Origin: Rhodoferax fermentans
GTDB lineage: Bacteria; Pseudomonadota; Gammaproteobacteria; Burkholderiales; Burkholderiaceae_C
DNA: 64,000 nucleotides
Direction: 5' to 3'
Assembly: GCF_002017865.1 (NCBI RefSeq)
Contig: NZ_MTJN01000002.1
Span: 2,790,001 to 2,854,000, forward strand
The translations under genes and the position numbers were made by a program. Below are positions 1-64,000 of the stretch, piece after piece. Position 1 is the stretch's first letter; every line of letters begins with the position of its first letter. Under the pieces are notes generated by a model. It had not been told where the DNA came from. It made no database searches and worked only from the letters and a program-made list of their open reading frames with translations.

Positions 1-1
1 C

Positions 2-163
2 ATCCTGGGCCGAACTGAGACGTTGTCGCTGGCGATTTTCAACGCCGTCACCACCGGGGACTACGCGCAGGGTGCGCTGCTGAGCGCGTTGTTGGGCGGC
101 TGTTGCCTGGGCCTGCTGATGCTGGTGCGTTGGCTGCAACCCAGGCCAAGCCGCTGCGTCTGA
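2..163 (+). CDS. ABC transporter permease, C-terminal end (probably molybdate/ModB type)
   Basis: Only the last 53 residues lie in the window; the reading frame is open at the left edge and stops at 161-163. It begins ILGRTETLSLAIFNAV, which resembles the conserved segment of ModB and TupB type oxyanion permeases, and continues into a hydrophobic stretch (ALLSALLGGCCLGLLMLV) that would be the last membrane helix. A molybdate-binding Mop protein and nitrogenase genes follow, so molybdate import is the simplest reading. Tungstate or sulfate specificity cannot be excluded from this fragment. Confidence 0.65.
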   Translation: MLGRTETLSLAIFNAVTTGDYAQGALLSALLGGCCLGLLMLVRWLQPRPSRCV

Positions 164-321
164 CGGTGCACTCAGGCACTTTATTTTGAGTTTGTTTGTG
201 TCACATCAAGCTGGCTAGCAGCGTATCCGAGACGTTGTGCTTGCAAAGACCGAACGGGTTGGCACACCATGGGTTGCCACGCCAAATGCGGGCTTTTTTT
301 ATCAACCAAGAAAGTAGAAAA

Positions 322-750
322 ATGGCTATCAGCGCAAGAAACCTGTTCAAAGGCAAAGTCACCGCCCTCAAAGAAGGCCCGATCCACGCCGAAGTGGAAA
401 TCACCACCACCGGAGGCGACAAAATTGTGGCCACCCTGACCGAAGCCAGCGTGAGCTCTTTGGGCCTGGGCATCGGCAAAGAGGCGGTGGCGGTGGTCAA
501 AGCCCCCTGGGTGACCTTGCTCACGGGCACACCGGAGTACCGTTTCAGCGCCCGCAACCAGCTCCAGGGCACGGTCAGCGCCTTGCTCAAGGGGGCGGTT
601 AACTGCCAGGTGACGGTGGCTTTGCCGGGTGGCTCCACCGTCAGCGCGATGGTCACCAATGCCGCAGCGGCCGAACTCTGCTTGGCTGAGGGCACACCGG
701 TCACGGTCCTGTTCAAGGCCAGCCACGTGTTTGTGGGTGTGCCGGTCTGA
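322..750 (+). CDS. Molybdate-binding Mop protein with two Mop domains (ModG-like)
   Basis: This 142-residue cytoplasmic protein consists of two tandem Mop (TOBE-like) domains, about residues 4-70 and 76-142. Each opens with the same SARN motif (residues 4-7 and 76-79) followed by a G-x-V segment. Proteins of this architecture (ModG of Azotobacter, MopI/MopII types) store or buffer molybdate, which suits its place beside a molybdate-type permease and the nif genes. An in-frame ATG exists at 196, but family homology begins at 322, where a purine-rich AAGAAAG lies upstream, so 322 is preferred. The 158 bases before it hold no other gene. Confidence 0.85.
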   Translation: MAISARNLFKGKVTALKEGPIHAEVEITTTGGDKIVATLTEASVSSLGLGIGKEAVAVVKAPWVTLLTGTPEYRFSARNQLQGTVSALLKGAVNCQVTVALPGGSTVSAMVTNAAAAELCLAEGTPVTVLFKASHVFVGVPV

Positions 751-847
751 AGGCGTTCACCTCAGCGCCTGCACAAACCCAGCGCCGGGTGGCGCAGGCG
801 CGTTAACAGCCAGGCCTGGCGTGTGGCGCGGGCCTTCAGGGGCGGGC

Positions 848-1384
848 TTAGCGTGGCATGGTGGGTGACAGCACATAACGGGTGTGGACCCCGCCGGGCT
901 TAATCCGGTCCACCGTGGTGTGACACACCAGCCAGCGGCCATCCAGCAAACGCCAGGCCGTCTGCGACTCGGTGTACACCGGGGCTTCGTAGAACACATC
1001 GTCGTCGTCCGAGCGCAGATCGGTCAGCACAAAGTGCGACGCACAGTAACAAGGCTGCTGGTGTTGGTCGCAGCCGGTGACCCGGCCCGCCCGTAACTCA
1101 TAGTCCTCAAACACCTGAAAGCGCAGCGGCACCACCACCAGCGCCTGCAGCGCAGTCGGTAACTCGTCAGACCAGGCCACCTGGGGCTGGCTGGCAAACG
1201 GGCAGGGCGCATGGACATCGTGAGACGGTTTGACAGCAGGTGCCTGGAACATGCCAACCTCCAACAGGGTTCGGCGGATGGCATGGGCCAGCGCCGGTGG
1301 TGAAACAGGGGTGGGCAGATGGCGCAAAACCGACACGTGCCCTGGTCGCTGTATACAAAAGCAAATAACGCGCCCGAGCCCCAT
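848..1384 (-). CDS. Hypothetical protein, cysteine-containing, at the end of the cowN-side cluster
   Basis: I do not recognise this protein. The longest frame gives 178 residues. The first 43 look less protein-like, and an internal ATG at 1255 would give 135 residues. The C-terminal half looks genuine, with a Cys-rich patch (GCDQHQQPCYC), an acidic run (RSDDDD) and a Trp-containing segment LLDGRWLVC. It lies 162 bases downstream of cowN on the same strand, separated by a copy of the 32-base repeat, so it may or may not belong to the same transcript. No membrane segment or signal peptide is evident. Confidence 0.5.
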   Translation of the reverse strand: MGLGRVICFCIQRPGHVSVLRHLPTPVSPPALAHAIRRTLLEVGMFQAPAVKPSHDVHAPCPFASQPQVAWSDELPTALQALVVVPLRFQVFEDYELRAGRVTGCDQHQQPCYCASHFVLTDLRSDDDDVFYEAPVYTESQTAWRLLDGRWLVCHTTVDRIKPGGVHTRYVLSPTMPR

Positions 1385-1415
1385 GCTTTGTGAGATTCAC
1401 AAGTCATTTTGGCGC

Positions 1416-1447
1416 CTAGCCCTTTTGCATCAAGGGCTAAGTGCTCT
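1416..1447 (+). repeat. 32-base interspersed repeat, copy 1
   Basis: This copy follows the pattern CTAGCCC, 17 bases, then an 8-base tail (here AGTGCTCT) related to GTAGCTAT. It lies between cowN and the hypothetical gene at 848-1384. The inner part can form a hairpin (AGCCCTT with AAGGGCT). Confidence 0.7.
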
Positions 1448-1546
1448 GAATTGGAGAGTATCTGGCGTGTTCGGCGTGCACCCAAGGCCGTCGCCGTTGT
1501 GTGACAAAGCCGCCAAAACAGCGGCGCCCAGTTCAGTGCCGGGCGC

Positions 1547-1819
1547 TCAGAAACACTCGGTTTCGAGCTGGTCAAGCCAGGCCAGACCGGTCTCGTCGTG
1601 TCGGGCCTCCAGCAGCTCGCGGATCTGGTTGACAAAACTCGACAGCAGCAACTGGTCGTCGTAACGCATACCTTCGGTGGCGTTGCGGCGCTGGAAGAAA
1701 TAGGCCCAGAATGGGTCGTTTTGCCCCTGGGTGTGGGCCTCGATGCGGGCAATCATGCGGGCGGCCTGGCCGTCGAAATCAATGCCTTTGAAGCTGCGGT
1801 AGCGGTCAACGGTGTTCAT
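1547..1819 (-). CDS. cowN: CowN, protein sustaining nitrogen fixation in the presence of CO
   Basis: This 90-residue protein matches the CowN family in length and pattern: an N-terminal VDRYRSFKGIDFDG, a central FWAYFFQRR and a C-terminal ELLEARHDETGLAWLDQLE. CowN is known from Rhodobacter capsulatus and other diazotrophs as a small protein that protects Mo-nitrogenase from inhibition by carbon monoxide. It starts 6 bases after the FmdB-type gene ends and is the last clear member of the minus-strand cluster draT-draG-arsC-like-fmdB-cowN, so it is probably expressed with the Dra proteins under nitrogen-fixing conditions. Confidence 0.85.
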   Translation of the reverse strand: MNTVDRYRSFKGIDFDGQAARMIARIEAHTQGQNDPFWAYFFQRRNATEGMRYDDQLLLSSFVNQIRELLEARHDETGLAWLDQLETECF

Positions 1820-1825
1820 GTCAGA

Positions 1826-2077
1826 TCAGATGTTTTTCTTGCCTTGCAGCAGTTTGGCTTTGTCGGATGGGCTGTAGTTGTCAAACAGGCCCTGGGCGGC
1901 GGCAACACGGCGGTGTGCCATACGGATGGCTTCGATCTTGCCGGCCGGGGCAATCGGCGAGACACATTTGGTCAGCGCCACGCTGGCGCAGGCTGGACAG
2001 GCGGGGGTGCTGCCAGAGCGCACCAGCGCCTCAAAGTGGTGGCCGCAGGCCTGGCATTGGTAGTCATACAGGGGCAT
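1826..2077 (-). CDS. FmdB-family zinc ribbon protein
   Basis: This 83-residue protein begins MPLYDYQCQACGHHFE, the hallmark of the FmdB/CxxC zinc-ribbon family. Two CxxC pairs (Cys8/Cys11 and Cys27/Cys30) would bind one zinc. The C-terminal half is basic and polar. The family has been called a putative regulatory protein, but its biochemical role is unclear. A longer frame exists upstream, but the start at 2077 is where homology begins. It sits 13 bases downstream of the ArsC-like gene and 6 bases upstream of cowN, which points to one transcript. Confidence 0.8.
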   Translation of the reverse strand: MPLYDYQCQACGHHFEALVRSGSTPACPACASVALTKCVSPIAPAGKIEAIRMAHRRVAAAQGLFDNYSPSDKAKLLQGKKNI

Positions 2078-2090
2078 GGTGATCTCCGGT

Positions 2091-2513
2091 TCAAAGGGGT
2101 GAGCTGCAGTGGCCTGCGGCAGCGGCGCAGCCTTCGAGCGAGCCAGGCTGTGGCGCCTGTTCACCCAGGCCGACCCAGGCGTGCACCGCAGCGGTATCAA
2201 AGCCCACCATGCGTTGCTCACCCACAGCCATCAACGGACGACGGATCAGCAAAGGCTGTGCCAGCAGCAGCGCCAGCGCGGCATCGGCGCTGAGCGACTC
2301 TGGCACCACCTCGCCGGACTTGACCTGGGGTGCCGCACGGTTGAACCAGTCCGGCACCGCCAGAGGGCTCAAAAACAGGAGCAGCTCCTCCTCAGTCCAT
2401 GGGGTCAGGAGCAGGTTTTTGACATCAAGGGTGTGGTGGGCGGCGAGTAACAAAGCCTTTTGTCTGGCGTTGCCGCCACAGCCGGGTTTTTCATAAAAGC
2501 TGATGTGTGCCAT
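2091..2513 (-). CDS. ArsC-family nitrogenase-associated protein
   Basis: This 140-residue protein has the thioredoxin-like ArsC/Spx fold signature. It begins HISFYEKPGCGGNARQK with Cys12 in the redox-loop position, and continues to a central LIRRPLMAVGEQRMVGFD, which resembles the conserved Arg-Pro segment of ArsC proteins. A subfamily of these proteins is found only beside nif genes and is annotated as nitrogenase-associated, with unknown function. It starts 10 bases after draG ends. The C-terminus beyond residue 120 is low in complexity. Arsenate reduction is unlikely given this setting. Confidence 0.8.
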   Translation of the reverse strand: MAHISFYEKPGCGGNARQKALLLAAHHTLDVKNLLLTPWTEEELLLFLSPLAVPDWFNRAAPQVKSGEVVPESLSADAALALLLAQPLLIRRPLMAVGEQRMVGFDTAAVHAWVGLGEQAPQPGSLEGCAAAAGHCSSPL

Positions 2514-2523
2514 GGCGAGGTTC

Positions 2524-3462
2524 TCAAGAGGAGGGGGTGTTTGGCGCGGGCTTCACACTGGCCGCCAGCGCCAGCAGACCATAGGTCTGGTCGGTGATGG
2601 CGCGTACCACGTCGGGGCGCAGGCGTTGCAACCAGCGCGACGGCAGTCGGGTGGCACCACAGCGGGCACCGGCCAGCATGCCCAGCAGCGCGCCGGTGGT
2701 GTCGGCGTCGTCGCCCTGGTTCACCGTGGCCACCATCGCGGCCTCGAAGTCCTCGTGTTGGGTCAGGAAGTACAGCACGGTCTGCACCGTGTCGACCACA
2801 TAGGCGGTGGCGCGGCCCCGGTAGGGGGTGAAGCCAAAACTCGGGTTGTTGGCCACCCACTGGGCCACCCAGGCCTGGCAGCTTGGGTGGCTGGCGCCGG
2901 TGAGCAGCAGGCGCAGCAACTGGCCCAGGCCCAGCGTGGCGGCATCGGACAAGGGGTGGTGGTGGGTGAGGCGCGCCTGAGTGATCGACAGGCGCTCAAA
3001 CAAGCCGTCGTGGCCCAGGGTGGCCAGCACGGCGGGCAGGTTGCGCATCAGCGCGCCGTTGCCGCCGTCACCGGGGTTGAGTTCACCCGAGAGTGTGCCC
3101 TCGTGCATGAAGCGCATGATGCCGCGACGGCAGGTGTTGCCACAGTCCACCGGTTTGGCCTTGAACCACTGCACATAGGCCTGGCCGATGCGCCGGGTCA
3201 GGGTCTCGTCGCCATGTGCATGGGCGATCAGCGTGGGCGCACCCGCTTGCAGCAGCGCCTCACCGAGGGCCAGGCTCATGGTGGTGTCGTCGGTGACCTG
3301 ACCACGCGCCAGTTTGAGCCAGCCACCACCAACGATGTCGCGGTGCACACCGTATTGGTGGGCGATTTCGCGTGGGCGCATGAACTCCACCGTGGCGCCC
3401 AGTGCATCGCCAATGGCCAAACCGAGGTAAGCGCCCAGGGCGCGGTCGAGGGGTTCACGCAT
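2524..3462 (-). CDS. draG: DraG, ADP-ribosyl-[dinitrogen reductase] glycohydrolase
   Basis: DraG removes ADP-ribose from the target arginine of NifH and so reactivates nitrogenase. The 312-residue protein has the binuclear-manganese motifs of ADP-ribosylglycohydrolases: a GDALG segment near residue 20, TDDTTMS at residues 57-63, and GDDADTTGALLG at residues 250-261 (Asp251, Asp252 and Asp254). The start at 3462 overlaps the draT stop by 8 bases, indicating translational coupling. Known partners are GlnK and AmtB, which sequester DraG at the membrane when ammonium is present; both are encoded later in this window. Confidence 0.93.
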   Translation of the reverse strand: MREPLDRALGAYLGLAIGDALGATVEFMRPREIAHQYGVHRDIVGGGWLKLARGQVTDDTTMSLALGEALLQAGAPTLIAHAHGDETLTRRIGQAYVQWFKAKPVDCGNTCRRGIMRFMHEGTLSGELNPGDGGNGALMRNLPAVLATLGHDGLFERLSITQARLTHHHPLSDAATLGLGQLLRLLLTGASHPSCQAWVAQWVANNPSFGFTPYRGRATAYVVDTVQTVLYFLTQHEDFEAAMVATVNQGDDADTTGALLGMLAGARCGATRLPSRWLQRLRPDVVRAITDQTYGLLALAASVKPAPNTPSS

Positions 3463-4306
3463 AACGTGCCGTGACCTCGTAGTTGCCACCCAGGGCCAGC
3501 ACCTCCTGCTCACCCTGCAGCACCTGGCCCGGCAAGAGGCCGGGAAAAACCAGCACCTTGCATACCGGCACCTGCACCTCAAACACCCAGTCGCCAAACA
3601 CCGAGGCGTCCTGCGCACTCAGACTGAACGACACCAGGTTGTTGAGCCGCACGGTGCAGCACCGGTTTTGCAGTCGGCCATGGATCACCTGCTCTTCACA
3701 GCGGTTGCTGCCACGCCAGAGCTGCAGGTGTTTGCTCTCTGGTGTGACCCCCGGCAGCAGGCCACGGCGCAACGCCCATTGGCAGAACTCGTACAGCAGA
3801 TCGAGTTGCTGGTGGATGTTGTTATTGTTGTGACGGCTGGCGGTTTTTTCCTGCAAGTAGGTCACCCAGGCTGGCGAGGGGAAACGCACCAGAGGCGCTT
3901 TGTGAAAACTCGGCACCAGCCCAAAACGGCTCTCGACCCAACCCTTGAGCACCGCACCCGCCACACCGTTGGCATCCATGCCCCAGCCCTGCAGCAGCTT
4001 GCGCCAGCTGCTGTGCCAGCGCCGCTGCTCCGAGGCGCCCATGCTGCGCAGCTCATCCGCATCAGGCTTGCGCAGTCCAAACGCAATCGCCATGTAGTGG
4101 GTGAACATGTCCTGCGCCTCGCTTAGGTCCTGGCTGCGTTCCAGCAGTGCAAACAGCCCCATGTGCGACTCACGTGTGCCCGCAATGGCCAGGGGCACCG
4201 GGTGGCCGTTGAACGCCGCGCTGCCGAGTAAGAGCGAAGGCACCCCCACCAGGTTGGTGCCGTACCAGCGCTGGGGCTGATCAAGTTCATCGGAGTCGAC
4301 ATCCAT
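3455..4306 (-). CDS. draT: DraT, NAD-dinitrogen-reductase ADP-D-ribosyltransferase
   Basis: DraT transfers ADP-ribose from NAD to one arginine of NifH (Arg102 in the NifH encoded here) and switches nitrogenase off in response to ammonium or energy loss. The 283-residue length is normal. Recognisable segments are RWYGTNLVGVPSLLLGSAAFN near the N-terminus, GTRESHMGLFALLERS, and SFHKAPLVRFPSPAWVTYLQEK in the centre. The order draT-draG, divergent from nifH, resembles that described in Rhodospirillum and Azospirillum. The 131 bases between it and the upstream gene hold a dispersed hairpin repeat and no obvious promoter. Confidence 0.93.
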   Translation of the reverse strand: MDVDSDELDQPQRWYGTNLVGVPSLLLGSAAFNGHPVPLAIAGTRESHMGLFALLERSQDLSEAQDMFTHYMAIAFGLRKPDADELRSMGASEQRRWHSSWRKLLQGWGMDANGVAGAVLKGWVESRFGLVPSFHKAPLVRFPSPAWVTYLQEKTASRHNNNNIHQQLDLLYEFCQWALRRGLLPGVTPESKHLQLWRGSNRCEEQVIHGRLQNRCCTVRLNNLVSFSLSAQDASVFGDWVFEVQVPVCKVLVFPGLLPGQVLQGEQEVLALGGNYEVTARYA

Positions 4307-4351
4307 GAACAGTTTTTCACGTTTGAGCGAATGGATGGCGTCGCGACCAGC

Positions 4352-4425
4352 CCGATGTCAGAGCGAGAAGCACAGCCGTACTTCCATACGGCGAGCATCG
4401 CAGGCGCAAGATCGGGTTGCGCAGC
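4352..4425 (+). repeat. Dispersed hairpin repeat, family 2, copy 1
   Basis: This stretch of about 75 bases between draT and the upstream gene contains a GCCGTA/TACGGC stem and a following CGCAGGCGCAAGATCGGG. A related copy in inverted orientation lies at 9741-9815. I judge about 70% identity by eye. Confidence 0.6.
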
Positions 4426-4438
4426 AGGAAGCCACCGC

Positions 4439-5047
4439 TCAAACAGGACGGTTCTCGTTGGGGTTGCGCACTGGTCCCATCAGCGCCAATCCTTGCTCGT
4501 AGCTGATGCTCTCAAATTTGGCGCTGAACTTAAGGGCGGCATTGGCCACCGCGTCGAGCTTGCCAGCGGTGTCCTTTTTCTTGAGGTCGTTCTTCTCCAG
4601 GTACAACAAGTCCAGCAACTCGTTGTAAACGGTGGACTCCAGAATCGGCAACACGTAGAAGGTGGCGTTGTTGTAGGGCACCTGGTATTTCTTGGACAGG
4701 TCGATGTTGTCGCAAAACAAGAAGTACTTGCCGTTGGCGCTCAAGGTGTCGCCCAGCACCTCGGCCACGTCCTTGAGACTCTCAAAACTCAGCAGGTAAC
4801 CGGCAAAAAACGGCACAAAACTTTCGCCCACATTGGCAATCGCCATGACCTGGGGGCACATCAGCTCGGGTGGGCGCGCCTCGTCGGCCAGCTTGGGGGC
4901 AAAACGCAGCGCCAGCTCACCCCGAAAACCAACGCGGCCGGGCACGCCGGTGATCGCTTTGTGCAAGGGGTTGAGCAGCCGCCCTTCGTTTTCAAGGCGG
5001 GCAAAAGCGGTGTCGTCGATCTCTGGTCGGGCGAGGGTGGCGGTCAT
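4439..5047 (-). CDS. Unknown protein divergent from nifH, upstream of draTG
   Basis: I do not recognise this 202-residue soluble protein. It has no signal peptide or clear membrane helix. It contains CPQVMAIANVGESFVPFFAG in the centre and ends in a polar segment with a Lys-rich patch (KNDLKKKD). The ATG at 5047 is preceded by the purine-rich AAGGACCTCCC, giving a plausible ribosome-binding site; longer frames upstream lack support. It is the first gene of the minus-strand cluster, 61 bases from a sigma-54-type promoter that shares a control region with nifH, so it is very likely induced with nitrogenase. Confidence 0.75.
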   Translation of the reverse strand: MTATLARPEIDDTAFARLENEGRLLNPLHKAITGVPGRVGFRGELALRFAPKLADEARPPELMCPQVMAIANVGESFVPFFAGYLLSFESLKDVAEVLGDTLSANGKYFLFCDNIDLSKKYQVPYNNATFYVLPILESTVYNELLDLLYLEKNDLKKKDTAGKLDAVANAALKFSAKFESISYEQGLALMGPVRNPNENRPV

Positions 5048-5107
5048 GGGAGGTCCTTTGGGTGGTTGAGCTGGCAGTGATAGCTTTGATACAAGCCCCT
5101 CTCTAAC

Positions 5108-5123
5108 TGCAATGACCGTACCA
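5108..5123 (-). promoter_or_regulatory. Sigma-54 promoter for the minus-strand nif/dra cluster
   Basis: Read on the minus strand this is TGGTACG-N4-TTGCA, one mismatch from the consensus TGGCACG-N4-TTGCW, with GG and GC separated by the required 10 bases. It lies about 60 bases before the start of the 202-aa gene and back to back with the nifH promoter. Confidence 0.7.
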
Positions 5124-5205
5124 ACCTGAAACCCGCTGCAAACCCGACACAAACACACATCCCAAGCGCTTACGACCGGGATTTTTGCGACACGGTCAGG
5201 GGTTT

Positions 5206-5221
5206 TGTCGGGAAGTTAACA
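5206..5221. promoter_or_regulatory. NifA upstream activator site (TGT-N10-ACA)
   Basis: The sequence TGT, ten bases, ACA matches the NifA enhancer exactly. It lies about 95 bases upstream of the nifH -24 element and about 83 bases from the divergent sigma-54 promoter, so one bound NifA could serve both directions. Confidence 0.75.
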
Positions 5222-5315
5222 AAACCCGGAAAGCCAGGTTTTTGCCCTGAGAAAAACAGCTTTTCCCAATGAAAACAGGGTGTGACACCGGCTTTGAGGC
5301 GTGGCCCAAACGGCA

Positions 5316-5331
5316 TGGCACGGAAGCTGCA
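5316..5331 (+). promoter_or_regulatory. nifH sigma-54 promoter (-24/-12)
   Basis: The site reads TGGCACG-N4-CTGCA with GG at 5317-5318 and GC at 5329-5330, the fixed 10-base spacing of sigma-54 promoters. The expected transcript start is near 5342, giving a leader of about 120 bases before nifH. Confidence 0.85.
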
Positions 5332-5370
5332 ATGAACAGGCTGCGCGGGCTCACATCCAGCCAAACGTGA

Positions 5371-6378
<1,008 letters not shown>

Positions 6379-6386
6379 TTGGCCCA

Positions 6387-6478
6387 CCCCCCGTTGCTTG
6401 CTCACTGCGTGTAGCCGCATCCCCCCTCAAGGGGGCGGCCCCAGCGGCCTGGCATAGCCAGATCCGCGGGGCCCCTGG
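6387..6478 (+). repeat. Paired-hairpin element between nifH and nifD
   Basis: The element contains a CCCCC/GGGGG hairpin (6422-6435) and a second hairpin CTGGC-ATA-GCCAG (6449-6461). A sister copy lies between nifD and nifK. The second stem differs from its sister by paired changes that keep base pairing, which suggests it acts as RNA. There is no T-run, so it is not a simple terminator. Confidence 0.75.
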
Positions 6479-6546
6479 CAACGCTGTATCTCGCTGACCG
6501 CAGTACCGCTAGCAACGCCTACTTTTTTATCACCGGAGTTACCACC

Positions 6547-8004
6547 ATGACCGCCACCGTTGAAGAGCGCAAGGCCACCAACAAGGCCCTGATTGAAGAA
6601 GTGCTGAAGGCCTACCCCGAAAAAATGGCCAAGCGGCGCGCCAAACACCTCAGCACTTTTGAAGAAGGTCGCCCCGATTGCGGGGTCAAGTCCAACATCA
6701 AGTCGCTGCCTGGCGTGATGACCATTCGTGGCTGCGCCTATGCGGGTTCCAAAGGGGTGGTCTGGGGCCCGATAAAGGACATGGTGCACATCAGCCATGG
6801 CCCGGTCGGGTGTGGCCAGTACTCCTGGGCCAATCGCCGCAATTACTACATTGGCACCACCGGCATCGACTCCTTTGTGACGATGCAGTTCACCTCTGAC
6901 TTCCAGGAGAAGGACATTGTTTTTGGCGGCGACAAGAAGCTCGACAAAATCATCGACGAGATCCAGGTGCTTTTCCCGCTGAACAAAGGCATCTCGATCC
7001 AATCCGAGTGCCCGATTGGGCTGATTGGTGACGACATCGAGGCCGTCTCCAAGAAAAAGAGCAAGGAGTACGAAGGCAAGACCATCGTGCCCGTGCGTTG
7101 TGAAGGTTTCCGGGGTGTCAGCCAGTCGCTGGGCCACCACCTGGCCAATGACGCCATCCGCGACTGGGTGTTCGACCGCACCGACACCGGTCACACCTCG
7201 CAGTTTGTGTCGACACCGTATGACGTGGCCATCATTGGTGACTACAACATCGGTGGTGATGCTTGGTCCAGCCGCATCCTGCTCGAAGAAATGGGTCTGC
7301 GTGTGATCTCGCAGTGGTCCGGTGACGGCACCATCGCTGAAATCGAGAACACCCCCAAGGCCAAGCTCAATGTGCTGCACTGCTACCGCTCGATGAACTA
7401 CATCAGCCGGCACATGGAAGAAAAGTACGGCATCCCATGGGTGGAGTACAACTTCTTTGGCCCGAGCAAGATCGAAGCCAGCCTGCGCGAGATCGCCAGC
7501 CACTTTGACGACAACATCAAGGCCAAGGCCGAAGAGGTGATTGCCAAGTACAAACCGCTGATGCAGGCTGTCATCGACAAATACAAACCCCGTCTGCAAG
7601 GCAAGAAAGTGATGTTGTATGTGGGCGGTCTGCGTCCGCGTCACGTGATTGGCGCCTACGAAGACCTGGGTATGGAAATTGTGGGCACCGGCTACGAGTT
7701 CGCCCACAACGACGACTACCAGCGCACCACCCACTACGTCAAAGACAGCACGCTGATTTATGACGATGTGACGGGTTACGAGTTTGAGCACTTTGTGGAA
7801 GGCATCAAGCCCGACCTGGTGGGCTCAGGCATCAAGGAAAAGTACGTGTTCCAGAAGATGGGTGTGCCGTTCCGCCAGATGCACAGCTGGGACTACTCCG
7901 GCCCCTACCACGGGTATGACGGCTTTGCCATCTTTGCCCGTGACATGGACATGGCGATCTCCAGTCCGGTCTGGGGTTTGACCAAGGCCCCCTGGAAGAA
8001 ATGA
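6547..8004 (+). CDS. nifD: NifD, nitrogenase MoFe protein alpha chain
   Basis: NifD pairs with NifK in the alpha2-beta2 MoFe protein that reduces dinitrogen. The 485 residues include the P-cluster ligands Cys63, Cys89 and Cys155, and the FeMo-cofactor ligands Cys279 (in [12 protein letters not shown]) and His446 (in [17 protein letters not shown]). The [12 protein letters not shown] block identifies the molybdenum enzyme. The start at 6547 follows a GGAG-type site (CACCGGAGTTACCACC). It is transcribed with nifH and nifK, separated from each by about 160 bases carrying related hairpin elements. Confidence 0.98.
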
Positions 8005-8005
8005 C

Positions 8006-8097
8006 TCCCCCCGTTGCTTGCTCGCTTCGCGTAGCCGCCTCCCCCCTCAAGGGGGCGCATCCAACGGCCCGGCAAAGCCGGTTCCGTGGATGCTCTG
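8006..8097 (+). repeat. Paired-hairpin element between nifD and nifK
   Basis: This is the sister copy of the element between nifH and nifD. It has the same CCCCC/GGGGG hairpin, followed by CCGGC-AAA-GCCGG at 8069-8081. I estimate about 75% identity over the first 60 bases. It begins just after the nifD stop codon. Confidence 0.75.
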
Positions 8098-8160
8098 GCC
8101 GATGCGCGGCGAAGCGCGCTGAACGGATCAACCCACGCCCACTACCTTTAGGAGCCCACC

Positions 8161-9717
8161 ATGCCTCAAGTTGCCGACAAAGTCATTGACCACGAAATGT
8201 TGTTTCGTGAACCCGAGTACCAAGACCTCTTCGAGAAGAAGAAGGCCTTTGAATTCAACCATTCCGAAGCCACCATCGGCCAGACCGTGGAGTGGACCAA
8301 GACCGAAGACTACAAACTCAAAAACTTTGCCCGCGACTCGCTCGTGGTCAACCCGGCCAAGGCCTGCCAGCCGCTGGGTGCGGTGTTTGCCGCCAACGGG
8401 TTTGCCAAAACCCTGAGTTTTGTGCATGGCAGCCAGGGTTGTGTGGCGTACTACCGCGCCCACTTCTCGCGCCATTTCAAGGAGCCCACCAGCTGTGTGT
8501 CGTCCAGCATGACCGAAGACGCTGCGGTGTTTGGTGGCCTGAACAACATGGTTGACGGCCTGGCCAACGCCTACAGCCTGTACAAGCCCGACATGATCGC
8601 GGTGTCCACCACCTGTATGGCCGAGGTGATTGGGGACGACGTTGACGCCTTCATCAAAACCAGCAAACAAAAGGGCAGCATTCCCGAAGAGTTTGACGTG
8701 CCGTTTGCCCACACCCCAGCATTTGTGGGCAGCCACATCACCGGTTACGACAATGCCCTGCTGGGTGTGTTGCGCCACTTCTGGGATGGCAAGGCCAAGA
8801 CCACTGAGCCGCTGGTGCGCGTGCCCAATGACAGCATCAACTTCATCGGTGGCTTTGACGGCTTTGTCGTCGGCAACATGAAGGAAATCCGCCGCATTTT
8901 TGACCTGTTCGGTGTCCAGGTGAACATCATCTGTGACCCGTCCGAGAGCTGGAACACGCCCACCGACGGCGAGTTCCGGATGTACGCCGGTGGCACCACC
9001 AAGGAAGAGGTGGTGGCCGCCCTGCACGCCAAGGCCACCATCGTGTTCCAGGAATTCTGCTGCGAAAAAACCAGCAAATTCATCGCTGAACACGGCCAGG
9101 AAGTGGTCACCCTCAACGCCCCGGTGGGTGTGGCGGGTACCGACAAGTTCCTGATGGAGATCTCGCGCCTGACCGGCAAACCGATTCCAGCCGAGCTCGA
9201 AAAAGAACGCGGCCAGCTGGTGGACGCGCTGGCCGACAGCCAGGCGCATTTGCACGGCAAAAAGTTTGCCCTGTACGGTGACCCGGACCAGTTGCTGGGC
9301 TACGCCGCCTTCCTGCTCGAACTCGGTGCCGAGCCGACCCATGTGTTGTCCACCAACGGAACCCCCGAGTGGGCGGCCAAGGTGCAGGCGCTGTTTGATT
9401 CCACGCCGTACGGCAAGGGTTGCAAGGTGTATCCGAAGCGCGACCTGTGGCACCTGCGCTCGCTGCTGTTCACCGAACCGGTCGATTTCCTGATTGGCAA
9501 CACGTATGGCAAGTTCCTCGAGCGCGACACCAAGGTGCCGCTGGTGCGCTTGGTGTTCCCGATCCACGACCGCCACCACCACCATCGTTACCCCACCTGG
9601 GGGTATGAAGGCGGCCTGCGGGTGCTGGTGATGTTGCTCGACGAGTTCTTTGAAGCACTCGATGCGAACACCATGGCCATCGGCAAGACCGACTACAGCT
9701 ACGACATCGTCCGCTAA
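8161..9717 (+). CDS. nifK: NifK, nitrogenase MoFe protein beta chain
   Basis: NifK is the second subunit of the MoFe protein. It shares the P-cluster with NifD and docks NifH. The 518-residue length is normal. The P-cluster ligands are Cys69 (in [13 protein letters not shown]), Cys94 (in [13 protein letters not shown]) and Cys152 (in [12 protein letters not shown]). The C-terminal segment [22 protein letters not shown] is also typical. The start at 8161 is preceded by a strong AGGAG. A 142-base gap carrying a dispersed hairpin repeat separates it from the ferredoxin gene. Confidence 0.98.
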
Positions 9718-9740
9718 GGGGCCGCATCCGTCTATTGCGC

Positions 9741-9815
9741 GGGCCGATCATGCGTCTGCAGTCCTCGCCGTACGAGAGTACGGCTGCGGGCTTCAACGCA
9801 AGCTCGACAACGACG
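9741..9815 (-). repeat. Dispersed hairpin repeat, family 2, copy 2 (inverted)
   Basis: On the minus strand this reads like the repeat at 4352-4425. Its core is a perfect hairpin CCGTAC-GAGA-GTACGG (a GNRA-type loop), with CGCATGATCGG following. It lies between nifK and the FeSII-type gene. Confidence 0.6.
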
Positions 9816-9859
9816 GCTGCAGCACCTCAAGGGCTTCCTGCAAACCAATTGAGAACATC

Positions 9860-10207
9860 ATGGCGAACGTAACTTTTAGCTCTCCTCGAATGAAAAAAGA
9901 CCTGACGGTGTATGCCGTGGCAGGTGACACCAAGACCTTGCTCGCCGTGGCCAAAGCCAATAACGTGCCGCTGCAGTCCGAGTGTGAAAACGGCGAATGT
10001 GGCTCCTGCCAGGTGCAGGTGTCGGTGTTGTCGGGCAAAACACCGATTGGTGTGGCGCTGACCGAAAAGGAAAAACTGGTGCTCAAGCTCGCTGGCAAGA
10101 TCACCGCCCAGCAGATCGCTGATGCCGAGACCAAAGACCTGCCTCCCCCGTGGCGGCTGGCCTGCCAGATGGTGGTGCGCGACGAGGACATTCTGGTCAA
10201 GTTTTGA
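9860..10207 (+). CDS. FeSII/Shethna protein II-type 2Fe-2S ferredoxin
   Basis: This 115-residue ferredoxin has the plant-type 2Fe-2S ligands in CENGECGSC plus the distal Cys in WRLACQMVV. Its pattern (FSSP at the N-terminus, LPP-WRLACQ and DEDILVKF at the C-terminus) closely follows Azotobacter FeSII, which binds nitrogenase when oxygen rises and locks it in an inactive protected complex. The start at 9860 gives MANVTFSSPRM; longer upstream frames run through a repeat and are not credible. It follows nifK on the same strand and ends before a hairpin terminator. A generic role in electron transfer is the alternative. Confidence 0.8.
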   Translation: MANVTFSSPRMKKDLTVYAVAGDTKTLLAVAKANNVPLQSECENGECGSCQVQVSVLSGKTPIGVALTEKEKLVLKLAGKITAQQIADAETKDLPPPWRLACQMVVRDEDILVKF

Positions 10208-10270
10208 CCCCAAAACACCGGTTCACGGGTGCCCCGTTTGGCGCGCTCACCGTGGCATTAAAAAACGCAG

Positions 10271-10302
10271 AGGGCAGACCAGTTGGATCTGCCCTGTTTT
10301 AT
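10271..10302 (+). terminator. Candidate terminator of nifHDK-ferredoxin operon
   Basis: An 8-base stem AGGGCAGA/TCTGCCCT with a 9-base loop is followed by GTTTTATAT. The T-run is short, so termination may be partial. Confidence 0.55.
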
Positions 10303-10317
10303 ATGGAAAAAGTGCCT

Positions 10318-10349
10318 CTAGCCCTTAATCTATAGGGGCTTGTAGCAAT
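10318..10349 (+). repeat. 32-base interspersed repeat, copy 2
   Basis: CTAGCCC, exactly 17 bases, then GTAGCAAT. It lies in the intergenic region before the GntR gene. Confidence 0.75.
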
Positions 10350-10532
10350 TGATTTCATAGCGTTGTGTGGCTACTGCGTTGGCCACGCAGCGCGCTTGGC
10401 TGGTGCGTGGTGGCTTTCCCCGCATGGCACAGGAACGGCAGACGGTGGTATGGAGCCAACACCTGCCATACAAGAGCCAACTTGCTGCCTTCAGAAGGCC
10501 TGTTTTGTCAAGCCAGGTGCGATACTTGAGCC

Positions 10533-11234
10533 ATGCGTTCGAAAACCAAATCCGTTCGCGCTTTCCAGCACGTTGAACCTGTCTCCATCGGCACCCAGCT
10601 GCATCGGCACCTGCGCGGCGCCATCATCCGTGGTGAGTTGCGCCCGGGTCAGGCCCTGTCTGAATCTGAAATCGCCAAACGCTATGAAACCAGCCGCCAG
10701 CCGGTGCGCGAGGCCTTCATCAAACTGGCCGAGGAGCGGCTGGTGGTCATCTTGCCCCAGCGGGGTACTTTTGTGATCAAGATCTCCGTGGCCGACGTGC
10801 TCGACGCCCGTTTTGTGCGTGAAGCCATCGAGGTCGCTGTGGCTGAGGAGGCCGCCACCTCGGCACCGCCCAGCGCCATCCAGGACCTGCGTGATTTGAT
10901 CGCACAGCAAGCCAAGGTGGCGCCCGGTTTGAACGAGGAGTTTCTGGTGCTTGACGAGGAGTTTCACCGCACCATTGCGCTGTCGGTGCGCCGCACCTAC
11001 GCCTGGCGCATGGTGGAGAGCATCAAGGCGCAGATGGACCGCATCCGTTACCTGAGCCTGGATGACGCCACGCCCATCCACCTGATCATCGAGCAGCACA
11101 GCCGCATTGTCGATGGCATTGAGGCGCGTGACCCGGTGGCGGCGGCGGCGGCCACCCGCGCCCATCTGCGCGAAATCATTGTCTCGCTGCCCGATATTGC
11201 GGCGCAGTTCCCGGATCTGTTCGAGTCAGCCTGA
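10533..11234 (+). CDS. GntR-family regulator with FCD domain (sugar-acid type)
   Basis: This 233-residue regulator has an N-terminal winged helix-turn-helix (about residues 15-85, including LRPGQALSESEIAKRYETSRQPVREAFIKL) and an all-helical FCD ligand-binding domain to the C-terminus. The FCD subfamily usually senses sugar acids or short organic acids and represses adjacent catabolic genes. It is convergent with the mannonate dehydratase gene, with the TRAP transporter beyond, so it probably controls both. The likely operator lies between dehydratase and transporter. The start at 10533 begins MRSKTKSVRAF. Confidence 0.85.
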   Translation: MRSKTKSVRAFQHVEPVSIGTQLHRHLRGAIIRGELRPGQALSESEIAKRYETSRQPVREAFIKLAEERLVVILPQRGTFVIKISVADVLDARFVREAIEVAVAEEAATSAPPSAIQDLRDLIAQQAKVAPGLNEEFLVLDEEFHRTIALSVRRTYAWRMVESIKAQMDRIRYLSLDDATPIHLIIEQHSRIVDGIEARDPVAAAAATRAHLREIIVSLPDIAAQFPDLFESA

Positions 11235-11286
11235 GCGGACTGCGGCACACTGCTGACCCGGTGTCAGCAGCGGCCGAATCACGCTT

Positions 11287-12492
11287 TTACCAATTCCACA
11301 AGGTGCCGTCTTCCAGGCGGGCCACCGGCAGGTAGGCTGGCTCGTACGGGTATTTCTTGGCCAGTTCCTCGTCGATTTCTACACCCAGCCCTGGTTTGTC
11401 ACCCGGGTGCATGAAGCCATCCTTGTAGCTCCAGCCACATTGGAAGACGTCCATGGTCTGTTCGTGGTAACCCATGTACTCCTGCATGCCGAAATTGGGC
11501 GCCCACAGGTCAAAGTGCAGCGCGGCACCCATACACACGGGTGACAGGTCGGACGGGCCGTGGCTGCCGGTGCGCACCTGGTACATCGCGGCAAAGTCAG
11601 CAATACGGCGCATGTGGGTGATACCGCCCGAGTGGGTGATCGTCATGCGGATGTAGTCGATCAACTGCTCTTCGATCAGCTGTTTGCAGTCCCAGATGCT
11701 GTTGAACACCTCACCCACCGCAATCGGGGTGGTGGTGTGCTGGCGGATCAGGCGAAACGCCTCCTGGTTTTCAGCTGGTGTCGGGTCTTCGAGCCAGAAC
11801 AGGCGTGAGTCTTCCACCGACTTGCCCAGACGCGCGGCTTCAATCGGTGTCAGCCGGTGGTGCGCATCATGCAGCAGGTGGGTGTCGAAGCCAAACTTCT
11901 CGCGGATCGCTTCAAACAGCTTGGGCACAAAATTCAGGTACTTTTCGGTGTTCCAGACCTGTTCTTCAGGCCAGCCTTTGGTGGCGGGCTCATACGCTCC
12001 GCCTTTGGACACGCCGTAGACCGATTTCATGCCCGGCACGCCGCACTGGGCGCGAATCGCCTTGAAGCCTTTTTCCTGGTATTTGGCAAAGGCGTCCAGC
12101 GTTTCAGGGATGTCGCGGCCGGTGGCATGACTGTAGACCATCACGTGTTCGCGGGAGGCGCCACCCAGCAACTGGTAGACCGGCATGTTGGCCAGCTTGC
12201 CCTTGATGTCCCACAAGGCCATGTCCACGGCGGCGATGGCCGACATGGTGACCGGGCCACGGCGCCAGTAGGCACCTCGGTAGAGGTATTGCCAGATGTC
12301 TTCGATCTTTTGTGGATCGCGCCCGATCAGCAAGGGGCAGACATGGTCTTTCAAATACGACGCAACCGACAACTCGCGCCCGTTCAGCGTGCCGTCCCCG
12401 AGACCGGTCACACCCTCATCGGTCGTGATTTTCAAGGTCACAAAGTTGCGGCCAGGGCAGCAAACAATCACTTCGGCATCAATAATTTTCAT
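11287..12492 (-). CDS. manD: Mannonate dehydratase (ManD/RspA subfamily of the enolase superfamily)
   Basis: This 401-residue enzyme is predicted to dehydrate D-mannonate to 2-keto-3-deoxygluconate. It has the mandelate-racemase N-terminal domain and a C-terminal barrel with the metal-ligand pattern DAHHRL, WLEDPTP and GEVFNS, and a later [22 protein letters not shown] typical of the ManD/RspA group. The ATG at 12492 is preceded by AGGAG at good spacing; the ATG at 12510 lacks a site. It is divergent from the TRAP genes, which probably import its substrate. Some ManD-like proteins have low or no mannonate activity, so the substrate is inferred. Confidence 0.82.
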
Positions 12493-12642
12493 CACATCAC
12501 TCCTGTTCAAATCAATTCAGACAGAGGGAAAAGCTGGTTCAGCCGATCACGCTGGCACGTGAATCCGGAGCCTCAAAACCACTGCGGCAACCACCTAACT
12601 TTCCCATCAAAAAAGTGCAAATATGTTGCAAGCTCTCGAAAA

Positions 12643-12656
12643 GTATACTACCATAC
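12643..12656. promoter_or_regulatory. Candidate GntR-type operator
   Basis: The inverted repeat GTAT-N6-ATAC lies between the divergent dehydratase and TRAP genes, 64 bases before the latter. It is the best palindrome in the gap, but the assignment to the GntR protein is inference. Confidence 0.35.
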
Positions 12657-12719
12657 AAGTGCCAGCGGGGTAACCGCAGGGCAGCAAGTTTCAAACACCC
12701 AACGATCGAGGAAGCAACT

Positions 12720-13691
12720 ATGAAGAAGATCAAATTGTTGTCATTAACAGCCGCCTGCGTTTTGCTGGCCGCTGCGGCCCACGCGGCAGATTTCAACCTG
12801 AACGTGAGCTCGTCCCTGACAGTGGATGACCCGATGTTCAAGGGTCTGCAGCAGTTCAAGGATGGTGTCGAGAAGAACTCGGGCGGCAAGATTTCTGTCC
12901 GTTTGTTCCCCAGCTCTCAGCTGGGTTCAGACGAAGACGTGCTTGAACAAGCCCGTTCCGGTGCCGGTGTGGCGGTGCTGGTGGACGGTGGCCGTCTGGC
13001 ACCGTTTGTCAAAGAGTTTGGTGTGCTTGGCGCGCCCTACCTGACCCACGGTTACACCGAAATGCGCAAAGTGGTGACCTCGCCGTTGATGGACGACTGG
13101 AACAACAAACTGCGTGCTGCCAGTGGCCACCAGATCCTGTCCTTCAACTGGTACCAGGGTGACCGCCAGTTGTTGACCATGAAGCCGGTCAAAACACCCG
13201 CCGATCTGGCTGGTGTGCGTATGCGTACCCCTGGTGCGCCGGTCTGGCTGGAAACCGTTCGTGGCCTGGGTGCGACCCCCACCCCGATGCCTTGGGCAGA
13301 GGTCTACTCGGCCCTGCAGATGAAGGCCATTGACGCCGCTGAAGCACAAGCACCTGCCACCTACGGTCAGCGCCTGTTTGAGGTGGTGAAGTACATCACC
13401 AAGACCGGCCACATCAGCCTGATCACCGGTTTGGTCGGCTCCAAGATCTGGTTCGACAAGCTGCCAGCCAATCTGCAAAAAGTGGTGCACGATGAAGCCC
13501 TCAAGGCCGGTGATACCGCGTCCAAAGCCACCATCGACTCCATTGGCAACTATGAAAAGCTGATGCGCGAAAAAGGTGTGCAGATTGTGGACATCGACAC
13601 CAAACCTTTCGTGGCCTCCACCAGCGTGGTCTACGAGAAGCTGGGCTACACCGATCTGCGCAAGCAGGTGAATGCTGTATTGGCCAAGTAA
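12720..13691 (+). CDS. dctP: TRAP transporter substrate-binding protein (DctP family)
   Basis: This 323-residue periplasmic protein has a signal peptide (MKKIKLLSLTAACVLLAAAAHA, split here by its cleavage motif AHA) and a DctP-type solute-binding fold. It captures an organic acid and delivers it to the DctQM membrane pair. The sequence RMRTPGAPVWLETVRGLGATPTPMPWAEVYSALQ includes the Arg that binds the carboxylate in this family. The start at 12720 follows GAGGAAGC; upstream frames are not signal-like. Linked genes suggest a hexonate such as mannonate as ligand. Confidence 0.92.
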   Translation: MKKIKLLSLTAACVLLAAAAHAADFNLNVSSSLTVDDPMFKGLQQFKDGVEKNSGGKISVRLFPSSQLGSDEDVLEQARSGAGVAVLVDGGRLAPFVKEFGVLGAPYLTHGYTEMRKVVTSPLMDDWNNKLRAASGHQILSFNWYQGDRQLLTMKPVKTPADLAGVRMRTPGAPVWLETVRGLGATPTPMPWAEVYSALQMKAIDAAEAQAPATYGQRLFEVVKYITKTGHISLITGLVGSKIWFDKLPANLQKVVHDEALKAGDTASKATIDSIGNYEKLMREKGVQIVDIDTKPFVASTSVVYEKLGYTDLRKQVNAVLAK

Positions 13692-13700
13692 GGACGTTTT

Positions 13701-14192
13701 GTGGCACATCTGCTATTTAAGCTGGAGGAACGCCTGGCGATGGCGTTCTTTGCAGCCACCTCTATCTTTGTACTGATCGGGGCTGCCACCCGGACGGCGG
13801 GTGTGCCCGTCATCTGGGCAGTGGACCTGGCCCAGCTCAGTTTTGCCTGGGCGTGTGTGCTGGGCGCTGATCTGGCGCTCAAGAAAAACACCCACATCGA
13901 AATCGACATCCTGACCCGCAAGCTTCCGCGTTCGGTCAGGAAGGTGTTGGCCATCATCTGGTTGATCGCCATCGCCTTTTTCCTGGGCTTCCTGGTCTGG
14001 TATGGCACCAAGCTCACACTGCAAAACATGGAACGTGTGCTGGGTGATGTCGGTATCAGCTACAGCTGGGTCACCGCGTGTATCCCGGTGGGTTCATTCC
14101 TGATGCTGGCCACCGCTGTCACACGTTTGTGGCGCGGTCTGACCGGGCGCGAGGTTCTTTCACTTGAAGGTCATGACGGGACGGCGATATGA
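13701..14192 (+). CDS. dctQ: TRAP transporter small permease (DctQ family)
   Basis: This 163-residue inner-membrane protein has four predicted helices and the DctQ signature WAVDLAQLSFAWACVLGADLALKKNTHIEID between helices two and three. It starts with GTG at 13701, nine bases after dctP ends, preceded by AAGGA. It ends overlapping dctM by four bases (ATGA), so the three genes are coupled. Its job is to form the membrane complex with DctM. Confidence 0.9.
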   Translation: MAHLLFKLEERLAMAFFAATSIFVLIGAATRTAGVPVIWAVDLAQLSFAWACVLGADLALKKNTHIEIDILTRKLPRSVRKVLAIIWLIAIAFFLGFLVWYGTKLTLQNMERVLGDVGISYSWVTACIPVGSFLMLATAVTRLWRGLTGREVLSLEGHDGTAI

Positions 14193-15475
14193 GCGGCATC
14201 CTTACTCTTCTATTTTTGGTGCTGATGTTCCTCGGCATGCCGGTGGCGTTTGCGATTGGCATCTCGGCCGTGATGTTCTACATCTTTGGCCCGGTTCCGC
14301 CTGAAATTGCGGTTCAGAAAATTGCCACCGCAACCCAGTCCTTTCCGTTGCTGGCGGTGCCTTTGTTTGTGTTTGCCGGGCATTTGATGAATGCCTCGGG
14401 CATCACCAGCCGTTTGATCTCCTTGTCCACCGTGCTCACCGGCTGGATGCGTGGTGGTCTGGCGCAGGTCGCCATCATGCTCAGCGCCTTGATGGGGGGT
14501 GTGTCGGGCTCGGCCGTGGCCGACGCTGCGATGGAAGCCCGCATTCTGGGACCGGACATGATCAAACGGGGCTACACCCGTGGTTACACCAGCGCAGTGA
14601 TCGCGGTGGGCTCACTGATCACCGCCACCATTCCGCCCAGCATCGGGCTGATCCTCTACGGCTTCATGGGCAATGTGTCCATCGGCCGCCTGTTTGTCGG
14701 CGGTATCGTGCCAGGCGTGTTGATGACCATTGTGCTGATGAGTGTGGCCTACATCGTGGCACGGCGCCGTGGTTACACCGCCGAGCTCGCCAAACCGCCA
14801 ACGTTCAAAGAGATCGCGAATCGCATGTGGGAATGCAAATGGGCGCTGATGTTCCCGATCCTGCTGATTGTGGGGATCCGTTACGGGATCTTCACCCCCT
14901 CAGAGGCCGGTGCGTTTGCGGTGGCCTACGCGATTTTTGTGGGTATGGTGATCTACCGTGAACTGTCACTTGACGCACTGCTGAATGCGCTGCGCCATGC
15001 GGTATCAGACATCGGCATGATCATGCTGATCATCATGTTCTCGTCGATGATCGGTTACATGATCACACTCGAAGGTGTGCCTCAGGATGCGGCGTCCTTC
15101 CTGGTGGGCATCACCGAGAACAGGATCGCGCTGATGCTGTTGTTGATCACTTTCATCATTGTGCTGGGCATGTTCCTGGAGGCCACTGTGATTGTGCTGT
15201 TGGTGACCCCGATCCTGATGCCCATCATCATGCGTGTCGGCATTGACCCGGTGCATTTTGGTCTGGTGATGATGACCTGCGTGACCTTGGGCGGCATGAC
15301 ACCACCCGTGGGTGTGGCGATGTTCACCGTCTGCGGCATTCTCAAATGCCCGATGGACGAGTACATCAAGGAAGCGTTCCCTCTGCTGGCTGCTGTGATC
15401 GGTTTGGTGATCCTGATGATTGTGTGGCCGACCAGTGTGTTGTACTTGCCCAACCTGGTGTTTGGTGCGGGTTAA
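14189..15475 (+). CDS. dctM: TRAP transporter large permease (DctM family)
   Basis: This 428-residue polytopic protein is the ion-coupled translocation subunit of the TRAP transporter. It has the family's repeated GxxxP and GG-xSGS segments (for example MGGVSGSAVADAAMEARI and ATIPPSIGLILYGFMGN), and the later TLGGMTPPVGVAMFTVCGI. The start overlaps the dctQ stop. A strong terminator follows at 15499-15541, closing the catabolic cassette just upstream of nifE. Confidence 0.93.
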   Translation: MSGILTLLFLVLMFLGMPVAFAIGISAVMFYIFGPVPPEIAVQKIATATQSFPLLAVPLFVFAGHLMNASGITSRLISLSTVLTGWMRGGLAQVAIMLSALMGGVSGSAVADAAMEARILGPDMIKRGYTRGYTSAVIAVGSLITATIPPSIGLILYGFMGNVSIGRLFVGGIVPGVLMTIVLMSVAYIVARRRGYTAELAKPPTFKEIANRMWECKWALMFPILLIVGIRYGIFTPSEAGAFAVAYAIFVGMVIYRELSLDALLNALRHAVSDIGMIMLIIMFSSMIGYMITLEGVPQDAASFLVGITENRIALMLLLITFIIVLGMFLEATVIVLLVTPILMPIIMRVGIDPVHFGLVMMTCVTLGGMTPPVGVAMFTVCGILKCPMDEYIKEAFPLLAAVIGLVILMIVWPTSVLYLPNLVFGAG

Positions 15476-15498
15476 GACCTGACTGTCCCCCGTCAACG

Positions 15499-15541
15499 GC
15501 CCCCTTGTTTGAGCACTGTCTCGGCAAGGGGGCTTTTTTTT
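15499..15541 (+). terminator. Rho-independent terminator after dctM
   Basis: A perfect 9-base stem GCCCCCTTG/CAAGGGGGC (15499-15507 and 15525-15533) is followed by eight Ts. It would insulate nifE from the TRAP operon. Confidence 0.85.
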
Positions 15542-15626
15542 GTCGCAATTCCTTCAAACCTGCCAAATTTCCAGCCCAAGAAGGACAGTCCGAGCCAATA
15601 ACACCGGTCTGATGGCCATTTGACCC

Positions 15627-15641
15627 TGGCACCAAAAATGC
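15627..15641 (+). promoter_or_regulatory. Sigma-54 promoter for nifEN operon
   Basis: TGGCAC-N5-ATGC with GG and GC ten bases apart, 36 bases before the nifE start. I found no exact TGT-N10-ACA NifA site between the terminator and this promoter. Confidence 0.65.
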
Positions 15642-15676
15642 GATGACTCCTGCATTCACCCCATCAGGAGTATTCC

Positions 15677-17185
15677 ATGTCGACTTTGCTCAAGGCCAGG
15701 ATTGCCGACGTGTTTGAAGAACCTGGTTGTGACAAGAACCAGGGCAAAAGTGAGAAGGAGCGCAAAAAGGGCTGCACGGCACAGCTTGCACCCGGTGCTG
15801 CGGCGGGTGGCTGCGCCTTTGATGGCGCCAAGATCGCCTTGCAGCCGATTGCGGATGTGGCGCACTTGGTACACGGCCCCATTGCTTGTGAAGGCAACTC
15901 CTGGGACAACCGGCACAGTGCCTCAAGCGGCCCGCAGATTTACCGCACCGGTTTCACCACCGACATCAACGAACTCGATGTGATCTACGGCGGTGAAAAA
16001 CGCCTGTTCAAATCGATCCGCGAAATTCTGGAGAAATACGACCCACCTGCGGTGTTTGTTTACCAGACCTGTGTCACCGCATTGATTGGTGACGACATCG
16101 AAGCGGTGTGTCAACGCGCCAGCGAGAAATTTGGCAAACCCATCATCCCGGTCAACGCGCCGGGTTTTGCGGGCATCAAAAACCTGGGCAACAAACTCGG
16201 TGCCGAGGCGCTGCTGGACTATGTGATTGGCACGGTGGAGCCCGAGTTCACCACCCCCTATGACATCAACATCATTGGTGAATACAACCTGGTGGGTGAG
16301 TTGTGGCAGGTCAAACCGCTGCTCGACGCCTTGGGCATCCGTATCTTGTGTTGTATGGCCGGCGATGGGCGGTACAAGGAAATTGCCAGCGCGCACCGGG
16401 CCAAGGTGAACATGATGGTGTGCTCCAAGTCGATGATCAACATCGCCACCAAGATGGAGAAGCGCTGGGGCATTCCTTACTTTGAAGGTTCTTTCTACGG
16501 CATTGGTGACATGAGTGACAGCTTGCGCCAGATCGCCAGACTTCTGGTGCAGCAAGGCGCGCCGGACGAATTGCTGGGCCGCACCGAGCGTCTGATTGCC
16601 GTGGAAGAAGCGCGTGCTTACCAGCGCATCGAGCAATACAAACAACGCCTATCTGGCAAACGGGTGCTGTTGATCACCGGGGGGGTCAAGTCCTGGTCGG
16701 TGGTGGCGGCGCTGCAAGAGGCCGGGCTTGAGATTGTGGGCACCAGCGTCAAAAAATCCACCAAAGAAGACAAACAAAAGATCAAGGAGATCATGGGGGA
16801 TGACGCCCACATGATCGACAACATGACCCCGCGCGAGATGTACAACATGTTGCGTGATGCCCGCGCCGACATCATGCTCTCTGGGGGGCGCAGCCAGTTC
16901 GTGGCGCTCAAGGCGCGCATGCCCTGGCTCGACATCAACCAGGAGCGTTACCACCCCTATGCCGGTTACGAGGGCATGGTCGAGCTGGTGAGTCAGATTG
17001 ACCGCGCCTTGTCCAACCCGGTCTGGCAGCAGGTGCGCATGCCCGCGCCCTGGGGCGACGACGGTGAGACCCTGGGTGCGGTGGCGACAAGCGCGCCACA
17101 GGCGACTGACCAGCAGGCCACCCGTTTTCTGTCTGAGGTCGCCGCCCATGCTCTGGGGCTGGTGCCAGAAGAAGTACCGGCCTGA
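15677..17185 (+). CDS. nifE: NifE, FeMo-cofactor scaffold alpha subunit
   Basis: NifE and NifN form the scaffold on which the iron-molybdenum cofactor precursor matures. The 502-residue protein is a NifD paralogue with conserved Cys33, Cys46 and Cys71 (in VHGPIACEGNSWDNR). Its segment VCSKSMINIATKMEKRWGIPYFEGSFYG stands where NifD has its cofactor-binding Cys. It starts at 15677 after TCAGGAG. NifN follows 28 bases downstream. The C-terminal 40 residues, rich in Ala and Thr, appear family-variable. Confidence 0.96.
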   Translation: MSTLLKARIADVFEEPGCDKNQGKSEKERKKGCTAQLAPGAAAGGCAFDGAKIALQPIADVAHLVHGPIACEGNSWDNRHSASSGPQIYRTGFTTDINELDVIYGGEKRLFKSIREILEKYDPPAVFVYQTCVTALIGDDIEAVCQRASEKFGKPIIPVNAPGFAGIKNLGNKLGAEALLDYVIGTVEPEFTTPYDINIIGEYNLVGELWQVKPLLDALGIRILCCMAGDGRYKEIASAHRAKVNMMVCSKSMINIATKMEKRWGIPYFEGSFYGIGDMSDSLRQIARLLVQQGAPDELLGRTERLIAVEEARAYQRIEQYKQRLSGKRVLLITGGVKSWSVVAALQEAGLEIVGTSVKKSTKEDKQKIKEIMGDDAHMIDNMTPREMYNMLRDARADIMLSGGRSQFVALKARMPWLDINQERYHPYAGYEGMVELVSQIDRALSNPVWQQVRMPAPWGDDGETLGAVATSAPQATDQQATRFLSEVAAHALGLVPEEVPA

Positions 17186-17213
17186 ATGAGGCTTCACCCG
17201 AGACGCTTCCTCC

Positions 17214-18602
17214 ATGGCACACGTTGTTGACATCAAAAAAGCCTGTGCGGTCAATCCGCTCAAGATGAGCCAGCCGCTCGGTGCGAGTCTGGCCTTTCTG
17301 GGTTTGGACGCCTGTATGCCGGTGATGCACGGTTCGCAGGGCTGCACCTCGTTTGGCCTGGTGCTGCTGGTGCGCCATTTCAAGGAAGCCATCCCTTTGC
17401 AAACCACCGCGATGAACGAGGTGACTTCGATTCTGGGTGGCTACGACAACATCGAGGCGGCCTTGCTCAACATCCGCAAACGTGCAGCGCCGCACATCAT
17501 TGCGATCTGCTCCACCGGTCTGACCGAGACCAAGGGTGACGATGTAGAGGGCTACCTCGTCACCATCCGCAAACGCCATCCCGAACTGGCCGACACCGAG
17601 ATTGTGTATGCCTCGACACCCGACTATGTGGGTGGTTTTGAGGATGGTTACCGTGTTGCGGTGACGGCCATCGTGCGCACGCTGGTCAAGCCCCTGCCGC
17701 GCCAAACCGACCAGGTGACCCTGTTGCCGGGCAGCCACCTGTCGCCCGCTGACATCACCGAGTTGCGCGAGATCATCGAGGCCTTTGGCCTGTCGGTGAT
17801 TGTCCTGCCCGATGTGTCTGGTTCGCTGGATGGCCATATACCGCCGGACTGGCGAGGCACCACCCTGGGCGGCACCTCGCTGCAGGACATCCGGGCAGCC
17901 GGTGCCTCGGCACTGACCTTGGCAGTTGGTGAGCAGACCCGCGAGGCAGCCTTGGCCTTGCAAGACATTGCCGGGACACCATTCGAGATGTTTGACCGGC
18001 TCACCGGCCTGGAAGTCAATGACCGCTTTCTGCAGTGTCTGTCCCAACTTTCTGGACGCCCCGTCCCCGCCAAATACCGCCGCCAACGCAGCCAGCTGCT
18101 CGACGCCATGCTCGACGGCCATTTCTACACCGGTGGTATCAAGGTGGCGATGGCTGCTGAACCTGACCTGCTGCTGGCGGTGGGCAGCCTGTTACACGAG
18201 ATGGGCGCAGAACTGCGCTGCTGTGTCAGCACCACCAAATCAGCCTCACATGCACTGTTGCCCGCACCAACGGTGATCTTGGGTGACCTTGAAGACCTGG
18301 AGCGCGGCGCGGCAGACTGCGACCTCATCGTGACCCATTCCCATGGTCGCCAAGCCGCCGAGCGGCTGGACAAACCGCTGCTGCGTATTGGCTTTCCGGT
18401 GTTTGACCGTGTCGGCAACGCCCACCGCTGTTTGGTGGGTTACCGCGGCACCATGGCGCTGATTTTTGAGGTGGCCAACCTCATGATCGACCAGATCAAA
18501 CACCACCACGCCGATGACTGGCCGCTGAGCCCCGAAGCGCTGCGCGCCGCCGCCCCTGTTGCCACACCCACCCCAACCGGTCTGGCTGTCGCCAGCGCCT
18601 GA
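17214..18602 (+). CDS. nifN: NifN, FeMo-cofactor scaffold beta subunit
   Basis: This 462-residue NifK paralogue pairs with NifE. It has NPLKMSQPLGASLAFLGLDACMPVMHGSQGC with Cys11 and Cys44 in the cluster-binding region, and a later DLIVTHSHGRQAAERLDKPLLRIGFPVFDR typical of NifN. It ends 18 bases before a short ORF with a strong ribosome-binding site that leads into nifX. The C-terminal tail is Pro and Ala rich. Confidence 0.95.
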   Translation: MAHVVDIKKACAVNPLKMSQPLGASLAFLGLDACMPVMHGSQGCTSFGLVLLVRHFKEAIPLQTTAMNEVTSILGGYDNIEAALLNIRKRAAPHIIAICSTGLTETKGDDVEGYLVTIRKRHPELADTEIVYASTPDYVGGFEDGYRVAVTAIVRTLVKPLPRQTDQVTLLPGSHLSPADITELREIIEAFGLSVIVLPDVSGSLDGHIPPDWRGTTLGGTSLQDIRAAGASALTLAVGEQTREAALALQDIAGTPFEMFDRLTGLEVNDRFLQCLSQLSGRPVPAKYRRQRSQLLDAMLDGHFYTGGIKVAMAAEPDLLLAVGSLLHEMGAELRCCVSTTKSASHALLPAPTVILGDLEDLERGAADCDLIVTHSHGRQAAERLDKPLLRIGFPVFDRVGNAHRCLVGYRGTMALIFEVANLMIDQIKHHHADDWPLSPEALRAAAPVATPTPTGLAVASA

Positions 18603-18620
18603 ACCACCCCAGGAGGAACC

Positions 18621-18710
18621 ATGAGCCCCCTTGATCACCGTGTGATGTATTTGCCTGCCCCGGATGGGGTGGGCCTCAGCCCTCAGGCATGTTGGCAGGA
18701 GGCCCTATGA
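18621..18710 (+). CDS. 29-residue ORF coupled to nifX (possible detached NifX N-terminus)
   Basis: An ATG at 18621 preceded by AGGAGG opens a 29-residue frame (begins MSPLDHRVMYLPAPDG, ends QEAL) whose stop overlaps the nifX start as ATGA. The strong site and exact overlap suggest it is translated and coupled to nifX. From memory, other NifX proteins carry an N-terminal extension of about this length beginning MS(S)P before the conserved core, so this may be that extension split off by a frameshift. A leader peptide is the alternative. Confidence 0.5.
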   Translation: MSPLDHRVMYLPAPDGVGLSPQACWQEAL

Positions 18711-19117
18711 AAATTGCCTTCGCGACCCAGGACAAGGAACGGGTCGATGCACATTTTGGCTGGGCCAAAAGCATCGTGGTGTATGAGGTCTCGCCCACCG
18801 GGCACCATTTTGTCGAGAGTTTTGAGTTTGGCGACAAGCTCGAAGAAGACGGCGACGAGGACAAACTCGCGCCCAAACTCGAAGCCATCAAGGACTGCGC
18901 CATCGTGTATGTGGCCGCCATTGGTGGCTCAGGGGCCGCGCGTGTGGTGGCCATGAAGATCCACCCGATCAAAGTCCCGCAGCCCGAGTCCATCACCGGT
19001 ATTCTGGACAAGCTCCAGGTGGTGCTGCAGGGGACACCGCCCCCTTGGTTGCGCAAGGCGCTGGCCAAGGACGGCGTGCGCACCTTTGACTTTGAAGAAG
19101 ACGAGGTGGCCCCATGA
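18707..19117 (+). CDS. nifX: NifX, nitrogenase cofactor carrier protein
   Basis: NifX binds the cofactor precursor (NifB-co/VK-cluster) and passes it during FeMo-cofactor assembly. The 136-residue protein matches the NifX/NafY core: [20 protein letters not shown] at the N-terminus, then [30 protein letters not shown]. The start at 18707 has AGGAGG upstream; the alternative at 18689 has none. It overlaps the 29-residue ORF and the next gene, both by ATGA. It lacks the N-terminal extension seen in some family members, which may lie in the upstream ORF. Confidence 0.92.
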
Positions 19118-19608
19118 ACGAACAGAGCACCCTGGACATCCCCACCGAGCCAAGCAGCGACGAGGCCTATCTGGGTACGCCTTTTGTGCAGCAACTGATC
19201 AAGCAGTTGCGTGCGCAGGACATGAATGGCACCTGGGACAACAAGAGCGACCTGCAGCTGCTCAAACCCTTTATCCACACCGCCGAGGAGCGCCGTGCGC
19301 TACCGATCCTGGGGGACCCTGACCCTGAGACCTTGTGGCGCCTGGAGCTGTTCTACAACGCCATTGCGGTGGCCATCGAACGTGAAACAGGGCAGATGGT
19401 GTCGCCCATGATGAAGATGAGCCACGAGGGTTTTGGCCGCATGGTTTTGCTGGCAGGCCGTCTGGTGGTGGTCAACAAACAGCTGCGCGATGTGCACCGC
19501 TTTGGTTTTGCTTCGCTTGCCAAACTGTCCGAGGCGGGCACCAAGTTTCTGAACGAAGCGGTCACCATGATCCGGACCTACCCCGACGTGGCGCAATACG
19601 GAGCCTGA
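19114..19608 (+). CDS. NifX-associated protein (DUF269 family)
   Basis: This 164-residue protein belongs to the DUF269 family, which almost always follows nifX. It includes the conserved [35 protein letters not shown] near the N-terminus and [30 protein letters not shown] in the middle. Its function is not established; a role in cofactor assembly or delivery is inferred from context. Its start overlaps the nifX stop and the DUF683 gene begins 2 bases after its own stop. Confidence 0.9.
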
Positions 19609-19610
19609 CC

Positions 19611-19805
19611 ATGGACATTGAAGAACGCAAGGCGCAGCTGAAAAAACTCAATGCCCGCGCCACCCAGGCCAAGATGGACCTGCATGACCTGTCTGAAGAA
19701 TTGCCTACCCACTGGGAAAAAATCCCCGAGGTGGCGCAGCGCTGTTTTGAAGCCCACGTCTTGCTGATGGACGCACGCAAAGCCCTGGCAGCGGCCGAGG
19801 CCTGA
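19611..19805 (+). CDS. Small nif-associated protein (DUF683/CCE_0567 family)
   Basis: This 64-residue, mostly helical protein with LKKLNARATQAKMDLHDLSEELPTHWE matches the DUF683 family encoded beside nifX and DUF269 genes. Family structures show small helical bundles; the role is unknown. It begins 2 bases after the previous stop and lies 26 bases before fdxB, so it belongs to the nifENX transcript. Confidence 0.85.
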   Translation: MDIEERKAQLKKLNARATQAKMDLHDLSEELPTHWEKIPEVAQRCFEAHVLLMDARKALAAAEA

Positions 19806-19831
19806 GTACATTCCTAGAAAGAGAACCCACC

Positions 19832-20143
19832 ATGAGCACCCCCTTCAGCGTCACCCTGCCCAGTGGCGAAATCTGGATTCCGGCCTTTGTCACTGCCATC
19901 GATGACGAGAAGTGCATCGGCTGCGGCCGCTGTTTCAAAGTGTGCCCGCGCGGCGTGATGGAACTGGTCGGCCTGACGGAAGACGGCGAGCGTATTGCGG
20001 TAGATATGGACGACGATGACGACGATGGGGAATACGAGAAGAAGGTGATGACCCTCGCGCACCAGGAGCTGTGTATCGGCTGCACCGCCTGCTCCAAGAT
20101 CTGCCCCAAGAAGTGTTACAGCCACGCGCAAGCCAGTCTCTGA
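19832..20143 (+). CDS. fdxB: FdxB, nif-type 4Fe-4S ferredoxin (ferredoxin III)
   Basis: This 103-residue ferredoxin has two cluster motifs: CIGCGRCFKVCP near residue 30 and CIGCTACSKICPKKC near residue 85. An acidic run (DMDDDDDDGEYE) separates them. This layout is typical of the nif-specific ferredoxin III/FdxB encoded after nifENX, thought to supply electrons for cofactor biosynthesis or nitrogenase. It is the last gene of the nif block. A weak GC hairpin near 20160-20185 follows without a T-run. Confidence 0.92.
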   Translation: MSTPFSVTLPSGEIWIPAFVTAIDDEKCIGCGRCFKVCPRGVMELVGLTEDGERIAVDMDDDDDDGEYEKKVMTLAHQELCIGCTACSKICPKKCYSHAQASL

Positions 20144-20258
20144 GTCTGCACGAGGTCTTCGCGCCCGCAGGGCACAGCGGGTGCTGAGGAATCAAAACGC
20201 CCAAAAACTATACACTGCCAGCTTTTCAAATGGCTTGTTTGTAATGAGTGGGGTTTTG

Positions 20259-21644
20259 ATGTCGTCTGTTTCCATCCCGGCCGGTACACCAGCGTACCGG
20301 CGACTGATGACGGTGCTGTTTATTGGTGTTTTCATGTCGGCCTTGGACACCGCCATCATTGCACCCGCCATCCCCGCGCTTCGGGAGGCTTTCCAGATCG
20401 ACAACCGGCGTGTGGGCCTGGTGATGATTGCGTTCATCCTGGCCTCGCTGTGCAGCACCGCACCGCTGGCCAGCCTGGGTGACCGCTATGGCCGTCGCCC
20501 CATCTACCTGATCAGCATCTCGCTGTTTGCCCTGGGCTCCCTGGTGATTGCGCTGGCGCCCACCTTTTGGGCGGTGGTGCTGGGACGGGTCATTCAGGGC
20601 ATGGGTGGCGGCGGCATCATCCCAACAGCCAGTGCGGTGATTGCCGACGCTTTGCCGCCCAAGGAGCGTGGCCGTGCGCTGGGGCTGATTGGTGCGACCT
20701 ACGGCATGGCCTTTGTGCTGGGCCCGCCGCTGGCCGGTCTGGTGATGGTGACCCTGGACTGGCACTGGATCTTCCTGGCCAACCTGCCGATTGCGGCCTA
20801 TGTGCTGTTTCTCGGGGCGCGTGCCTTGCCCAGCCAGCGCCCGGCGGGTGTGTTGCCTGCGCTGGACTGGCGCGGCATTGTGGTGCTGTTCCTGCTGTTG
20901 TCGGCCCTGGTGGCCAGTGTCACACGCGTGCTGGACGACATGAGCGGGCAGCGTGTGTGGCCCTTCACGCTGGCCGCGCTGATAGTTTTGTTGCCTTTGT
21001 TCGTGTGGGTGGAAAAGCGTGCCGAGCAGCCGCTGATTCCGATCTCGATGTTTGCCAACCGGCAGCTGTCACTGACCTATTTTCTGACGCTGGGGGCCGG
21101 TTTTGGCATGGGCAGTGTGGTCTTCTTGACCTCCATCGCCACCTTGGCGTATGCGGTGGCGCGGCAGAACGCCGGTTTTGTGCTGCTGCCGATGGTGCTG
21201 TGTTCGATCATCGGCTCCATGGGCGCCGGGCGTTTGCTCAATCGCCTGGGCGCGCGCGTGTTGATCGTGGCTGGTTTTGCCCTGCTGAGTCTGGGGTACG
21301 GTGCTTGCGCCTACACCGGCTTTGGTTTGTGGGGCTTCCTGCTGGCCACCATGCCGGTGGGTTTGGGGGTGGGAGTGGTGGTGAGTGGGGCGCTGCGAAC
21401 CATCGCCATCGAAGAGGCGCCCTTGGCCTTTCGTGGCACAGCGCAGGGTCTGATCAACATCTGCACCAGCATCGGCACCTTGTTGTCTGCCGCCACCATT
21501 GGCGCTTTGGCCGACTTCAGTGGCCAAGGGGCTGCGGGTTTCAGCGTGGCCTATGAAGTGGTGGCGGTGCTGATGGCGGGCATGCTGTTGTTGGCACTGG
21601 GTTTGCGCAAAAACAGCGCAGCCCTCAAGCCCGCCAAGGTGTGA
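20259..21644 (+). CDS. MFS transporter, drug:H+ antiporter type (EmrB/QacA-like)
   Basis: This protein of about 461 residues has 12 to 14 predicted membrane helices. It carries the MFS signatures LGDRYGRRPIYLISI after helix two and the antiporter motif in GATYGMAFVLGPPLAGL, so it is likely a proton-driven exporter of small molecules. The substrate cannot be told. ATGs at 20181, 20244 and 20259 share the frame; 20259 is chosen because GTGGGG lies at proper distance and helix one follows soon. It begins about 115 bases after fdxB, likely as a separate transcript. Confidence 0.82.
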   Translation: MSSVSIPAGTPAYRRLMTVLFIGVFMSALDTAIIAPAIPALREAFQIDNRRVGLVMIAFILASLCSTAPLASLGDRYGRRPIYLISISLFALGSLVIALAPTFWAVVLGRVIQGMGGGGIIPTASAVIADALPPKERGRALGLIGATYGMAFVLGPPLAGLVMVTLDWHWIFLANLPIAAYVLFLGARALPSQRPAGVLPALDWRGIVVLFLLLSALVASVTRVLDDMSGQRVWPFTLAALIVLLPLFVWVEKRAEQPLIPISMFANRQLSLTYFLTLGAGFGMGSVVFLTSIATLAYAVARQNAGFVLLPMVLCSIIGSMGAGRLLNRLGARVLIVAGFALLSLGYGACAYTGFGLWGFLLATMPVGLGVGVVVSGALRTIAIEEAPLAFRGTAQGLINICTSIGTLLSAATIGALADFSGQGAAGFSVAYEVVAVLMAGMLLLALGLRKNSAALKPAKV

Positions 21645-21680
21645 GTCAAGGCGTCGCCAGACGGCGCCTGGGGGGCGTTT

Positions 21681-22757
21681 TCAGCGCCCGATGGTGATGG
21701 GAATGCGCTGCCGCCCAAAATCACCACCTGCCGCATCAAAGCGCCCGGCCAGGGGCGCACCACAGTCGGGGCAGCGTCCATCGGGTCTGAGCCGGTAAGA
21801 CTTGATCTGGTACCAGTCGCGCACAATCAGCGGCGCCTGGCAAGCCGGACAAAACGTGGTGTCACCGTCGACATGGTGCACATTGCCGGTATAGACGTGG
21901 TGCAAACCGGTGTTGAGCGCAATGTGGCGAGCCCGCACCAGGGTGGCGGGTGGTGTGGACGGCACGTGACGCATCTTGTGGTCAGGATGAAACGCTGAAA
22001 AATGCAGCGGCACGTCCGGCCCCAGTTCCTGCAACACCCAAGCCGACAGCGCGGCCAGTTCTTCGTCCGAGTCATTCTGGCCAGGTATCAAAAGCGTTGT
22101 TAGCTCAAGCCAGACCTGGGTCTCATGCTTCAAATAGAGTAGTGTTTCGAGCACCGGTTGCAGGTGTGAGCCGGTGAGCTGGACGTAAAAGTCGTCACTG
22201 AACGCCTTCAAGTCAACATTGGCCGCATCGATCTTGGTGTAAAAGTCGCGGCGTGGCTGATCGTGCATGTAACCAGCCGTCACCGCCACGGTTTGCACCC
22301 CGGCCGCATGGCAGGCATCGGCCACATCCATCGCGTATTCCGCAAAAATCACCGGGTCGTTGTAGGTGAAGGCCACACTTTTGCAGCCGTGCTGAACAGC
22401 GGCGCTGGCGATGGCCTCGGGCGAGGCGGGGTCCATCAGCCGGTCCATGTCCCGTGATTTGCTGATGTCCCAGTTCTGGCAGAACTTGCAGGCCAGGTTG
22501 CAGCCAGCCGTGCCAAACGACAACACGCTGCTACCCGGGTGAAAGTGGTTCAGCGGCTTTTTCTCGATCGGGTCGATGCAAAAGCCCGATGAGCGCCCGT
22601 AGGTGCTCAGGACCATCTGGTCACCCTCGCGTTGGCGGACAAAACAGGCTCCGCGCTGGCCTTCGTGCAGCCTGCAGTCGCGCGGGCACAGGTCACACTG
22701 CAGGCGCCCGTCGGGCAGGCTGTGCCAGTACCGTGCCGGATAGCAGGGGCTGGACAT
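21681..22757 (-). CDS. amrS: AmrS, radical SAM protein of the AmmeMemoRadiSam system
   Basis: This 358-residue protein has the radical-SAM cluster motif CNLACKFC (Cys86, Cys90 and Cys93) inside the PflA-like AmrS pattern SVLSFGTAGCN. It has an N-terminal CDLCPRDC zinc-like motif and an unusually Cys-rich C-terminus (CPACQ and CPDCG pairs), probably a zinc ribbon. It forms the three-gene AmmeMemoRadiSam set with the two genes upstream; their joint chemistry is not established. Its start abuts the AmrA stop at 22757. Confidence 0.88.
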   Translation of the reverse strand: MSSPCYPARYWHSLPDGRLQCDLCPRDCRLHEGQRGACFVRQREGDQMVLSTYGRSSGFCIDPIEKKPLNHFHPGSSVLSFGTAGCNLACKFCQNWDISKSRDMDRLMDPASPEAIASAAVQHGCKSVAFTYNDPVIFAEYAMDVADACHAAGVQTVAVTAGYMHDQPRRDFYTKIDAANVDLKAFSDDFYVQLTGSHLQPVLETLLYLKHETQVWLELTTLLIPGQNDSDEELAALSAWVLQELGPDVPLHFSAFHPDHKMRHVPSTPPATLVRARHIALNTGLHHVYTGNVHHVDGDTTFCPACQAPLIVRDWYQIKSYRLRPDGRCPDCGAPLAGRFDAAGGDFGRQRIPITIGR

Positions 22758-23347
22758 CAGTCCCTCCTGTTGCGTGACGGCTCATGCCAGGACTGGACCG
22801 TGTAGCGTTGCAGGCGCACACCGGCATCCCAGAAGTTGGCAGGCAGACCGGCCTTGCGTTTGAGCTGTGCCATGAAGTCGTGGGCCTGCGGCAACTGCGC
22901 CCAGACCTGCGGCAAAAAGGTGCTGCGGTGGGGGCCAAACGCAAACACCACGCCGTCCACGCCGGGTCGCAACTGGGCCAGCGCATCGGCCTCATCCACA
23001 AACGGCATGGCTTGCATCGGTGACAACAGCGAGACCTCGATGTCCGTGTGCGCCAGTTCGGCCAGGCTCAAGGGTGCGAAGCGGGTGTCTTGCAGGGCGG
23101 CAGCCACCGCATTGGCCTGCACATCGGCCCGCAGGCTGCGTCGCGCCTGCAATGAACCGACACAGCCGCGCAACTGCCCGTGCTGGGTCAGCGTGACAAA
23201 GCAGGCGCCTGGGTCGAGCAGCCCGGCGACATCGTCTATGGCGTCGACCGGTTGGCCCAGGGCGGTGGAGATGCTGGCGCGGGCCAGGTGCAGCAGGCTG
23301 TCTCCCAGGGCCTCGGAACAGCCGCACGGTGCGGGTTCAGTTTGCAT
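22757..23347 (-). CDS. amrA: AmrA, AMMECR1-domain protein
   Basis: This 196-residue protein is almost entirely an AMMECR1 domain, with the conserved LRGCVGSLQARRSLRADVQANAVAAALQDTRF and a later ISLLSPM-like stretch (VSLLSPMQAM). Human AMMECR1 is linked to a disease syndrome, but the molecular role is unknown. It overlaps amrB by 11 bases and amrS by one, so all three are coupled. Start at 23347 is preceded by a purine-rich site. Confidence 0.87.
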   Translation of the reverse strand: MQTEPAPCGCSEALGDSLLHLARASISTALGQPVDAIDDVAGLLDPGACFVTLTQHGQLRGCVGSLQARRSLRADVQANAVAAALQDTRFAPLSLAELAHTDIEVSLLSPMQAMPFVDEADALAQLRPGVDGVVFAFGPHRSTFLPQVWAQLPQAHDFMAQLKRKAGLPANFWDAGVRLQRYTVQSWHEPSRNRRD

Positions 23348-24149
23348 GGTCCACCTCCATGAACGCCACGGCCGCATAGCCCACCACACGCGCCAAGTCG
23401 CCCGCGGTATCTCCCGAGTTGCACATCCCGAGCAAACGGGGCTGCAGGCCATGGTGCCGGGCCGCCAGCAGCAGGCCGTTGATGGATGTGCCGCCACAGG
23501 CTTGCTGTTGGCTCAAGGGGCCATCCAGACGCAGGATGGCCTGCATGGTCTGGCTGTCGGCCTGTTGCGCGGCGCGATAGGGCAGAAAATGGGACAGATC
23601 GGAGCTGACAACCAGCAAGGTTTCCGGCCCACCCCACAGCCGTTCCAGAACCTCGGCAACATCCTCGGCGCTGGCATGGCCCACCACCAGGGGCACCAGT
23701 TGGAAGTCGTCCAGCACGGTTTGCAAAAAGGGCAGCTGCACTTCCAGGGCGTGCTCGTGGGCATGGACCGAGCGACTCACCACCACCTGGGGCAGCTGCG
23801 CGAGTTGCGCCACCGCCGCCCGATCTATCGCCACCTGACCGAGCGGGGTGGCCAGGGCGTCGTCATCGGGCAGCGCCAGGCCGCGCACCGGCACCCTATG
23901 CGCCGGACCCAGCAGAACCACACGTCTGATGCTGTGACGTGCGGGTGCCAGCCGGGCGTAGGCCAGCGCAGCGGTTGCGCCAGAGTAGATGTAGCCAGCG
24001 TGTGGCACGATCAGGGCTTTGGGCACCGGGCCAGCTGATCCGATGTGGGATGGCACCTCGGCCAACAAGGTGCTGACCTCATGCGCCAAGGCGGCGGCTT
24101 GGCCGGGGTAGAAGCTGCCTGCGACGGCGGGCTGACGGACCGAGTTCAT
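23337..24149 (-). CDS. amrB: AmrB, Memo-family protein
   Basis: This 270-residue protein belongs to the Memo family, related to extradiol dioxygenases. The pattern RQPAVAGSFYPG at the N-terminus, IVPHAGYIYSGATAALAY, and VSSDLSHFLPY with its metal-binding His are all present. Iron or copper binding has been proposed for Memo proteins. It leads the operon amrB-amrA-amrS. The start at 24149 precedes MNSVRQPAV; a longer frame to 24236 is not supported. Confidence 0.87.
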   Translation of the reverse strand: MNSVRQPAVAGSFYPGQAAALAHEVSTLLAEVPSHIGSAGPVPKALIVPHAGYIYSGATAALAYARLAPARHSIRRVVLLGPAHRVPVRGLALPDDDALATPLGQVAIDRAAVAQLAQLPQVVVSRSVHAHEHALEVQLPFLQTVLDDFQLVPLVVGHASAEDVAEVLERLWGGPETLLVVSSDLSHFLPYRAAQQADSQTMQAILRLDGPLSQQQACGGTSINGLLLAARHHGLQPRLLGMCNSGDTAGDLARVVGYAAVAFMEVDHAN

Positions 24150-24204
24150 GAACGCACTCCCAGTGCAAGGACTGCCCCCACAGATCAGGCCATCTGGCCG
24201 GATA

Positions 24205-25395
24205 TCAAGTGGCTTTGCGCCACACCCCCAGCACAATCGCGGCGGCCAGCGCCTGAACGGCCGCGATGGTCAGCACCGAGCCGCTCCAGCCCCAGGCTTC
24301 ATAAGCCAGGCCCGCACCCCAGGTGCCGACTGCACCCCCCGCGTAATAACTCATGTAGTAGAGGCCGGTGGCCAGCGAGCGCCCCTCGGTCACGGTTTTG
24401 GCCAGGGTGCTGATGGTGGCCGACTGGCACAAAAAGACACCGCTGGAACACACCGCCAAGCCGATCACAATCACCGGCAGGCTTGGCACCAGCGTCATCA
24501 GCAAACCGCTGGCGGAGGTGGCCAAGGCCCACAACAGCGCTTTCATGAACCCCAGGCGCTCCAGATGGCGGCTGGTCAGTGGCGTCACCAGCACACCCAC
24601 CAGATAGACCGCAAACACATTGGCCAGCCCGGCCGAGGACAGGTGAAACGGTGCCGCCGCCAGATGCAGGTTGACGTAGGTGAAGGTGCCCACCAGCGAG
24701 AACAACACACAAAAACCCACGGCGCAAGAGGCCATCAGTCGCTGGTTATGCAGATGCCGCCACAGGGTGGTGAACGCGCCCTTGACCTGACGGTTGGGCA
24801 CAAAGTGGCGCGAGGCAGGCAGACGCCACCACACCAGCAGAGCACCCAACAAGGTCATGGCGGCCAGCACCACAAAGGCGCCGCGCCAGCCCAGCCAATG
24901 CCCCGCGTGCCCGGTGATAAAGCGACCGCAAAAACCACCCATCACCGTGCCGCCGACATAAATCGACATCATGCGTGCCAGGCCGCCACCGCGAAACTCT
25001 TCGCCAATGTAGGCAATCAGCACCACCACAATGCCCGGGATCGCCAGCCCCTGCAAGAAGCGCAAGCCAATCAAGGCGTTCAGGCTGTGTGTCAGCGGGA
25101 TCAGCGCGGTGGGCAGCGTCAACGCAAACAGCGAGACACAGATCACATTGCGGCGCCCCAGGGCGTCTGAGAGCATGCCGATGAACGGGGAGATCAGCCC
25201 CACGGCCAGCACCGTGGCGCCGACAGTCAGACCAGCTTGCAGCGGTGAGGCGGCAAAGTCGCTCATCACCATCGGCAGCACGGCCTGGATGGCATAAACG
25301 TTCAGGAAGGCAAAAAAACCGATCAGCCAGACGATGGGCTGCGCGACCTGTTGACCGTCACCAAGGAAATACAGGCGCAGTGGGTGGAGTGACAT
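24205..25395 (-). CDS. MFS transporter, 12-helix (YnfM-like)
   Basis: This 396-residue protein has 12 predicted membrane helices and MFS motifs (LSDALGRRNVICVS after helix two; TGHAGHWLGWRGAFV around helix five). It resembles the YnfM group of uncharacterised major-facilitator exporters. It lies on the minus strand 56 bases upstream of amrB and may be read through into that operon. It is divergent from the AmpG-like gene. The substrate is unknown. Confidence 0.8.
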   Translation of the reverse strand: MSLHPLRLYFLGDGQQVAQPIVWLIGFFAFLNVYAIQAVLPMVMSDFAASPLQAGLTVGATVLAVGLISPFIGMLSDALGRRNVICVSLFALTLPTALIPLTHSLNALIGLRFLQGLAIPGIVVVLIAYIGEEFRGGGLARMMSIYVGGTVMGGFCGRFITGHAGHWLGWRGAFVVLAAMTLLGALLVWWRLPASRHFVPNRQVKGAFTTLWRHLHNQRLMASCAVGFCVLFSLVGTFTYVNLHLAAAPFHLSSAGLANVFAVYLVGVLVTPLTSRHLERLGFMKALLWALATSASGLLMTLVPSLPVIVIGLAVCSSGVFLCQSATISTLAKTVTEGRSLATGLYYMSYYAGGAVGTWGAGLAYEAWGWSGSVLTIAAVQALAAAIVLGVWRKAT

Positions 25396-25456
25396 GCGGA
25401 AATTTTAGACACCCGAGGTGCAGAGGGTGCTGTTGTCGCCCCGCTATCATGCCGCG

Positions 25457-26797
25457 ATGACTTTGAACGACTCAAGCGCCACACCCAAGCCTGTGGGCTG
25501 GCTGGCCACCCTGAAGGTGTATCTGGAACCGGCCTCGCTGCGTATGCTGCTGCTGGGATTTTCGGCGGGCCTGCCGCTGCTGCTGGTGCTGGGCACGCTG
25601 AGCTTCTGGCTGCGTGAGGCGGGCATTGACCGCACCACCATCGGTTACCTGAGCTGGGTGGGCCTGGCCTACGCCTTCAAATGGGTCTGGGCGCCGCTGG
25701 TGGATCGGCTGCCGATCCCGCTGCTGACGCGTTGGCTGGGGCGCAGGCGCAGTTGGCTGCTGCTGTCACAGCTCGCCATTCTGACCGGGCTGGTGGCCAT
25801 GAGTTTCAACGACCCGCAGGTGGCGCTGGCGCCGGTGGTGTGGGGCGCATTGGCGGTGGCTTTTGGCTCGGCCACACAAGACATTGCGCTGGACGCGTTT
25901 CGCATCGAGTCGGCCGATGTGAAGCGGCAGGCCGCACTGGCCGCGTCCTACCAGACCGGTTACCGGCTGGCCATGATCTGGGCCGGTGCCGGTGTCTTGT
26001 GGGTGGCGGCACGGGCCCAGCCTGAGGGTGTGCTGGGTTACCAGCATGGCGCTTGGCAGACCGCTTATCTGGTGATGGCGGCCAGCATGCTGCTGGGGGT
26101 GTTGACGGTGCTGCTGTCGGACGAACCCCTGCGCCGAGTTTTGCCGCCCAGCAAAAACCTGGCCGAGTGGCTGCACGGTGCGCTGGTGGCGCCGTTTGCC
26201 GATTTTTTGAGCCGTTTTGGCTGGCAGGCCGCGCTGATCCTGGCGCTGATCGCCACCTACCGCATCAGCGATGTGGTGATGGGCATCATGGCCAACCCGT
26301 TTTATGTGGACATGGGTTACAGCAAGGACGAGGTGGCGGCGGTGACCAAGGTGTTTGGTGTGATCATGACCCTGGTGGGCGCGTTTGTGGGTGGTGTCTT
26401 GTCCATGCGGCTGGGGGTGATGCAGGTGCTGATGCTGGGCGCGGTCCTCAGTGCCGCCAGCAACCTGCTGTTTGCGTATCTGAGCACCCTCGGGCACGAC
26501 CTGAGCTGGCTGATTGCGGTGATTTCGGCCGACAACCTGGCCGGTGGCATGGCGTCGGCGGCGTTCATTGCTTACCTGTCGAGTCTGACCAATGTGGCGT
26601 ATTCGGCCACCCAGTACGCGCTGTTCAGCTCCATGATGCTCTTGCTGCCGAAGTTCCTGGCGGGTTATTCGGGGCGTTATGTGGACAGTTTTGGTTACCC
26701 CAGTTTTTTTGTCGCCACCGCTTTGCTAGGTGTGCCGGTGTTGCTGCTGGTGTGGCTGGCCTCAAGGCTAAAAGTGGCCTCTAGCCCTGATGAATAA
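25457..26797 (+). CDS. AmpG-family MFS transporter (muropeptide permease-like)
   Basis: This 446-residue, 12-helix protein matches the AmpG group, which imports anhydro-muropeptides for cell-wall recycling: FSAGLPLLLVLGTLSFWLREAGID, KWVWAPLVDRLPIP, ATQDIALDAFRIE and ASYQTGYRLAMI. The start at 25457 is preferred because the extension to 25418 lacks a site. The last codons and stop (TAA at 26795-26797) lie within a copy of the 32-base repeat, so the C-terminus KVASSPDE is repeat-encoded. Confidence 0.85.
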   Translation: MTLNDSSATPKPVGWLATLKVYLEPASLRMLLLGFSAGLPLLLVLGTLSFWLREAGIDRTTIGYLSWVGLAYAFKWVWAPLVDRLPIPLLTRWLGRRRSWLLLSQLAILTGLVAMSFNDPQVALAPVVWGALAVAFGSATQDIALDAFRIESADVKRQAALAASYQTGYRLAMIWAGAGVLWVAARAQPEGVLGYQHGAWQTAYLVMAASMLLGVLTVLLSDEPLRRVLPPSKNLAEWLHGALVAPFADFLSRFGWQAALILALIATYRISDVVMGIMANPFYVDMGYSKDEVAAVTKVFGVIMTLVGAFVGGVLSMRLGVMQVLMLGAVLSAASNLLFAYLSTLGHDLSWLIAVISADNLAGGMASAAFIAYLSSLTNVAYSATQYALFSSMMLLLPKFLAGYSGRYVDSFGYPSFFVATALLGVPVLLLVWLASRLKVASSPDE

Positions 26798-26812
26798 AGG
26801 GCTGGTAGCTAT
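26781..26812 (+). repeat. 32-base interspersed repeat, copy 3
   Basis: A canonical copy: CTAGCCC, 17 bases, GTAGCTAT. It supplies the stop codon of the AmpG-like gene. Confidence 0.85.
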
Positions 26813-26895
26813 TTGTTTTGAAATCTTTGTGTCGGCGTGTTTACCTATCTTTACGCACACTTCAAGCCTGCGAAGCGCTGGCTGACTAGACTGCC

Positions 26896-27606
26896 ATGAT
26901 GAACCAACAGCTTTTGATGATCGAAGACGATGCCCGCCTGGCCCACATGGTCTGTGAATACCTGGGGCAGTCCGGCTACACCGTGGCCCACGCCGGAGAT
27001 GGCCAAAGCGGGCTGACCGCGCTGCAAAACAAACCGCCGCACCTGGTGATCCTGGACCTGATGCTGCCCGACATGGACGGCCTGGAGGTGTGCCGCCGCA
27101 TCCGTGCGCTGCCCGGCGCGCTGGCCGCCACACCGGTGCTGATGCTCACCGCCAAGGGCGACCCGATGGACCGCATCATTGGCCTGGAAATGGGCGCCGA
27201 CGACTACCTGCCCAAGCCCTTCGAGCCGCGCGAACTGCTGGCCCGTATCCGCGCGGTGTTGCGCCGCCATGTCGAAGGGGCCCAGCCGGTGGCCAGCAGT
27301 GTGCTGCGTTTTGGCTCGCTGGAAATTGACCGCGACGCGCGCGTGGTCAGTGTCAGCGGCCAGCCCTGTGAGCTGACCTCCTACCAGTTTGACCTGCTGG
27401 TGGCCCTGGCCGAGCGTGCGGGCCGGGTGCTGACCCGCGACCAGATCATGGAGGCGGTGCGCGGGCGCGAGTTGGACGCGTTTGACCGCTCGATCGACGT
27501 GCACATGGGCCGCATCCGCGCCGCCATTGAAATGGATGCCAAAGACCCCAAACGTATCCTGACGGTGCGTGGTGTGGGTTACGTCTTTGCCCGGCAGCAA
27601 GACTGA
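26896..27606 (+). CDS. OmpR-family response regulator (RstA-like)
   Basis: This 236-residue regulator has a receiver domain with the phosphorylatable Asp54 (VILDLMLPDMDG) and a C-terminal winged helix (ELTSYQFDLLVALAERAGRVLTRDQIMEAVRG). It overlaps the kinase gene by one base (TGATG), so the pair is coupled. ATGs at 26896 and 26899 are both possible. Target genes are unknown. Confidence 0.9.
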   Translation: MMNQQLLMIEDDARLAHMVCEYLGQSGYTVAHAGDGQSGLTALQNKPPHLVILDLMLPDMDGLEVCRRIRALPGALAATPVLMLTAKGDPMDRIIGLEMGADDYLPKPFEPRELLARIRAVLRRHVEGAQPVASSVLRFGSLEIDRDARVVSVSGQPCELTSYQFDLLVALAERAGRVLTRDQIMEAVRGRELDAFDRSIDVHMGRIRAAIEMDAKDPKRILTVRGVGYVFARQQD

Positions 27607-28946
27607 TGTTCCAGAAACTCTACGTTCGCATCTGGCTCGCGGTGGTGCTGGCTGTGGCCGTGCTGATCTTGCTGGTGGGCTGGATCTGGCGCATGACCGC
27701 CGACCCGCCGCCGCGCGAGGTGGTGGTGAGTGACGAGGCCGGGCTGATCATTGGTCGCGGGCGGCCACACCACCTGCCGGACGATCTGTCCAGTCGCGAG
27801 TGGCGTGAGCAGCGCCGTGCCGCACGGGAGGCGCGGCAGCAAACCGAGCCGTTTGGCCCGGCCGTTCCGGCCGCGGGGCCTGCCAGCGATGAGTCCGGCG
27901 CTCTTGACCCGAAGGAGGCTGCGGCGTCTTCGGCTGCTGAGCCTGATCGCCCGGCAAGCCCTGAATTTGTCGTGCGTATGCGCGACGGGCAGACCATGCG
28001 CATGCGTCTCACGCGCCCGCCGCCTTCTGTCTGGAGCCGCCCGCCCTTTGGTTTTGCCTGGATGCTGGTGTGGGTGGGTATTGCGGTGGCGCTGGCCACC
28101 TACCCGATTGTGCGCACCCTGACACGTCGGCTTGAGCGCCTGCAAGACGGGGTGCAACAGTGGGGTGAGGGCAACCTGTCGACCCGTGTGCCTGAGACGG
28201 GTTCGGATGAGGTGGCCTTTCTGGCCAAACGTTTTAACCAGGCTGCCGAGCGGGTTGAAACCCTGGTGAAGTCACATGAAGCCTTGCTGGCCTCGCAGAA
28301 ATCGCTGCTGGCCAATGCCTCGCATGAGCTGCGCTCGCCGCTGACACGCATCCGCATGGGGCTGGAGCTGCTGGGCCCCAGCGCGTCTGAGGCCTTCAAG
28401 AGCGAAATTGCCCGCAACATCAATGAGCTGGACCAGCTGATCGAAGAGATTTTGCTGGCCAGCCGACTCGATGCCCGCCAAAGTGACATGGGGACGGTCG
28501 AGTCGGTGGATCTGGTGGGCCTGTCGGCCGAGGAATGTGCCCGTGTGGGCGCCGAACTGGTCTTGCCAGAGGGTGAGGCGGCATTCCAGGAGCTGCCGGT
28601 GCAGGGTGTGGCCAAGTTGCTGCGTCGTGCGGTGCGCAACCTGCTGGAGAACGCGCGCCGCCATGCCGCAGGTGAGGTCAGTCTGAGTTTGTTGCAGACC
28701 AGCACCCAAGCGCAGATCCGCGTGTGTGACCAGGGGCCGGGTGTACCGCCTGAGCTGCGTGAACGCATTTTTGAGCCGTTTTACCGCCTGCCCGGCGCCA
28801 CCGAGCGTGACGGGGGGGTGGGCCTGGGTCTGGCGCTGGTGAAATCCATCGCCGAACGCCACGGCGGCCGTGTGTTTTGTGAAGGTCGACCCGAGGGTGG
28901 CGCCTGTTTTGTCGTCGAATTGCCCTTGCAAGCCCCCAAAAATTAA
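27606..28946 (+). CDS. Sensor histidine kinase with HAMP domain (RstB-like)
   Basis: This 446-residue membrane kinase has a helix at residues 8-28, a Pro/Ala-rich periplasmic segment (31-148), a second helix (about 149-170), a HAMP domain, the phospho-acceptor His240 in ANASHELRSPLTRI, and an ATPase domain with NLLENARRHA, DQGPGVP and GVGLGLAL motifs. The periplasmic region is low in complexity (Ala, Glu and Arg rich), so the signal is not obvious. It forms an operon with the preceding response regulator. Confidence 0.9.
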   Translation: MFQKLYVRIWLAVVLAVAVLILLVGWIWRMTADPPPREVVVSDEAGLIIGRGRPHHLPDDLSSREWREQRRAAREARQQTEPFGPAVPAAGPASDESGALDPKEAAASSAAEPDRPASPEFVVRMRDGQTMRMRLTRPPPSVWSRPPFGFAWMLVWVGIAVALATYPIVRTLTRRLERLQDGVQQWGEGNLSTRVPETGSDEVAFLAKRFNQAAERVETLVKSHEALLASQKSLLANASHELRSPLTRIRMGLELLGPSASEAFKSEIARNINELDQLIEEILLASRLDARQSDMGTVESVDLVGLSAEECARVGAELVLPEGEAAFQELPVQGVAKLLRRAVRNLLENARRHAAGEVSLSLLQTSTQAQIRVCDQGPGVPPELRERIFEPFYRLPGATERDGGVGLGLALVKSIAERHGGRVFCEGRPEGGACFVVELPLQAPKN

Positions 28947-28991
28947 CGATTGCTTGCAAAAAAGTCATTTTTTCTGCAAAAAAACTCGCAA

Positions 28992-29011
28992 TATCCCCCA
29001 AATGGGGGATA
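28992..29011. promoter_or_regulatory. Perfect inverted repeat before the candidate RNA
   Basis: TATCCCCCA and TGGGGGATA are separated by AA, giving a 9-base inverted repeat between the kinase gene and the structured RNA. It could be an operator or an RNA hairpin; no T-run follows. Confidence 0.45.
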
Positions 29012-29017
29012 CCCAAG

Positions 29018-29170
29018 ACTGTATCAAGTCGGTAAAGTTCACCCAGCTGCTGTCACAGTCTTGAAGCAAAACTCTTGAAAAGATCGTTTGGTGTTTTCGA
29101 GTTTGCAAGGTTTCCAACGACGTTCCCTCTCGGGGGAACTTTACAAGCCACCTTCGGGTGGCTTTTTTTT
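29018..29170 (+). ncRNA. Candidate structured small RNA with its own terminator
   Basis: No protein frame fits here, yet the sequence folds well on paper. A 9-base closing stem pairs GTAAAGTTC (29032-29040) with GAACTTTAC (29136-29144), extended by CCC/GGG. Inside it AAACTC-tt-GAAAA pairs with TTTTCGAGTTT. A strong terminator follows at once. No gene on this strand lies downstream. I do not recognise a known family. It could instead be a structured 3' UTR of the kinase gene. Confidence 0.5.
29145..29170 (+). terminator. Rho-independent terminator (TTCG tetraloop)
   Basis: The stem AAGCCACC-TTCG-GGTGGCTT is followed by a run of Ts through 29170. It ends the candidate small RNA or the kinase transcript. 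Confidence 0.9.
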
Positions 29171-29229
29171 TGCCTCAACGCGGGCGCTGTCACCCAGGTT
29201 GATCTGCCGGATTGGCATCAAAATGGCCT

Positions 29230-29261
29230 CTGGCCCTTTTGAAATAAGGGTTGATAGCTAT
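29230..29261 (+). repeat. 32-base interspersed repeat, copy 4
   Basis: CTGGCCC, 17 bases, ATAGCTAT. Read on the minus strand, its TAG (29258-29260) is the stop codon of waaF. Confidence 0.8.
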
Positions 29262-30289
29262 AAAAAAGCAAGTGCCTGCGTGGCGTCGATGTCGTTCAGG
29301 CAGCGGGTGTGGCCCAGCGGGCAGATACGCTCAAAACACGGTGCACAGTCCAGCGGTGGTTGGTACGCGGGGTCGTTCTTGAGCCACAAGACATGCGCCG
29401 CCGCATTGAGCGGTGGGGTGTGCAAAGGGCTGCTGGAGCCAAAAATCGCCACCTGGGGCACACCAAACCCGGCGCCCACATGCATCAGGCCCGAGTCATT
29501 GCTGATCAGGCCCTGGGTGGCGCTGATCAGGCACAGCGCCTGGGCCAGCGAGGTTTTGCCCGCCAGGTTCAGGATCGTGGCCTGGCTGCTGCCATCGGCG
29601 CCCTGGCAGGCCTGTGTGATCTCGGCACACAGGTCCGCTTCCTTGCCTGAGCCCAGCAACACCACCGGTTTTTGGAGCTGGCGTGCCAGCTCGGCAAAGT
29701 GGCGGGTTGGCCAGCGTTTGGCCGGGCCGTATTCGGCACCAGGCGCCATCACGTAATAGCCGCTGCGTTGCAGACCCAACGCAGACAGGCAGGCATCGGC
29801 CTCGGTGGTATCCAGGTGCAAGCGGGGTTGGTCGCTGGCCACATCACCCTCACCACTGAGGGCCGAGTAAAACGCCACCATCGGCGGGCGCTGGCCCTTG
29901 GCGGGGTTTTTCATGCGGTGTGTGAGCAGGCCCACACGCGCTTCCCCGAGGTAACCGACACGCTCAGGGATACCCGCCAGAAAGGGCAGCAACGCACTTT
30001 TTAAGGAGTTGGGGCAGATGTAGGCCACATCAAACTGGCCGTCCATCTGTTTGGCCAAGCGCCGCCGCTCACGCAGTTGCAGCCCGCCGTGGGCAAACGG
30101 GAACTCGATCACCTCGGCCACCTGCGGCATGGCCCGGTACACCGGGGCCACCCAGGGCAGGGCGCCCACGGTCAGGCGCTCACCACGCGCCTGCAGGCGG
30201 CGCAGCAGCGGCTCGGTCATGACCGCGTCACCAATCCATTGCGGGGCAACGATCAGGGCGCGTTTGACCGGCGACGATGACGGTTTCAT
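29258..30289 (-). CDS. waaF: WaaF, lipopolysaccharide heptosyltransferase II
   Basis: This 343-residue cytoplasmic GT9 enzyme adds the second heptose to the LPS inner core. It shows the family's IVAPQWIGDAVMTEPLLRRL at the N-terminus, GARYGPAKRWP-like PGAEYGPAKRWPTRHF in the middle, and NDSGLMHVGAGFGVPQVAIFGSSSP with CAPCFERICPLGHTRCL near the end, all typical of WaaF. The stop codon and final residues come from a repeat copy. The gene is followed by the convergent candidate RNA. Confidence 0.92.
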   Translation of the reverse strand: MKPSSSPVKRALIVAPQWIGDAVMTEPLLRRLQARGERLTVGALPWVAPVYRAMPQVAEVIEFPFAHGGLQLRERRRLAKQMDGQFDVAYICPNSLKSALLPFLAGIPERVGYLGEARVGLLTHRMKNPAKGQRPPMVAFYSALSGEGDVASDQPRLHLDTTEADACLSALGLQRSGYYVMAPGAEYGPAKRWPTRHFAELARQLQKPVVLLGSGKEADLCAEITQACQGADGSSQATILNLAGKTSLAQALCLISATQGLISNDSGLMHVGAGFGVPQVAIFGSSSPLHTPPLNAAAHVLWLKNDPAYQPPLDCAPCFERICPLGHTRCLNDIDATQALAFL

Positions 30290-30378
30290 GGAGTGCTCAG
30301 TCGCTTCAATTCACACGCCAGCTGGCACCTTGCCCGCTCAGGTGCCAAGTGGGTGGCCCCTGCCACGTTGAGTGGCAT

Positions 30379-30582
30379 TTAATGGCCGTGGAAGTGTTCG
30401 CCAGGCTTGAGCTGGTAGACCGTGCCGCAGTACGGGCACTTGGCCTGGCCAGTGCGTGCCACGTCCAGGTACACCTTGGGGTGGGTGTCCCACTGCTTCA
30501 TGTCGGCCAGCGGGCTGGGGCAATAGACCCCGCCTGCATGGTTGAGGTCTTTGGCCAGGAGTTCGACAACAGGTTTGCTCAT
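30379..30582 (-). CDS. CHCC-type zinc-finger domain protein
   Basis: This 67-residue protein belongs to the zf-CHCC family related to the NDUFS6 subunit of complex I. The pattern YCPSP, then HPKVYLDVARTGQAKCPYCGTVYQL with CPYC, and a closing HFHGH are visible. It starts 5 bases after ilvE stops, so the two are likely co-transcribed. The role in bacteria is not well defined. Confidence 0.85.
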   Translation of the reverse strand: MSKPVVELLAKDLNHAGGVYCPSPLADMKQWDTHPKVYLDVARTGQAKCPYCGTVYQLKPGEHFHGH

Positions 30583-30587
30583 GGTGA

Positions 30588-31526
30588 TCAGACTTTCGTG
30601 AGCCAGTGGGCGTATTTGGGGTTGCGTCCGTTGACGATGTCAAAAAACGCGCTCTGGATTTTTTCGGTGATCGGGCCGCGGCTGCCGCAACCAATTTCCA
30701 GACGGTCGACTTCGCGGATCGGGGTGACCTCGGCGGCGGTGCCGGTGAAAAACGCTTCGTCGCTGATGTAGACCTCGTCGCGGGTGATGCGTTTTTGCAC
30801 CACCTCCAGGCCCAGGTCCTTGCAGATGTGCAGGATGGTGTTGCGGGTGATGCCGTTCAGGGCACCAGCCGACAGGTCGGGGGTATAGACCACGCCGCCC
30901 TTGACGATGAACAGGTTTTCGCCCGCGCCTTCCGAGACAAAACCGCTGGCATCGAGCAGCATGGCTTCGTCGTAGCCGTCGTCGGTGGCTTCCATGTTGG
31001 CCAGGATCGAATTGGTGTAGTTGCTGACCGCCTTGGCCTGGGTCATGGTGATGTTGACGTGGTGGCGGGTGTAGCTTGAAATCTTGACACGGATGCCACG
31101 TTTCATGCCCTCTTCACCGAGGTAGGCGCCCCAGGGCCAGGCCGCGACCATCAGGTGGATGGTGTTGCCTTTGGGCGAGACACCGAGTTTTTTGTCACCG
31201 ATCCAGGTCAGCGGGCGCAGGTAGCCGGACTCCAGTTTGTTCTCACGGATCACCGCGCATTGGGCTTCGTTGACCTGCTCCGGGGTGAACGGAATCTTCA
31301 TGCGCAGGATCTTGGCGCTGTTGAACAGGCGCTCGGTGTGTTCTGCCAGCCGGAAAATCGCCGGGCCGTTGACCGTGTTGTAAGCCCGCACCCCTTCAAA
31401 TGCGCCGCAGCCGTAATGCAGGGTGTGGGTCAGCACATGGATCTTGGCGTCACGCCAGTCGACCATCTGACCGTCCATCCAGATTTTGCCGTCGCGGTCA
31501 GACATCGAGGGGGGAAGGGGGCTCAT
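30588..31526 (-). CDS. ilvE: IlvE, branched-chain amino acid aminotransferase
   Basis: This 312-residue PLP enzyme makes the last step of valine, leucine and isoleucine synthesis. It shows MSDRDGKIWMDGQMVDW at the N-terminus, HTLHYGCGAFEGVRAY, the Lys-containing region KAVSNYTNSILANMEA, and GTAAEVTPIREVD near the C-terminus. The start at 31526 is preferred over 31619 because the extension does not resemble the family. Confidence 0.95.
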   Translation of the reverse strand: MSPLPPSMSDRDGKIWMDGQMVDWRDAKIHVLTHTLHYGCGAFEGVRAYNTVNGPAIFRLAEHTERLFNSAKILRMKIPFTPEQVNEAQCAVIRENKLESGYLRPLTWIGDKKLGVSPKGNTIHLMVAAWPWGAYLGEEGMKRGIRVKISSYTRHHVNITMTQAKAVSNYTNSILANMEATDDGYDEAMLLDASGFVSEGAGENLFIVKGGVVYTPDLSAGALNGITRNTILHICKDLGLEVVQKRITRDEVYISDEAFFTGTAAEVTPIREVDRLEIGCGSRGPITEKIQSAFFDIVNGRNPKYAHWLTKV

Positions 31527-31716
31527 GGTGTATTCCTTAAAAGTCAGCGCACCGCTGAAGGTCAAATCGGCGATTTTAAGGGGCTGTTCTGAGCCCTTGC
31601 GGCGGCGCCACGGTGACATTTGCTCACAAGTCCGAGCCGGTCAAGTGGGCGGTTGGGAGTATCCTTGTTGTTTACCCGGTGGCTTGCCATCCTTCTGTTC
31701 TGATCTGGAGCTTCTT

Positions 31717-32340
31717 ATGTCACACCCCGCCCGCTCTGTCCGTTCTGTCTATTATTTGGCCGGTGCTTTGTTGGCCCTGGCCGGCGGGCTTGCCGTTGCA
31801 CAAACCAACTGGTCGTCCGAGCCTGCTGCAGTGGAGAGCCCGAAGGCTGCCAAGGCACGTTTTGAGGCTGACAAAAAACTCTGCGCCGACGAGTCCTCGT
31901 CCCAGGCGCGTCTGCAGTGCCGTCGTGATGCCCAGTCGGAATATGACAAGGCTCTGGCCAGCCTGCGTGCCAAGGGCACCTACAGCACCCAGCCCGCAGC
32001 AGCCAGCTGCGCCGAATGCGCCCGCGTCACTGCTGTGCAGGTGGTGGAAAGAGAGGGTGACAGCAATGCGGTCGGCCTGATCGCCGGTGGTGTGGCGGGT
32101 GCGGTGCTGGGGCGTCAGATCGGGGGCGGCTTTGGCAAAGACCTGGCCACCGTGGCCGGTGCCGCCGGTGGTGCCTATGCCGGTAAAAAAATCCAGGAAC
32201 ACATCAACACCACCCAGGTCTGGCAAGTCAGTGTGAGTTACACCCAAGGTGGCAGCGCCAAATTTGACTTTGCGCAGGACCCGGGCTTCAAAGTGGGTGA
32301 TGCCGTCAAGAAATCGGGCAACACCTTGGTTCGGCAGTGA
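31717..32340 (+). CDS. Envelope protein with glycine-zipper domain
   Basis: This 207-residue protein has an N-terminal signal peptide ending near AVAQ, a charged helical middle with several Cys residues, and a glycine-zipper segment (GLIAGGVAGAVLGRQIGGG followed by AGAAGGAYAGKKIQEH) as in 17-kDa surface-antigen/SlyB-type proteins. It is probably exported and membrane associated. The start at 31717 is chosen because the signal peptide begins there. The function is unknown. Confidence 0.75.
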   Translation: MSHPARSVRSVYYLAGALLALAGGLAVAQTNWSSEPAAVESPKAAKARFEADKKLCADESSSQARLQCRRDAQSEYDKALASLRAKGTYSTQPAAASCAECARVTAVQVVEREGDSNAVGLIAGGVAGAVLGRQIGGGFGKDLATVAGAAGGAYAGKKIQEHINTTQVWQVSVSYTQGGSAKFDFAQDPGFKVGDAVKKSGNTLVRQ

Positions 32341-32390
32341 GACTTTCGTCGCACAATCCCAGTTTTACACTCACTTCATCTCCACACATC

Positions 32391-32954
32391 ATGACCCAAC
32401 GCAGCCCTTCACTTCTTGACTCATCCCGTACGTTTCGCCGCTGGGGCACCAGCCTGTTGCTCGGCTGTGTGTGTGCCATGGGCGTGGGGCTGGCCCAGGC
32501 GGCCGACTTCTCGGCCGGGCGCATTGCTTTTGTCAACATGGAGCGGGTGTTGAAGGAGTCGAGCCCTGCCAAAACCAGCATGGGCAAGCTGGAGAAAGAG
32601 TTCTCAGCACGCCAGAAAGAGGGCGCCGCCAAGGACGTCGCTTTCAAGGCCGCCGTGACCAAGTACCAGACCGATTCTCCGGTGCTCGCCGAAGCACAGC
32701 GTCTTGAACAACAAAAGAAGTTGCTCGAGCAGGAGCGTGACCTGCAGAACACCCAGCGCAGCTTTCAGGAAGATCTGAACAAACGCAAGAACGAAGAGTT
32801 GCAAAAACTCGTCGCCAGCACCAACAAGATCATCAAACAGATCGCTGCTACCGAAAAGCTGGACTTTGTTCTGCAGAGCGCGATTTTTGTTGACCCGAAA
32901 AACGATGTGACCGACCGGGTGCTGAAGCTGCTGGAGACCGCAGGCGCTCAATAA
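32391..32954 (+). CDS. OmpH/Skp-family periplasmic chaperone
   Basis: This 187-residue protein has a signal peptide ending at AQA, then IAFVNMERVLKESSPAK, followed by a long helical coiled coil and a C-terminal FVLQSAIFVDPKNDVTDRVLKLL, which is the Skp/OmpH pattern. Skp holds unfolded outer-membrane proteins in the periplasm. It lies beside radA rather than in the usual bamA-skp-lpxD cluster, so it may be an extra paralogue. Its end overlaps the convergent radA by 7 bases. Confidence 0.85.
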   Translation: MTQRSPSLLDSSRTFRRWGTSLLLGCVCAMGVGLAQAADFSAGRIAFVNMERVLKESSPAKTSMGKLEKEFSARQKEGAAKDVAFKAAVTKYQTDSPVLAEAQRLEQQKKLLEQERDLQNTQRSFQEDLNKRKNEELQKLVASTNKIIKQIAATEKLDFVLQSAIFVDPKNDVTDRVLKLLETAGAQ

Positions 32955-34330
32955 GCCAGGTCCCTGACCACCGCCATCGCCTGTTCGACCCGCTCCACCG
33001 CGTGGATCGTCAGGCCCTCAAAGTCTTTGGACTGGAGGTTTTTGGGCAGGTTGGCCTTGGGCACCACCGCCACACTGAAACCCAGCTTGGCGGCCTCTTT
33101 GAGTCTTTCCTGACCGCGCGGGGCCGGGCGCACCTCGCCCGCCAAGCCCACCTCACCAAACGCAAAAAAGCCCTTGGGCAGTGGCTTGCCACGCAGGCTT
33201 GAAGTAATTGATAGCAACACCGCCAGATCCGCTGCGGGCTCCGAGATCCTGACGCCCCCAACGGCGTTGACAAACACATCCTGGTCCATACACGCCACAC
33301 CGGCGTGACGGTGCAATACCGCCAGCAACATCGCCAGCCGGTCCTTGTCCAGCCCGACACTCAGGCGCCGTGGGCTGGGGCCACCACTGTCCACCAGCGC
33401 CTGGATTTCCACCAACATCGGGCGTGTGCCTTCGAGCGTGACCATGACACAGCTTCCGGGCACCGGTTCGGCATGCTGGCTCAAAAAGATGGCGCTCGGG
33501 TTGCTCACGCCCTTGAGGCCTTTCTCGGTCATGGCAAACACACCAATCTCGTTGACCGCACCAAAGCGGTTCTTGATGGCGCGTACCAGCCTAAAGCTCG
33601 AATGCGTGTCACCCTCGAAATACAGCACGGTGTCGACCATGTGCTCCAGCACCCGTGGCCCGGCCAGAGCGCCCTCTTTGGTGACGTGACCGACCAGCAC
33701 AATACACACCCCGCTGGCCTTAGCAGCACGCGTCAGGTGCGCAGCACATTCCCGCACCTGGGCCACCGAACCGGGTGCCGAGGTGAGTTGTTCGGAGTAC
33801 ACCGTCTGGATCGAGTCGATCACCGCGATGTCGGGCCGGGTCGATTCCAGCGTGGCCAGGATTTTCTCCAGCCCGATCTCGGCCAGCACCCGCACCTGTG
33901 AGCCGTCCAGCCCCAGGCGCCGGGCGCGTAAGGCCACCTGGGCACCACTTTCTTCCCCGGTGACATACAGCGTGTTTTGACCGCTGCGCTGCAGCGAGTC
34001 CAGCGCCTGCAGCAGCAGGGTCGATTTGCCGATGCCGGGGTCACCACCGATCAGCACCACCCCCCCTTCGACCATGCCGCCACCCAGTACCCGGTCCAGT
34101 TCGTCGTGGCCGGTGGGGATACGCGCCATGTCTACCGCGTCGATGTCACCCAGGATTGCCAACTCGGCCGTTTTGGCCAGCGAGGCGAAGCGGTTTTTGG
34201 TGGGTACGCTGCTCTCAGGGGCCGACTCCACCAGGGTGTTCCAGGCGTGGCAATGCGGGCATTTGCCCAGCCATTTGGGGCTGATGCCACCACATTCTGA
34301 ACACACGAAAACGGTTTTGTCTTTGGCCAT
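32948..34330 (-). CDS. radA: RadA/Sms, DNA repair ATPase
   Basis: RadA promotes branch migration and processing of recombination intermediates. The 460-residue protein has the N-terminal CxxC-x-CxxC zinc finger (VCSECGG and CPHCHAW), Walker A GGDPGIGKSTLL, the RadA-specific KNRFG motif and a C-terminal Lon-protease-like domain (VGLAGEVRPAPRGQERL). A LexA-like palindrome lies 13 bases upstream of the start, which suggests SOS control. Confidence 0.96.
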   Translation of the reverse strand: MAKDKTVFVCSECGGISPKWLGKCPHCHAWNTLVESAPESSVPTKNRFASLAKTAELAILGDIDAVDMARIPTGHDELDRVLGGGMVEGGVVLIGGDPGIGKSTLLLQALDSLQRSGQNTLYVTGEESGAQVALRARRLGLDGSQVRVLAEIGLEKILATLESTRPDIAVIDSIQTVYSEQLTSAPGSVAQVRECAAHLTRAAKASGVCIVLVGHVTKEGALAGPRVLEHMVDTVLYFEGDTHSSFRLVRAIKNRFGAVNEIGVFAMTEKGLKGVSNPSAIFLSQHAEPVPGSCVMVTLEGTRPMLVEIQALVDSGGPSPRRLSVGLDKDRLAMLLAVLHRHAGVACMDQDVFVNAVGGVRISEPAADLAVLLSITSSLRGKPLPKGFFAFGEVGLAGEVRPAPRGQERLKEAAKLGFSVAVVPKANLPKNLQSKDFEGLTIHAVERVEQAMAVVRDLAY

Positions 34331-34342
34331 GCCGGGATATTA

Positions 34343-34358
34343 CTGTATAAATCACCAG
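34343..34358. promoter_or_regulatory. LexA-like box upstream of radA
   Basis: The palindrome CTG-N10-CAG (plus strand CTGTATAAATCACCAG) lies 13 bases before radA. It shares 12 of its first bases' pattern CTGTATAAAT with the box upstream of yifB. Confidence 0.55.
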
Positions 34359-34404
34359 ATTTTTAAGCGCCGTTGTGGTCGCCCGGTGGCTTCGCTGGCC
34401 TGGG

Positions 34405-34421
34405 TTTAAGTTTGATCTAAG
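34405..34421 (+). promoter_or_regulatory. Direct repeats for an OmpR-type regulator (before the response regulator gene)
   Basis: TTTAAG and TCTAAG are spaced by 11 bases, about 105 bases before the response regulator start. They match the four repeats in front of the degP-type gene, suggesting autoregulation. Confidence 0.5.
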
Positions 34422-34525
34422 CCAGGGCTGGCAGCATCCAGGGGATACACCCTGGGTGTGACCGTGCCAAGTGCCCGCCAGAAGGACGGGCTTGGCAGAA
34501 TGGTGGTTCTGCTTTTCTCAAACCC

Positions 34526-35191
34526 ATGCGACTACTTCTTGTTGAAGACGATGTGATGATTGGTGAGGCCGTGCTGGACCTGCTGCGCGCCGATGGTTAC
34601 GCGGTAGACTGGGTCAAGGACGGCGCCCACGCCGATGAGGTGTTGCGTGAGCACGGTTATGACCTGCTGCTGCTGGACCTGGGCTTGCCCACCTGCGACG
34701 GCCTCACGGTGCTGGAGCGCCTGCGTGCACGCAAGGACCGGGTGCCGGTGTTGATCGCCACCGCTCGGGACGCGCTAAACCAGCGTGTGGCCGGGCTGGA
34801 CAAAGGCGCCGACGACTACATCATCAAACCCTACGAATTCGACGAACTGCTGGCGCGCATCCGGGCACTGCTGCGCCGGGCCGCCGGGCGTGCTGAGCCG
34901 GTGTATGAACACCTGGGTGTCAGCATCGACCCCGCCACACGGGAGGTGTTGGTGCGCGGGCAGGCCGTGTCGCTGTCGGCGCGTGAATGGTCGGTGCTGG
35001 AGTTGTTGCTGGCGCGTCCGGGTTTGGTGCTCTCGCGCAAACAACTCGAGGACAAACTCTACAGCTGGCGCGACGAGGTCAGCAGCAATGCGGTCGAGGT
35101 GTACATCCACGGGCTTCGCAAAAAACTGGGGGCCGAGTTGATCCAGAACGTGCGGGGCGTCGGCTACATGATGCCCAAGGGTGCGCCGTGA
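34526..35191 (+). CDS. OmpR-family response regulator (QseB/TctD-like)
   Basis: This 221-residue regulator has a receiver domain with Asp51 (LLLLDLGLPTCDGL) and a winged-helix output domain (VSLSAREWSVLELLLARPG). It overlaps its kinase by four bases (GTGA). With direct TTAAG-type repeats upstream of itself and of the protease gene, it probably controls both. QseB/PmrA-type regulators are its closest relatives by eye. Confidence 0.9.
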   Translation: MRLLLVEDDVMIGEAVLDLLRADGYAVDWVKDGAHADEVLREHGYDLLLLDLGLPTCDGLTVLERLRARKDRVPVLIATARDALNQRVAGLDKGADDYIIKPYEFDELLARIRALLRRAAGRAEPVYEHLGVSIDPATREVLVRGQAVSLSAREWSVLELLLARPGLVLSRKQLEDKLYSWRDEVSSNAVEVYIHGLRKKLGAELIQNVRGVGYMMPKGAP

Positions 35192-36546
35192 AGCTGCCAC
35201 ATACCCATTCTCTGCGGGCCCGGTTGTTATGGTTTTTATTGGTGGCGGTGGTGGCCACGGCCTTGCTCCAGGCGGCTGTGGCCTACCGTGCCGCGCTGGC
35301 CGAAGCCGACGCCTTGTTTGACATCCAGATGCGGCAAATGGCCTTGTCGCTCAGCCCCGGCATGCCCGAGGGGGGGCAACTGGTGCCGAGTGACGGCAGT
35401 GGTGACCAGTATGATTTTTTGATCCAGGTCTGGACTTCTGACGGGTCGAGCCTGTTTCAGTCCACCACCCATGCGACCCTGCCCCAGCGTGCGGTGCTGG
35501 GTTACTCCACCATCCAGGCGCGTGGCACCACTTACCGGGTGTTCTCGTTCGATACCGGCTCGCAGGTGATCCAGGTGGCGCAGGATGAACAGGTGCGCCA
35601 AGCCATGGCGGCCAAGCTGGCGTTACGCACCGTGTTGCCCACCGTGGCGCTGGTGCCGCTGCTGATGTTGCTGGTCTGGTGGGTCGTGAGGTCCTCATTG
35701 GCTCCGGTGACACGGGTGCGCAAGCAGGTGGCGGCACGTGAGGCCGATGAACTCGGGGAGCTCGCCGAAGATCAGTTGCCCGACGAAATCCGTCCGCTGG
35801 TGCACGAGCTCAACCTCTTGTTTGGCCGGGTCACGCAGGCGTTTGAGGCACAGAAAAACTTTGTGGCCGATGCGGCGCACGAGTTGCGCACCCCGCTGGC
35901 CGCGCTCAAGTTACAGGTGCAGATGCTGCGCCGCGCGGCAGACGAGCGCAGCCACGACATCGCGATCAACCGGCTCAACGCCGGCATCGACCGGGCCAGC
36001 CGACTCATCGAGCAACTGCTGGTGCTGGCACGCCAGCAGTCCGGCACGCAGGCCCAGAGCACCACGGTGGATCTGGGCACCATGGTGAAAACCGTGTTGG
36101 AAGAACAGGCTTTCCCGGCCCAGGCCAAACAGATCAGCATCGATACCCAGATCAGCACCCCAGTCTGGGTGTTGGGCCAGGTGGATGCCCTGCAGATCCT
36201 GGTGCGCAACCTGGTCGACAACGCCATCAAATACACCCCGACCACCGGCCGCATCCTGGTGACGGTGTTGAGCGAGGACGGTCGACCCTGGCTGGAGGTG
36301 CATGACAGCGGTCCGGGGATTGCGCCCGCCGACCGCAGCAGGGTGCTGGACCGTTTTTACCGCGTGGCCGGTTCCGAGGTGGGTGGCAGCGGCCTGGGGC
36401 TGGCCATTGTCAAAACCATCGCCGATGCCCAGCAGGCACACATCACGCTCGACACCTCCGAGCTGCTGGGTGGTTTGTGTGTCAGGGTTGAATGGCCCAC
36501 CCCGGTGTTGCCCCTGGCACCCAACGGCTTGACCCAAGCCTCTTAA
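35188..36546 (+). CDS. Sensor histidine kinase (QseC-like)
   Basis: This 452-residue kinase starts with GTG at 35188, overlapping the regulator stop. It has two membrane helices (about residues 12-32 and 148-167) flanking a periplasmic sensor of about 115 residues, a HAMP region, His231 in FVADAAHELRTPLAALK, and ATPase motifs NLVDNAIKYTP, DSGPGI and GSGLGLAI. The layout matches QseC/TctE kinases. Its stop codon lies among direct repeats that precede the protease gene. Confidence 0.9.
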   Translation: MKLPHTHSLRARLLWFLLVAVVATALLQAAVAYRAALAEADALFDIQMRQMALSLSPGMPEGGQLVPSDGSGDQYDFLIQVWTSDGSSLFQSTTHATLPQRAVLGYSTIQARGTTYRVFSFDTGSQVIQVAQDEQVRQAMAAKLALRTVLPTVALVPLLMLLVWWVVRSSLAPVTRVRKQVAAREADELGELAEDQLPDEIRPLVHELNLLFGRVTQAFEAQKNFVADAAHELRTPLAALKLQVQMLRRAADERSHDIAINRLNAGIDRASRLIEQLLVLARQQSGTQAQSTTVDLGTMVKTVLEEQAFPAQAKQISIDTQISTPVWVLGQVDALQILVRNLVDNAIKYTPTTGRILVTVLSEDGRPWLEVHDSGPGIAPADRSRVLDRFYRVAGSEVGGSGLGLAIVKTIADAQQAHITLDTSELLGGLCVRVEWPTPVLPLAPNGLTQAS

Positions 36547-36579
36547 GCCCGGTTTAAGCGGCTTTAAGCCCGCTCTAAG
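36542..36579 (+). promoter_or_regulatory. Four direct repeats for an OmpR-type regulator upstream of the protease gene
   Basis: CTTAAG, TTTAAG, TTTAAG and TCTAAG start at 36542, 36553, 36563 and 36574, an 11-10-11 base spacing that places them on one face of the helix. The first overlaps the kinase stop codon. The protease gene starts 50 bases later. Confidence 0.65.
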
Positions 36580-36629
36580 CTGGGGTTCACACACTGAACG
36601 GGTGTTCAACAAAGTGTGGAGAAACCGCT

Positions 36630-38120
36630 ATGAAAAAACCGTTTGTTGCCAGCCGTGTGGTGTTGTCCCTGGTGCTTGGGGGTGTTCTGGGTGGCGCTGC
36701 CGTCACCACCTTCAGCCTGACCCATGCCCAGGCCGCCTCGCTGGTGTCCTCTGCGCCCGCAGTCTCAACCGCTGTGCCCAACGCGCCGATGGGCTTGCCA
36801 GACTTCTCGCAAATCGCCCAGCAGCATGGCCCGGCGGTGGTCAACATCACCGTCACCTCCCTGAAGAAGGTGTCCAACCAGGGCGGCGGCGGAGCGCTGC
36901 GCCAGCGTGGTTTTCCGGGGTTGGACCCGGACGACCCGTTTTACGAATTTTTCCGGCGTTTCCAGGGCCCTGGCGGTGATGTCTCCCCCACACCCACACG
37001 TGGTGAGGGCTCGGGCTTCATCGTCAGCGCCGATGGCCTGATCATGACCAACGCCCATGTGGTGCGTGACGCGACCGAGGTCATGGTCAAACTGACCGAC
37101 CGGCGCGAGTTTGCCGCCAAGGTGCTGGGCTCCGACCCCAAGACCGATGTGGCGGTGATCAAGATCGACGCCCACAACCTGCCCACCGTGCCGCTGGGCC
37201 AGGCCAAGAACCTCAAGGTGGGTGAATGGGTGCTGGCGATTGGTTCACCGTTTGGGTTTGAGAACAGTGTTACCGCCGGGGTGGTCAGTGCCAAAGGCCG
37301 CTCCCTGCCCGATGACAGCCTGGTGCCCTTCATCCAGACCGATGTGGCGGTGAACCCGGGCAACTCGGGCGGGCCGCTGTTCAACACCCGCGGTGAAGTG
37401 GTGGGCATCAATTCGCAGATCTACAGCCAATCCGGCGGTTACCAGGGCCTGTCGTTTGCCATCCCGATCGAGCTGGCCAGCAAGATCAAGGACCAGATTG
37501 TGTCCACCGGCCATGCCAGCCATGCGCGTTTGGGGGTGGCCATTCAGGAGGTCAACCAGGCGCTGGCCGACTCGTTCCATCTGGTTCGTCCCGAGGGTGC
37601 GCTGGTGTCGAGTGTGGACGCCGGTAGCCCGGCCGACAAAGCCGGTTTGCAAAGTGGTGACGTGATCCTCAAGGTCAATGGCCAGCCGATTGTGGCTTCC
37701 AGCGACTTGCCTGCGCTGATTGGCGCTGCCGCACCGGGTGACAAGCTGGAGCTCGACATTTGGCGCCAGGGCAAGCCCGAACACCTCAGTGCCAAAGTGA
37801 GCGACGCCAGTGACAAGGCAGAGAACGTGGCGGCAGCGCCCGGCGCTGCCGGTCAAGGCCGTCTGGGCCTGGCCTTGCGCGCCCTGACACCGCAGGAAAA
37901 ACGCGCGGCCGGTGTTGCGGCTGGTTTGTTGGTGGAAGACACCACCGGTCCCGCAGCATTGGCCGGTGTCCAGGCCGGTGATGTGTTGCTCGCGGTCAAT
38001 GGTGCGCCGGTGCAAAGTCTGGAGCAGGTGCGCAGCCAGGTGGCCAAGTCGAACAAGTCGGTGGCCCTGCTGATTGCGCGTGACGGCAGCCGGATCTTTG
38101 TGCCGGTGCGGCTGGGCTGA
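36630..38120 (+). CDS. DegP/DegQ-type periplasmic serine protease (Do family)
   Basis: This 496-residue protease and chaperone has a signal peptide or anchor (residues 1-37), a trypsin-like domain with the triad His143, Asp173 and Ser246 (NPGNSGGPL), and two PDZ domains (about 275-365 and 390-490). It degrades misfolded envelope proteins. The two-component pair directly upstream, and shared repeats, suggest envelope-stress control. It may be called DegQ, DegP or MucD; the sequence alone does not separate them. Confidence 0.93.
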   Translation: MKKPFVASRVVLSLVLGGVLGGAAVTTFSLTHAQAASLVSSAPAVSTAVPNAPMGLPDFSQIAQQHGPAVVNITVTSLKKVSNQGGGGALRQRGFPGLDPDDPFYEFFRRFQGPGGDVSPTPTRGEGSGFIVSADGLIMTNAHVVRDATEVMVKLTDRREFAAKVLGSDPKTDVAVIKIDAHNLPTVPLGQAKNLKVGEWVLAIGSPFGFENSVTAGVVSAKGRSLPDDSLVPFIQTDVAVNPGNSGGPLFNTRGEVVGINSQIYSQSGGYQGLSFAIPIELASKIKDQIVSTGHASHARLGVAIQEVNQALADSFHLVRPEGALVSSVDAGSPADKAGLQSGDVILKVNGQPIVASSDLPALIGAAAPGDKLELDIWRQGKPEHLSAKVSDASDKAENVAAAPGAAGQGRLGLALRALTPQEKRAAGVAAGLLVEDTTGPAALAGVQAGDVLLAVNGAPVQSLEQVRSQVAKSNKSVALLIARDGSRIFVPVRLG

Positions 38121-38473
38121 TGTGGCATCGGTCGTCATTGACACCGCGCCCACGTGGCGCGGCAGAGCCCGCCGCACCTGAGGCGGCGGGTTTGTCGGCC
38201 CACATCCTGCCCACCTCGGCCACGATGATTGGTGTGTGTATGACGGTGCTGTCCATCGGGCGCGTGGGTGCGGGCGCCAGCTGGCACATGCTGATCGACA
38301 AGGCGCTGGCGGTGGATGCGCTGATTTTCCTGGCCAGCGCCTTTTTGTCGTTTGCCGCCATGCGGGCCCAGGTGGGTGGGCGGCGTTATGAGCGCGGGGC
38401 TGACGTGGTGTTTCTGGCGGGTCTGGGGGTGCTGGTGGTGGTGGCGCTGAGCCTGGCTTTCACCATTCGCTGA
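38120..38473 (+). CDS. Small membrane protein, unknown
   Basis: This 117-residue protein has an N-terminal Pro/Ala-rich segment and three predicted membrane helices (about residues 30-50, 65-85 and 95-115). Its ATG overlaps the protease stop (TGATG), so it is coupled to the stress protease. I do not recognise the family. An N-terminal start further in (for example at residue 36) is possible. Confidence 0.65.
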   Translation: MWHRSSLTPRPRGAAEPAAPEAAGLSAHILPTSATMIGVCMTVLSIGRVGAGASWHMLIDKALAVDALIFLASAFLSFAAMRAQVGGRRYERGADVVFLAGLGVLVVVALSLAFTIR

Positions 38474-38596
38474 GTGTCTGTCGGTGCGCTGCAGCCCACT
38501 TGGCGCGCCACTTTTGTCCAATAATGGGTGCGTGGACAGAGGGGCTGTAGCGACCTGCTGTTGCTGGGATGACCGGGTGGGCATCTTGTATTTTTG

Positions 38597-38628
38597 ATAG
38601 CTACTAGGCCAATAAATACAAGGGCTAG
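38597..38628 (-). repeat. 32-base interspersed repeat, copy 5
   Basis: On the minus strand: CTAGCCC, 17 bases, GTAGCTAT. Read on the plus strand its flank provides AGGAG (38626-38630) just before the ATG of the P-type ATPase. Confidence 0.85.
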
Positions 38629-38636
38629 GAGCCAAA

Positions 38637-41264
38637 ATGACTGATAAAAACACGCCAGGTGCGTCACCGCTGGATGACACGCTGGCAGCGTCCGGTCTGA
38701 CGGCCGCGCAGGCGGCAGAGCGTTTGCAGCAAGACGGCCCCAACAGCCTGCCGACCGACCAACCGCGTGGCCTGTGGGCCATCGTGCGCGAGACCTTGTC
38801 TGACCCGATGTTTGCCCTGTTGCTCGGTGCCGCTGTCTTGTACCTGCTGCTCGGTGACTTGCAGGAAGGGCTGATCCTGCTGGGCTTGGTGTTGGTGGTG
38901 CTGGCGCTGACCCTGTACCAGGAAGGCAAGACCGAACACGCGCTGGCCAGCCTGCGTGATTTGACCAGCCCGCGTGCGTTGGTGCTGCGCGACGGTGAAC
39001 CGCGCCGTGTTGCCGGGCGTGAGGTGGTGCAGGGCGACCTGCTGATCCTGGCCGAGGGTGACCGTATTGCCGCTGACGCGCTGCTGGTGCAGGGTGAGGA
39101 GGTGCAGGTGGATGAGTCGCTGCTCACCGGTGAGCCCTTGCCGGTGGACAAACAGGCGGCGGTGGACGCGGGTGTGTTGCCAGCTGCGCCGTCCTCGCAG
39201 CTGTTTTCTGGCAGCCTGCTGGTACGCGGCCATGGCCGGGCACGGGTCACCGCCACTGGCGCACGCAGCGAGATTGGTCACATTGGCAGCGCCCTGGAGA
39301 GCCTCACAAGTGAGGCCTCACCGCTGCGCCTGCAAACCGCGCAACTGGTCAAAACACTGGCGCTGATCGCGGTGGTGGCCAGCCTGTGCCTGGTGCTGGC
39401 TTATGGCTTGCTCAAGGGCGACTGGCTCGGTGCGCTGCTGGCGGGCATTGCGCTGGCGATGGCACTGCTGCCACAGGAGTTCAGCGTGGTGCTCACGGTG
39501 ATCCCGGCGCTGGGCGCCTGGCGTTTGTCCAAACACAAGGTGCTGACCCGACGTATTGCCGCGATCGAGACCCTGGGCGCCACCAGTGTGTTGTGTGTTG
39601 ACAAAACCGGCACCCTGACCGAAAACCGCATGACCGTGGCCCAGCTGTATGCCGAGTCGGCCACCAGCCTTGCGGGTGGTGTGATCCAGGGGGAGAGCCT
39701 GGGCGTGGACTACGCCCGCAGCACCGAGTTGCCGGAGGCCTTCCACACGCTGGTGGAGTACTCGATCTTGGCCAGCATGAGTGACCCGTTCGACCCGATG
39801 GAGAAAGCCTTTCACCGCCTGGGTCAGCATTTTTTGAAAGACACCGAACACCTGCACCGCGACTGGACCCTGATGCAGCACTACGGCCTGACGCCCGAGT
39901 TGCGCGCCATGTCCCACGTCTGGAAAGCGGTAGAGGGCCAGGCCCATGTGGTGGCCGCCAAAGGTGCGCCCGAGGCGATTGTGGATTTGTGCCACATGGA
40001 CAGTGCCGCCCAGGCACGCGTGGCGGCGGCAGTAGAGGTGATGGCGGCGCAGGGCCTGCGGGTGCTGGGTGTGGCACGGTCCCGTTTTGAGGGCATGGAC
40101 TGGCCGGCCATCGAGCACGACTTTGCCTTTGAATTTGTCGGCCTGCTGGGCCTGGCCGACCCGTTGCGGCCAGAAATCCCGGACGCTGTGGCGCAGGCGC
40201 GCGGTGCGGGTATCCGGGTCGTGATGATCACCGGTGACTACCCGGCCACCGCCCAGGCCATTGCGTTGGCGGCGGGCCTGCCGGTGCCAGCGGTGGCTGG
40301 CCCCAACCAAGACTGGCTGTTGACGGGTGATGATGTGAATCAGCTCGACGATGCCGCCTTGCAGCAGCGCATGGACACGGTGAGTGTTTGCGCCCGGATT
40401 GCCCCGACCCAAAAGCTGCGTATTGTGCAAGCGCTCAAAGCCAACGGTGAGGTGGTGGCCATGACCGGTGACGGCGTCAACGACGCGCCAGCGCTGAAAG
40501 CCGCCCATGTGGGTGTGGCCATGGGCGAGCGCGGCACAGACGTGGCGCGAGAGGCGTCGTCGATGGTGCTGCTGGACGACAACTTTGCCGGGCTGGTGCA
40601 GGCGGTGCGGCTGGGGCGGCGCATTTTTGACAACCTGCGCAAGTCCATGTGTTACATCCTGGCGGTGCATGTGCCGATTGCTGGCATGGCGCTGCTGCCG
40701 GTGCTGCTGGGCTGGCCCACGGTGTTGTTTCCCTTGCACATTGCGTTTCTGGAGCTGGTGATTGACCCTGCCTGCTCGATGGTGTTTGAGAACGAACCAC
40801 CCGAGCCCGACCTGATGCAGCGCCCGCCGCGCGATGTGACGACACCCTTGTTTGGTGGTCTGACGCTGCTGTGGGCCCTGCTGCAGGGCCTGGGCGCGCT
40901 GGCTGTGGTGCTGTTGGCCACCTGGTGGGGCATGGCCCATTTGGGGGAAGGTGCGGCGCGGGCCTTTGCTTTTGCCACCCTTGTGGCGGGCAACCTGGCG
41001 CTGATCCTGGTCAACCGCTCGCGCAGTGGCTCCCTGGTGAAGAGTTTGCGGGTGCCGAACCGCAGCTTGTGGTGGGTGTGTGCGGCTGCACTGGCCCTGA
41101 TGGCGCTGGCCCTGTACCAGCCCTGGCTGGCAGGCCTGTTCATGTTTGATGTGTTGCCGCTGCCCTGGCTGGCCGTCGCACTGGGGCTGGGTGGCCTGCT
41201 GGTGGCGGTGTTTGAGGGTGTCAAAACCGCCGGGCTCCTGCACACAGCAGCCCGGGCTCGCTGA
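38637..41264 (+). CDS. P-type cation-translocating ATPase (P2-like)
   Basis: This 875-residue ion pump has about ten membrane helices, an actuator TGEPLPVDK motif, the phosphorylation site DKTGTLTENRM at Asp322, and TGDGVNDAPALKAAHVG in the hinge. In membrane helix 4 it has LLPQEFSVVLTV where Ca-ATPases have PEGLP, and helix 6 reads LELVIDPACS. The transported ion is therefore uncertain. The AGGAG ribosome-binding site comes from a repeat copy 8 bases upstream. Confidence 0.88.
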   Translation: MTDKNTPGASPLDDTLAASGLTAAQAAERLQQDGPNSLPTDQPRGLWAIVRETLSDPMFALLLGAAVLYLLLGDLQEGLILLGLVLVVLALTLYQEGKTEHALASLRDLTSPRALVLRDGEPRRVAGREVVQGDLLILAEGDRIAADALLVQGEEVQVDESLLTGEPLPVDKQAAVDAGVLPAAPSSQLFSGSLLVRGHGRARVTATGARSEIGHIGSALESLTSEASPLRLQTAQLVKTLALIAVVASLCLVLAYGLLKGDWLGALLAGIALAMALLPQEFSVVLTVIPALGAWRLSKHKVLTRRIAAIETLGATSVLCVDKTGTLTENRMTVAQLYAESATSLAGGVIQGESLGVDYARSTELPEAFHTLVEYSILASMSDPFDPMEKAFHRLGQHFLKDTEHLHRDWTLMQHYGLTPELRAMSHVWKAVEGQAHVVAAKGAPEAIVDLCHMDSAAQARVAAAVEVMAAQGLRVLGVARSRFEGMDWPAIEHDFAFEFVGLLGLADPLRPEIPDAVAQARGAGIRVVMITGDYPATAQAIALAAGLPVPAVAGPNQDWLLTGDDVNQLDDAALQQRMDTVSVCARIAPTQKLRIVQALKANGEVVAMTGDGVNDAPALKAAHVGVAMGERGTDVAREASSMVLLDDNFAGLVQAVRLGRRIFDNLRKSMCYILAVHVPIAGMALLPVLLGWPTVLFPLHIAFLELVIDPACSMVFENEPPEPDLMQRPPRDVTTPLFGGLTLLWALLQGLGALAVVLLATWWGMAHLGEGAARAFAFATLVAGNLALILVNRSRSGSLVKSLRVPNRSLWWVCAAALALMALALYQPWLAGLFMFDVLPLPWLAVALGLGGLLVAVFEGVKTAGLLHTAARAR

Positions 41265-41276
41265 GGCCCGCGCGGG

Positions 41277-42488
41277 CTAAACCCCGTGCAGCTGGCGTAG
41301 GCGTTGCACCTTGTCCAGGTTGACCTTGACCTGCACCGTGTGGGCGGCCACCGCTGCTTTCACGGCCTGTGCGGCTTGGCTGGTGTTGCGGTAGCCGTAG
41401 GCGCTGACCGGCATGCCAGAGGCATTGATGATGCTGGCCACATGCGGGCTGTTGGCCTTGTGGCCGCGGGCAATCACCACCGCCGTCTCGCCAGTGGCCA
41501 GCAACACATAACTGCCGGGTGGGTAAAAACCCAGCGCCGCCGCCATGGCGTGGCGCAGCAAGGTGGTGTCGGGCGAGCTGTTTTTGACCAAAATTTTGGT
41601 GGCGTCCAATGGCAACATGGCTTGGCGCACCCGGCGCGGTGCCATTTTGGCGGTCAGCGTGTCGGCCAGATGCAGCAGGCGCACCAGCATCAAGGCGTTG
41701 GGGTCATCCGTCAGCAGGTCCGGCGTGTGGTGCCAGCGCACCAGGTCCAGCAGGCTGCTGTCCTTGACACCCAGCGCGCTCAGCATGCTCACACTCAGGC
41801 CCGCGTGCTGGTTGATGTCTTGCCGTTGTGCCGGGGTCGGGCTGGTTTTCTGGAGGGTCAGCGTGTCCTGCAGGCGCGCCATGCCCATGTTCATCACCAG
41901 CGCCGCGCGCAGCAGCGTGAAACGTGCCGCCAGCGGCAGCGCCAGCTTGTCGGCGGTGAGCACCGCCACCACACCGGTCAGCAGCGCATGGCTGGCGCAG
42001 TAGCCCAGTTGTAACTCGGGCAGTGCCTGGAACAGCACAAACAGGCCCTCGTCGGGGTCCTGGGTCAGCAAGGCCAGTGCCCGGTCTTCCAACGCCTGCA
42101 GCCGGGGCAGCGGGCAAACCGCCAGCTCCCCCTGGTAAAGCAGGCCACGCAACACATCCTGCACATCCATCCAGCCGCCGTTGAGCTCGTGGCCCGACAA
42201 AAAGTCTTCTTCCTCAATCACCCAGGGCAGTGGCAGCTGGGCAATCAGCAACATGTCGGCGCCCTCGTTGTAGAAGGCCCGCATCTGGCGCTCCAGGCTT
42301 TTTTGCCAGGCCTGGGCGTCGGTTTCAGTCATGCAGGCCTGGTGGCTGCGCAACATCTCGCGGTGCGCCTCAGACTGCAAGATCTGCTGGCGGCGTAGCA
42401 ACAGCCGCCCGCTCGGGCTCCAGATGTCCACCGGCAGCGGTTTGCCCAGCTGCACCCGCTCCAGCGGCACTGGCCGATAGCTGGACAT
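41277..42488 (-). CDS. Degenerate HD-GYP-like protein
   Basis: This 403-residue cytoplasmic protein aligns by eye to HD-GYP phosphodiesterases: SHALLTGVVAVLTADKL, then AALVMNMGM where active enzymes have LLHDIGK, then QHAGLSVSML and RWHHTPDLL. The catalytic HD is replaced by Met-Asn and the GYP motif is absent, so c-di-GMP hydrolysis is unlikely; a structural or sensing role is more plausible. Its start overlaps the alr stop by one base (TGATG). Confidence 0.7.
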   Translation of the reverse strand: MSSYRPVPLERVQLGKPLPVDIWSPSGRLLLRRQQILQSEAHREMLRSHQACMTETDAQAWQKSLERQMRAFYNEGADMLLIAQLPLPWVIEEEDFLSGHELNGGWMDVQDVLRGLLYQGELAVCPLPRLQALEDRALALLTQDPDEGLFVLFQALPELQLGYCASHALLTGVVAVLTADKLALPLAARFTLLRAALVMNMGMARLQDTLTLQKTSPTPAQRQDINQHAGLSVSMLSALGVKDSSLLDLVRWHHTPDLLTDDPNALMLVRLLHLADTLTAKMAPRRVRQAMLPLDATKILVKNSSPDTTLLRHAMAAALGFYPPGSYVLLATGETAVVIARGHKANSPHVASIINASGMPVSAYGYRNTSQAAQAVKAAVAAHTVQVKVNLDKVQRLRQLHGV

Positions 42489-43630
42489 CAGTCCTGGACC
42501 TGGACTTGCACCGGCACCCGTGGCGCCAGTGCACACATCAGCTCGTAACCCAGGGTGCCCGCGTGTTGGGCCACCTCGTCAATGCTGAGCACGACACCAT
42601 TGCTGGCGCGGCCCCACAGCGTGACCTCGGTGCCAAAACCAACCGCCTGGCCTGCCGCCACCAGCGGTGTGAGGTCCACCGCGAGCATGTCCATGCTGAC
42701 GCGTCCGAGGGTGCGGGTGCGCACGCCAGCCACCAGCACCGGTGTGCCGGTCGGGCAAATGCGTGGGTAACCGTCGGCATAACCGCAGGCCACCACGCCC
42801 ACAACGGTTGGGTGTTCTGCCACAAACTTGGAGCCATATCCGATGCTAGCCCCCGTATCTATTGATTGAGTAGCTATGAGTTTTGAGGACAGCGTCATGG
42901 TCGGCAACAAATCCCAGTCGGTGATGTTGTGCTCTGGAAAGTCGGGCGAGCTGCCATACAGCACGATGCCGGGCCGGATCCAGTCCGAGGCCAGGGCCTC
43001 GTCGTTGCCTTGGGCTGCATCGTCGTCGGGACGGGTGTGGCGCAGGGTGGCCGCGCTGTTGCTCACCGAGCGTTCGCCCGGCAAATCACGCGTGAACTGG
43101 TTGAACACCTTGATCTGGTGTTGGATGCCACGCTGGCCATCGGCGTCGCTGAAGTGCGTCATGAACGAGATCTCGTCCACCTGGGGCAGGGCGTTGAGGC
43201 GGCTCCAGGCCGACCGAAAACGCTCGGGCGTGAAGCCCAGGCGGTTCATGCCCGAGTTCATTTTGAGGAACACCCGGTGTGGCACATTGGTCTTGTGCGC
43301 CGCCAGCATGTCGATCTGTTCGTCGCAATGCACCGCATGCCACAGGTCCAGGCGCGAGCACAGCTCCAGGTCACGCGCCTCAAACACACCTTCGAGCAGC
43401 AGGATTGGGCCGCGCCAGCCCAGGCTTCGCACACGCTGGGCCTCATCCAGGTCGAGCAGGGCAAAACCGTCGGCACTGCGCAGGCCCTCATAAGCGCGTT
43501 CGATGCCGTGGCCGTAGGCGTTGGCTTTGACCACCGCCCAGGCTTTGGCGTCGGGTGCTGCGCGGCGGGCACGCATCAGGTTGTGTTGCAGTGCAGCAGG
43601 ATGGATGGTGGCGAGGATAGGGCGTGGCAT
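42488..43630 (-). CDS. alr: Alanine racemase
   Basis: This 380-residue PLP enzyme makes D-alanine for peptidoglycan. It has the PLP lysine in AVVKANAYGHG (Lys35) and the catalytic tyrosine in IGYGSKF (Tyr265). A 32-base repeat lies in frame at 42846-42877 and encodes residues just before Tyr265 (ATQSIDTGA region). The start at 43630 is where homology begins. It is followed by the HD-GYP-like gene in an apparent operon. Confidence 0.94.
   Translation of the reverse strand: MPRPILATIHPAALQHNLMRARRAAPDAKAWAVVKANAYGHGIERAYEGLRSADGFALLDLDEAQRVRSLGWRGPILLLEGVFEARDLELCSRLDLWHAVHCDEQIDMLAAHKTNVPHRVFLKMNSGMNRLGFTPERFRSAWSRLNALPQVDEISFMTHFSDADGQRGIQHQIKVFNQFTRDLPGERSVSNSAATLRHTRPDDDAAQGNDEALASDWIRPGIVLYGSSPDFPEHNITDWDLLPTMTLSSKLIATQSIDTGASIGYGSKFVAEHPTVVGVVACGYADGYPRICPTGTPVLVAGVRTRTLGRVSMDMLAVDLTPLVAAGQAVGFGTEVTLWGRASNGVVLSIDEVAQHAGTLGYELMCALAPRVPVQVQVQD
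42846..42877 (+). repeat. 32-base interspersed repeat, copy 6 (inside alr)
   Basis: CTAGCCC, 17 bases, GTAGCTAT, inside the alr coding frame without disrupting it. Confidence 0.8.
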
Positions 43631-43759
43631 GGCAGAGGGGGCTTGGGGACAATAGCGACAGGCCAGATTTTGACACCGCTCTACCGTGCTATAACTCCGG
43701 CCTGTTCGGAGACAACTTACCTCGATTGGAGCCTGCAAGCCAGGCATGTCTTTTCCCTG

Positions 43760-45043
43760 ATGAAACGCGGTTTTTACACCATCATGGCGGCGCAGTTTTT
43801 TAGCTCGCTGGCCGACAACGCCTTGTTTGTGGCTGCCGTGCAATTGCTGCGCTCCAACCACTCTCCCCAATGGCAACAAGCGGCTTTGGTGCCGATGTTT
43901 GCGCTGTTTTATGTGGTTTTGGCGCCTTTTGTGGGCGCCTTGGCCGACTCCATGCCCAAGGGCCGGGTCATGCTGATCAGCAACTTCATCAAGGTGGCGG
44001 GCTGTTTATTCATGTTATTTGGCACCCATCCGCTGATGGCCTATGCGGTTGTCGGCCTGGGTGCTGCGGCGTATTCACCGGCCAAATACGGCATTCTGAC
44101 CGAGCTGCTGCCGGCCTCCCAACTGGTCAAGGCCAATGGCTGGATCGAGGGACTGACCATCGGCTCGATCATCCTGGGGGTGCTGTTGGGTGGCCAATTG
44201 GTGGCGCCCATGGTGGCCGACAAGATTCTGGCGGTGCATTTCCCCATTGCCTATCTGGGCATCAACACCCGGGCCGAGGCCGCCATTGCGGTGCTGATCC
44301 TGGTCTACCTGCTGGCGGCCTGGTTCAACACCCGCATCCCGTTGACCGGGGTGCTGATGCGCCCGCTGCCCAAGAAAATGAGCTCGCTGCTGCCCGATTT
44401 CTGGTCGTGTAATGCCCGCCTGTGGCGCGACAAGCTGGGCCAGATCTCGCTGGCCGCCACCACCCTGATCTGGGGTGTTGCCGGTAACCTGCGGTTTATT
44501 GTGTTGGCCTGGGCGGCTGCCGCGCTGGGCTACGGTGTGACCCAGGCCTCGGCCTTGCAAGGGGTGGTGGCGATTGGCATGGCGGTGGGCGCGGTGGTGG
44601 CCTCGATGCGCATGCGGCTCGAAGACGGCCCGCGTGTGATCACCCTGGGCATCGGCATGGGGTTGCTGATCATCATGCTGATCTTCATCACCAATGTCTG
44701 GGTGGCGGCGCCGTTTTTGATTTTGTTGGGCGCGCTGGGTGGCTTTTTGGTGGTGCCGATGAACGCGCTGTTGCAGCACCGGGGCCACAACCTGATGGGC
44801 GCCGGGCGCTCGATTGCGGTGCAAAACTTCAACGAACAGGCCTGTATTTTGGTGCTGGGCGCGCTCTACAGCCTGTCCACCGGCCTTGGGCTGCCGACCT
44901 TTGGCGCCATCACCATGTTTGGCCTGGTGATTGCTGGCTTCATGTGGCTGATCAAACGCTGGCATGCCCGCAACTGCCGCGACCATGCGACTGAGGTGGA
45001 GCGGCTTCTCGCGATAGCCAGAAACGACAAAGCCCACGGGTGA
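43760..45043 (+). CDS. lplT: LplT, lysophospholipid transporter
   Basis: This 427-residue MFS protein matches LplT, which flips lysophospholipids across the inner membrane: RGFYTIMAAQFFSSLADNALFVAA, GALADSMPKGRVMLISNFIK, AAYSPAKYGILTELLP and GWIEGLTIGSIILG. The start at 43760 (MKRGFYT) lies 129 bases from the divergent alr start. In Escherichia coli LplT is next to an acyltransferase (Aas); no such gene is seen here. Confidence 0.92.
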   Translation: MKRGFYTIMAAQFFSSLADNALFVAAVQLLRSNHSPQWQQAALVPMFALFYVVLAPFVGALADSMPKGRVMLISNFIKVAGCLFMLFGTHPLMAYAVVGLGAAAYSPAKYGILTELLPASQLVKANGWIEGLTIGSIILGVLLGGQLVAPMVADKILAVHFPIAYLGINTRAEAAIAVLILVYLLAAWFNTRIPLTGVLMRPLPKKMSSLLPDFWSCNARLWRDKLGQISLAATTLIWGVAGNLRFIVLAWAAAALGYGVTQASALQGVVAIGMAVGAVVASMRMRLEDGPRVITLGIGMGLLIIMLIFITNVWVAAPFLILLGALGGFLVVPMNALLQHRGHNLMGAGRSIAVQNFNEQACILVLGALYSLSTGLGLPTFGAITMFGLVIAGFMWLIKRWHARNCRDHATEVERLLAIARNDKAHG

Positions 45044-45081
45044 TGTCACGGCGTGTTTTCACGCACATTCGAAAGGCTCCC

Positions 45082-45567
45082 ATGACCACTGTGTATGACT
45101 TTGAGGCGCTGTCGATTGACGGCAAACCGGTGCCCCTGAACCAGTTCAAGGGCCAGGCGATGCTGATCGTCAACACCGCCAGTGCCTGTGGTTTCACGCC
45201 GCAGTTTGCCGGGCTAGAGAAGCTGCATGAAACTTATGGCGCCAAAGGGCTGGTGGTGCTGGGTTTTCCGTGCAACCAGTTTGGCGCGCAGGACTCGGGC
45301 AGCAATGGTGAGATTGCTCAGTTTTGCCAGCGCAACTACGGCGTGAGTTTTGCGATGATGGCCAAGATTGATGTCAATGGCAGCGGTGCCCACCCGCTTT
45401 ACCAATGGCTGTGCAAGGAAGCGCCTGGTCTGCTGGGCAGCAAGGCGATCAAATGGAACTTCACCAAGTTTCTGGTGGGTAAAGACGGCGCCGTGCTCAA
45501 ACGTTACGCCCCCACCGACACCCCGGCCAGCCTGGCCAAGGACATTGAGGCCGCGTTAGCGGCCTGA
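45082..45567 (+). CDS. Glutathione peroxidase (Cys-type, BtuE-like)
   Basis: This 161-residue thiol peroxidase has the family motifs NTASACGFTPQ with the catalytic Cys in place of selenocysteine, LGFPCNQFGAQ, and KWNFTKFLV. It reduces hydroperoxides, probably using thioredoxin or glutathione. The start at 45082 begins MTTVYDFEA. It lies 38 bases after lplT and may share its transcript. Confidence 0.93.
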   Translation: MTTVYDFEALSIDGKPVPLNQFKGQAMLIVNTASACGFTPQFAGLEKLHETYGAKGLVVLGFPCNQFGAQDSGSNGEIAQFCQRNYGVSFAMMAKIDVNGSGAHPLYQWLCKEAPGLLGSKAIKWNFTKFLVGKDGAVLKRYAPTDTPASLAKDIEAALAA

Positions 45568-45641
45568 TCCGGCGCCTCAGCCCCCCTCACCCCGACCCTC
45601 TCCCGTTGCGTGAGAGGGTGAGAGCAGTCGCTACGCGATGT

Positions 45642-46700
45642 TCACATGGAACGGCTTGCCAGCCGCAAAGCGGCGTCGCGCAGGGCGTCTTCGGTGGCCG
45701 TCCAGCCCAGGCAGGCGTCGGTGATCGACACGCCGTAACGCAGGTCTTCGGGCTTGCCCAGTTTCTGGTTGCCTTCCTGAATGTTGGACTCCAACATCAC
45801 GCCCTTGATGGCGCGGTTGCCCTCCACCAGCTGGCCCACCACGTCCTTGAGCACCAGGCTTTGCAGGTTGTGGTTTTTGCGCGAGTTGGCGTGGCTGCAG
45901 TCGACCACGATGTTGACCGGCAGCTTGGCCGCCGCCAGCTCGTCGGCGGCCTCGGCCACCGACACCGAGTCGTAGTTGGGCACACTGCCGCCGCGCAGGA
46001 TCAAATGGCCAAACGCATTGCCCCGGGTGTGGGTCAGTGCCACCTGGCCAAATTCATTGATGCCCAGAAACGCGTGGGGCTGGGCAGCGGACAACATCGC
46101 GTTCACCGCCACGTCCAGGCTGCCGTCGGTGCCGTTTTTGAAGCCGACCGGGCTCGACAGGCCGCTGGCGAGTTCGCGGTGGGTCTGGCTCTCGGTGGTG
46201 CGGGCACCAATCGCGCTCCAGGCAATCAGGTCGCCCAGGTACTGCGGGGTGATCGGGTCCAGCGCCTCGGTGCCGCAGGGCAGGCCCATGTCGTTGAGGT
46301 CTACCAGCAGCTTGCGGGCGATCTGCAGGCCTTCTTCGATGCGAAAGCTGTCGTCCATGTGCGGGTCATTGATCAGGCCCTTCCAGCCGACGGTGGTGCG
46401 TGGTTTCTCAAAATACACCCGCATCACCACAAACAGCTGGTCTTGCACCTCGGCCGCCAGCGCCTTGAGGCGCTGTGCGTAGTCCATGGCGGCCGGGATG
46501 TCGTGAATCGAGCACGGCCCCACCACCACCAGCAGGCGAGGGTCGCTGCCTTGCAGGATGTTGGCCACCGTCTGGCGCGCCTGGCTGACGGTGCGCATGG
46601 CACGGTCACTGGCGGGCACCGCGTCGTGCAGCGCGGTGGGTGACAGCAGGGTTTGCTGCGACAGCACGTTCAGGTTTTCAAAGGCGTTCGGGAAGGTCAT
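45642..46700 (-). CDS. aroG: 3-deoxy-7-phosphoheptulonate (DAHP) synthase, class I
   Basis: This 352-residue enzyme starts the shikimate pathway from phosphoenolpyruvate and erythrose 4-phosphate. It shows VVVGPCSIHD, MRVYFEKPRTTVGWKGLINDP, VGFKNGTDG and IVVDCSHANSRK, the class I pattern. Which aromatic amino acid inhibits it cannot be told here, so the paralogue letter is tentative. A repeat copy lies just upstream of its start. Confidence 0.94.
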   Translation of the reverse strand: MTFPNAFENLNVLSQQTLLSPTALHDAVPASDRAMRTVSQARQTVANILQGSDPRLLVVVGPCSIHDIPAAMDYAQRLKALAAEVQDQLFVVMRVYFEKPRTTVGWKGLINDPHMDDSFRIEEGLQIARKLLVDLNDMGLPCGTEALDPITPQYLGDLIAWSAIGARTTESQTHRELASGLSSPVGFKNGTDGSLDVAVNAMLSAAQPHAFLGINEFGQVALTHTRGNAFGHLILRGGSVPNYDSVSVAEAADELAAAKLPVNIVVDCSHANSRKNHNLQSLVLKDVVGQLVEGNRAIKGVMLESNIQEGNQKLGKPEDLRYGVSITDACLGWTATEDALRDAALRLASRSM

Positions 46701-46724
46701 GATGGTGTGATGAAAAATGTGGCT

Positions 46725-46756
46725 CTGGCCCTGATTTTACGTGGGCTGGCAGCTAT
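46725..46756 (+). repeat. 32-base interspersed repeat, copy 7
   Basis: CTGGCCC, 17 bases, GCAGCTAT, 25 bases upstream of the aroG start on the opposite strand. Confidence 0.7.
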
Positions 46757-46998
46757 GCTAAATATAGTGCGCTGGCGGCCATGGCGTGAGGATGCTGGGT
46801 GAGCAGTATCAGCCAGGCCACTTTTCTTGACAAGACTTTGCAAACTCAACTGCCAGCGGCTGACCCCATCAGCTCGGGCAGCTACTGATCATGTAGCGCA
46901 TGTGTTTGCCGGGTGTGACCCTTAGCGCGCTGGCGCACAGAGCCCAGCCGGCAAAACGTCCACAGTGGGGCCTTGTTCACCACACTGAAGGATGCGCG

Positions 46999-47826
46999 AT
47001 GTTGCGAAGCATGAACGACCTCAAGGGTTACACCATTGGCGCCACCGATGGCGAAATTGGCCACGTCACCGACTTTTTCTTTGACGACCAGCGCTGGACC
47101 ATCCGCTTTCTGGTGGTCGAGACCGGCTCCTGGCTGCTCAGCCGCAAGGTGCTGATCTCGCCGTTTTCACTGATGCAGGCCGACTGGGAACACAAACGCC
47201 TGCCGGTGCGTATCACCCGCGAGGCGGTCAAAAACAGCCCCGACATCGACACCAACCAACCGGTGTCGCGCCAGCACGAGGTGCAGTACGCCGACTACTA
47301 CGGTTACCCCTACTACTGGGGCAGCGACGACCTGTGGGGCAACGGCCTGTACAACCCGGTGCTGGCACCACCGGCTGGGCTGAACCCTGAGGCGCTGGCC
47401 CAAGTGCGGTCCGAGGTGGCTGGTGTCTACGCCCGCGCCGAGCAGACCCTGCGGCAAAACGACGACCCGCACCTGCGCAGTTGCCAGGCGGTGCTGGGTG
47501 ACCACCTGGAAGCCAGCGACGGCGACATCGGCCATGTGCAGGGCATGCTGGTCGATGAAGACAGCTGGACCATCCGTTACCTGGTGGCCGACACCAGCAA
47601 CTGGTGGCTGGGGCACCAGGTGCTGATCCCGCCAGACTGGGTCAGCGACATCCGCTGGGCCGATTCACGCGTCAGCGTCAACCTGAGCCGCCAGGCCATC
47701 CAGACCAGCCCGCGTTTTGATGGATCAACCCCACTGACCCGTGAGCAAGAGCAGGCGCTTTATCACCACTACGAACGCCCGAGCTACTGGGAGCGCGAGC
47801 ACTCAACCGCGCCGGACCGGGCGTAG
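46999..47826 (+). CDS. Double PRC-barrel domain protein
   Basis: This 275-residue soluble protein has two PRC-barrel domains. The first begins at DLKGYTIGATDGEIGHVTDFFFDDQRWTIRF and the second at DHLEASDGDIGHVQGMLVDEDSWTIRY. A Tyr-rich linker with YYGYPYYWGSDD lies between them. PRC barrels occur in RNA processing and photosystem assembly proteins; this one has no known function. The start at 46999 has GAAGGA upstream. Confidence 0.85.
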   Translation: MLRSMNDLKGYTIGATDGEIGHVTDFFFDDQRWTIRFLVVETGSWLLSRKVLISPFSLMQADWEHKRLPVRITREAVKNSPDIDTNQPVSRQHEVQYADYYGYPYYWGSDDLWGNGLYNPVLAPPAGLNPEALAQVRSEVAGVYARAEQTLRQNDDPHLRSCQAVLGDHLEASDGDIGHVQGMLVDEDSWTIRYLVADTSNWWLGHQVLIPPDWVSDIRWADSRVSVNLSRQAIQTSPRFDGSTPLTREQEQALYHHYERPSYWEREHSTAPDRA

Positions 47827-48251
47827 GCGGGTTGTCTGCGGGCTTGGCCTCGTTAGGTGTCGGCTGGGTATGTATGAAAACTGTCTCTAGCCCTTATTTC
47901 AAAAGGGCTGGTAGCTATGACTGCTGTAGCTGTTGCGAGGTGGCAGAGGCCTGCGTTGCGCAGTGTCGCCAATCATCAGTGCCGTCATTTGCTGCCCATG
48001 CGTGCGCCATTTTCGCCATACAGCCGAAGGCAGATTGAGGCTGAAAGCGGGTTCACACGACAGGCAGCTTTCAGTTTCGCCAGCCCCCCCGCTCAGCAGC
48101 CTTTCATGACCTTCGGTATCGTTCCCTTGGCGATCGGTGGCTACACGCTCCATAGCGGTCATATGCTCCCGTTAAATTGCGAATTCGAGTGCTTGCTGTA
48201 CTGATGTCCAATGGGCAAACTGTCCGTCAGAATCTGATGCGCCGCAAGGCA
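47827..48251. other. Intergenic region at the edge of the accessory island
   Basis: This 425-base stretch holds repeat copy 8 (47887-47918) and an inverted repeat CTGAAAGC/GCTTTCAG (48041-48048 and 48067-48074). A minus-strand frame at 47899-48162 exists but does not look like a protein. GC falls toward the right. Confidence 0.55.
47887..47918 (+). repeat. 32-base interspersed repeat, copy 8
   Basis: CTAGCCC, 17 bases, GTAGCTAT, with a near-perfect hairpin (AGCCCTT/AAGGGCT). Confidence 0.85.
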
Positions 48252-49493
48252 TCATGGTGTGTGTGGACGAGGACTCCGAAAACGACGCACCCGCGCGACG
48301 GTTTGTTTAAGCTTAGTGAGGACGGCAAGATCGGTGGGCATATCGAGAAATTCGTTTGCTTCATCAAGTGTTCGAAAACGGCCCGTGTTCCCTATGTGAA
48401 ATAAGACCATTGGTCTAAAGTGCCGTTGCAGCTGAAAGCAGTAGGTCTTTGCTTGGGTACTTTCGCCTCCTGTGTGTACGCAGCTGTTGCGGTATTCCCG
48501 CAGGTGCTCTAGCGCCTGCGTGGCGAATCCCGTGTCGTCCCACAGGAATGCACATCGGCGTACGACCGCGTCGTAGTCGCCGTACCCAGGCGACGAGAGA
48601 CGTTCGACTGCGCTCCAAAGCCGGGTGAAAGCGGTTGTCTGATTCCACTCGTCGAGTGCCCGCACATACATGAGCAGCGCCTCGACAATATCCTCACGGT
48701 ACGGACAACGTGACAGCCTCCTCAGAGTCAAACGTACCCGCTGGCGAACCTTCGCTGCGTCTTTCGGCTTGTAGGGGTCTGTGGCTACGTTGTGCGGCTC
48801 GAACCAAATCTCTTCGGTAGCTGAGCTTCCATTAGGGCGGTGAATAGTGTGGATCGCTCCGAGGCGTACCGAATTAATCGGGATCCAGCTGCGCCCGTTC
48901 ATCTCCATCTCTTTGTTACAAAACAAGCACCAGAGCGCCCGATGCAAATCGATAGCACGCATGGCCGCAGTCAAAGCCAGAGCCGGTCTCTTTGCAGTGA
49001 CGGTAGCAATGATCTTGTTGTAGTTCTGAGGGCTTTCAGTAGCGGGCACTCGCTGATCTTGAATTTGTACAGATCGGCTCGTAGCAAACTTACGCGGATA
49101 CATAGAACCACAAAACTGTATCTGCACATTTTCGACGATTGTCTTCCCAAGAATTAGCTGACTTTCAAACGAAACAGAAGTGAGTACGTGGAACTTTTCC
49201 TCGCGCTGCGAAAGCTCCACCGATAGTTGTTTGTTGAGCTCCTTTAAGAAGCTTTCCTTTGTTAGTTCACCAGGGTCGTATGCGACAGCCTTCCATATCA
49301 GATTGGCGTGGTCGATGTCACGTGCAACAGGGGGAAACACCAGCATGGAGTGCAGCAATGGCAAGGTGTAGTCGAGATCCCACCCGGAAAAAGAAGCGCC
49401 TTTGCCCTCTGGATTGCGCGTTCGCACTGCAACTATGCGATTCAGAACTAACTCTGGCTTGAAGCGAGGAGACTTTTTCCACTTAACGGGCAT
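48252..49493 (-). CDS. HEPN-type (ApeA-like) protein, possible defence gene
   Basis: This 413-residue protein stands alone in a lower-GC island. The N-terminal 200 residues do not resemble anything I know. The C-terminal part reads like a HEPN domain: FTRLWSAVERL, then HLREYRNSCVH with Arg335-x4-His340, the R-x4-H pair of HEPN ribonucleases. ApeA-type proteins with this layout act in phage defence by abortive infection, but other HEPN proteins do not, so the role is inference. The ATG at 49493 has AGAGG upstream. Confidence 0.6.
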   Translation of the reverse strand: MPVKWKKSPRFKPELVLNRIVAVRTRNPEGKGASFSGWDLDYTLPLLHSMLVFPPVARDIDHANLIWKAVAYDPGELTKESFLKELNKQLSVELSQREEKFHVLTSVSFESQLILGKTIVENVQIQFCGSMYPRKFATSRSVQIQDQRVPATESPQNYNKIIATVTAKRPALALTAAMRAIDLHRALWCLFCNKEMEMNGRSWIPINSVRLGAIHTIHRPNGSSATEEIWFEPHNVATDPYKPKDAAKVRQRVRLTLRRLSRCPYREDIVEALLMYVRALDEWNQTTAFTRLWSAVERLSSPGYGDYDAVVRRCAFLWDDTGFATQALEHLREYRNSCVHTGGESTQAKTYCFQLQRHFRPMVLFHIGNTGRFRTLDEANEFLDMPTDLAVLTKLKQTVARVRRFRSPRPHTP

Positions 49494-50012
49494 CACGGCA
49501 TCCTCTCGTTCTCTTCAGTCATAGGCTCTCTCAAGTGATTTTCTTTGTAGGCACTAGAAATGACGTGGACATTTGCCTCGGGCAACAACTTTCAAAAAGT
49601 CACGAACCCAAAGCCTGTCTGCATCGTCTTATTGTGTACTCCATTTGAGCGGGCACACTTAAGTCCTACGCGGCATTTTGGATGCCTGTTGTTGAACTGG
49701 CCATTCACGAAGAGGGTGATCATTAAATACTCGACTCACGCTGAAAACCTGAGGCAGCTTCAGGATGGCTCGACCTGTTCATCCCCTACGCTGCTCATTG
49801 GAAATTGGCTTCCAAAATAGCGGTTACTGGTGAATTTCAGCACATGGTGAATGGCCGATGCGACAAGCCTTGAAATTGACGCCACATTGCTTACTGTCAG
49901 GCTTCTGGGGTGCCTGACCGGTCTGGAGCGATCATTTCAGGGAAACAGATGTCAGGAGACGCTGCAAAACGGTAGGCCACATCAGTACCTTTGCAAGACT
50001 TTTCGCCAATCC
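49494..50012. other. Decayed or non-coding DNA in the accessory island
   Basis: About 520 bases hold no convincing gene. One plus-strand stretch (about 49670-49732) reads SYAAFWMPVVELAIHEEGDH then stops, like the end of a degraded gene. A direct repeat TGGTGAAT occurs twice near 49826-49850. I cannot identify the source. Confidence 0.5.
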
Positions 50013-50384
50013 TCACTCAGACGCCAAGAAGCCAAATCGCTTGGCTACAACTGCACCTATCGCAGCCGCAATTGGTGTACCCAAGAAATAGATCAACCAG
50101 CCATTGGCAGCTTCATGCGACGCAGAAAACAGAACTATCAAGGCAACACAGGTGAGTAGTACGTTCAAGCCACTCAGTCCGCCCAAACACGAGGTGTCCG
50201 AAATTTCCAGGTAACCAGTGATGGCCAACCAAATCCAATGTGGCGCTGAATATGCCAGGTAGGTAAGCGCAGAACCTTCAACCGCGCTTTGCAGGCCTGC
50301 GGCGGTCATTTCTGGTGGAGGTGCAGCAACTGCGGTAGCAATGACAACCATGAGCGGGATGGCAAGTTGAATCAGGTAGCGCAT
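50013..50384 (-). CDS. Small membrane protein, unknown
   Basis: This 123-residue protein has an N-terminal signal-like helix (RYLIQLAIPLMVVIATAVAA) and three further hydrophobic stretches (YLAYSAPHWIWLAITGYL, LNVLLTCVALIVLFSA and WLIYFLGTPIAAAIGAVVA). A GAAGGA lies 7 bases before the ATG, supporting translation. I do not recognise the family. It sits between the decayed island DNA and the glycolate oxidase genes. Confidence 0.65.
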   Translation of the reverse strand: MRYLIQLAIPLMVVIATAVAAPPPEMTAAGLQSAVEGSALTYLAYSAPHWIWLAITGYLEISDTSCLGGLSGLNVLLTCVALIVLFSASHEAANGWLIYFLGTPIAAAIGAVVAKRFGFLASE

Positions 50385-50540
50385 GCCAGAGTCCTTCGGT
50401 GGCGAACAAAGTTCTCCTTAGATTGTGCCAAGGCCGACGCTTTAGACCATCCCCCGATTGAGGGATGCCACTGAATGACTGCAACCCTGCTTGCCACCTC
50501 CACCCGCGCCCCGTTCAGCGATGTCCAGCCCACGCAGTCC

Positions 50541-51797
50541 TCACACCCCAGCCTGCAGCGCCTCATCCAGCACCTCAATCCAATGCCGCACCGGTGTTGG
50601 GGTGCCGCTTTGCAGGTGGTTGATGCAACCAATGTTGGCCGAGGCAATGCTGTCTGGTGGGCCGTTCTCAAAGGTGTGGTTGATGTGGCCCAGTTTGCGG
50701 TCGCGCAGCTGGGTGGCGATCTCGGGCTGCAGCACGCTGTAGGTGCCTGCCGAGCCGCAGCACAGGTGCGACTCACAGCCGGTGATCTTGAGTTTGAAAC
50801 CCAGCTCAGCCATGTATTTGTCCACCCCGCCACGTAACTTCATGCCGTGTTGCAGCGAACACGGCGGGTGCCAGACGATGGTGCTGGCGCGTGGTTTGAC
50901 GCGCTCGCACAGTTTCTCGGTCAGTTCGGGCAGCCACTCGCTGATGTCGTGGGTGAGGTCGCTGATGCGTTGCGCCTTGGCCGCGTAGGCCGGGTCGTCG
51001 CGCAGGATGTGGCCGTAATCCTTGACGGTGGCGCCGCAGCCTGAGGCGTTCATCACAATGGCTTCGACCCCGGGGCGGCCCGCCACACCGTTGATGTAGG
51101 GCCACCAGGCGTCGATGTTGGCGCGCATTTCGGCCTTGCCACCGTCCTGGTCGTTCAGGTGGAACTTGAGGGCACCGCAGCAGCCCGCTTTGGGCGCGAT
51201 CACCGTCTGGATGCCCGCGGCGTCCAGCACACGGGCGGTGGCGCTGTTGATGTTGGGGCTCATGCTGGGTTGGACACAGCCAGCCAGCATCAGCACCTGG
51301 CGTGGGTGCTGGCGCGTGGGCCAGGCGCCACCGCTTTGTTTGGCAGGCACTTTTTTCTGCAGTGCCTGGGGCAGCAGGCCACGTGCGAGCTGGCCCATGG
51401 CCATGGCTGGGGCAAACAGCGGGGAGGAGAGGCCTTCCTTGAGCGTCCAGCGCATGGCTTTTTCGTTGGCCGGGCGCGGCACCTGTGCGTCCACCAGCTT
51501 GCGGCCGATGTCGAGCAGGTGGCCGTATTGCACACCGCTGGGGCAGGTGGTTTCGCAGTTGCGACAGGTCAGGCAGCGGTCCAGGTGCAGCTGGGTTTTG
51601 CGCGTGGGTTTGGCGCCTTCGAGCACCTGTTTGATCAGGTAGATACGACCACGCGGGCTGTCGAGTTCGTCACCAAGCAGCTGGTAGGTCGGGCAGGTGG
51701 CGGTGCAAAAGCCGCAGTGCACACAGTTGCGCAGAATGGCCTCGGCGGTCAAGCCGTCGGGCGTGCCTTGGTATTGGGGGCTGAGTTGGGTTTGCAT
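50541..51797 (-). CDS. glcF: GlcF, glycolate oxidase iron-sulfur subunit
   Basis: This 418-residue subunit carries two 4Fe-4S motifs (CVHCGFCTATCP and CLTCRNCETTCP) followed by two CCG domains (LAGCVQPSMSP and the Cys-rich LKITGCESHLCCGSAGTYS). It passes electrons from glycolate oxidation to the respiratory chain. It starts 15 bases after glcE ends. The catalytic subunit gene glcD is not next to them. Confidence 0.94.
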   Translation of the reverse strand: MQTQLSPQYQGTPDGLTAEAILRNCVHCGFCTATCPTYQLLGDELDSPRGRIYLIKQVLEGAKPTRKTQLHLDRCLTCRNCETTCPSGVQYGHLLDIGRKLVDAQVPRPANEKAMRWTLKEGLSSPLFAPAMAMGQLARGLLPQALQKKVPAKQSGGAWPTRQHPRQVLMLAGCVQPSMSPNINSATARVLDAAGIQTVIAPKAGCCGALKFHLNDQDGGKAEMRANIDAWWPYINGVAGRPGVEAIVMNASGCGATVKDYGHILRDDPAYAAKAQRISDLTHDISEWLPELTEKLCERVKPRASTIVWHPPCSLQHGMKLRGGVDKYMAELGFKLKITGCESHLCCGSAGTYSVLQPEIATQLRDRKLGHINHTFENGPPDSIASANIGCINHLQSGTPTPVRHWIEVLDEALQAGV

Positions 51798-51812
51798 GGC
51801 GGATACGGCGGC

Positions 51813-52940
51813 TCAGAGCGAACGGAACATGCGCCCGGGGTTGAAGATGTTGGCCGGGTCAAACTCGGCTTTCAGGCGCGTATGGATCTGGTCGAGTGGC
51901 CGCTCCAATGGTTCAAATCGGTCGCTAGCCCTTGTTGAGTCTGGATTATTAGCTCTGAAAAGCATAGTTGTTCCGCCCACGGCCTGGCTCAGGTCGCGCA
52001 ACTTGGCGGCGGCCGACTCGGGTGCCCAGACCCAGCGCAGGCCGCCGTGCCATTCCACCAGCTGCGGCCAGAGCAGGTTCAGCCCCGGGGCGGTCTGCGG
52101 CAGGCTCAGGCGCCACAGGGCCTGGCCCGGGTGGGCGGTGGCGTCAAAAAACGGCAGGGTCTGGTCGCGGCAGGCAGTCCAGTCGGCGCTGGCTAGGGCG
52201 GGGTCCACGGTGTGGCCGGGCAGATCCTGCGTCATTCTGGTGATGGCCGAGTCCACCGCCGCACCCGCGCCGCGCAGGCGCACAAAGAGTTGGCCGACCT
52301 CGCCGGGTTCGTGATCACCTTGTTCCCAGCGGCTGGCGTTGAGCGGCAGCGGCTGCGCGCCCCAGCGGTGCAGCTGTTCCAGCGCGCGGGCCTGGTCAAC
52401 CTCGAACACCAGGGTGGCTTCGGCCGCAGGCTGCGGCATCACCTTGAGCGACACCTCGGTCAGCAGGCCCAGGATGCCCAGGCTGCCCACCATCAGGCGG
52501 CTGAGGTCGTAGCCAGCCACGTTTTTCATGACCTGGCCACCAAAAATCAGGTGTTCAGCCCGGCCATTGACCATCTGCAGACCCAGCACATAGTCACGCA
52601 CACCGCCTACGCTGGCGCGCGACGGGCCACTGAGCCCGGCTGCGACCATGCCACCCACGGTGCCACGCCCGCCAAAACGCGGGGGCTCAAACGCCAGGCA
52701 CTGGCCCTGCTGTGCCAGCGTGGCCTCCAGCTCAGTCAGTGGGGTGCCCGCGCGTGCGGTGATGACCAGTTCGGTCGGTTCGTAACTGACGATGCCGGTG
52801 TGGCCGCTGGTGTCGAGTAACTCACCTTGCAGCAGCTCGCCATAAAAATCCTTGCTGCCGTGGCCCCGGATGCGCAGTGGTGTGTGGGCTGCGGCGGCGG
52901 CGCGGATGGTGTCGATCAGGGCGGGCAGGGTGTCGGTCAT
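51813..52940 (-). CDS. glcE: GlcE, glycolate oxidase FAD-binding subunit
   Basis: This 375-residue subunit has an FAD-binding domain with IRGHGSKDFYG, FGGRGTVGGMVAAGLSGPSRASVGGVRDYVLG and MKNVAGYDLSRLMVGSLG. It works with GlcD and GlcF to oxidise glycolate to glyoxylate. A 32-base repeat lies in frame near the C-terminus (51925-51956), encoding the FRANNPDSTRA region. It begins 129 bases after the SMP-30 gene ends. Confidence 0.93.
   Translation of the reverse strand: MTDTLPALIDTIRAAAAAHTPLRIRGHGSKDFYGELLQGELLDTSGHTGIVSYEPTELVITARAGTPLTELEATLAQQGQCLAFEPPRFGGRGTVGGMVAAGLSGPSRASVGGVRDYVLGLQMVNGRAEHLIFGGQVMKNVAGYDLSRLMVGSLGILGLLTEVSLKVMPQPAAEATLVFEVDQARALEQLHRWGAQPLPLNASRWEQGDHEPGEVGQLFVRLRGAGAAVDSAITRMTQDLPGHTVDPALASADWTACRDQTLPFFDATAHPGQALWRLSLPQTAPGLNLLWPQLVEWHGGLRWVWAPESAAAKLRDLSQAVGGTTMLFRANNPDSTRASDRFEPLERPLDQIHTRLKAEFDPANIFNPGRMFRSL
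51925..51956 (+). repeat. 32-base interspersed repeat, copy 9 (inside glcE)
   Basis: CTAGCCC, 17 bases, TTAGCTCT, a degenerate copy lying within the glcE reading frame. Confidence 0.65.
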
Positions 52941-53069
52941 GGCAGTGCGGGCAGGAAAAGGTGGCCCATGTTAGGGCCAAGTCCTGACGGCAGGCTTGAA
53001 TTTTTTGAAACGTCTGTGTTCGAAAAATTGTCAAACTCCCGCCGCCCCCAATGCTGCGGCCGAGCCGAC

Positions 53070-54038
53070 TCAGTCGCGGAAAAACTGCACCGGCAGCCCG
53101 GCCACCGCCACCCGCATTGCCACCACCTGGCCCGACAACGGGTAGGTGGCCAGCTCGTCGGCAGGGCGGTTTTTGCTGGCGCTGGTGAGGTACAGGGTTT
53201 TGAGGTCTTCGCCACCAAAACAGGGCATGGTGGGGCAGACCAGCGGGGTCGGGATGTCGGCCAGCAGGCGGCCATCCGGCGAAAACTGGCAGACGCGCTG
53301 GCCTTCAAACATGGCGACCCAGTAGTTGCCCGCCACGTCGACGGCGGCGCCATCCGGGCGGCCACCGTAGACCAAGGGTGTGGCGGCCGTGCCTGGCCAG
53401 CCTTCGGGTTTGGGCTCAAAGCTGGCAAACACCCGCTGTGCTGACATGGCGCCGCTGCTGGGCTCAAAGTCCCAGGCCCAGACCGTGTGGCTGGGGGAGT
53501 TGGCCCAGTACAGGGTGCGGTTGTCGGGGCTCCAGGCCAGGGCGTTGGCGGTGGTGAAGCTGCCGTTGGGGGCGATCTTGCAGCTGATATGGACCTGGCC
53601 CGGGTGCTCGGGGTGCTGGGTGTCCAGGCAATAGAGGCCCACGTTTTTGAGCTGGCGCGTCTCGTCCAGGGTGCCGATCCAGAGGCGACCCTGGGCGTCA
53701 CATTTGCCGTCGTTGGCGCGCATTTGGGTGGGGTCGTAGTCCAGCGTGGCCAGCAGTTGTAACTCACCACCCCATTCGCGGGCGCGGAACACGCCGTGGC
53801 GCAGGGCGATCACCAGCCCGCCGCTGGCAGCAGGCGCGATACAGCCGGGCTCGCAGGGCAAGTCCCAGGTGTCGACCGTGCCCATGTAGGTGTTGGCGCG
53901 CAGCACCTGGCGGCCCGGGATGTCGAGCCAGTACAACATCTGCTCTTGCGGGTGCCAGAAGGGCGACTCACCCAATTGGCAACGGTGGGGGGCGACGGTT
54001 TGCCAAGTGGCTGGGTGCTCGGGGACGGAAGGATTCAT
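53070..54038 (-). CDS. SMP-30/gluconolactonase family protein
   Basis: This 322-residue protein has the six-bladed SMP-30 pattern: LGESPFWHPQEQMLYWLDI, RANDGKCDAQGRLWIGT, ANALAWSPDNRTLYWANS and PDGAAVDVAGNYWVAMFEG, with the metal-ligand Glu, Asn and Asp positions. Such proteins hydrolyse sugar lactones. Clustering with glycerate kinase suggests sugar-acid or glyoxylate metabolism. The start at 54038 gives MNPSVPEHP. Confidence 0.9.
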   Translation of the reverse strand: MNPSVPEHPATWQTVAPHRCQLGESPFWHPQEQMLYWLDIPGRQVLRANTYMGTVDTWDLPCEPGCIAPAASGGLVIALRHGVFRAREWGGELQLLATLDYDPTQMRANDGKCDAQGRLWIGTLDETRQLKNVGLYCLDTQHPEHPGQVHISCKIAPNGSFTTANALAWSPDNRTLYWANSPSHTVWAWDFEPSSGAMSAQRVFASFEPKPEGWPGTAATPLVYGGRPDGAAVDVAGNYWVAMFEGQRVCQFSPDGRLLADIPTPLVCPTMPCFGGEDLKTLYLTSASKNRPADELATYPLSGQVVAMRVAVAGLPVQFFRD

Positions 54039-54101
54039 GTGGGGCAGAGTGGCATCAAAGGGAGGTGCCATTGTGCCCGGCAAACCGCGGCCTGTAGCGG
54101 T

Positions 54102-55388
54102 TCAGGCCGTGGGCGGGTTGATCAGAATCGCGCGGAAATCGTTCACATTGGTCAGTGTGGGCCCGCAGACCACCGAGTCGCCCAGCGTCTGGAAAAAGCT
54201 GTGGGCGTCGTTGTTGTCCAGGTAACTGCGCGGGTTCATGCCCAGCGCCCAGGCACGCGCCAGGGTGTCGGGGGTGAGCAGGGCACCTGCAATCTCCTCG
54301 GCACCGTCGACGCCGTCGGTGTCTGCCGCCAGCGCGTAGACCCCCGGGGTGCCTGCCAGTGCGATGCCCAGCGCCAGCAAAAACTCCACATTGCGCCCGC
54401 CCCGGCCTGTGCCGCGCAGGGTCACCGTGGTCTCACCGCCGCTCAGCAACACGCAGGGCGCGGGGAACGGCTGGCCCTGGCGGACCACTTGGTGGGTCAG
54501 GCCCGCCAGCACCTTGGCCACATCGCGCGACTCGCCCTCCAGGCTGTCGCTCAGGATGTGGGGCGTGAACCCGGCTGCCTGGGCCACCTGGGCTGCCGAC
54601 TGCAGGGCGATCTGCGGTGTCGTGACCAGCTTGACCACACTGTGGGCCAGACGCGGGTCACCGGGCTTGATGGTTTCCCCCGCGCCACTATCGAGCAATG
54701 CGCGTGCTGCCGAGGGGAGCTTGATCTGGTAACGCTGGACGATGGCCAGCGCATCGGCGCAGGTGCTGCTGTCACCCACCGTGGGGCCGGAGGCGATGTC
54801 CATCGGGTTGTCGCCCGGCACGTCCGAGATCAGCAGTGTGAGCACTTTAGCCGGGTGGCAGGTCGCGCCTAGGCGGCCCCCCTTGATGTCTGAGAGGTGG
54901 CGGCGCACACAGTTCATCTCAGAAATGCTGGCGCCGCTGGCCAGCAGGGCGGCATTGACCGCCTGTTTGTCTTGCAGCGTCAGACCCTCACCCGGTGCCA
55001 CCAGCAGGGACGAGCCACCGCCCGAGATCAGCGCTATCACCAGATCGTCAGCTGTCAAACCGGTGACGAGGTCGCGCAGACGTTGTGTGGCCTGCAGTCC
55101 GGCAGCATCGGGCACCGGGTGGGCGGCCTGCACAATCTCGATACGCTGACAGGGCACCTCGTAGCCGTAGCGGGTGATCACCAGGCCCTCGAGGGGGCCA
55201 GGCCAATGGTCTTCGAGCGCACGCGCCATGGCGGCCGAGGCTTTGCCCGCACCGATCACGATGGTGCGGCCCTTGGGTGGCGGCGGCAGATGGGGTGGCA
55301 GGCATAACGCGGGCTGCGCGGCGGCCACGGCGGCATCGAACATCTGGCGCAGCAGGGCGCGCTGCTGGGTGACTGGGCTGGGCGTCAT
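54102..55388 (-). CDS. Glycerate 2-kinase (MOFRL family, GckA/TtuD)
   Basis: This 428-residue kinase phosphorylates D-glycerate to 2-phosphoglycerate. It shows VIGAGKASAAMARALE, LISGGGSSLLVAPGEGLTL, ISDVPGDNPMDIASGPT and a C-terminal MOFRL domain (GGRNVEFLLALGIAL, then ADTDGVDGAEEIAGAL). It can feed glyoxylate from glycolate oxidation back into central metabolism, which fits the glc genes downstream. Confidence 0.93.
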   Translation of the reverse strand: MTPSPVTQQRALLRQMFDAAVAAAQPALCLPPHLPPPPKGRTIVIGAGKASAAMARALEDHWPGPLEGLVITRYGYEVPCQRIEIVQAAHPVPDAAGLQATQRLRDLVTGLTADDLVIALISGGGSSLLVAPGEGLTLQDKQAVNAALLASGASISEMNCVRRHLSDIKGGRLGATCHPAKVLTLLISDVPGDNPMDIASGPTVGDSSTCADALAIVQRYQIKLPSAARALLDSGAGETIKPGDPRLAHSVVKLVTTPQIALQSAAQVAQAAGFTPHILSDSLEGESRDVAKVLAGLTHQVVRQGQPFPAPCVLLSGGETTVTLRGTGRGGRNVEFLLALGIALAGTPGVYALAADTDGVDGAEEIAGALLTPDTLARAWALGMNPRSYLDNNDAHSFFQTLGDSVVCGPTLTNVNDFRAILINPPTA

Positions 55389-55443
55389 GGGCGGTTGGGG
55401 TGGGCTTTGGCAGATAAACTGCGTTTATACGCCAAATGGGCTT

Positions 55444-55475
55444 GTAGCCCTTTTTCCATATGGGGTGGCAGCTAC
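55444..55475 (+). repeat. 32-base interspersed repeat, copy 10
   Basis: GTAGCCC, 17 bases, GCAGCTAC. It lies between the glycerate kinase start and the amtB terminator. Confidence 0.65.
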
Positions 55476-55559
55476 AAATCCAGAAGCGATTTGAGGGGTG
55501 GCGTTGGCGCCAAGCGGTGCCAAAGAAGCGCGCTGGGTGGCATGGGGCCTGAACAGACC

Positions 55560-55595
55560 AAAAAAAACCCACCGGGGTCGCAAACACCCGGTGGG
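55560..55595 (-). terminator. Rho-independent terminator of glnK-amtB operon
   Basis: On the minus strand a perfect 9-base stem CCCACCGGG/CCCGGTGGG (55568-55576 and 55587-55595) is followed by eight Ts. Confidence 0.9.
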
Positions 55596-55663
55596 CCAAC
55601 TCTCTAGGAAGCACTCAAAAAATACCCGTTGCAGGCAGTTGGCCTGCAACCATCAGACAGACC

Positions 55664-57235
55664 TTAGCGGCCGTAGGCAGACTCGCCGTGGGAGGTGATG
55701 TCCAGACCTTCGCGTTCGCTTTCTTCGCTGACACGCAGACCAATGGTCATGTCCACAATCTTGTAGGCCACGAACGACACCACACCCGACCAGATCACGG
55801 TGGTCAACACCGCCTTGGTTTGCACCCAGACTTGGGCTGCGATGGAGTAGTCGGCCGATGTCACCATGGTGGCCGTGACCCAGTCGGCCACGTAGCCGGG
55901 GCCGCCCAGAGCGGGGCTGTTGAAGACACCGGTCAGGATGGCACCCAAGATGCCGCAAACACCGTGCACACCGAACACGTCCAGCGAGTCGTCAGCGCCC
56001 AGCAGTTTCTTCAGGCCATTCACACCCCACAGGCCGGCAAAGCCAGACAGGAAACCAATCACCAGCGCACCACCGATACCGACGTTGCCGGCAGCGGGTG
56101 TGATGGCAACCAAACCCGCCACACAACCGGAAGCCGCACCCAGCATGGAAGCTTTGCCGCGCATCAGGGTTTCACCGATACACCAGGCCAGGATGGCCGC
56201 AGCGGTAGCACCAAAGGTGTTGATGAAGGCCAGGGCGGCGAAGCCGTTGGCTTCCAGAGCGGAGCCAGCGTTGAAGCCAAACCAGCCCACCCACAGCAGG
56301 GACGCGCCGACCATCGTCAAAGTCAGGCTGTGAGGCGCCATCGACTCTTTGCCGTAGCCAATACGTTTGCCAACCATGTAAGAACCCACCAGGCCAGCCA
56401 CAGCAGCGTTGATGTGCACCACCGTACCACCCGCGAAGTCCAGCGCACCCCACTGCCAGATCATGCCGGCTTTGCTGGTCATTTCTTCAGCCACGGCGGC
56501 GGCGCTGTAGGCATCCGGGCCCATCCAGAACCAGACCATGTGGGCAATCGGTGCGTAGGCAAAGGTGAACCACAAGACCATGAAAGCCAACACTGCAGAG
56601 AACTTCATACGTTCGGCAAAGGCGCCCACGATCAGGGTACCGGTGATACCGGCAAAAGTAGCCTGGAAGGCGGCGAACACAATCTCAGGAATCACCACGC
56701 CCTTGCTGAAGGTGGCGCCATTGGCAAAGGTGCCTGCAGCGTTGTCCCAGATGCCCGACATGAACAGCCGGTCAAAGCCACCAAAAAACGAGTTGCCCTC
56801 GGTGAACGCCAAGCTGTAGCCGTAAATGAACCACAACACCACAATCATCGAGAAGGTCACCATGACCTGCATCAGCACCGACAGCATGTTCTTGGAGCGG
56901 ACCAGGCCGCCGTAGAACAGCGCCAGACCGGGCACCGTCATCAAAATCACCAACAGGGTGGAGACCATCATCCAGGCGGTGTCGCCCTTGTTTGGAACAG
57001 GTGCGGGTGCGGCAGCGGGCGCAGCAGCTTCGGCGGCGGCCGGGGCCGCAGCGGCGGCTGCAGCAGGTGCCTCGGCAGGCGCAGTGGCCGCCGGAGCAGC
57101 GGCGTCAGGAGCGGCCGGTGCAGCGGTGGTGGCAGCAGCTTCAGAGGTGGGGGCGGCGGGCGCTTGTGCCAAAGCAACGGTGCCGCCAAGCAACAAGCTC
57201 ATGCCCAACGCAAGGGATGCAAGTAGTTTTTTCAT
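55664..57235 (-). CDS. amtB: AmtB, ammonium transporter
   Basis: This 523-residue protein imports ammonium and, with GlnK, signals nitrogen status. After a signal peptide (to about residue 23) comes an unusual stretch of some 60 residues made almost entirely of Ala, Pro, Glu and Thr. Eleven membrane helices follow, with AMT signatures such as ALFYGGLVRSKNML, DFAGGTVVHINAAVAGLVGSYMVGKR and FNAGSALEANG. It follows glnK by 33 bases and ends before a strong terminator. Confidence 0.95.
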   Translation of the reverse strand: MKKLLASLALGMSLLLGGTVALAQAPAAPTSEAAATTAAPAAPDAAAPAATAPAEAPAAAAAAAPAAAEAAAPAAAPAPVPNKGDTAWMMVSTLLVILMTVPGLALFYGGLVRSKNMLSVLMQVMVTFSMIVVLWFIYGYSLAFTEGNSFFGGFDRLFMSGIWDNAAGTFANGATFSKGVVIPEIVFAAFQATFAGITGTLIVGAFAERMKFSAVLAFMVLWFTFAYAPIAHMVWFWMGPDAYSAAAVAEEMTSKAGMIWQWGALDFAGGTVVHINAAVAGLVGSYMVGKRIGYGKESMAPHSLTLTMVGASLLWVGWFGFNAGSALEANGFAALAFINTFGATAAAILAWCIGETLMRGKASMLGAASGCVAGLVAITPAAGNVGIGGALVIGFLSGFAGLWGVNGLKKLLGADDSLDVFGVHGVCGILGAILTGVFNSPALGGPGYVADWVTATMVTSADYSIAAQVWVQTKAVLTTVIWSGVVSFVAYKIVDMTIGLRVSEESEREGLDITSHGESAYGR

Positions 57236-57268
57236 GTTGTGGATCTCGTGTGAAGTGAGAAGTGGGCG

Positions 57269-57745
<477 letters not shown>

Positions 57746-57748
57746 TCA

Positions 57749-57763
57749 GCACGAGATCTGTGG
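57749..57763. promoter_or_regulatory. Weak second NtrC-like site
   Basis: GCAC-N7-GTGG, one base from the NtrC consensus, between the strong NtrC site and the glnK promoter. Confidence 0.4.
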
Positions 57764-57773
57764 GTTAAGATAT

Positions 57774-57789
57774 CTGTATAAATAACCAG
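57774..57789. promoter_or_regulatory. LexA-like box upstream of yifB
   Basis: CTG-N10-CAG (CTGTATAAATAACCAG), 71 bases before yifB. It resembles the radA box and lies four bases from the NtrC site. Confidence 0.5.
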
Positions 57790-57792
57790 TAA

Positions 57793-57807
57793 GCACCAGC
57801 ATGGTGC
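57793..57807. promoter_or_regulatory. NtrC enhancer site
   Basis: GCACC-N5-GGTGC is a perfect NtrC palindrome, about 82 bases upstream of the glnK -24 element, a suitable enhancer distance. Confidence 0.8.
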
Positions 57808-57860
57808 ATCAATCGGATGCGTGGCCTGTTGACAGCGCACCGTTTTAGTCAGGAGGTTTC

Positions 57861-59396
57861 ATGAGTCTGTCTTTGGTGCAAAGCCGGGCCCTGCTGGGCC
57901 TGGATGCGGCCGCCGTGACGGTCGAAGTCCACTTGGCCAACGGTTTGCCGAGTTTCACCTTGGTGGGTTTGGCTGATGTTGAGGTGAAAGAAGCGCGTGA
58001 GCGGGTGCGCTCGGCCATCCAGAACTCGGGGCTGGAGTTTCCGAGCAACAAAAAAATTGTGGTCAACCTGGCGCCAGCCGATTTGCCCAAGGACTCGGGC
58101 CGGTTTGATCTGCCCATAGCGCTGGGCATTCTGGGCGCCAGTGGCCAGATTGATACTGCGGCGTTGGCGGGCTGGGAGTTTGCTGGCGAGTTGTCACTGT
58201 CGGGTGAGTTGCGCCCGGTGCGGGGTGCGCTGGCCATGAGCCTGGCCCTGCATGGCAGTGGTGTGGTCACCCAGCTGGTGCTGCCACCCGAGAGCGCCGA
58301 AGAGGCCGCCCTGGTGCCCAGTGCCCAGGTGTACCGCGCCCGGCATTTGCTCGATGTGGTGCAGCATTTTTTACCGACCACTTCAGAAAACAGAGCAGCT
58401 GAGCCAGGTGAAGGTTGGGCTAGAGTCGATTCTGTGCCTTGTGTGCAAGCGGCTGACTACCTCGATCTGGCCGATGTCAAAGGCCAGCTTGGGGCCAAAC
58501 GGGCGCTTGAGATTGCTGCCGCCGGTGGCCACAGCCTGCTGTTGATGGGGCCACCGGGCTCGGGCAAATCGATGCTGGCGCAGCGTTTTGTCGGTTTGCT
58601 GCCGCCCATGACCACCGATGAGGCCTTGCAAAGTGCCGCTGTCGCCAGCCTGGGCGGGCGTTTTTCGCTGGCCAGCTGGGCGCGTCGGCCCACCTGCCAG
58701 CCGCACCATACCGCGAGTGCTGTCGCTTTGGTCGGTGGCGGATCACCGCCGCGTCCCGGAGAGATTTCGCTGGCGCACCACGGGGTCTTGTTTCTGGACG
58801 AATTTCCGGAGTTTCCCCGCGCCGCTTTGGAGGCGCTGCGTGAGCCGCTGGAGACCGGCACCATCACCATCTCGCGGGCGGCGCGGCGCAGTGAGTTCCC
58901 GGCGCGTTTCCAACTGATTGGTGCGATGAACCCCTGCCCCTGTGGTTACCTGGGCTCCAACCAGAAGGCCTGCCGTTGCACGCCCGACCAGGTGGCGCGT
59001 TACCAGGGCAAACTCAGCGGTCCGCTGGTGGACCGCATTGACCTGCATGTGGAGGTGCCCGCCGTGACGTCCAACGAGCTGATGCAGACGCCGCCGGGTG
59101 AAGCCAGTGCCGTGGTCCAGGCCCGTTGTATGGCCGCACGTGAACGCGCCATCACCCGCCAGGGCAAGCCCAACCAGGCCTTGCAGGGGCAGGAAATTGA
59201 CCAGTTTGTGCTGCTGGACGAGGCTGCTGCCAAGTTCTTGAACGTGGCCGCCACCCGGCTGGGCTGGTCGGCACGCAGCACCCACCGGGCGCTCAAGGTG
59301 GCGCGCACCATTGCCGACCTGGCCGGTGCACACAGCACCCAGGTCACCCATGTGGCCGAGGCCATGCAGTACCGCCGGACGCTGAAGTCAGCCTGA
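57861..59396 (+). CDS. yifB: YifB/ComM-family AAA+ ATPase
   Basis: This 511-residue Mg-chelatase-like protein has an N-terminal Lon-protease-like domain (LVQSRALLGLDAAAVTVEVHLANGLPSFTLVGL), Walker A GPPGSGKSML near residue 230, and a C-terminal domain with RLGWSARSTHRALKVARTIADL. ComM homologues are helicases that aid branch migration in natural transformation. It starts after AGGAGG and has a LexA-like box upstream, like radA. Confidence 0.93.
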   Translation: MSLSLVQSRALLGLDAAAVTVEVHLANGLPSFTLVGLADVEVKEARERVRSAIQNSGLEFPSNKKIVVNLAPADLPKDSGRFDLPIALGILGASGQIDTAALAGWEFAGELSLSGELRPVRGALAMSLALHGSGVVTQLVLPPESAEEAALVPSAQVYRARHLLDVVQHFLPTTSENRAAEPGEGWARVDSVPCVQAADYLDLADVKGQLGAKRALEIAAAGGHSLLLMGPPGSGKSMLAQRFVGLLPPMTTDEALQSAAVASLGGRFSLASWARRPTCQPHHTASAVALVGGGSPPRPGEISLAHHGVLFLDEFPEFPRAALEALREPLETGTITISRAARRSEFPARFQLIGAMNPCPCGYLGSNQKACRCTPDQVARYQGKLSGPLVDRIDLHVEVPAVTSNELMQTPPGEASAVVQARCMAARERAITRQGKPNQALQGQEIDQFVLLDEAAAKFLNVAATRLGWSARSTHRALKVARTIADLAGAHSTQVTHVAEAMQYRRTLKSA

Positions 59397-59426
59397 CGCC
59401 ACCCCAGATGCCTGCCTCTTGAATGC

Positions 59427-60038
59427 TCAATCTGGCCTGAAAGTGCGGATGCCTGCGACGATGCGGGTCACTGTGGTCAGCGCACACAAGGCCGCAAAAC
59501 CGTAGGCCAGCGGTGCAAACCAGCTGGGCGCCAGGCACATCAGCGTGAACACGGCCATGGTTTCCACACTCTCGGTCAGGCCCCCCAGGTAATACAAACC
59601 TTTGCTGGGGTAGGCCTCGCTGCTGATCTGGCGTTTGGCCGCCAGCACCGCAAACGCCAGAAAGCTGCCTGCCGTGCCCACAAAGCTGTAGATCAGCACC
59701 GCAGCGGGCAGCGCGTTGGCCATCGGGTCTGCCAGCGCAAAGGCCAGCGGAATCGATGCGTAAAACAGGAAATCGAGCGTGATGTCCAGAAACGCGCCAC
59801 GGTCGGTCGGCCGCGTCAGGCGCGCCACCGTGCCGTCCAGACCGTCCGCCAGCCGGTTCAGCGCCATGGCCGCCAGCGCCCACAGCGGGTGGCCCAGCGT
59901 TATCAGCGGCAGTGCGAGCAAGCCCAGGGCAAAACCGATCCAGGTGAGTTGATTGGCCGACCAACCACGGCGCACCAAGTGCGTGGCGACCGCTGTCAAC
60001 GGGCGTTTGAGCAGCGCGTTCAGGGCACGGTCAAACAT
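59427..60038 (-). CDS. ynjF: CDP-alcohol phosphatidyltransferase family protein (YnjF-like)
   Basis: This 203-residue membrane enzyme has the catalytic motif DGLDGTVARLTRPTDRGAFLD followed by TLD, the CDP-alcohol phosphatidyltransferase signature, and about five helices. In Escherichia coli ynjF follows ynjBCD, the same order as here. The substrate alcohol is unknown. Its start overlaps the upstream ATPase stop by 8 bases. Confidence 0.85.
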   Translation of the reverse strand: MFDRALNALLKRPLTAVATHLVRRGWSANQLTWIGFALGLLALPLITLGHPLWALAAMALNRLADGLDGTVARLTRPTDRGAFLDITLDFLFYASIPLAFALADPMANALPAAVLIYSFVGTAGSFLAFAVLAAKRQISSEAYPSKGLYYLGGLTESVETMAVFTLMCLAPSWFAPLAYGFAALCALTTVTRIVAGIRTFRPD

Positions 60039-60675
60039 GGTCTGGCTGCCAATGGCTGATGTCCAACACCCGCCCGCCCGGCGGCACATCGGCCACGTCG
60101 TGGGTGACCAACAGGGTCGGGATGCCCAGACGGGTGATTTGTTCAAACACCAGACTGCGAAACTGCTCCCGCAGCACCGCGTCCAGCCGCGAAAACGGTT
60201 CATCCAGCAACAGCGCCTGCGGTTGCGCCAACAGCGCACGCAGCAGGCTCACCCGGGCGCGCTGGCCACCTGAGAGTGTGGCCGGGTCGCGGTCGTGGAA
60301 CCCCGCCAGGCCAACCTCGGCCAATGTCTGTTCGGCCCGCTCACGGCGTTCTGCGCCGCGTTGACCAGCGGGCAGGGCAAAGGCCAAGTTCTGGCCCACG
60401 CTCATATGTTCAAACAACAAATCGTCCTGGAACAGGATGCCAATGCGGCGCGCCTCAATCGGCAGGTTGTGCACAGGGCGGTCGTTGAGCCAGAGTTGCC
60501 CCTGGGCGTTAAACGCCGGTGCCAGATCCCCGAGCAGCCAGCTCAGCAGGGTGGATTTGCCCGAGCCGGAGACGCCGGTCAGCGTCAGGATCTCCCCCGG
60601 CTGGATACTCAGATGTAAGTTTGAGAGCAGCGCTTGGCGCCCCAGAAACAGGTTCAGGTCAACAATTTTGAGCAT
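60031..60675 (-). CDS. ynjD: ABC transporter ATP-binding protein (YnjD-like)
   Basis: This 214-residue ATPase has Walker A GVSGSGKST, signature LSGGQRARVSLLRALLA, Walker B ALLLDEPF and the switch His in VTHD. It powers import by the permease encoded one base upstream. It resembles YnjD; the substrate may be thiamine, an ion or another small molecule, as for the E. coli system it is not settled. Confidence 0.9.
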   Translation of the reverse strand: MLKIVDLNLFLGRQALLSNLHLSIQPGEILTLTGVSGSGKSTLLSWLLGDLAPAFNAQGQLWLNDRPVHNLPIEARRIGILFQDDLLFEHMSVGQNLAFALPAGQRGAERRERAEQTLAEVGLAGFHDRDPATLSGGQRARVSLLRALLAQPQALLLDEPFSRLDAVLREQFRSLVFEQITRLGIPTLLVTHDVADVPPGGRVLDISHWQPDHV

Positions 60676-60676
60676 C

Positions 60677-62326
60677 TCAGCGCACCCCCTTGCGGTTGCG
60701 GCCCCAGGCGCTTGCCAGAGTGGTTGCCAAAACAAACGCGGCCAAAGGCAGCGCCACCTGTAACAGGGCTTGCACCGCCAGCACCTGGCGGCTGCCTCCC
60801 GCACTCAAGGCCACCGCCTCGGTGGTGACCGTATCAAAACGTCCTGCGCCCGCAAACAGCGTGGGCAGGTATTGCGCCACACTCACTGCGAACCCGACCG
60901 CCCAGGCCGCCAGCATGGGGCGCAGCAGCAGCGGCCACTTGACGCGTAAACAGGCTTGCAGTGGCGAGCAACCCAGCGCACGGGCACTGGTCATCAGCCG
61001 GGCGTCAAAAGCCCGGTAGGTACCCACCAGCGTGAGCAACATGTAGGGCAACACCCACAGCAGGTGGCTCCACACCAGCGCCAGCGCCGTGGCGTCCAGC
61101 TGCAAGCGCAACAGCGCCGCGTATTGCGCCGCCACCAGTGGCAGTGTCGGAACAATCAGCGGCAGGTACAACACCGCGTTCCAGCGTTGTGGCCCCCATT
61201 CCAGCCAAATCAGCACCACGGGCAGGCTCAGCAGGCTCACTACCAGCGCCAGCCAGAGGGTGGTCCAGAATGGCGCGAGCTTGGCACTGCGCCAGGCATC
61301 CCAGGACAGCCCATCGGGCCAAAGCGCCGGGAAAAACCAGCTGTCTGCCACCGACCAGAGTACCAACACAGCCAACACCGCATAACTGATGGCCAACAGC
61401 GGTGTCTGCCACGGCCAGGGGTGTTGCACATCAGCCCGACGCTGCCCGCTGGGGTAGGCCCGCCAACGCCGCAGCAGCCACCATACGCCACAGGCCAGTG
61501 CGCTGATGACCCCAAACAACAGCAACAGCGCTAAGGCCGCTGCACCACCTTGCGCTTGCACGCTGGTATCTGGGTCACTGAGCCAGTGCCAGGTCAGCAC
61601 CGCCAGGGTGGGGGGAGTGCCCGGCCCCAGAATCAGCGCCATGTCCACCACCGACAAGCTGTAGGCCAGGGCCGCCGCCAAGGGCCAGCGCAGTCGGGGC
61701 AGCAGCTGCGGCCACAATACCTGGCGCCAGGTTTGTGCCGGGCTGTAACCCAGTGAACGCGCCACCGCGAGTTGCCGTGTCACCGCCTGTTCACCCAGCA
61801 GCGCCGCCAGCACCCACAGCAGAAACCAGCTTTCCTTGAGTGCCAGCGCCAGTGCCAAACTCAGACCATACGGGTCTTGCACCGTGACCCAGTCCGGTGG
61901 GCTGGTCCATGATAAAAACAGGCCTGCAGCCCTTGCCAACCAACCGGAAGGTGCTATCAAAAAAAACAGGCCCACAGCAAACGCCACATGCGGCACAGAC
62001 AGCAACACAGGCAGGCGCTGCTGCAGGCGCTGCCAGGTGGGACTGGGGTAGAGGCGAGTGGCCAACCCGGCGGTGATCAGCCCCGCCAGCAAGGTGCCCA
62101 GCAGCGCCGACACCAGCGTGGCAGACACCGCTTGTGACCACTGCGGATCACTCAGCAAGGTTTGCCACACCACGATCTTGAAACTGGGGCCCAGTGCCCA
62201 GTACAGGCCCGGCAGCAGCGGCACAAACACCAGCCCGACCAGCGTCAGTGCCAGCAGCTGGCCCCACCCGCCAAGGCGCAGCTGGCGTGTTTCCATCAAC
62301 GGGAGCTGTGGCATCGGGGTGGTCAT
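60677..62326 (-). CDS. ynjC: ABC transporter permease, fused two-domain (YnjC-like)
   Basis: This protein of about 549 residues has some twelve membrane helices and two permease domains with EAA-like loops (SLGYSPAQTWRQVLWPQLLPRL and ALGCSPLQACLRVKWPLLLRP). A fused two-domain permease is typical of YnjC and Fe3+/thiamine-type systems. The start at 62326 is likely; an ATG at 62350 is possible. It is coupled to ynjD. Confidence 0.87.
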   Translation of the reverse strand: MTTPMPQLPLMETRQLRLGGWGQLLALTLVGLVFVPLLPGLYWALGPSFKIVVWQTLLSDPQWSQAVSATLVSALLGTLLAGLITAGLATRLYPSPTWQRLQQRLPVLLSVPHVAFAVGLFFLIAPSGWLARAAGLFLSWTSPPDWVTVQDPYGLSLALALALKESWFLLWVLAALLGEQAVTRQLAVARSLGYSPAQTWRQVLWPQLLPRLRWPLAAALAYSLSVVDMALILGPGTPPTLAVLTWHWLSDPDTSVQAQGGAAALALLLLFGVISALACGVWWLLRRWRAYPSGQRRADVQHPWPWQTPLLAISYAVLAVLVLWSVADSWFFPALWPDGLSWDAWRSAKLAPFWTTLWLALVVSLLSLPVVLIWLEWGPQRWNAVLYLPLIVPTLPLVAAQYAALLRLQLDATALALVWSHLLWVLPYMLLTLVGTYRAFDARLMTSARALGCSPLQACLRVKWPLLLRPMLAAWAVGFAVSVAQYLPTLFAGAGRFDTVTTEAVALSAGGSRQVLAVQALLQVALPLAAFVLATTLASAWGRNRKGVR

Positions 62327-62404
62327 GCGGCTGTCACGGGCTGCGCCCAAACGCTGGGCGGCCCATCCAACCCGGTCTGGCGTTCTGTGGCCTGGACCAG
62401 GCGC

Positions 62405-63595
62405 TCAGCGGGCGCCGTAACGCTTGAGCCACTCGGTCTCCAGCGCCTCAACCCAGCTGGCATGGGGTTCGGCCAGGGTCGGCACGGACTCTGCCAGTGC
62501 GCCCGGTGCCTTGTTGCGCATGAGCGCTTGCACGCCAGCAGACAATTTGCCCAGGTCCAACACGCTGCCATCTCCCCAGATCCGGGTGTCGGCTTTGTGT
62601 GCCTGGGCTTCGGGCGAGAGCAAGAAGTTGGCAAACACCTGGGCACCGGCTTTGGCGCGCGCGTTGGACGGGATGGCCAGGAAATGCACATTGCCAATGG
62701 TGCCGCGTGTGAAGCCGAAGCTGTAGGCCGTTGGGGGTAACTGGCGGCTGCTGATCAGGTTGGCGGCTTCGTTGGGGTTGAAGGTCAATGACAGCTTGAG
62801 TTCACCATCAGCCAGCATCCGGTGCATGGCCGCCGCACTGGCCGGGAAGCTTTTGCCAGCGCGCCAGGCCAAGCTGTGCAACTCGTCCAGATAGGCCCAC
62901 AACGCGGGGGTGGCGCTGGCAAAGGCCTGAGGTGTCACAGCCTGTTGCAGCAGCGCCGGGTTGGGGGCGAGCTCCAGCAGCAGCTGTTTGACGAAAGTGG
63001 TGCCGTGAAAGTCCGGCGGTTTCGGGTAAGTCACCCGGCCCGGGTTGGCCTTGGCAAAACGCAGCCACTCGGTCGCTGAGCGCGGTGGCGTGGGTGTGAC
63101 TGCCTTGTCGGAGATGAAGGTCAACTGCGCGGTGCCCCAGGGCGTTTCATACCCCTCTGTGGGCACCGAGAAATCACTGCGAACTGGTTTGTTGAGGTCT
63201 ACCAGCCCCCAGTTGGGCAAACTCTCTGCCCAAGGGCCATACAGCAGGCCAGCTTGTTTGAGGCTGCGGAAATTCTCGCCGTTGACCCACATCAGGTCCA
63301 CCGAACCATGGTTGTTGCGACCCGCCGCCACCTCGGTCTGAATCCGCTTCACCACCTCGGCCGCGTCGTTGATCTTGACGTGTTTGACGGTGACGCCATA
63401 ACGGCTCTGCACCTCTTTGGCCGCCCAGTCGATGTAGCTGTTGATGGCCTCACCACCGCCCCAGGCGTTGAAATACACCGTCTGGCCCTTGGCCTGGGCC
63501 TCGGTCTGGGACCAGTCGGCTGCCAACACCGGAGCACACCAACCCAAGCCGAGGGCCAGGGTGCTCAGGGTGGTAGCGAGTTTGGCGAGTGTCAT
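62405..63595 (-). CDS. ynjB: ABC transporter substrate-binding protein (YnjB-like)
   Basis: This 396-residue periplasmic protein has a signal peptide ending near VLA and a solute-binding fold with VYFNAWGGGEAINSYIDWAAKEVQ, VDLMWVNGENFRSLKQAGLLYGP and TYPKPPDFHGTTFVKQLLLE. It matches YnjB in arrangement and leads the operon ynjB-ynjC-ynjD-ynjF. The ligand is unknown. Confidence 0.88.
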   Translation of the reverse strand: MTLAKLATTLSTLALGLGWCAPVLAADWSQTEAQAKGQTVYFNAWGGGEAINSYIDWAAKEVQSRYGVTVKHVKINDAAEVVKRIQTEVAAGRNNHGSVDLMWVNGENFRSLKQAGLLYGPWAESLPNWGLVDLNKPVRSDFSVPTEGYETPWGTAQLTFISDKAVTPTPPRSATEWLRFAKANPGRVTYPKPPDFHGTTFVKQLLLELAPNPALLQQAVTPQAFASATPALWAYLDELHSLAWRAGKSFPASAAAMHRMLADGELKLSLTFNPNEAANLISSRQLPPTAYSFGFTRGTIGNVHFLAIPSNARAKAGAQVFANFLLSPEAQAHKADTRIWGDGSVLDLGKLSAGVQALMRNKAPGALAESVPTLAEPHASWVEALETEWLKRYGAR

Positions 63596-63637
63596 TCTGC
63601 GCGGTCCTTCACAAGGCTAGGGGTTTGTGGGCGAGGT

Positions 63638-64000
63638 TTACAGATTGGGCGCCAGCAGGCGCTGCAGGTCTTTGGCCTCCAGGCCACGGCGCTGTGCCAT
63701 GTCCTGCAACTGGTCGTCACCGATTTTGCCCACGCTGAAATAACTGGCCTGCGGGTGGCCGATGTAGAAGCCGCTGACACTGGCGGCCGGGCTCATGGCC
63801 AGGCTTTCGGTCAGGCTCATGCCAATGTCTTCACATTGCAGCAGCGCAAACATCTCTTTTTTGACGCTGTGGTCGGGGCAGGCCGGGTAACCCGGCGCCG
63901 GGCGGATGCCGCTGTATTTTTCGGCAATCAGCTCCTGCGGGCTCAGGGCCTCAGACGGCGCATAACCCCACAAATCGGTGCGCACCCGGTGGTGCAGGTA
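63638..64000 (-). CDS. metH: MetH, cobalamin-dependent methionine synthase, C-terminal end
   Basis: Only the last 120 residues are present; the frame is open at the right edge. They match the AdoMet-binding activation domain of MetH: DLWGYAPSEALSPQELIAEKYSGIRPAPGYPACPDHS, then a C-terminal SGFYIGHPQASYFSVGKIGDDQL. MetH transfers a methyl group from methyltetrahydrofolate to homocysteine using B12. It is upstream of, and on the same strand as, ynjB. Confidence 0.95.
   Translation of the reverse strand, partial: YLHHRVRTDLWGYAPSEALSPQELIAEKYSGIRPAPGYPACPDHSVKKEMFALLQCEDIGMSLTESLAMSPAASVSGFYIGHPQASYFSVGKIGDDQLQDMAQRRGLEAKDLQRLLAPNL

Follow-up and report, generated by a model that had tools for sequence, protein, structure and literature searches.

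The window analysed here, a 64,000-nucleotide stretch of the Rhodoferax fermentans genome (contig NZ_MTJN01000002.1, positions 2,790,001 to 2,854,000), repeatedly carries a spaced palindromic word, CTAGCCC-N17-RTAGCTAT, between genes as well as inside them. What is this sequence, how does it come to lie within coding sequence, and what keeps it there? An earlier note on the window had listed ten cores and likened them to palindromic elements that invade genes, taking the fixed spacing as a sign of selection on a structure or on a mobilising protein.

A rigidly spaced motif of about 66 bp

With up to 3 mismatches allowed, the pattern was found 12 times in the window, compared to a mean of 0.83 and a maximum of 3 in shuffled sequences; only four matches were exact (26781, 38597 on the minus strand, 42846 and 47887). 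A scan of the whole 4.47-Mb genome with at most 2 mismatches returned 428 copies, far above the 11 obtained with the reversed pattern and about equally distributed over the two strands (203 plus, 225 minus). Both comparisons bear out the proposal of a genuine repeat. The unit is longer than the 32-base core initially described: the consensus of 120 copies from the host genome extends over about 66 bp, 26 columns of which hold at least 1 bit, and reveals a third box (RTAGC) and AT tracts beyond the core, the AT tracts alternating with GC-rich boxes. The spacing proved as rigid as claimed, since a pattern with one extra base matched nowhere in the own genome, against 62 matches without it.

A 66-column weight matrix was built from these 120 copies. 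Its core columns are inflated by selection, as the copies mostly came from stretches picked for a pattern match, and it under-scores other dialects because it was built on one Rhodoferax. Nine of the ten cores scored 39 to 63 bits, and no match to the reversed control came up to 22 bits over 341,404 bases. The tenth core, within alr (42846), was accepted on the strength of its relatives (see below). A possible eroded copy in radA (33211) did not hold up, scoring under 10 bits with a first matrix and being absent from the 120-copy set; the pattern match at 58392 was discarded on the same grounds. No Rfam match above the gathering score was found in the window.

Copies in the window and their placement relative to genes

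Intergenic copies lie on the plus strand at 1396..1461 (core 1416-1447; pattern with 3 mismatches, 56 bits), 10298..10363 (core 10318-10349; pattern, 63 bits) and 55424..55489 (core 55444-55475; pattern, 61 bits). Others were said to supply stop codons and an AGGAG, and they do. The plus-strand copy at 26761..26826 (core 26781-26812; exact pattern, 63 bits) lies at the end of an AmpG-like MFS gene, whose TAA stop (26795-26797) falls within the core, and the one at 29210..29275 (plus strand, core 29230-29261; pattern, 63 bits) provides the TAG stop (29258-29260) of waaF, encoded on the minus strand. On the minus strand, the copy at 38583..38648 (core 38597-38628; exact pattern, 62 bits) covers the start of a P-type ATPase gene, of which it holds the AGGAG (38627-38631) and also the ATG (38637-38639); orthologous copies are found in loci L219 and L221. 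The same two loci carry orthologues of the copy upstream of aroG (46705..46770, plus strand, core 46725-46756; pattern, 52 bits); L220 does not offer a clean empty site here, a different hairpin occupying the place. Downstream of a PRC-barrel gene, the plus-strand copy at 47867..47932 (core 47887-47918; exact pattern, 62 bits) has orthologous copies in L219 and L220. Plus-strand copies also lie in frame, as had been reported, within the minus-strand genes alr (42826..42891; exact pattern, 20.1 bits) and glcE (51905..51970; pattern, 39 bits). A possible weak copy inside a gene (61906..61971, plus strand) reached 20.8 bits, but only with the first matrix, and lies outside the 120-copy set.

Genes were called by a custom script whose choice of starts favours AGGA, GGAG, GAGG and AAGG words. 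Copies favour gene ends, shun divergent gaps and also sit in frame within genes. We counted 31 convergent versus 6 divergent copies in stretches holding 33 convergent and 32 divergent gaps, these being the stretches, mostly picked for a pattern match, that supplied the matrix copies. Genes that run into the motif from the right tend to stop at motif position 47 (10/54 exactly), and 27 of the 37 stops on the left lie between -32 and -11 of the motif. The comEC-like gene of the host bears two copies, and one is found in each of recC and a UDG-family glycosylase gene.

The clustering of stops would fit an RNA element, that is, a hairpin at mRNA 3' ends serving as terminator or stabiliser, and the hairpin has a pairing probability of 0.58-0.75 (pairs 4-22 to 9-17). 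However, the consensus lacks a U tract and whether the flanking tract reads A or T bears no relation to the gene side, which led us to reject an intrinsic terminator; copies also lie in the middle of moeA, argF and alr. The hairpin columns did not covary within genomes, leaving an RNA hairpin maintained by covariation without support, and among the dialects described below one has a C/C mismatch and another (G239) no hairpin at all. An RNA element is very improbable. The placement just past stop codons and between convergent genes also speaks for a binding site of a protein that organises the chromosome or acts on its topology, such as a nucleoid protein or gyrase, under weak selection at hundreds of sites, which would best be placed behind transcription units, where supercoils gather. 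Gyrase binds enterobacterial REP clusters, and the alternation of AT tracts with GC-rich boxes also suits such a protein.

Distribution and dialects in Comamonadaceae

The motif was detected in 86 of 250 genomes and 56 of 141 genera of Comamonadaceae; outside the family it occurred only at the level of chance. Many freshwater members carry hundreds of copies dispersed over the genome, with patchy loss within genera (0 copies in G214 and G219). Their spellings ("dialects") differ genome-wide between species. Among the listed copies, on which these tallies rest, positions 6 and 20 read C6/G20 in 19/26 copies of G000 and 27/32 of G271, G6/C20 in 34/50 of G121, and C6/C20, a C/C mismatch, in 27/27 of G293; G254 has 14 C/C and 7 C/G among 24. 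A stem pair changes from C-G to G-C between dialects. Because covariation within genomes was not found and one species has the C/C mismatch, selection on a structure, one of the two explanations first offered for the fixed spacing, survives in weak form only.

A literature search found no published sequence or description of the motif except for word pairs in one survey (PMC5217627). That survey reports the spaced motif GCTTAT(N)5AAGCG in Acidovorax ebreus, with 114 copies (107 intergenic; 44 convergent, 4 divergent and 59 co-oriented), with Rhodoferax ferrireducens leading in motif pairs (140). To our reading, GCTTAT(N)5AAGCG is probably the same motif in the Acidovorax dialect; the available part of the survey treats it as two paired short words and gives neither length and range nor dialects, evolution within genes or a function, and the Polaromonas word pair listed there matched no copies in the loci analysed here. 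The betaproteobacterial repeat element BRE also occurs in Rhodoferax and Polaromonas, but the accessible description gives 75-91 bp, 69% GC and an often tandem layout (PMC3110155); as length, GC content and layout differ, we take the motif as distinct from it.

Formation of copies inside genes

The palindromic elements of Rickettsia, to which the in-frame copies had been compared, are about 150 bp long and inserted (PMC10969869). The likeness in frame stands, and insertion itself holds for one gene, moeA, which carries a genuine in-frame insert bearing the motif. It does not hold for alr and argF. At the alr site 80/80 orthologous loci show no indel, and where glcE holds the motif it can be aligned with L222 save for one 3-base gap, so that invasion of either gene is not supported. 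The first matrix gave the alr copy under 10 bits, the second 20.1; we consider it real, and gave up the idea of a mere chance match, because eight relatives reach 22-33 bits at the same codons. Scores at this site form a gradient from -83 to +33 bits across loci. In the loci examined, alr bases resembling the motif were confined to the Rhodoferax/Polaromonas group and further relatives, and were not seen in genera without the repeat. One Polaromonas alr is spelt like its neighbouring copies, and Rhodoferax alr is spelt Rhodoferax-like. A usually conserved glycine of Alr is replaced by Arg (L224, L275), Pro (L245), Ser (L233) or Leu (L256).

Here again, argF shows no insertion. In the loci that a search expression could parse (12/30 in Rhodoferax, 17/29 in other genera), the argF segment of Rhodoferax spans 26 residues with or without the motif (-20 to 62 bits) and that of the 17 outgroup loci 23, 24 or 26 residues (-27 to -54 bits), indicating that its length does not follow motif presence. 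In alr and argF, the coding sequence has come to spell the motif by drift, and does so in the local dialect.

The insert is absent from 7 of 30 Rhodoferax moeA loci, and in 5 of the other 23 it scores no more than 24 bits. When all 23 inserts were compared, in the register given by the matrix, pairwise identity was 0.74 in strongly conserved motif columns versus 0.49 in weak ones; 18/23 inserts reached at least 36 bits and 13/23 at least 58, counts taken without correction for shared ancestry. A neutral model run at the third-position rate of the left flank (0.276 per lineage) excluded chance. At a rate of 0.15, about the estimate from the less diverged right flank, the model was compatible with chance, expecting 92% of inserts to reach at least 36 bits and 39% to reach at least 58. 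Retention of the motif at the orthologous moeA site is thus supported but depends on these assumptions. By a hand tally, the moeA orthologue matched the majority spelling of its genome in 7/8 informative cases. A smaller set of 17 moeA loci was selected at 36 bits or more.

Association with RAYT genes

The moeA insertion also fits a REP-type mobile element spread to gene ends by a single-copy RAYT, an IS200/IS605-like Y1 transposase, with the parent copy at its 3' end. RAYT homologues occur in 237/250 genomes (77.9 bits against NCBIfam NF047646, slightly below the cut-off of 80). They are equally present in genomes without the motif, and this near-universality rules out mere RAYT presence as a cause. 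A copy of at least 10 bits follows the RAYT stop in 18/39 motif-rich versus 1/31 motif-poor genomes, again uncorrected for shared ancestry; control tiles contained such a copy in 0/422 cases, and 14 other genes in rich loci had a same-sense copy in only 2/174. Where present, the linked copy is usually on the 3' side in the sense direction, and 4/20 rich loci additionally have 22-51 bits upstream of RAYT. However, old gene-inherited sites also appear linked, e.g. lplT (9/31, antisense), from which 18/39 does not differ significantly (Fisher 0.22).

The motif shares with RAYT-REPs its palindrome, its hundreds of copies, its location at gene ends and in downstream intergenic regions, and the copy beside the RAYT gene; REPs typically lie in convergent and co-directional gaps (PMC3733652). 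Their definition, in the text available, includes a GT(A/G)G head and two inverted copies flanking RAYT (PMC2817692), but our consensus has neither a GTAG nor a GGAG head, no inverted pair surrounds the gene as a rule, and the motif is about twice the length of a REP. The inverted GGGGTCAGATTCC motif that brackets many RAYTs is another sequence, met once in 341 kb of own stretches. Recent duplicates were not seen among the 120 copies (best pair 80% identical), and copies formed in alr and argF without insertion. Of the mobile-element idea, the true moeA insertion and the RAYT-linked copy stand, and alr and argF do not fit. A mobilising protein remains a candidate; spread of the motif by RAYT is quite unlikely.

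A candidate uptake signal

The motif is probably recognised by something and evolves in place. A reader, possibly DNA-uptake machinery, appears to maintain the copies where they are. Weak selection for a chromosome protein accounts for evolution in place and dialects equally well, given a co-evolving binder. But every one of the hundreds of sites would then have to be under selection, including those at which the usually conserved glycine of Alr is replaced; the information content is well above the need of a binding site, and loss is patchy within genera. We regard a chromosome protein as somewhat unlikely.

We tentatively favour a recognition motif of about 66 bp read in trans, most likely by DNA-uptake machinery, i.e. 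an uptake signal. A trans-acting factor would read the double-stranded motif, and copies would be tolerated where they do little harm, just past stop codons, between convergent genes and in protein loops; new ones would also arise by point substitution in place within coding sequence. If the preference of the recogniser drifted, copies would drift along, hence the dialects of species and genera. Biased uptake and recombination of motif-bearing DNA would maintain the copies, as for the DUS of Neisseriaceae and the USS of Pasteurellaceae. A single recogniser, its role in uptake and the upkeep of the motif by drive instead of function are what we infer.

DUS and USS likewise occur in hundreds of copies on both strands, intergenic and in frame within genes, near gene ends, with stem-loop-forming copies and species dialects. 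DUS and USS sites form in place. They belong to other families, and our motif is a composite single copy of 66 bp, whereas the accessible literature gives short cores of about 9-12 bp for DUS and USS, and the much greater length speaks against uptake. Neisseria DUS show dialects and inverted pairs at terminators (PMC3630211). In favour of uptake stand the formation of sites in alr and argF without insertion, the dialects, the assumption-dependent retention in moeA, the absence of recent duplicates, the even distribution over the strands and the copies in the comEC-like, recC and glycosylase genes. A Competence (ComEC) domain was found in L126. Selective DNA uptake is reported for two Comamonadaceae, Acidovorax temperans and Verminephrobacter, the signal not being named in the part of the source available, and Acidovorax defluvii did not transform (PMC4212676). 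Our A. temperans locus has 4 copies in 21 kb, and that of the non-transforming A. defluvii (L238) as many, which also argues against uptake. The strong gene-end bias and the RAYT-linked copy go beyond what uptake alone predicts; the true moeA insertion, and moeA loci without insert or with low scores, count against it as well. Slightly more tentatively still, we consider that naturally competent Comamonadaceae may use the motif as their uptake signal, which would make them the third bacterial family, after Neisseriaceae and Pasteurellaceae, with genomes marked in this way. To our knowledge, such an uptake sequence would exceed all others in length and structure.

Dialects provide a direct handle on the recogniser, through sister genomes with and without the motif. 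Were the motif a protein-binding site or REP-type, it would be an unusual case of many dispersed sites re-spelt together, along with amino-acid changes in conserved enzymes. If it is an uptake signal, it would have imposed its spelling on essential enzymes, alanine racemase among them, and would give a sequence basis to species-selective uptake in Acidovorax and Verminephrobacter. Genus and species dialects would then set barriers to DNA exchange, and such barriers could be read from genomes in an abundant freshwater family.

Structure and range of the motif

With up to three mismatches, CTAGCCC-N17-RTAGCTAT gave 12 matches in the window against 0.83 expected from shuffles. In the whole 4.47-Mb genome of R. 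fermentans (where the window is C2:2790001-2854000) 428 matches with up to two mismatches were found, split 203 to 225 between the strands, as against 11 for the reversed pattern, which confirms that the repeat reported in the earlier note is real. Its fixed spacing, also claimed there, is rigid throughout the family: in a search of 250 family genomes the correct spacing gave 62 matches in the R. fermentans genome and was matched in 86 genomes (56 of 141 genera; maximum 210 per genome; reversed controls 0 or 1), whereas a control pattern with one extra base between the boxes gave none in R. fermentans and any match in only 26 genomes. A stricter hairpin pattern was matched in 47 of the 250. 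Hand counts in other families of the order found 1-4 matches in 12 of 146 genomes, and matches to the reversed control in 22. An identical 32-base copy occurs at G000:C1:15429, on a 20-kb contig, and at G000:C2:3300286, on the chromosome, so that this contig may duplicate chromosomal DNA.

A weight matrix was built from 120 copies in 341,404 bases of the R. fermentans genome (reversed control, 0). Conservation spans roughly -20 to +46 or +48 relative to the core; the consensus is nTTWTARnnnAAAWTGGCCTCTAGCCCTTATnnAWnAAGGGCTRRTAGCTATnAATWnnRTAGC. Two TAGC boxes bracket a region able to fold into a hairpin; outside this pair are AT tracts and a third box, RTAGC. The boxes hardly vary, in part because the stretches were picked by the core, and several loop columns are nearly random. 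Nine of the ten cores first reported scored 39-63 bits and the alr copy 20.1 bits, while the supposed eroded copy in radA (33211) was rejected by the matrix, as was a pattern match at 58392.

Other sequences, in the window and in a relative, were also noted. A GC-rich 93-bp repeat pair (6387-6479 and 8007-8099, 82% identical) may be the BRE described in PMC3110155. A sequence at about 45577-45651 with CCTCTCCC and GAGAGGG as inverted words is missing from the same place in L219, L220 and L221, and perhaps represents a recent insertion in R. fermentans. Locus L219, from a close relative (Alr 95% identical), carries about 780 extra bases adjoining aroG (5931-6731), and another copy of the motif lies where they join.

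Placement relative to genes

Using a home-made gene caller, we placed 31 of the 120 copies in convergent, 6 in divergent and 54 in co-directional gaps; a further 22 fell within called genes and 7 at the edges of stretches. The same stretches hold 33, 32 and 90 gaps of 66 bp or more, respectively. PMC5217627 records the Acidovorax form, with the same bias towards convergent gaps, as a word pair left unexplained, and gives Rhodoferax ferrireducens as having the most word pairs; our literature searches led to no account of the motif's length, range, dialects or function. Genes end close to 54 copies on the right and to 37 on the left (both in 18, neither in 47). Of the 54 right-hand stop codons, 10 start at motif position 47; of the 37 left-hand ones, 8 end at -20 to -22 and 27 between -32 and -11. 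The proposal that copies supply gene parts holds for the AmpG-like gene, waaF and the ATPase.

Copies within genes

In-frame copies in alr and glcE, which the earlier note compared to invading elements, are indeed present, but alr shows no insertion: 80 of 80 loci align without an indel; in glcE the motif part aligns with L222 with a single 3-base gap. Scores at alr are graded from -83 (Variovorax; Hydrogenophaga -82.6) up to +33 (Rhodoferax), eight loci reaching at least 22 bits, and one Polaromonas site has the same spelling as neighbouring copies on its contig. In place of the usual Gly preceding SVGYG/TVGYG, Alr has Arg (L224, L275), Pro (L245), Ser (L233) or Leu (L256). By length comparison, argF likewise shows no insertion: every parsed Rhodoferax locus (12 of 30) has 26 residues, with scores of -20 to 62, and other genera (17 of 29 loci) have 23, 24 or 26, with scores of -27 to -54. 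Among the other genes with in-frame copies are recC, metG, a UDG-family glycosylase gene and the comEC-like gene of L126, which carries two, one per strand.

The Pfam-identified moeA holds an in-frame 77-bit copy in a loop. MoeA matches were found in 57 of 60 Rhodoferax genomes, some merely paralogues or fragments; among the 30 best loci fetched, 23 keep the insert and 7 lack it. Scores reach at least 36 bits in 18 of the 23 and at least 58 bits in 13; across all 23, pairwise identity is 0.74 in strongly conserved and 0.49 in weak columns. With 0.276 substitutions per site and lineage, a rate derived from left-flank third positions (pairwise identity 0.547), neutral simulation predicts 26% and 1.2% at these cut-offs. 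With 0.15, roughly the rate suggested by the right flank, which is less diverged (0.729), it predicts 92% and 39%, and chance could then explain the observed scores. The argument is thus weakened on recheck, and the motif has probably, though not certainly, been retained in this loop.

Genomic dialects

Positions 6 and 20, which face each other in the hairpin stem, are C and G in 19 of 26 listed R. fermentans copies and in 27 of 32 used from genome G271; G and C prevail in G121 (34/50), G128 (12/20), G004 (12/16) and G217 (12/15). G239 has a form without this stem. In G293, searched with both positions left free, all 27 copies matched read C/C, so the stem is mismatched in every one of them. 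Within genomes, paired columns showed no covariation beyond expectation. By hand tally, the moeA copy matches its genome's majority spelling in 7 of 8 informative genomes; the exception, G254, is C/C in 14 and C/G in 7 of 24 copies, with C/G in moeA. Dispersed and orthologous sites thus drift together position by position while loop columns stay free, a pattern that suggests one shared reader and not the copying of whole units. Consistent with this, the closest pair among the 120 copies is only 80% identical; 12 pairs at 75% identity, against 0.8 from shuffled columns, perhaps reflect differing copy quality.

Candidate readers

RAYT, an IS200/IS605-like Y1 transposase, could be that reader. 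R. fermentans has one Y1 transposase, a RAYT by NCBIfam with a score slightly below cut-off, and homologues occur in 237 of 250 family genomes, both with and without the motif. A copy follows the RAYT stop codon in 18 of 39 motif-rich versus 1 of 31 motif-poor genomes (Fisher 3.5e-5, shared ancestry ignored; control tiles 0/422). Fourteen other genes in the rich loci have such a copy in the same sense in 2 of 174 cases (Fisher 1.6e-13 for RAYT against this pool) and in the opposite sense in 16 of 174, lplT accounting for nine of these 16 (9/31). Against lplT alone RAYT shows no significant excess (Fisher 0.22), so its copy could be an old inherited site, and the contrast is weakened on recheck. 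Unlike the REP family, the motif consensus has no head of the form GT(A/G)G, and the gene is not generally surrounded by an inverted pair of copies. We regard RAYT as an improbable reader. Family RAYT genes often stand between inverted occurrences of a GGGGTCAGATTCCAATTA motif, accompanied at the 3' side by GATGTGTCCC or a variant of it, whether or not the genome has the repeat (L062-L091, L152-L191).

A chromosome protein is a somewhat better candidate, though still unlikely; action at the RNA level seems very unlikely, and other readers take what remains. These weightings stand despite the weaker moeA and RAYT arguments because it is alr, argF and the dialects that carry the leading claim. 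Selective DNA uptake is reported for Acidovorax temperans and Verminephrobacter in PMC4212676. We propose, with good support, that this is a recognised motif evolving in place and, much more tentatively, that uptake machinery, the likeliest of the candidates, may be what reads it.
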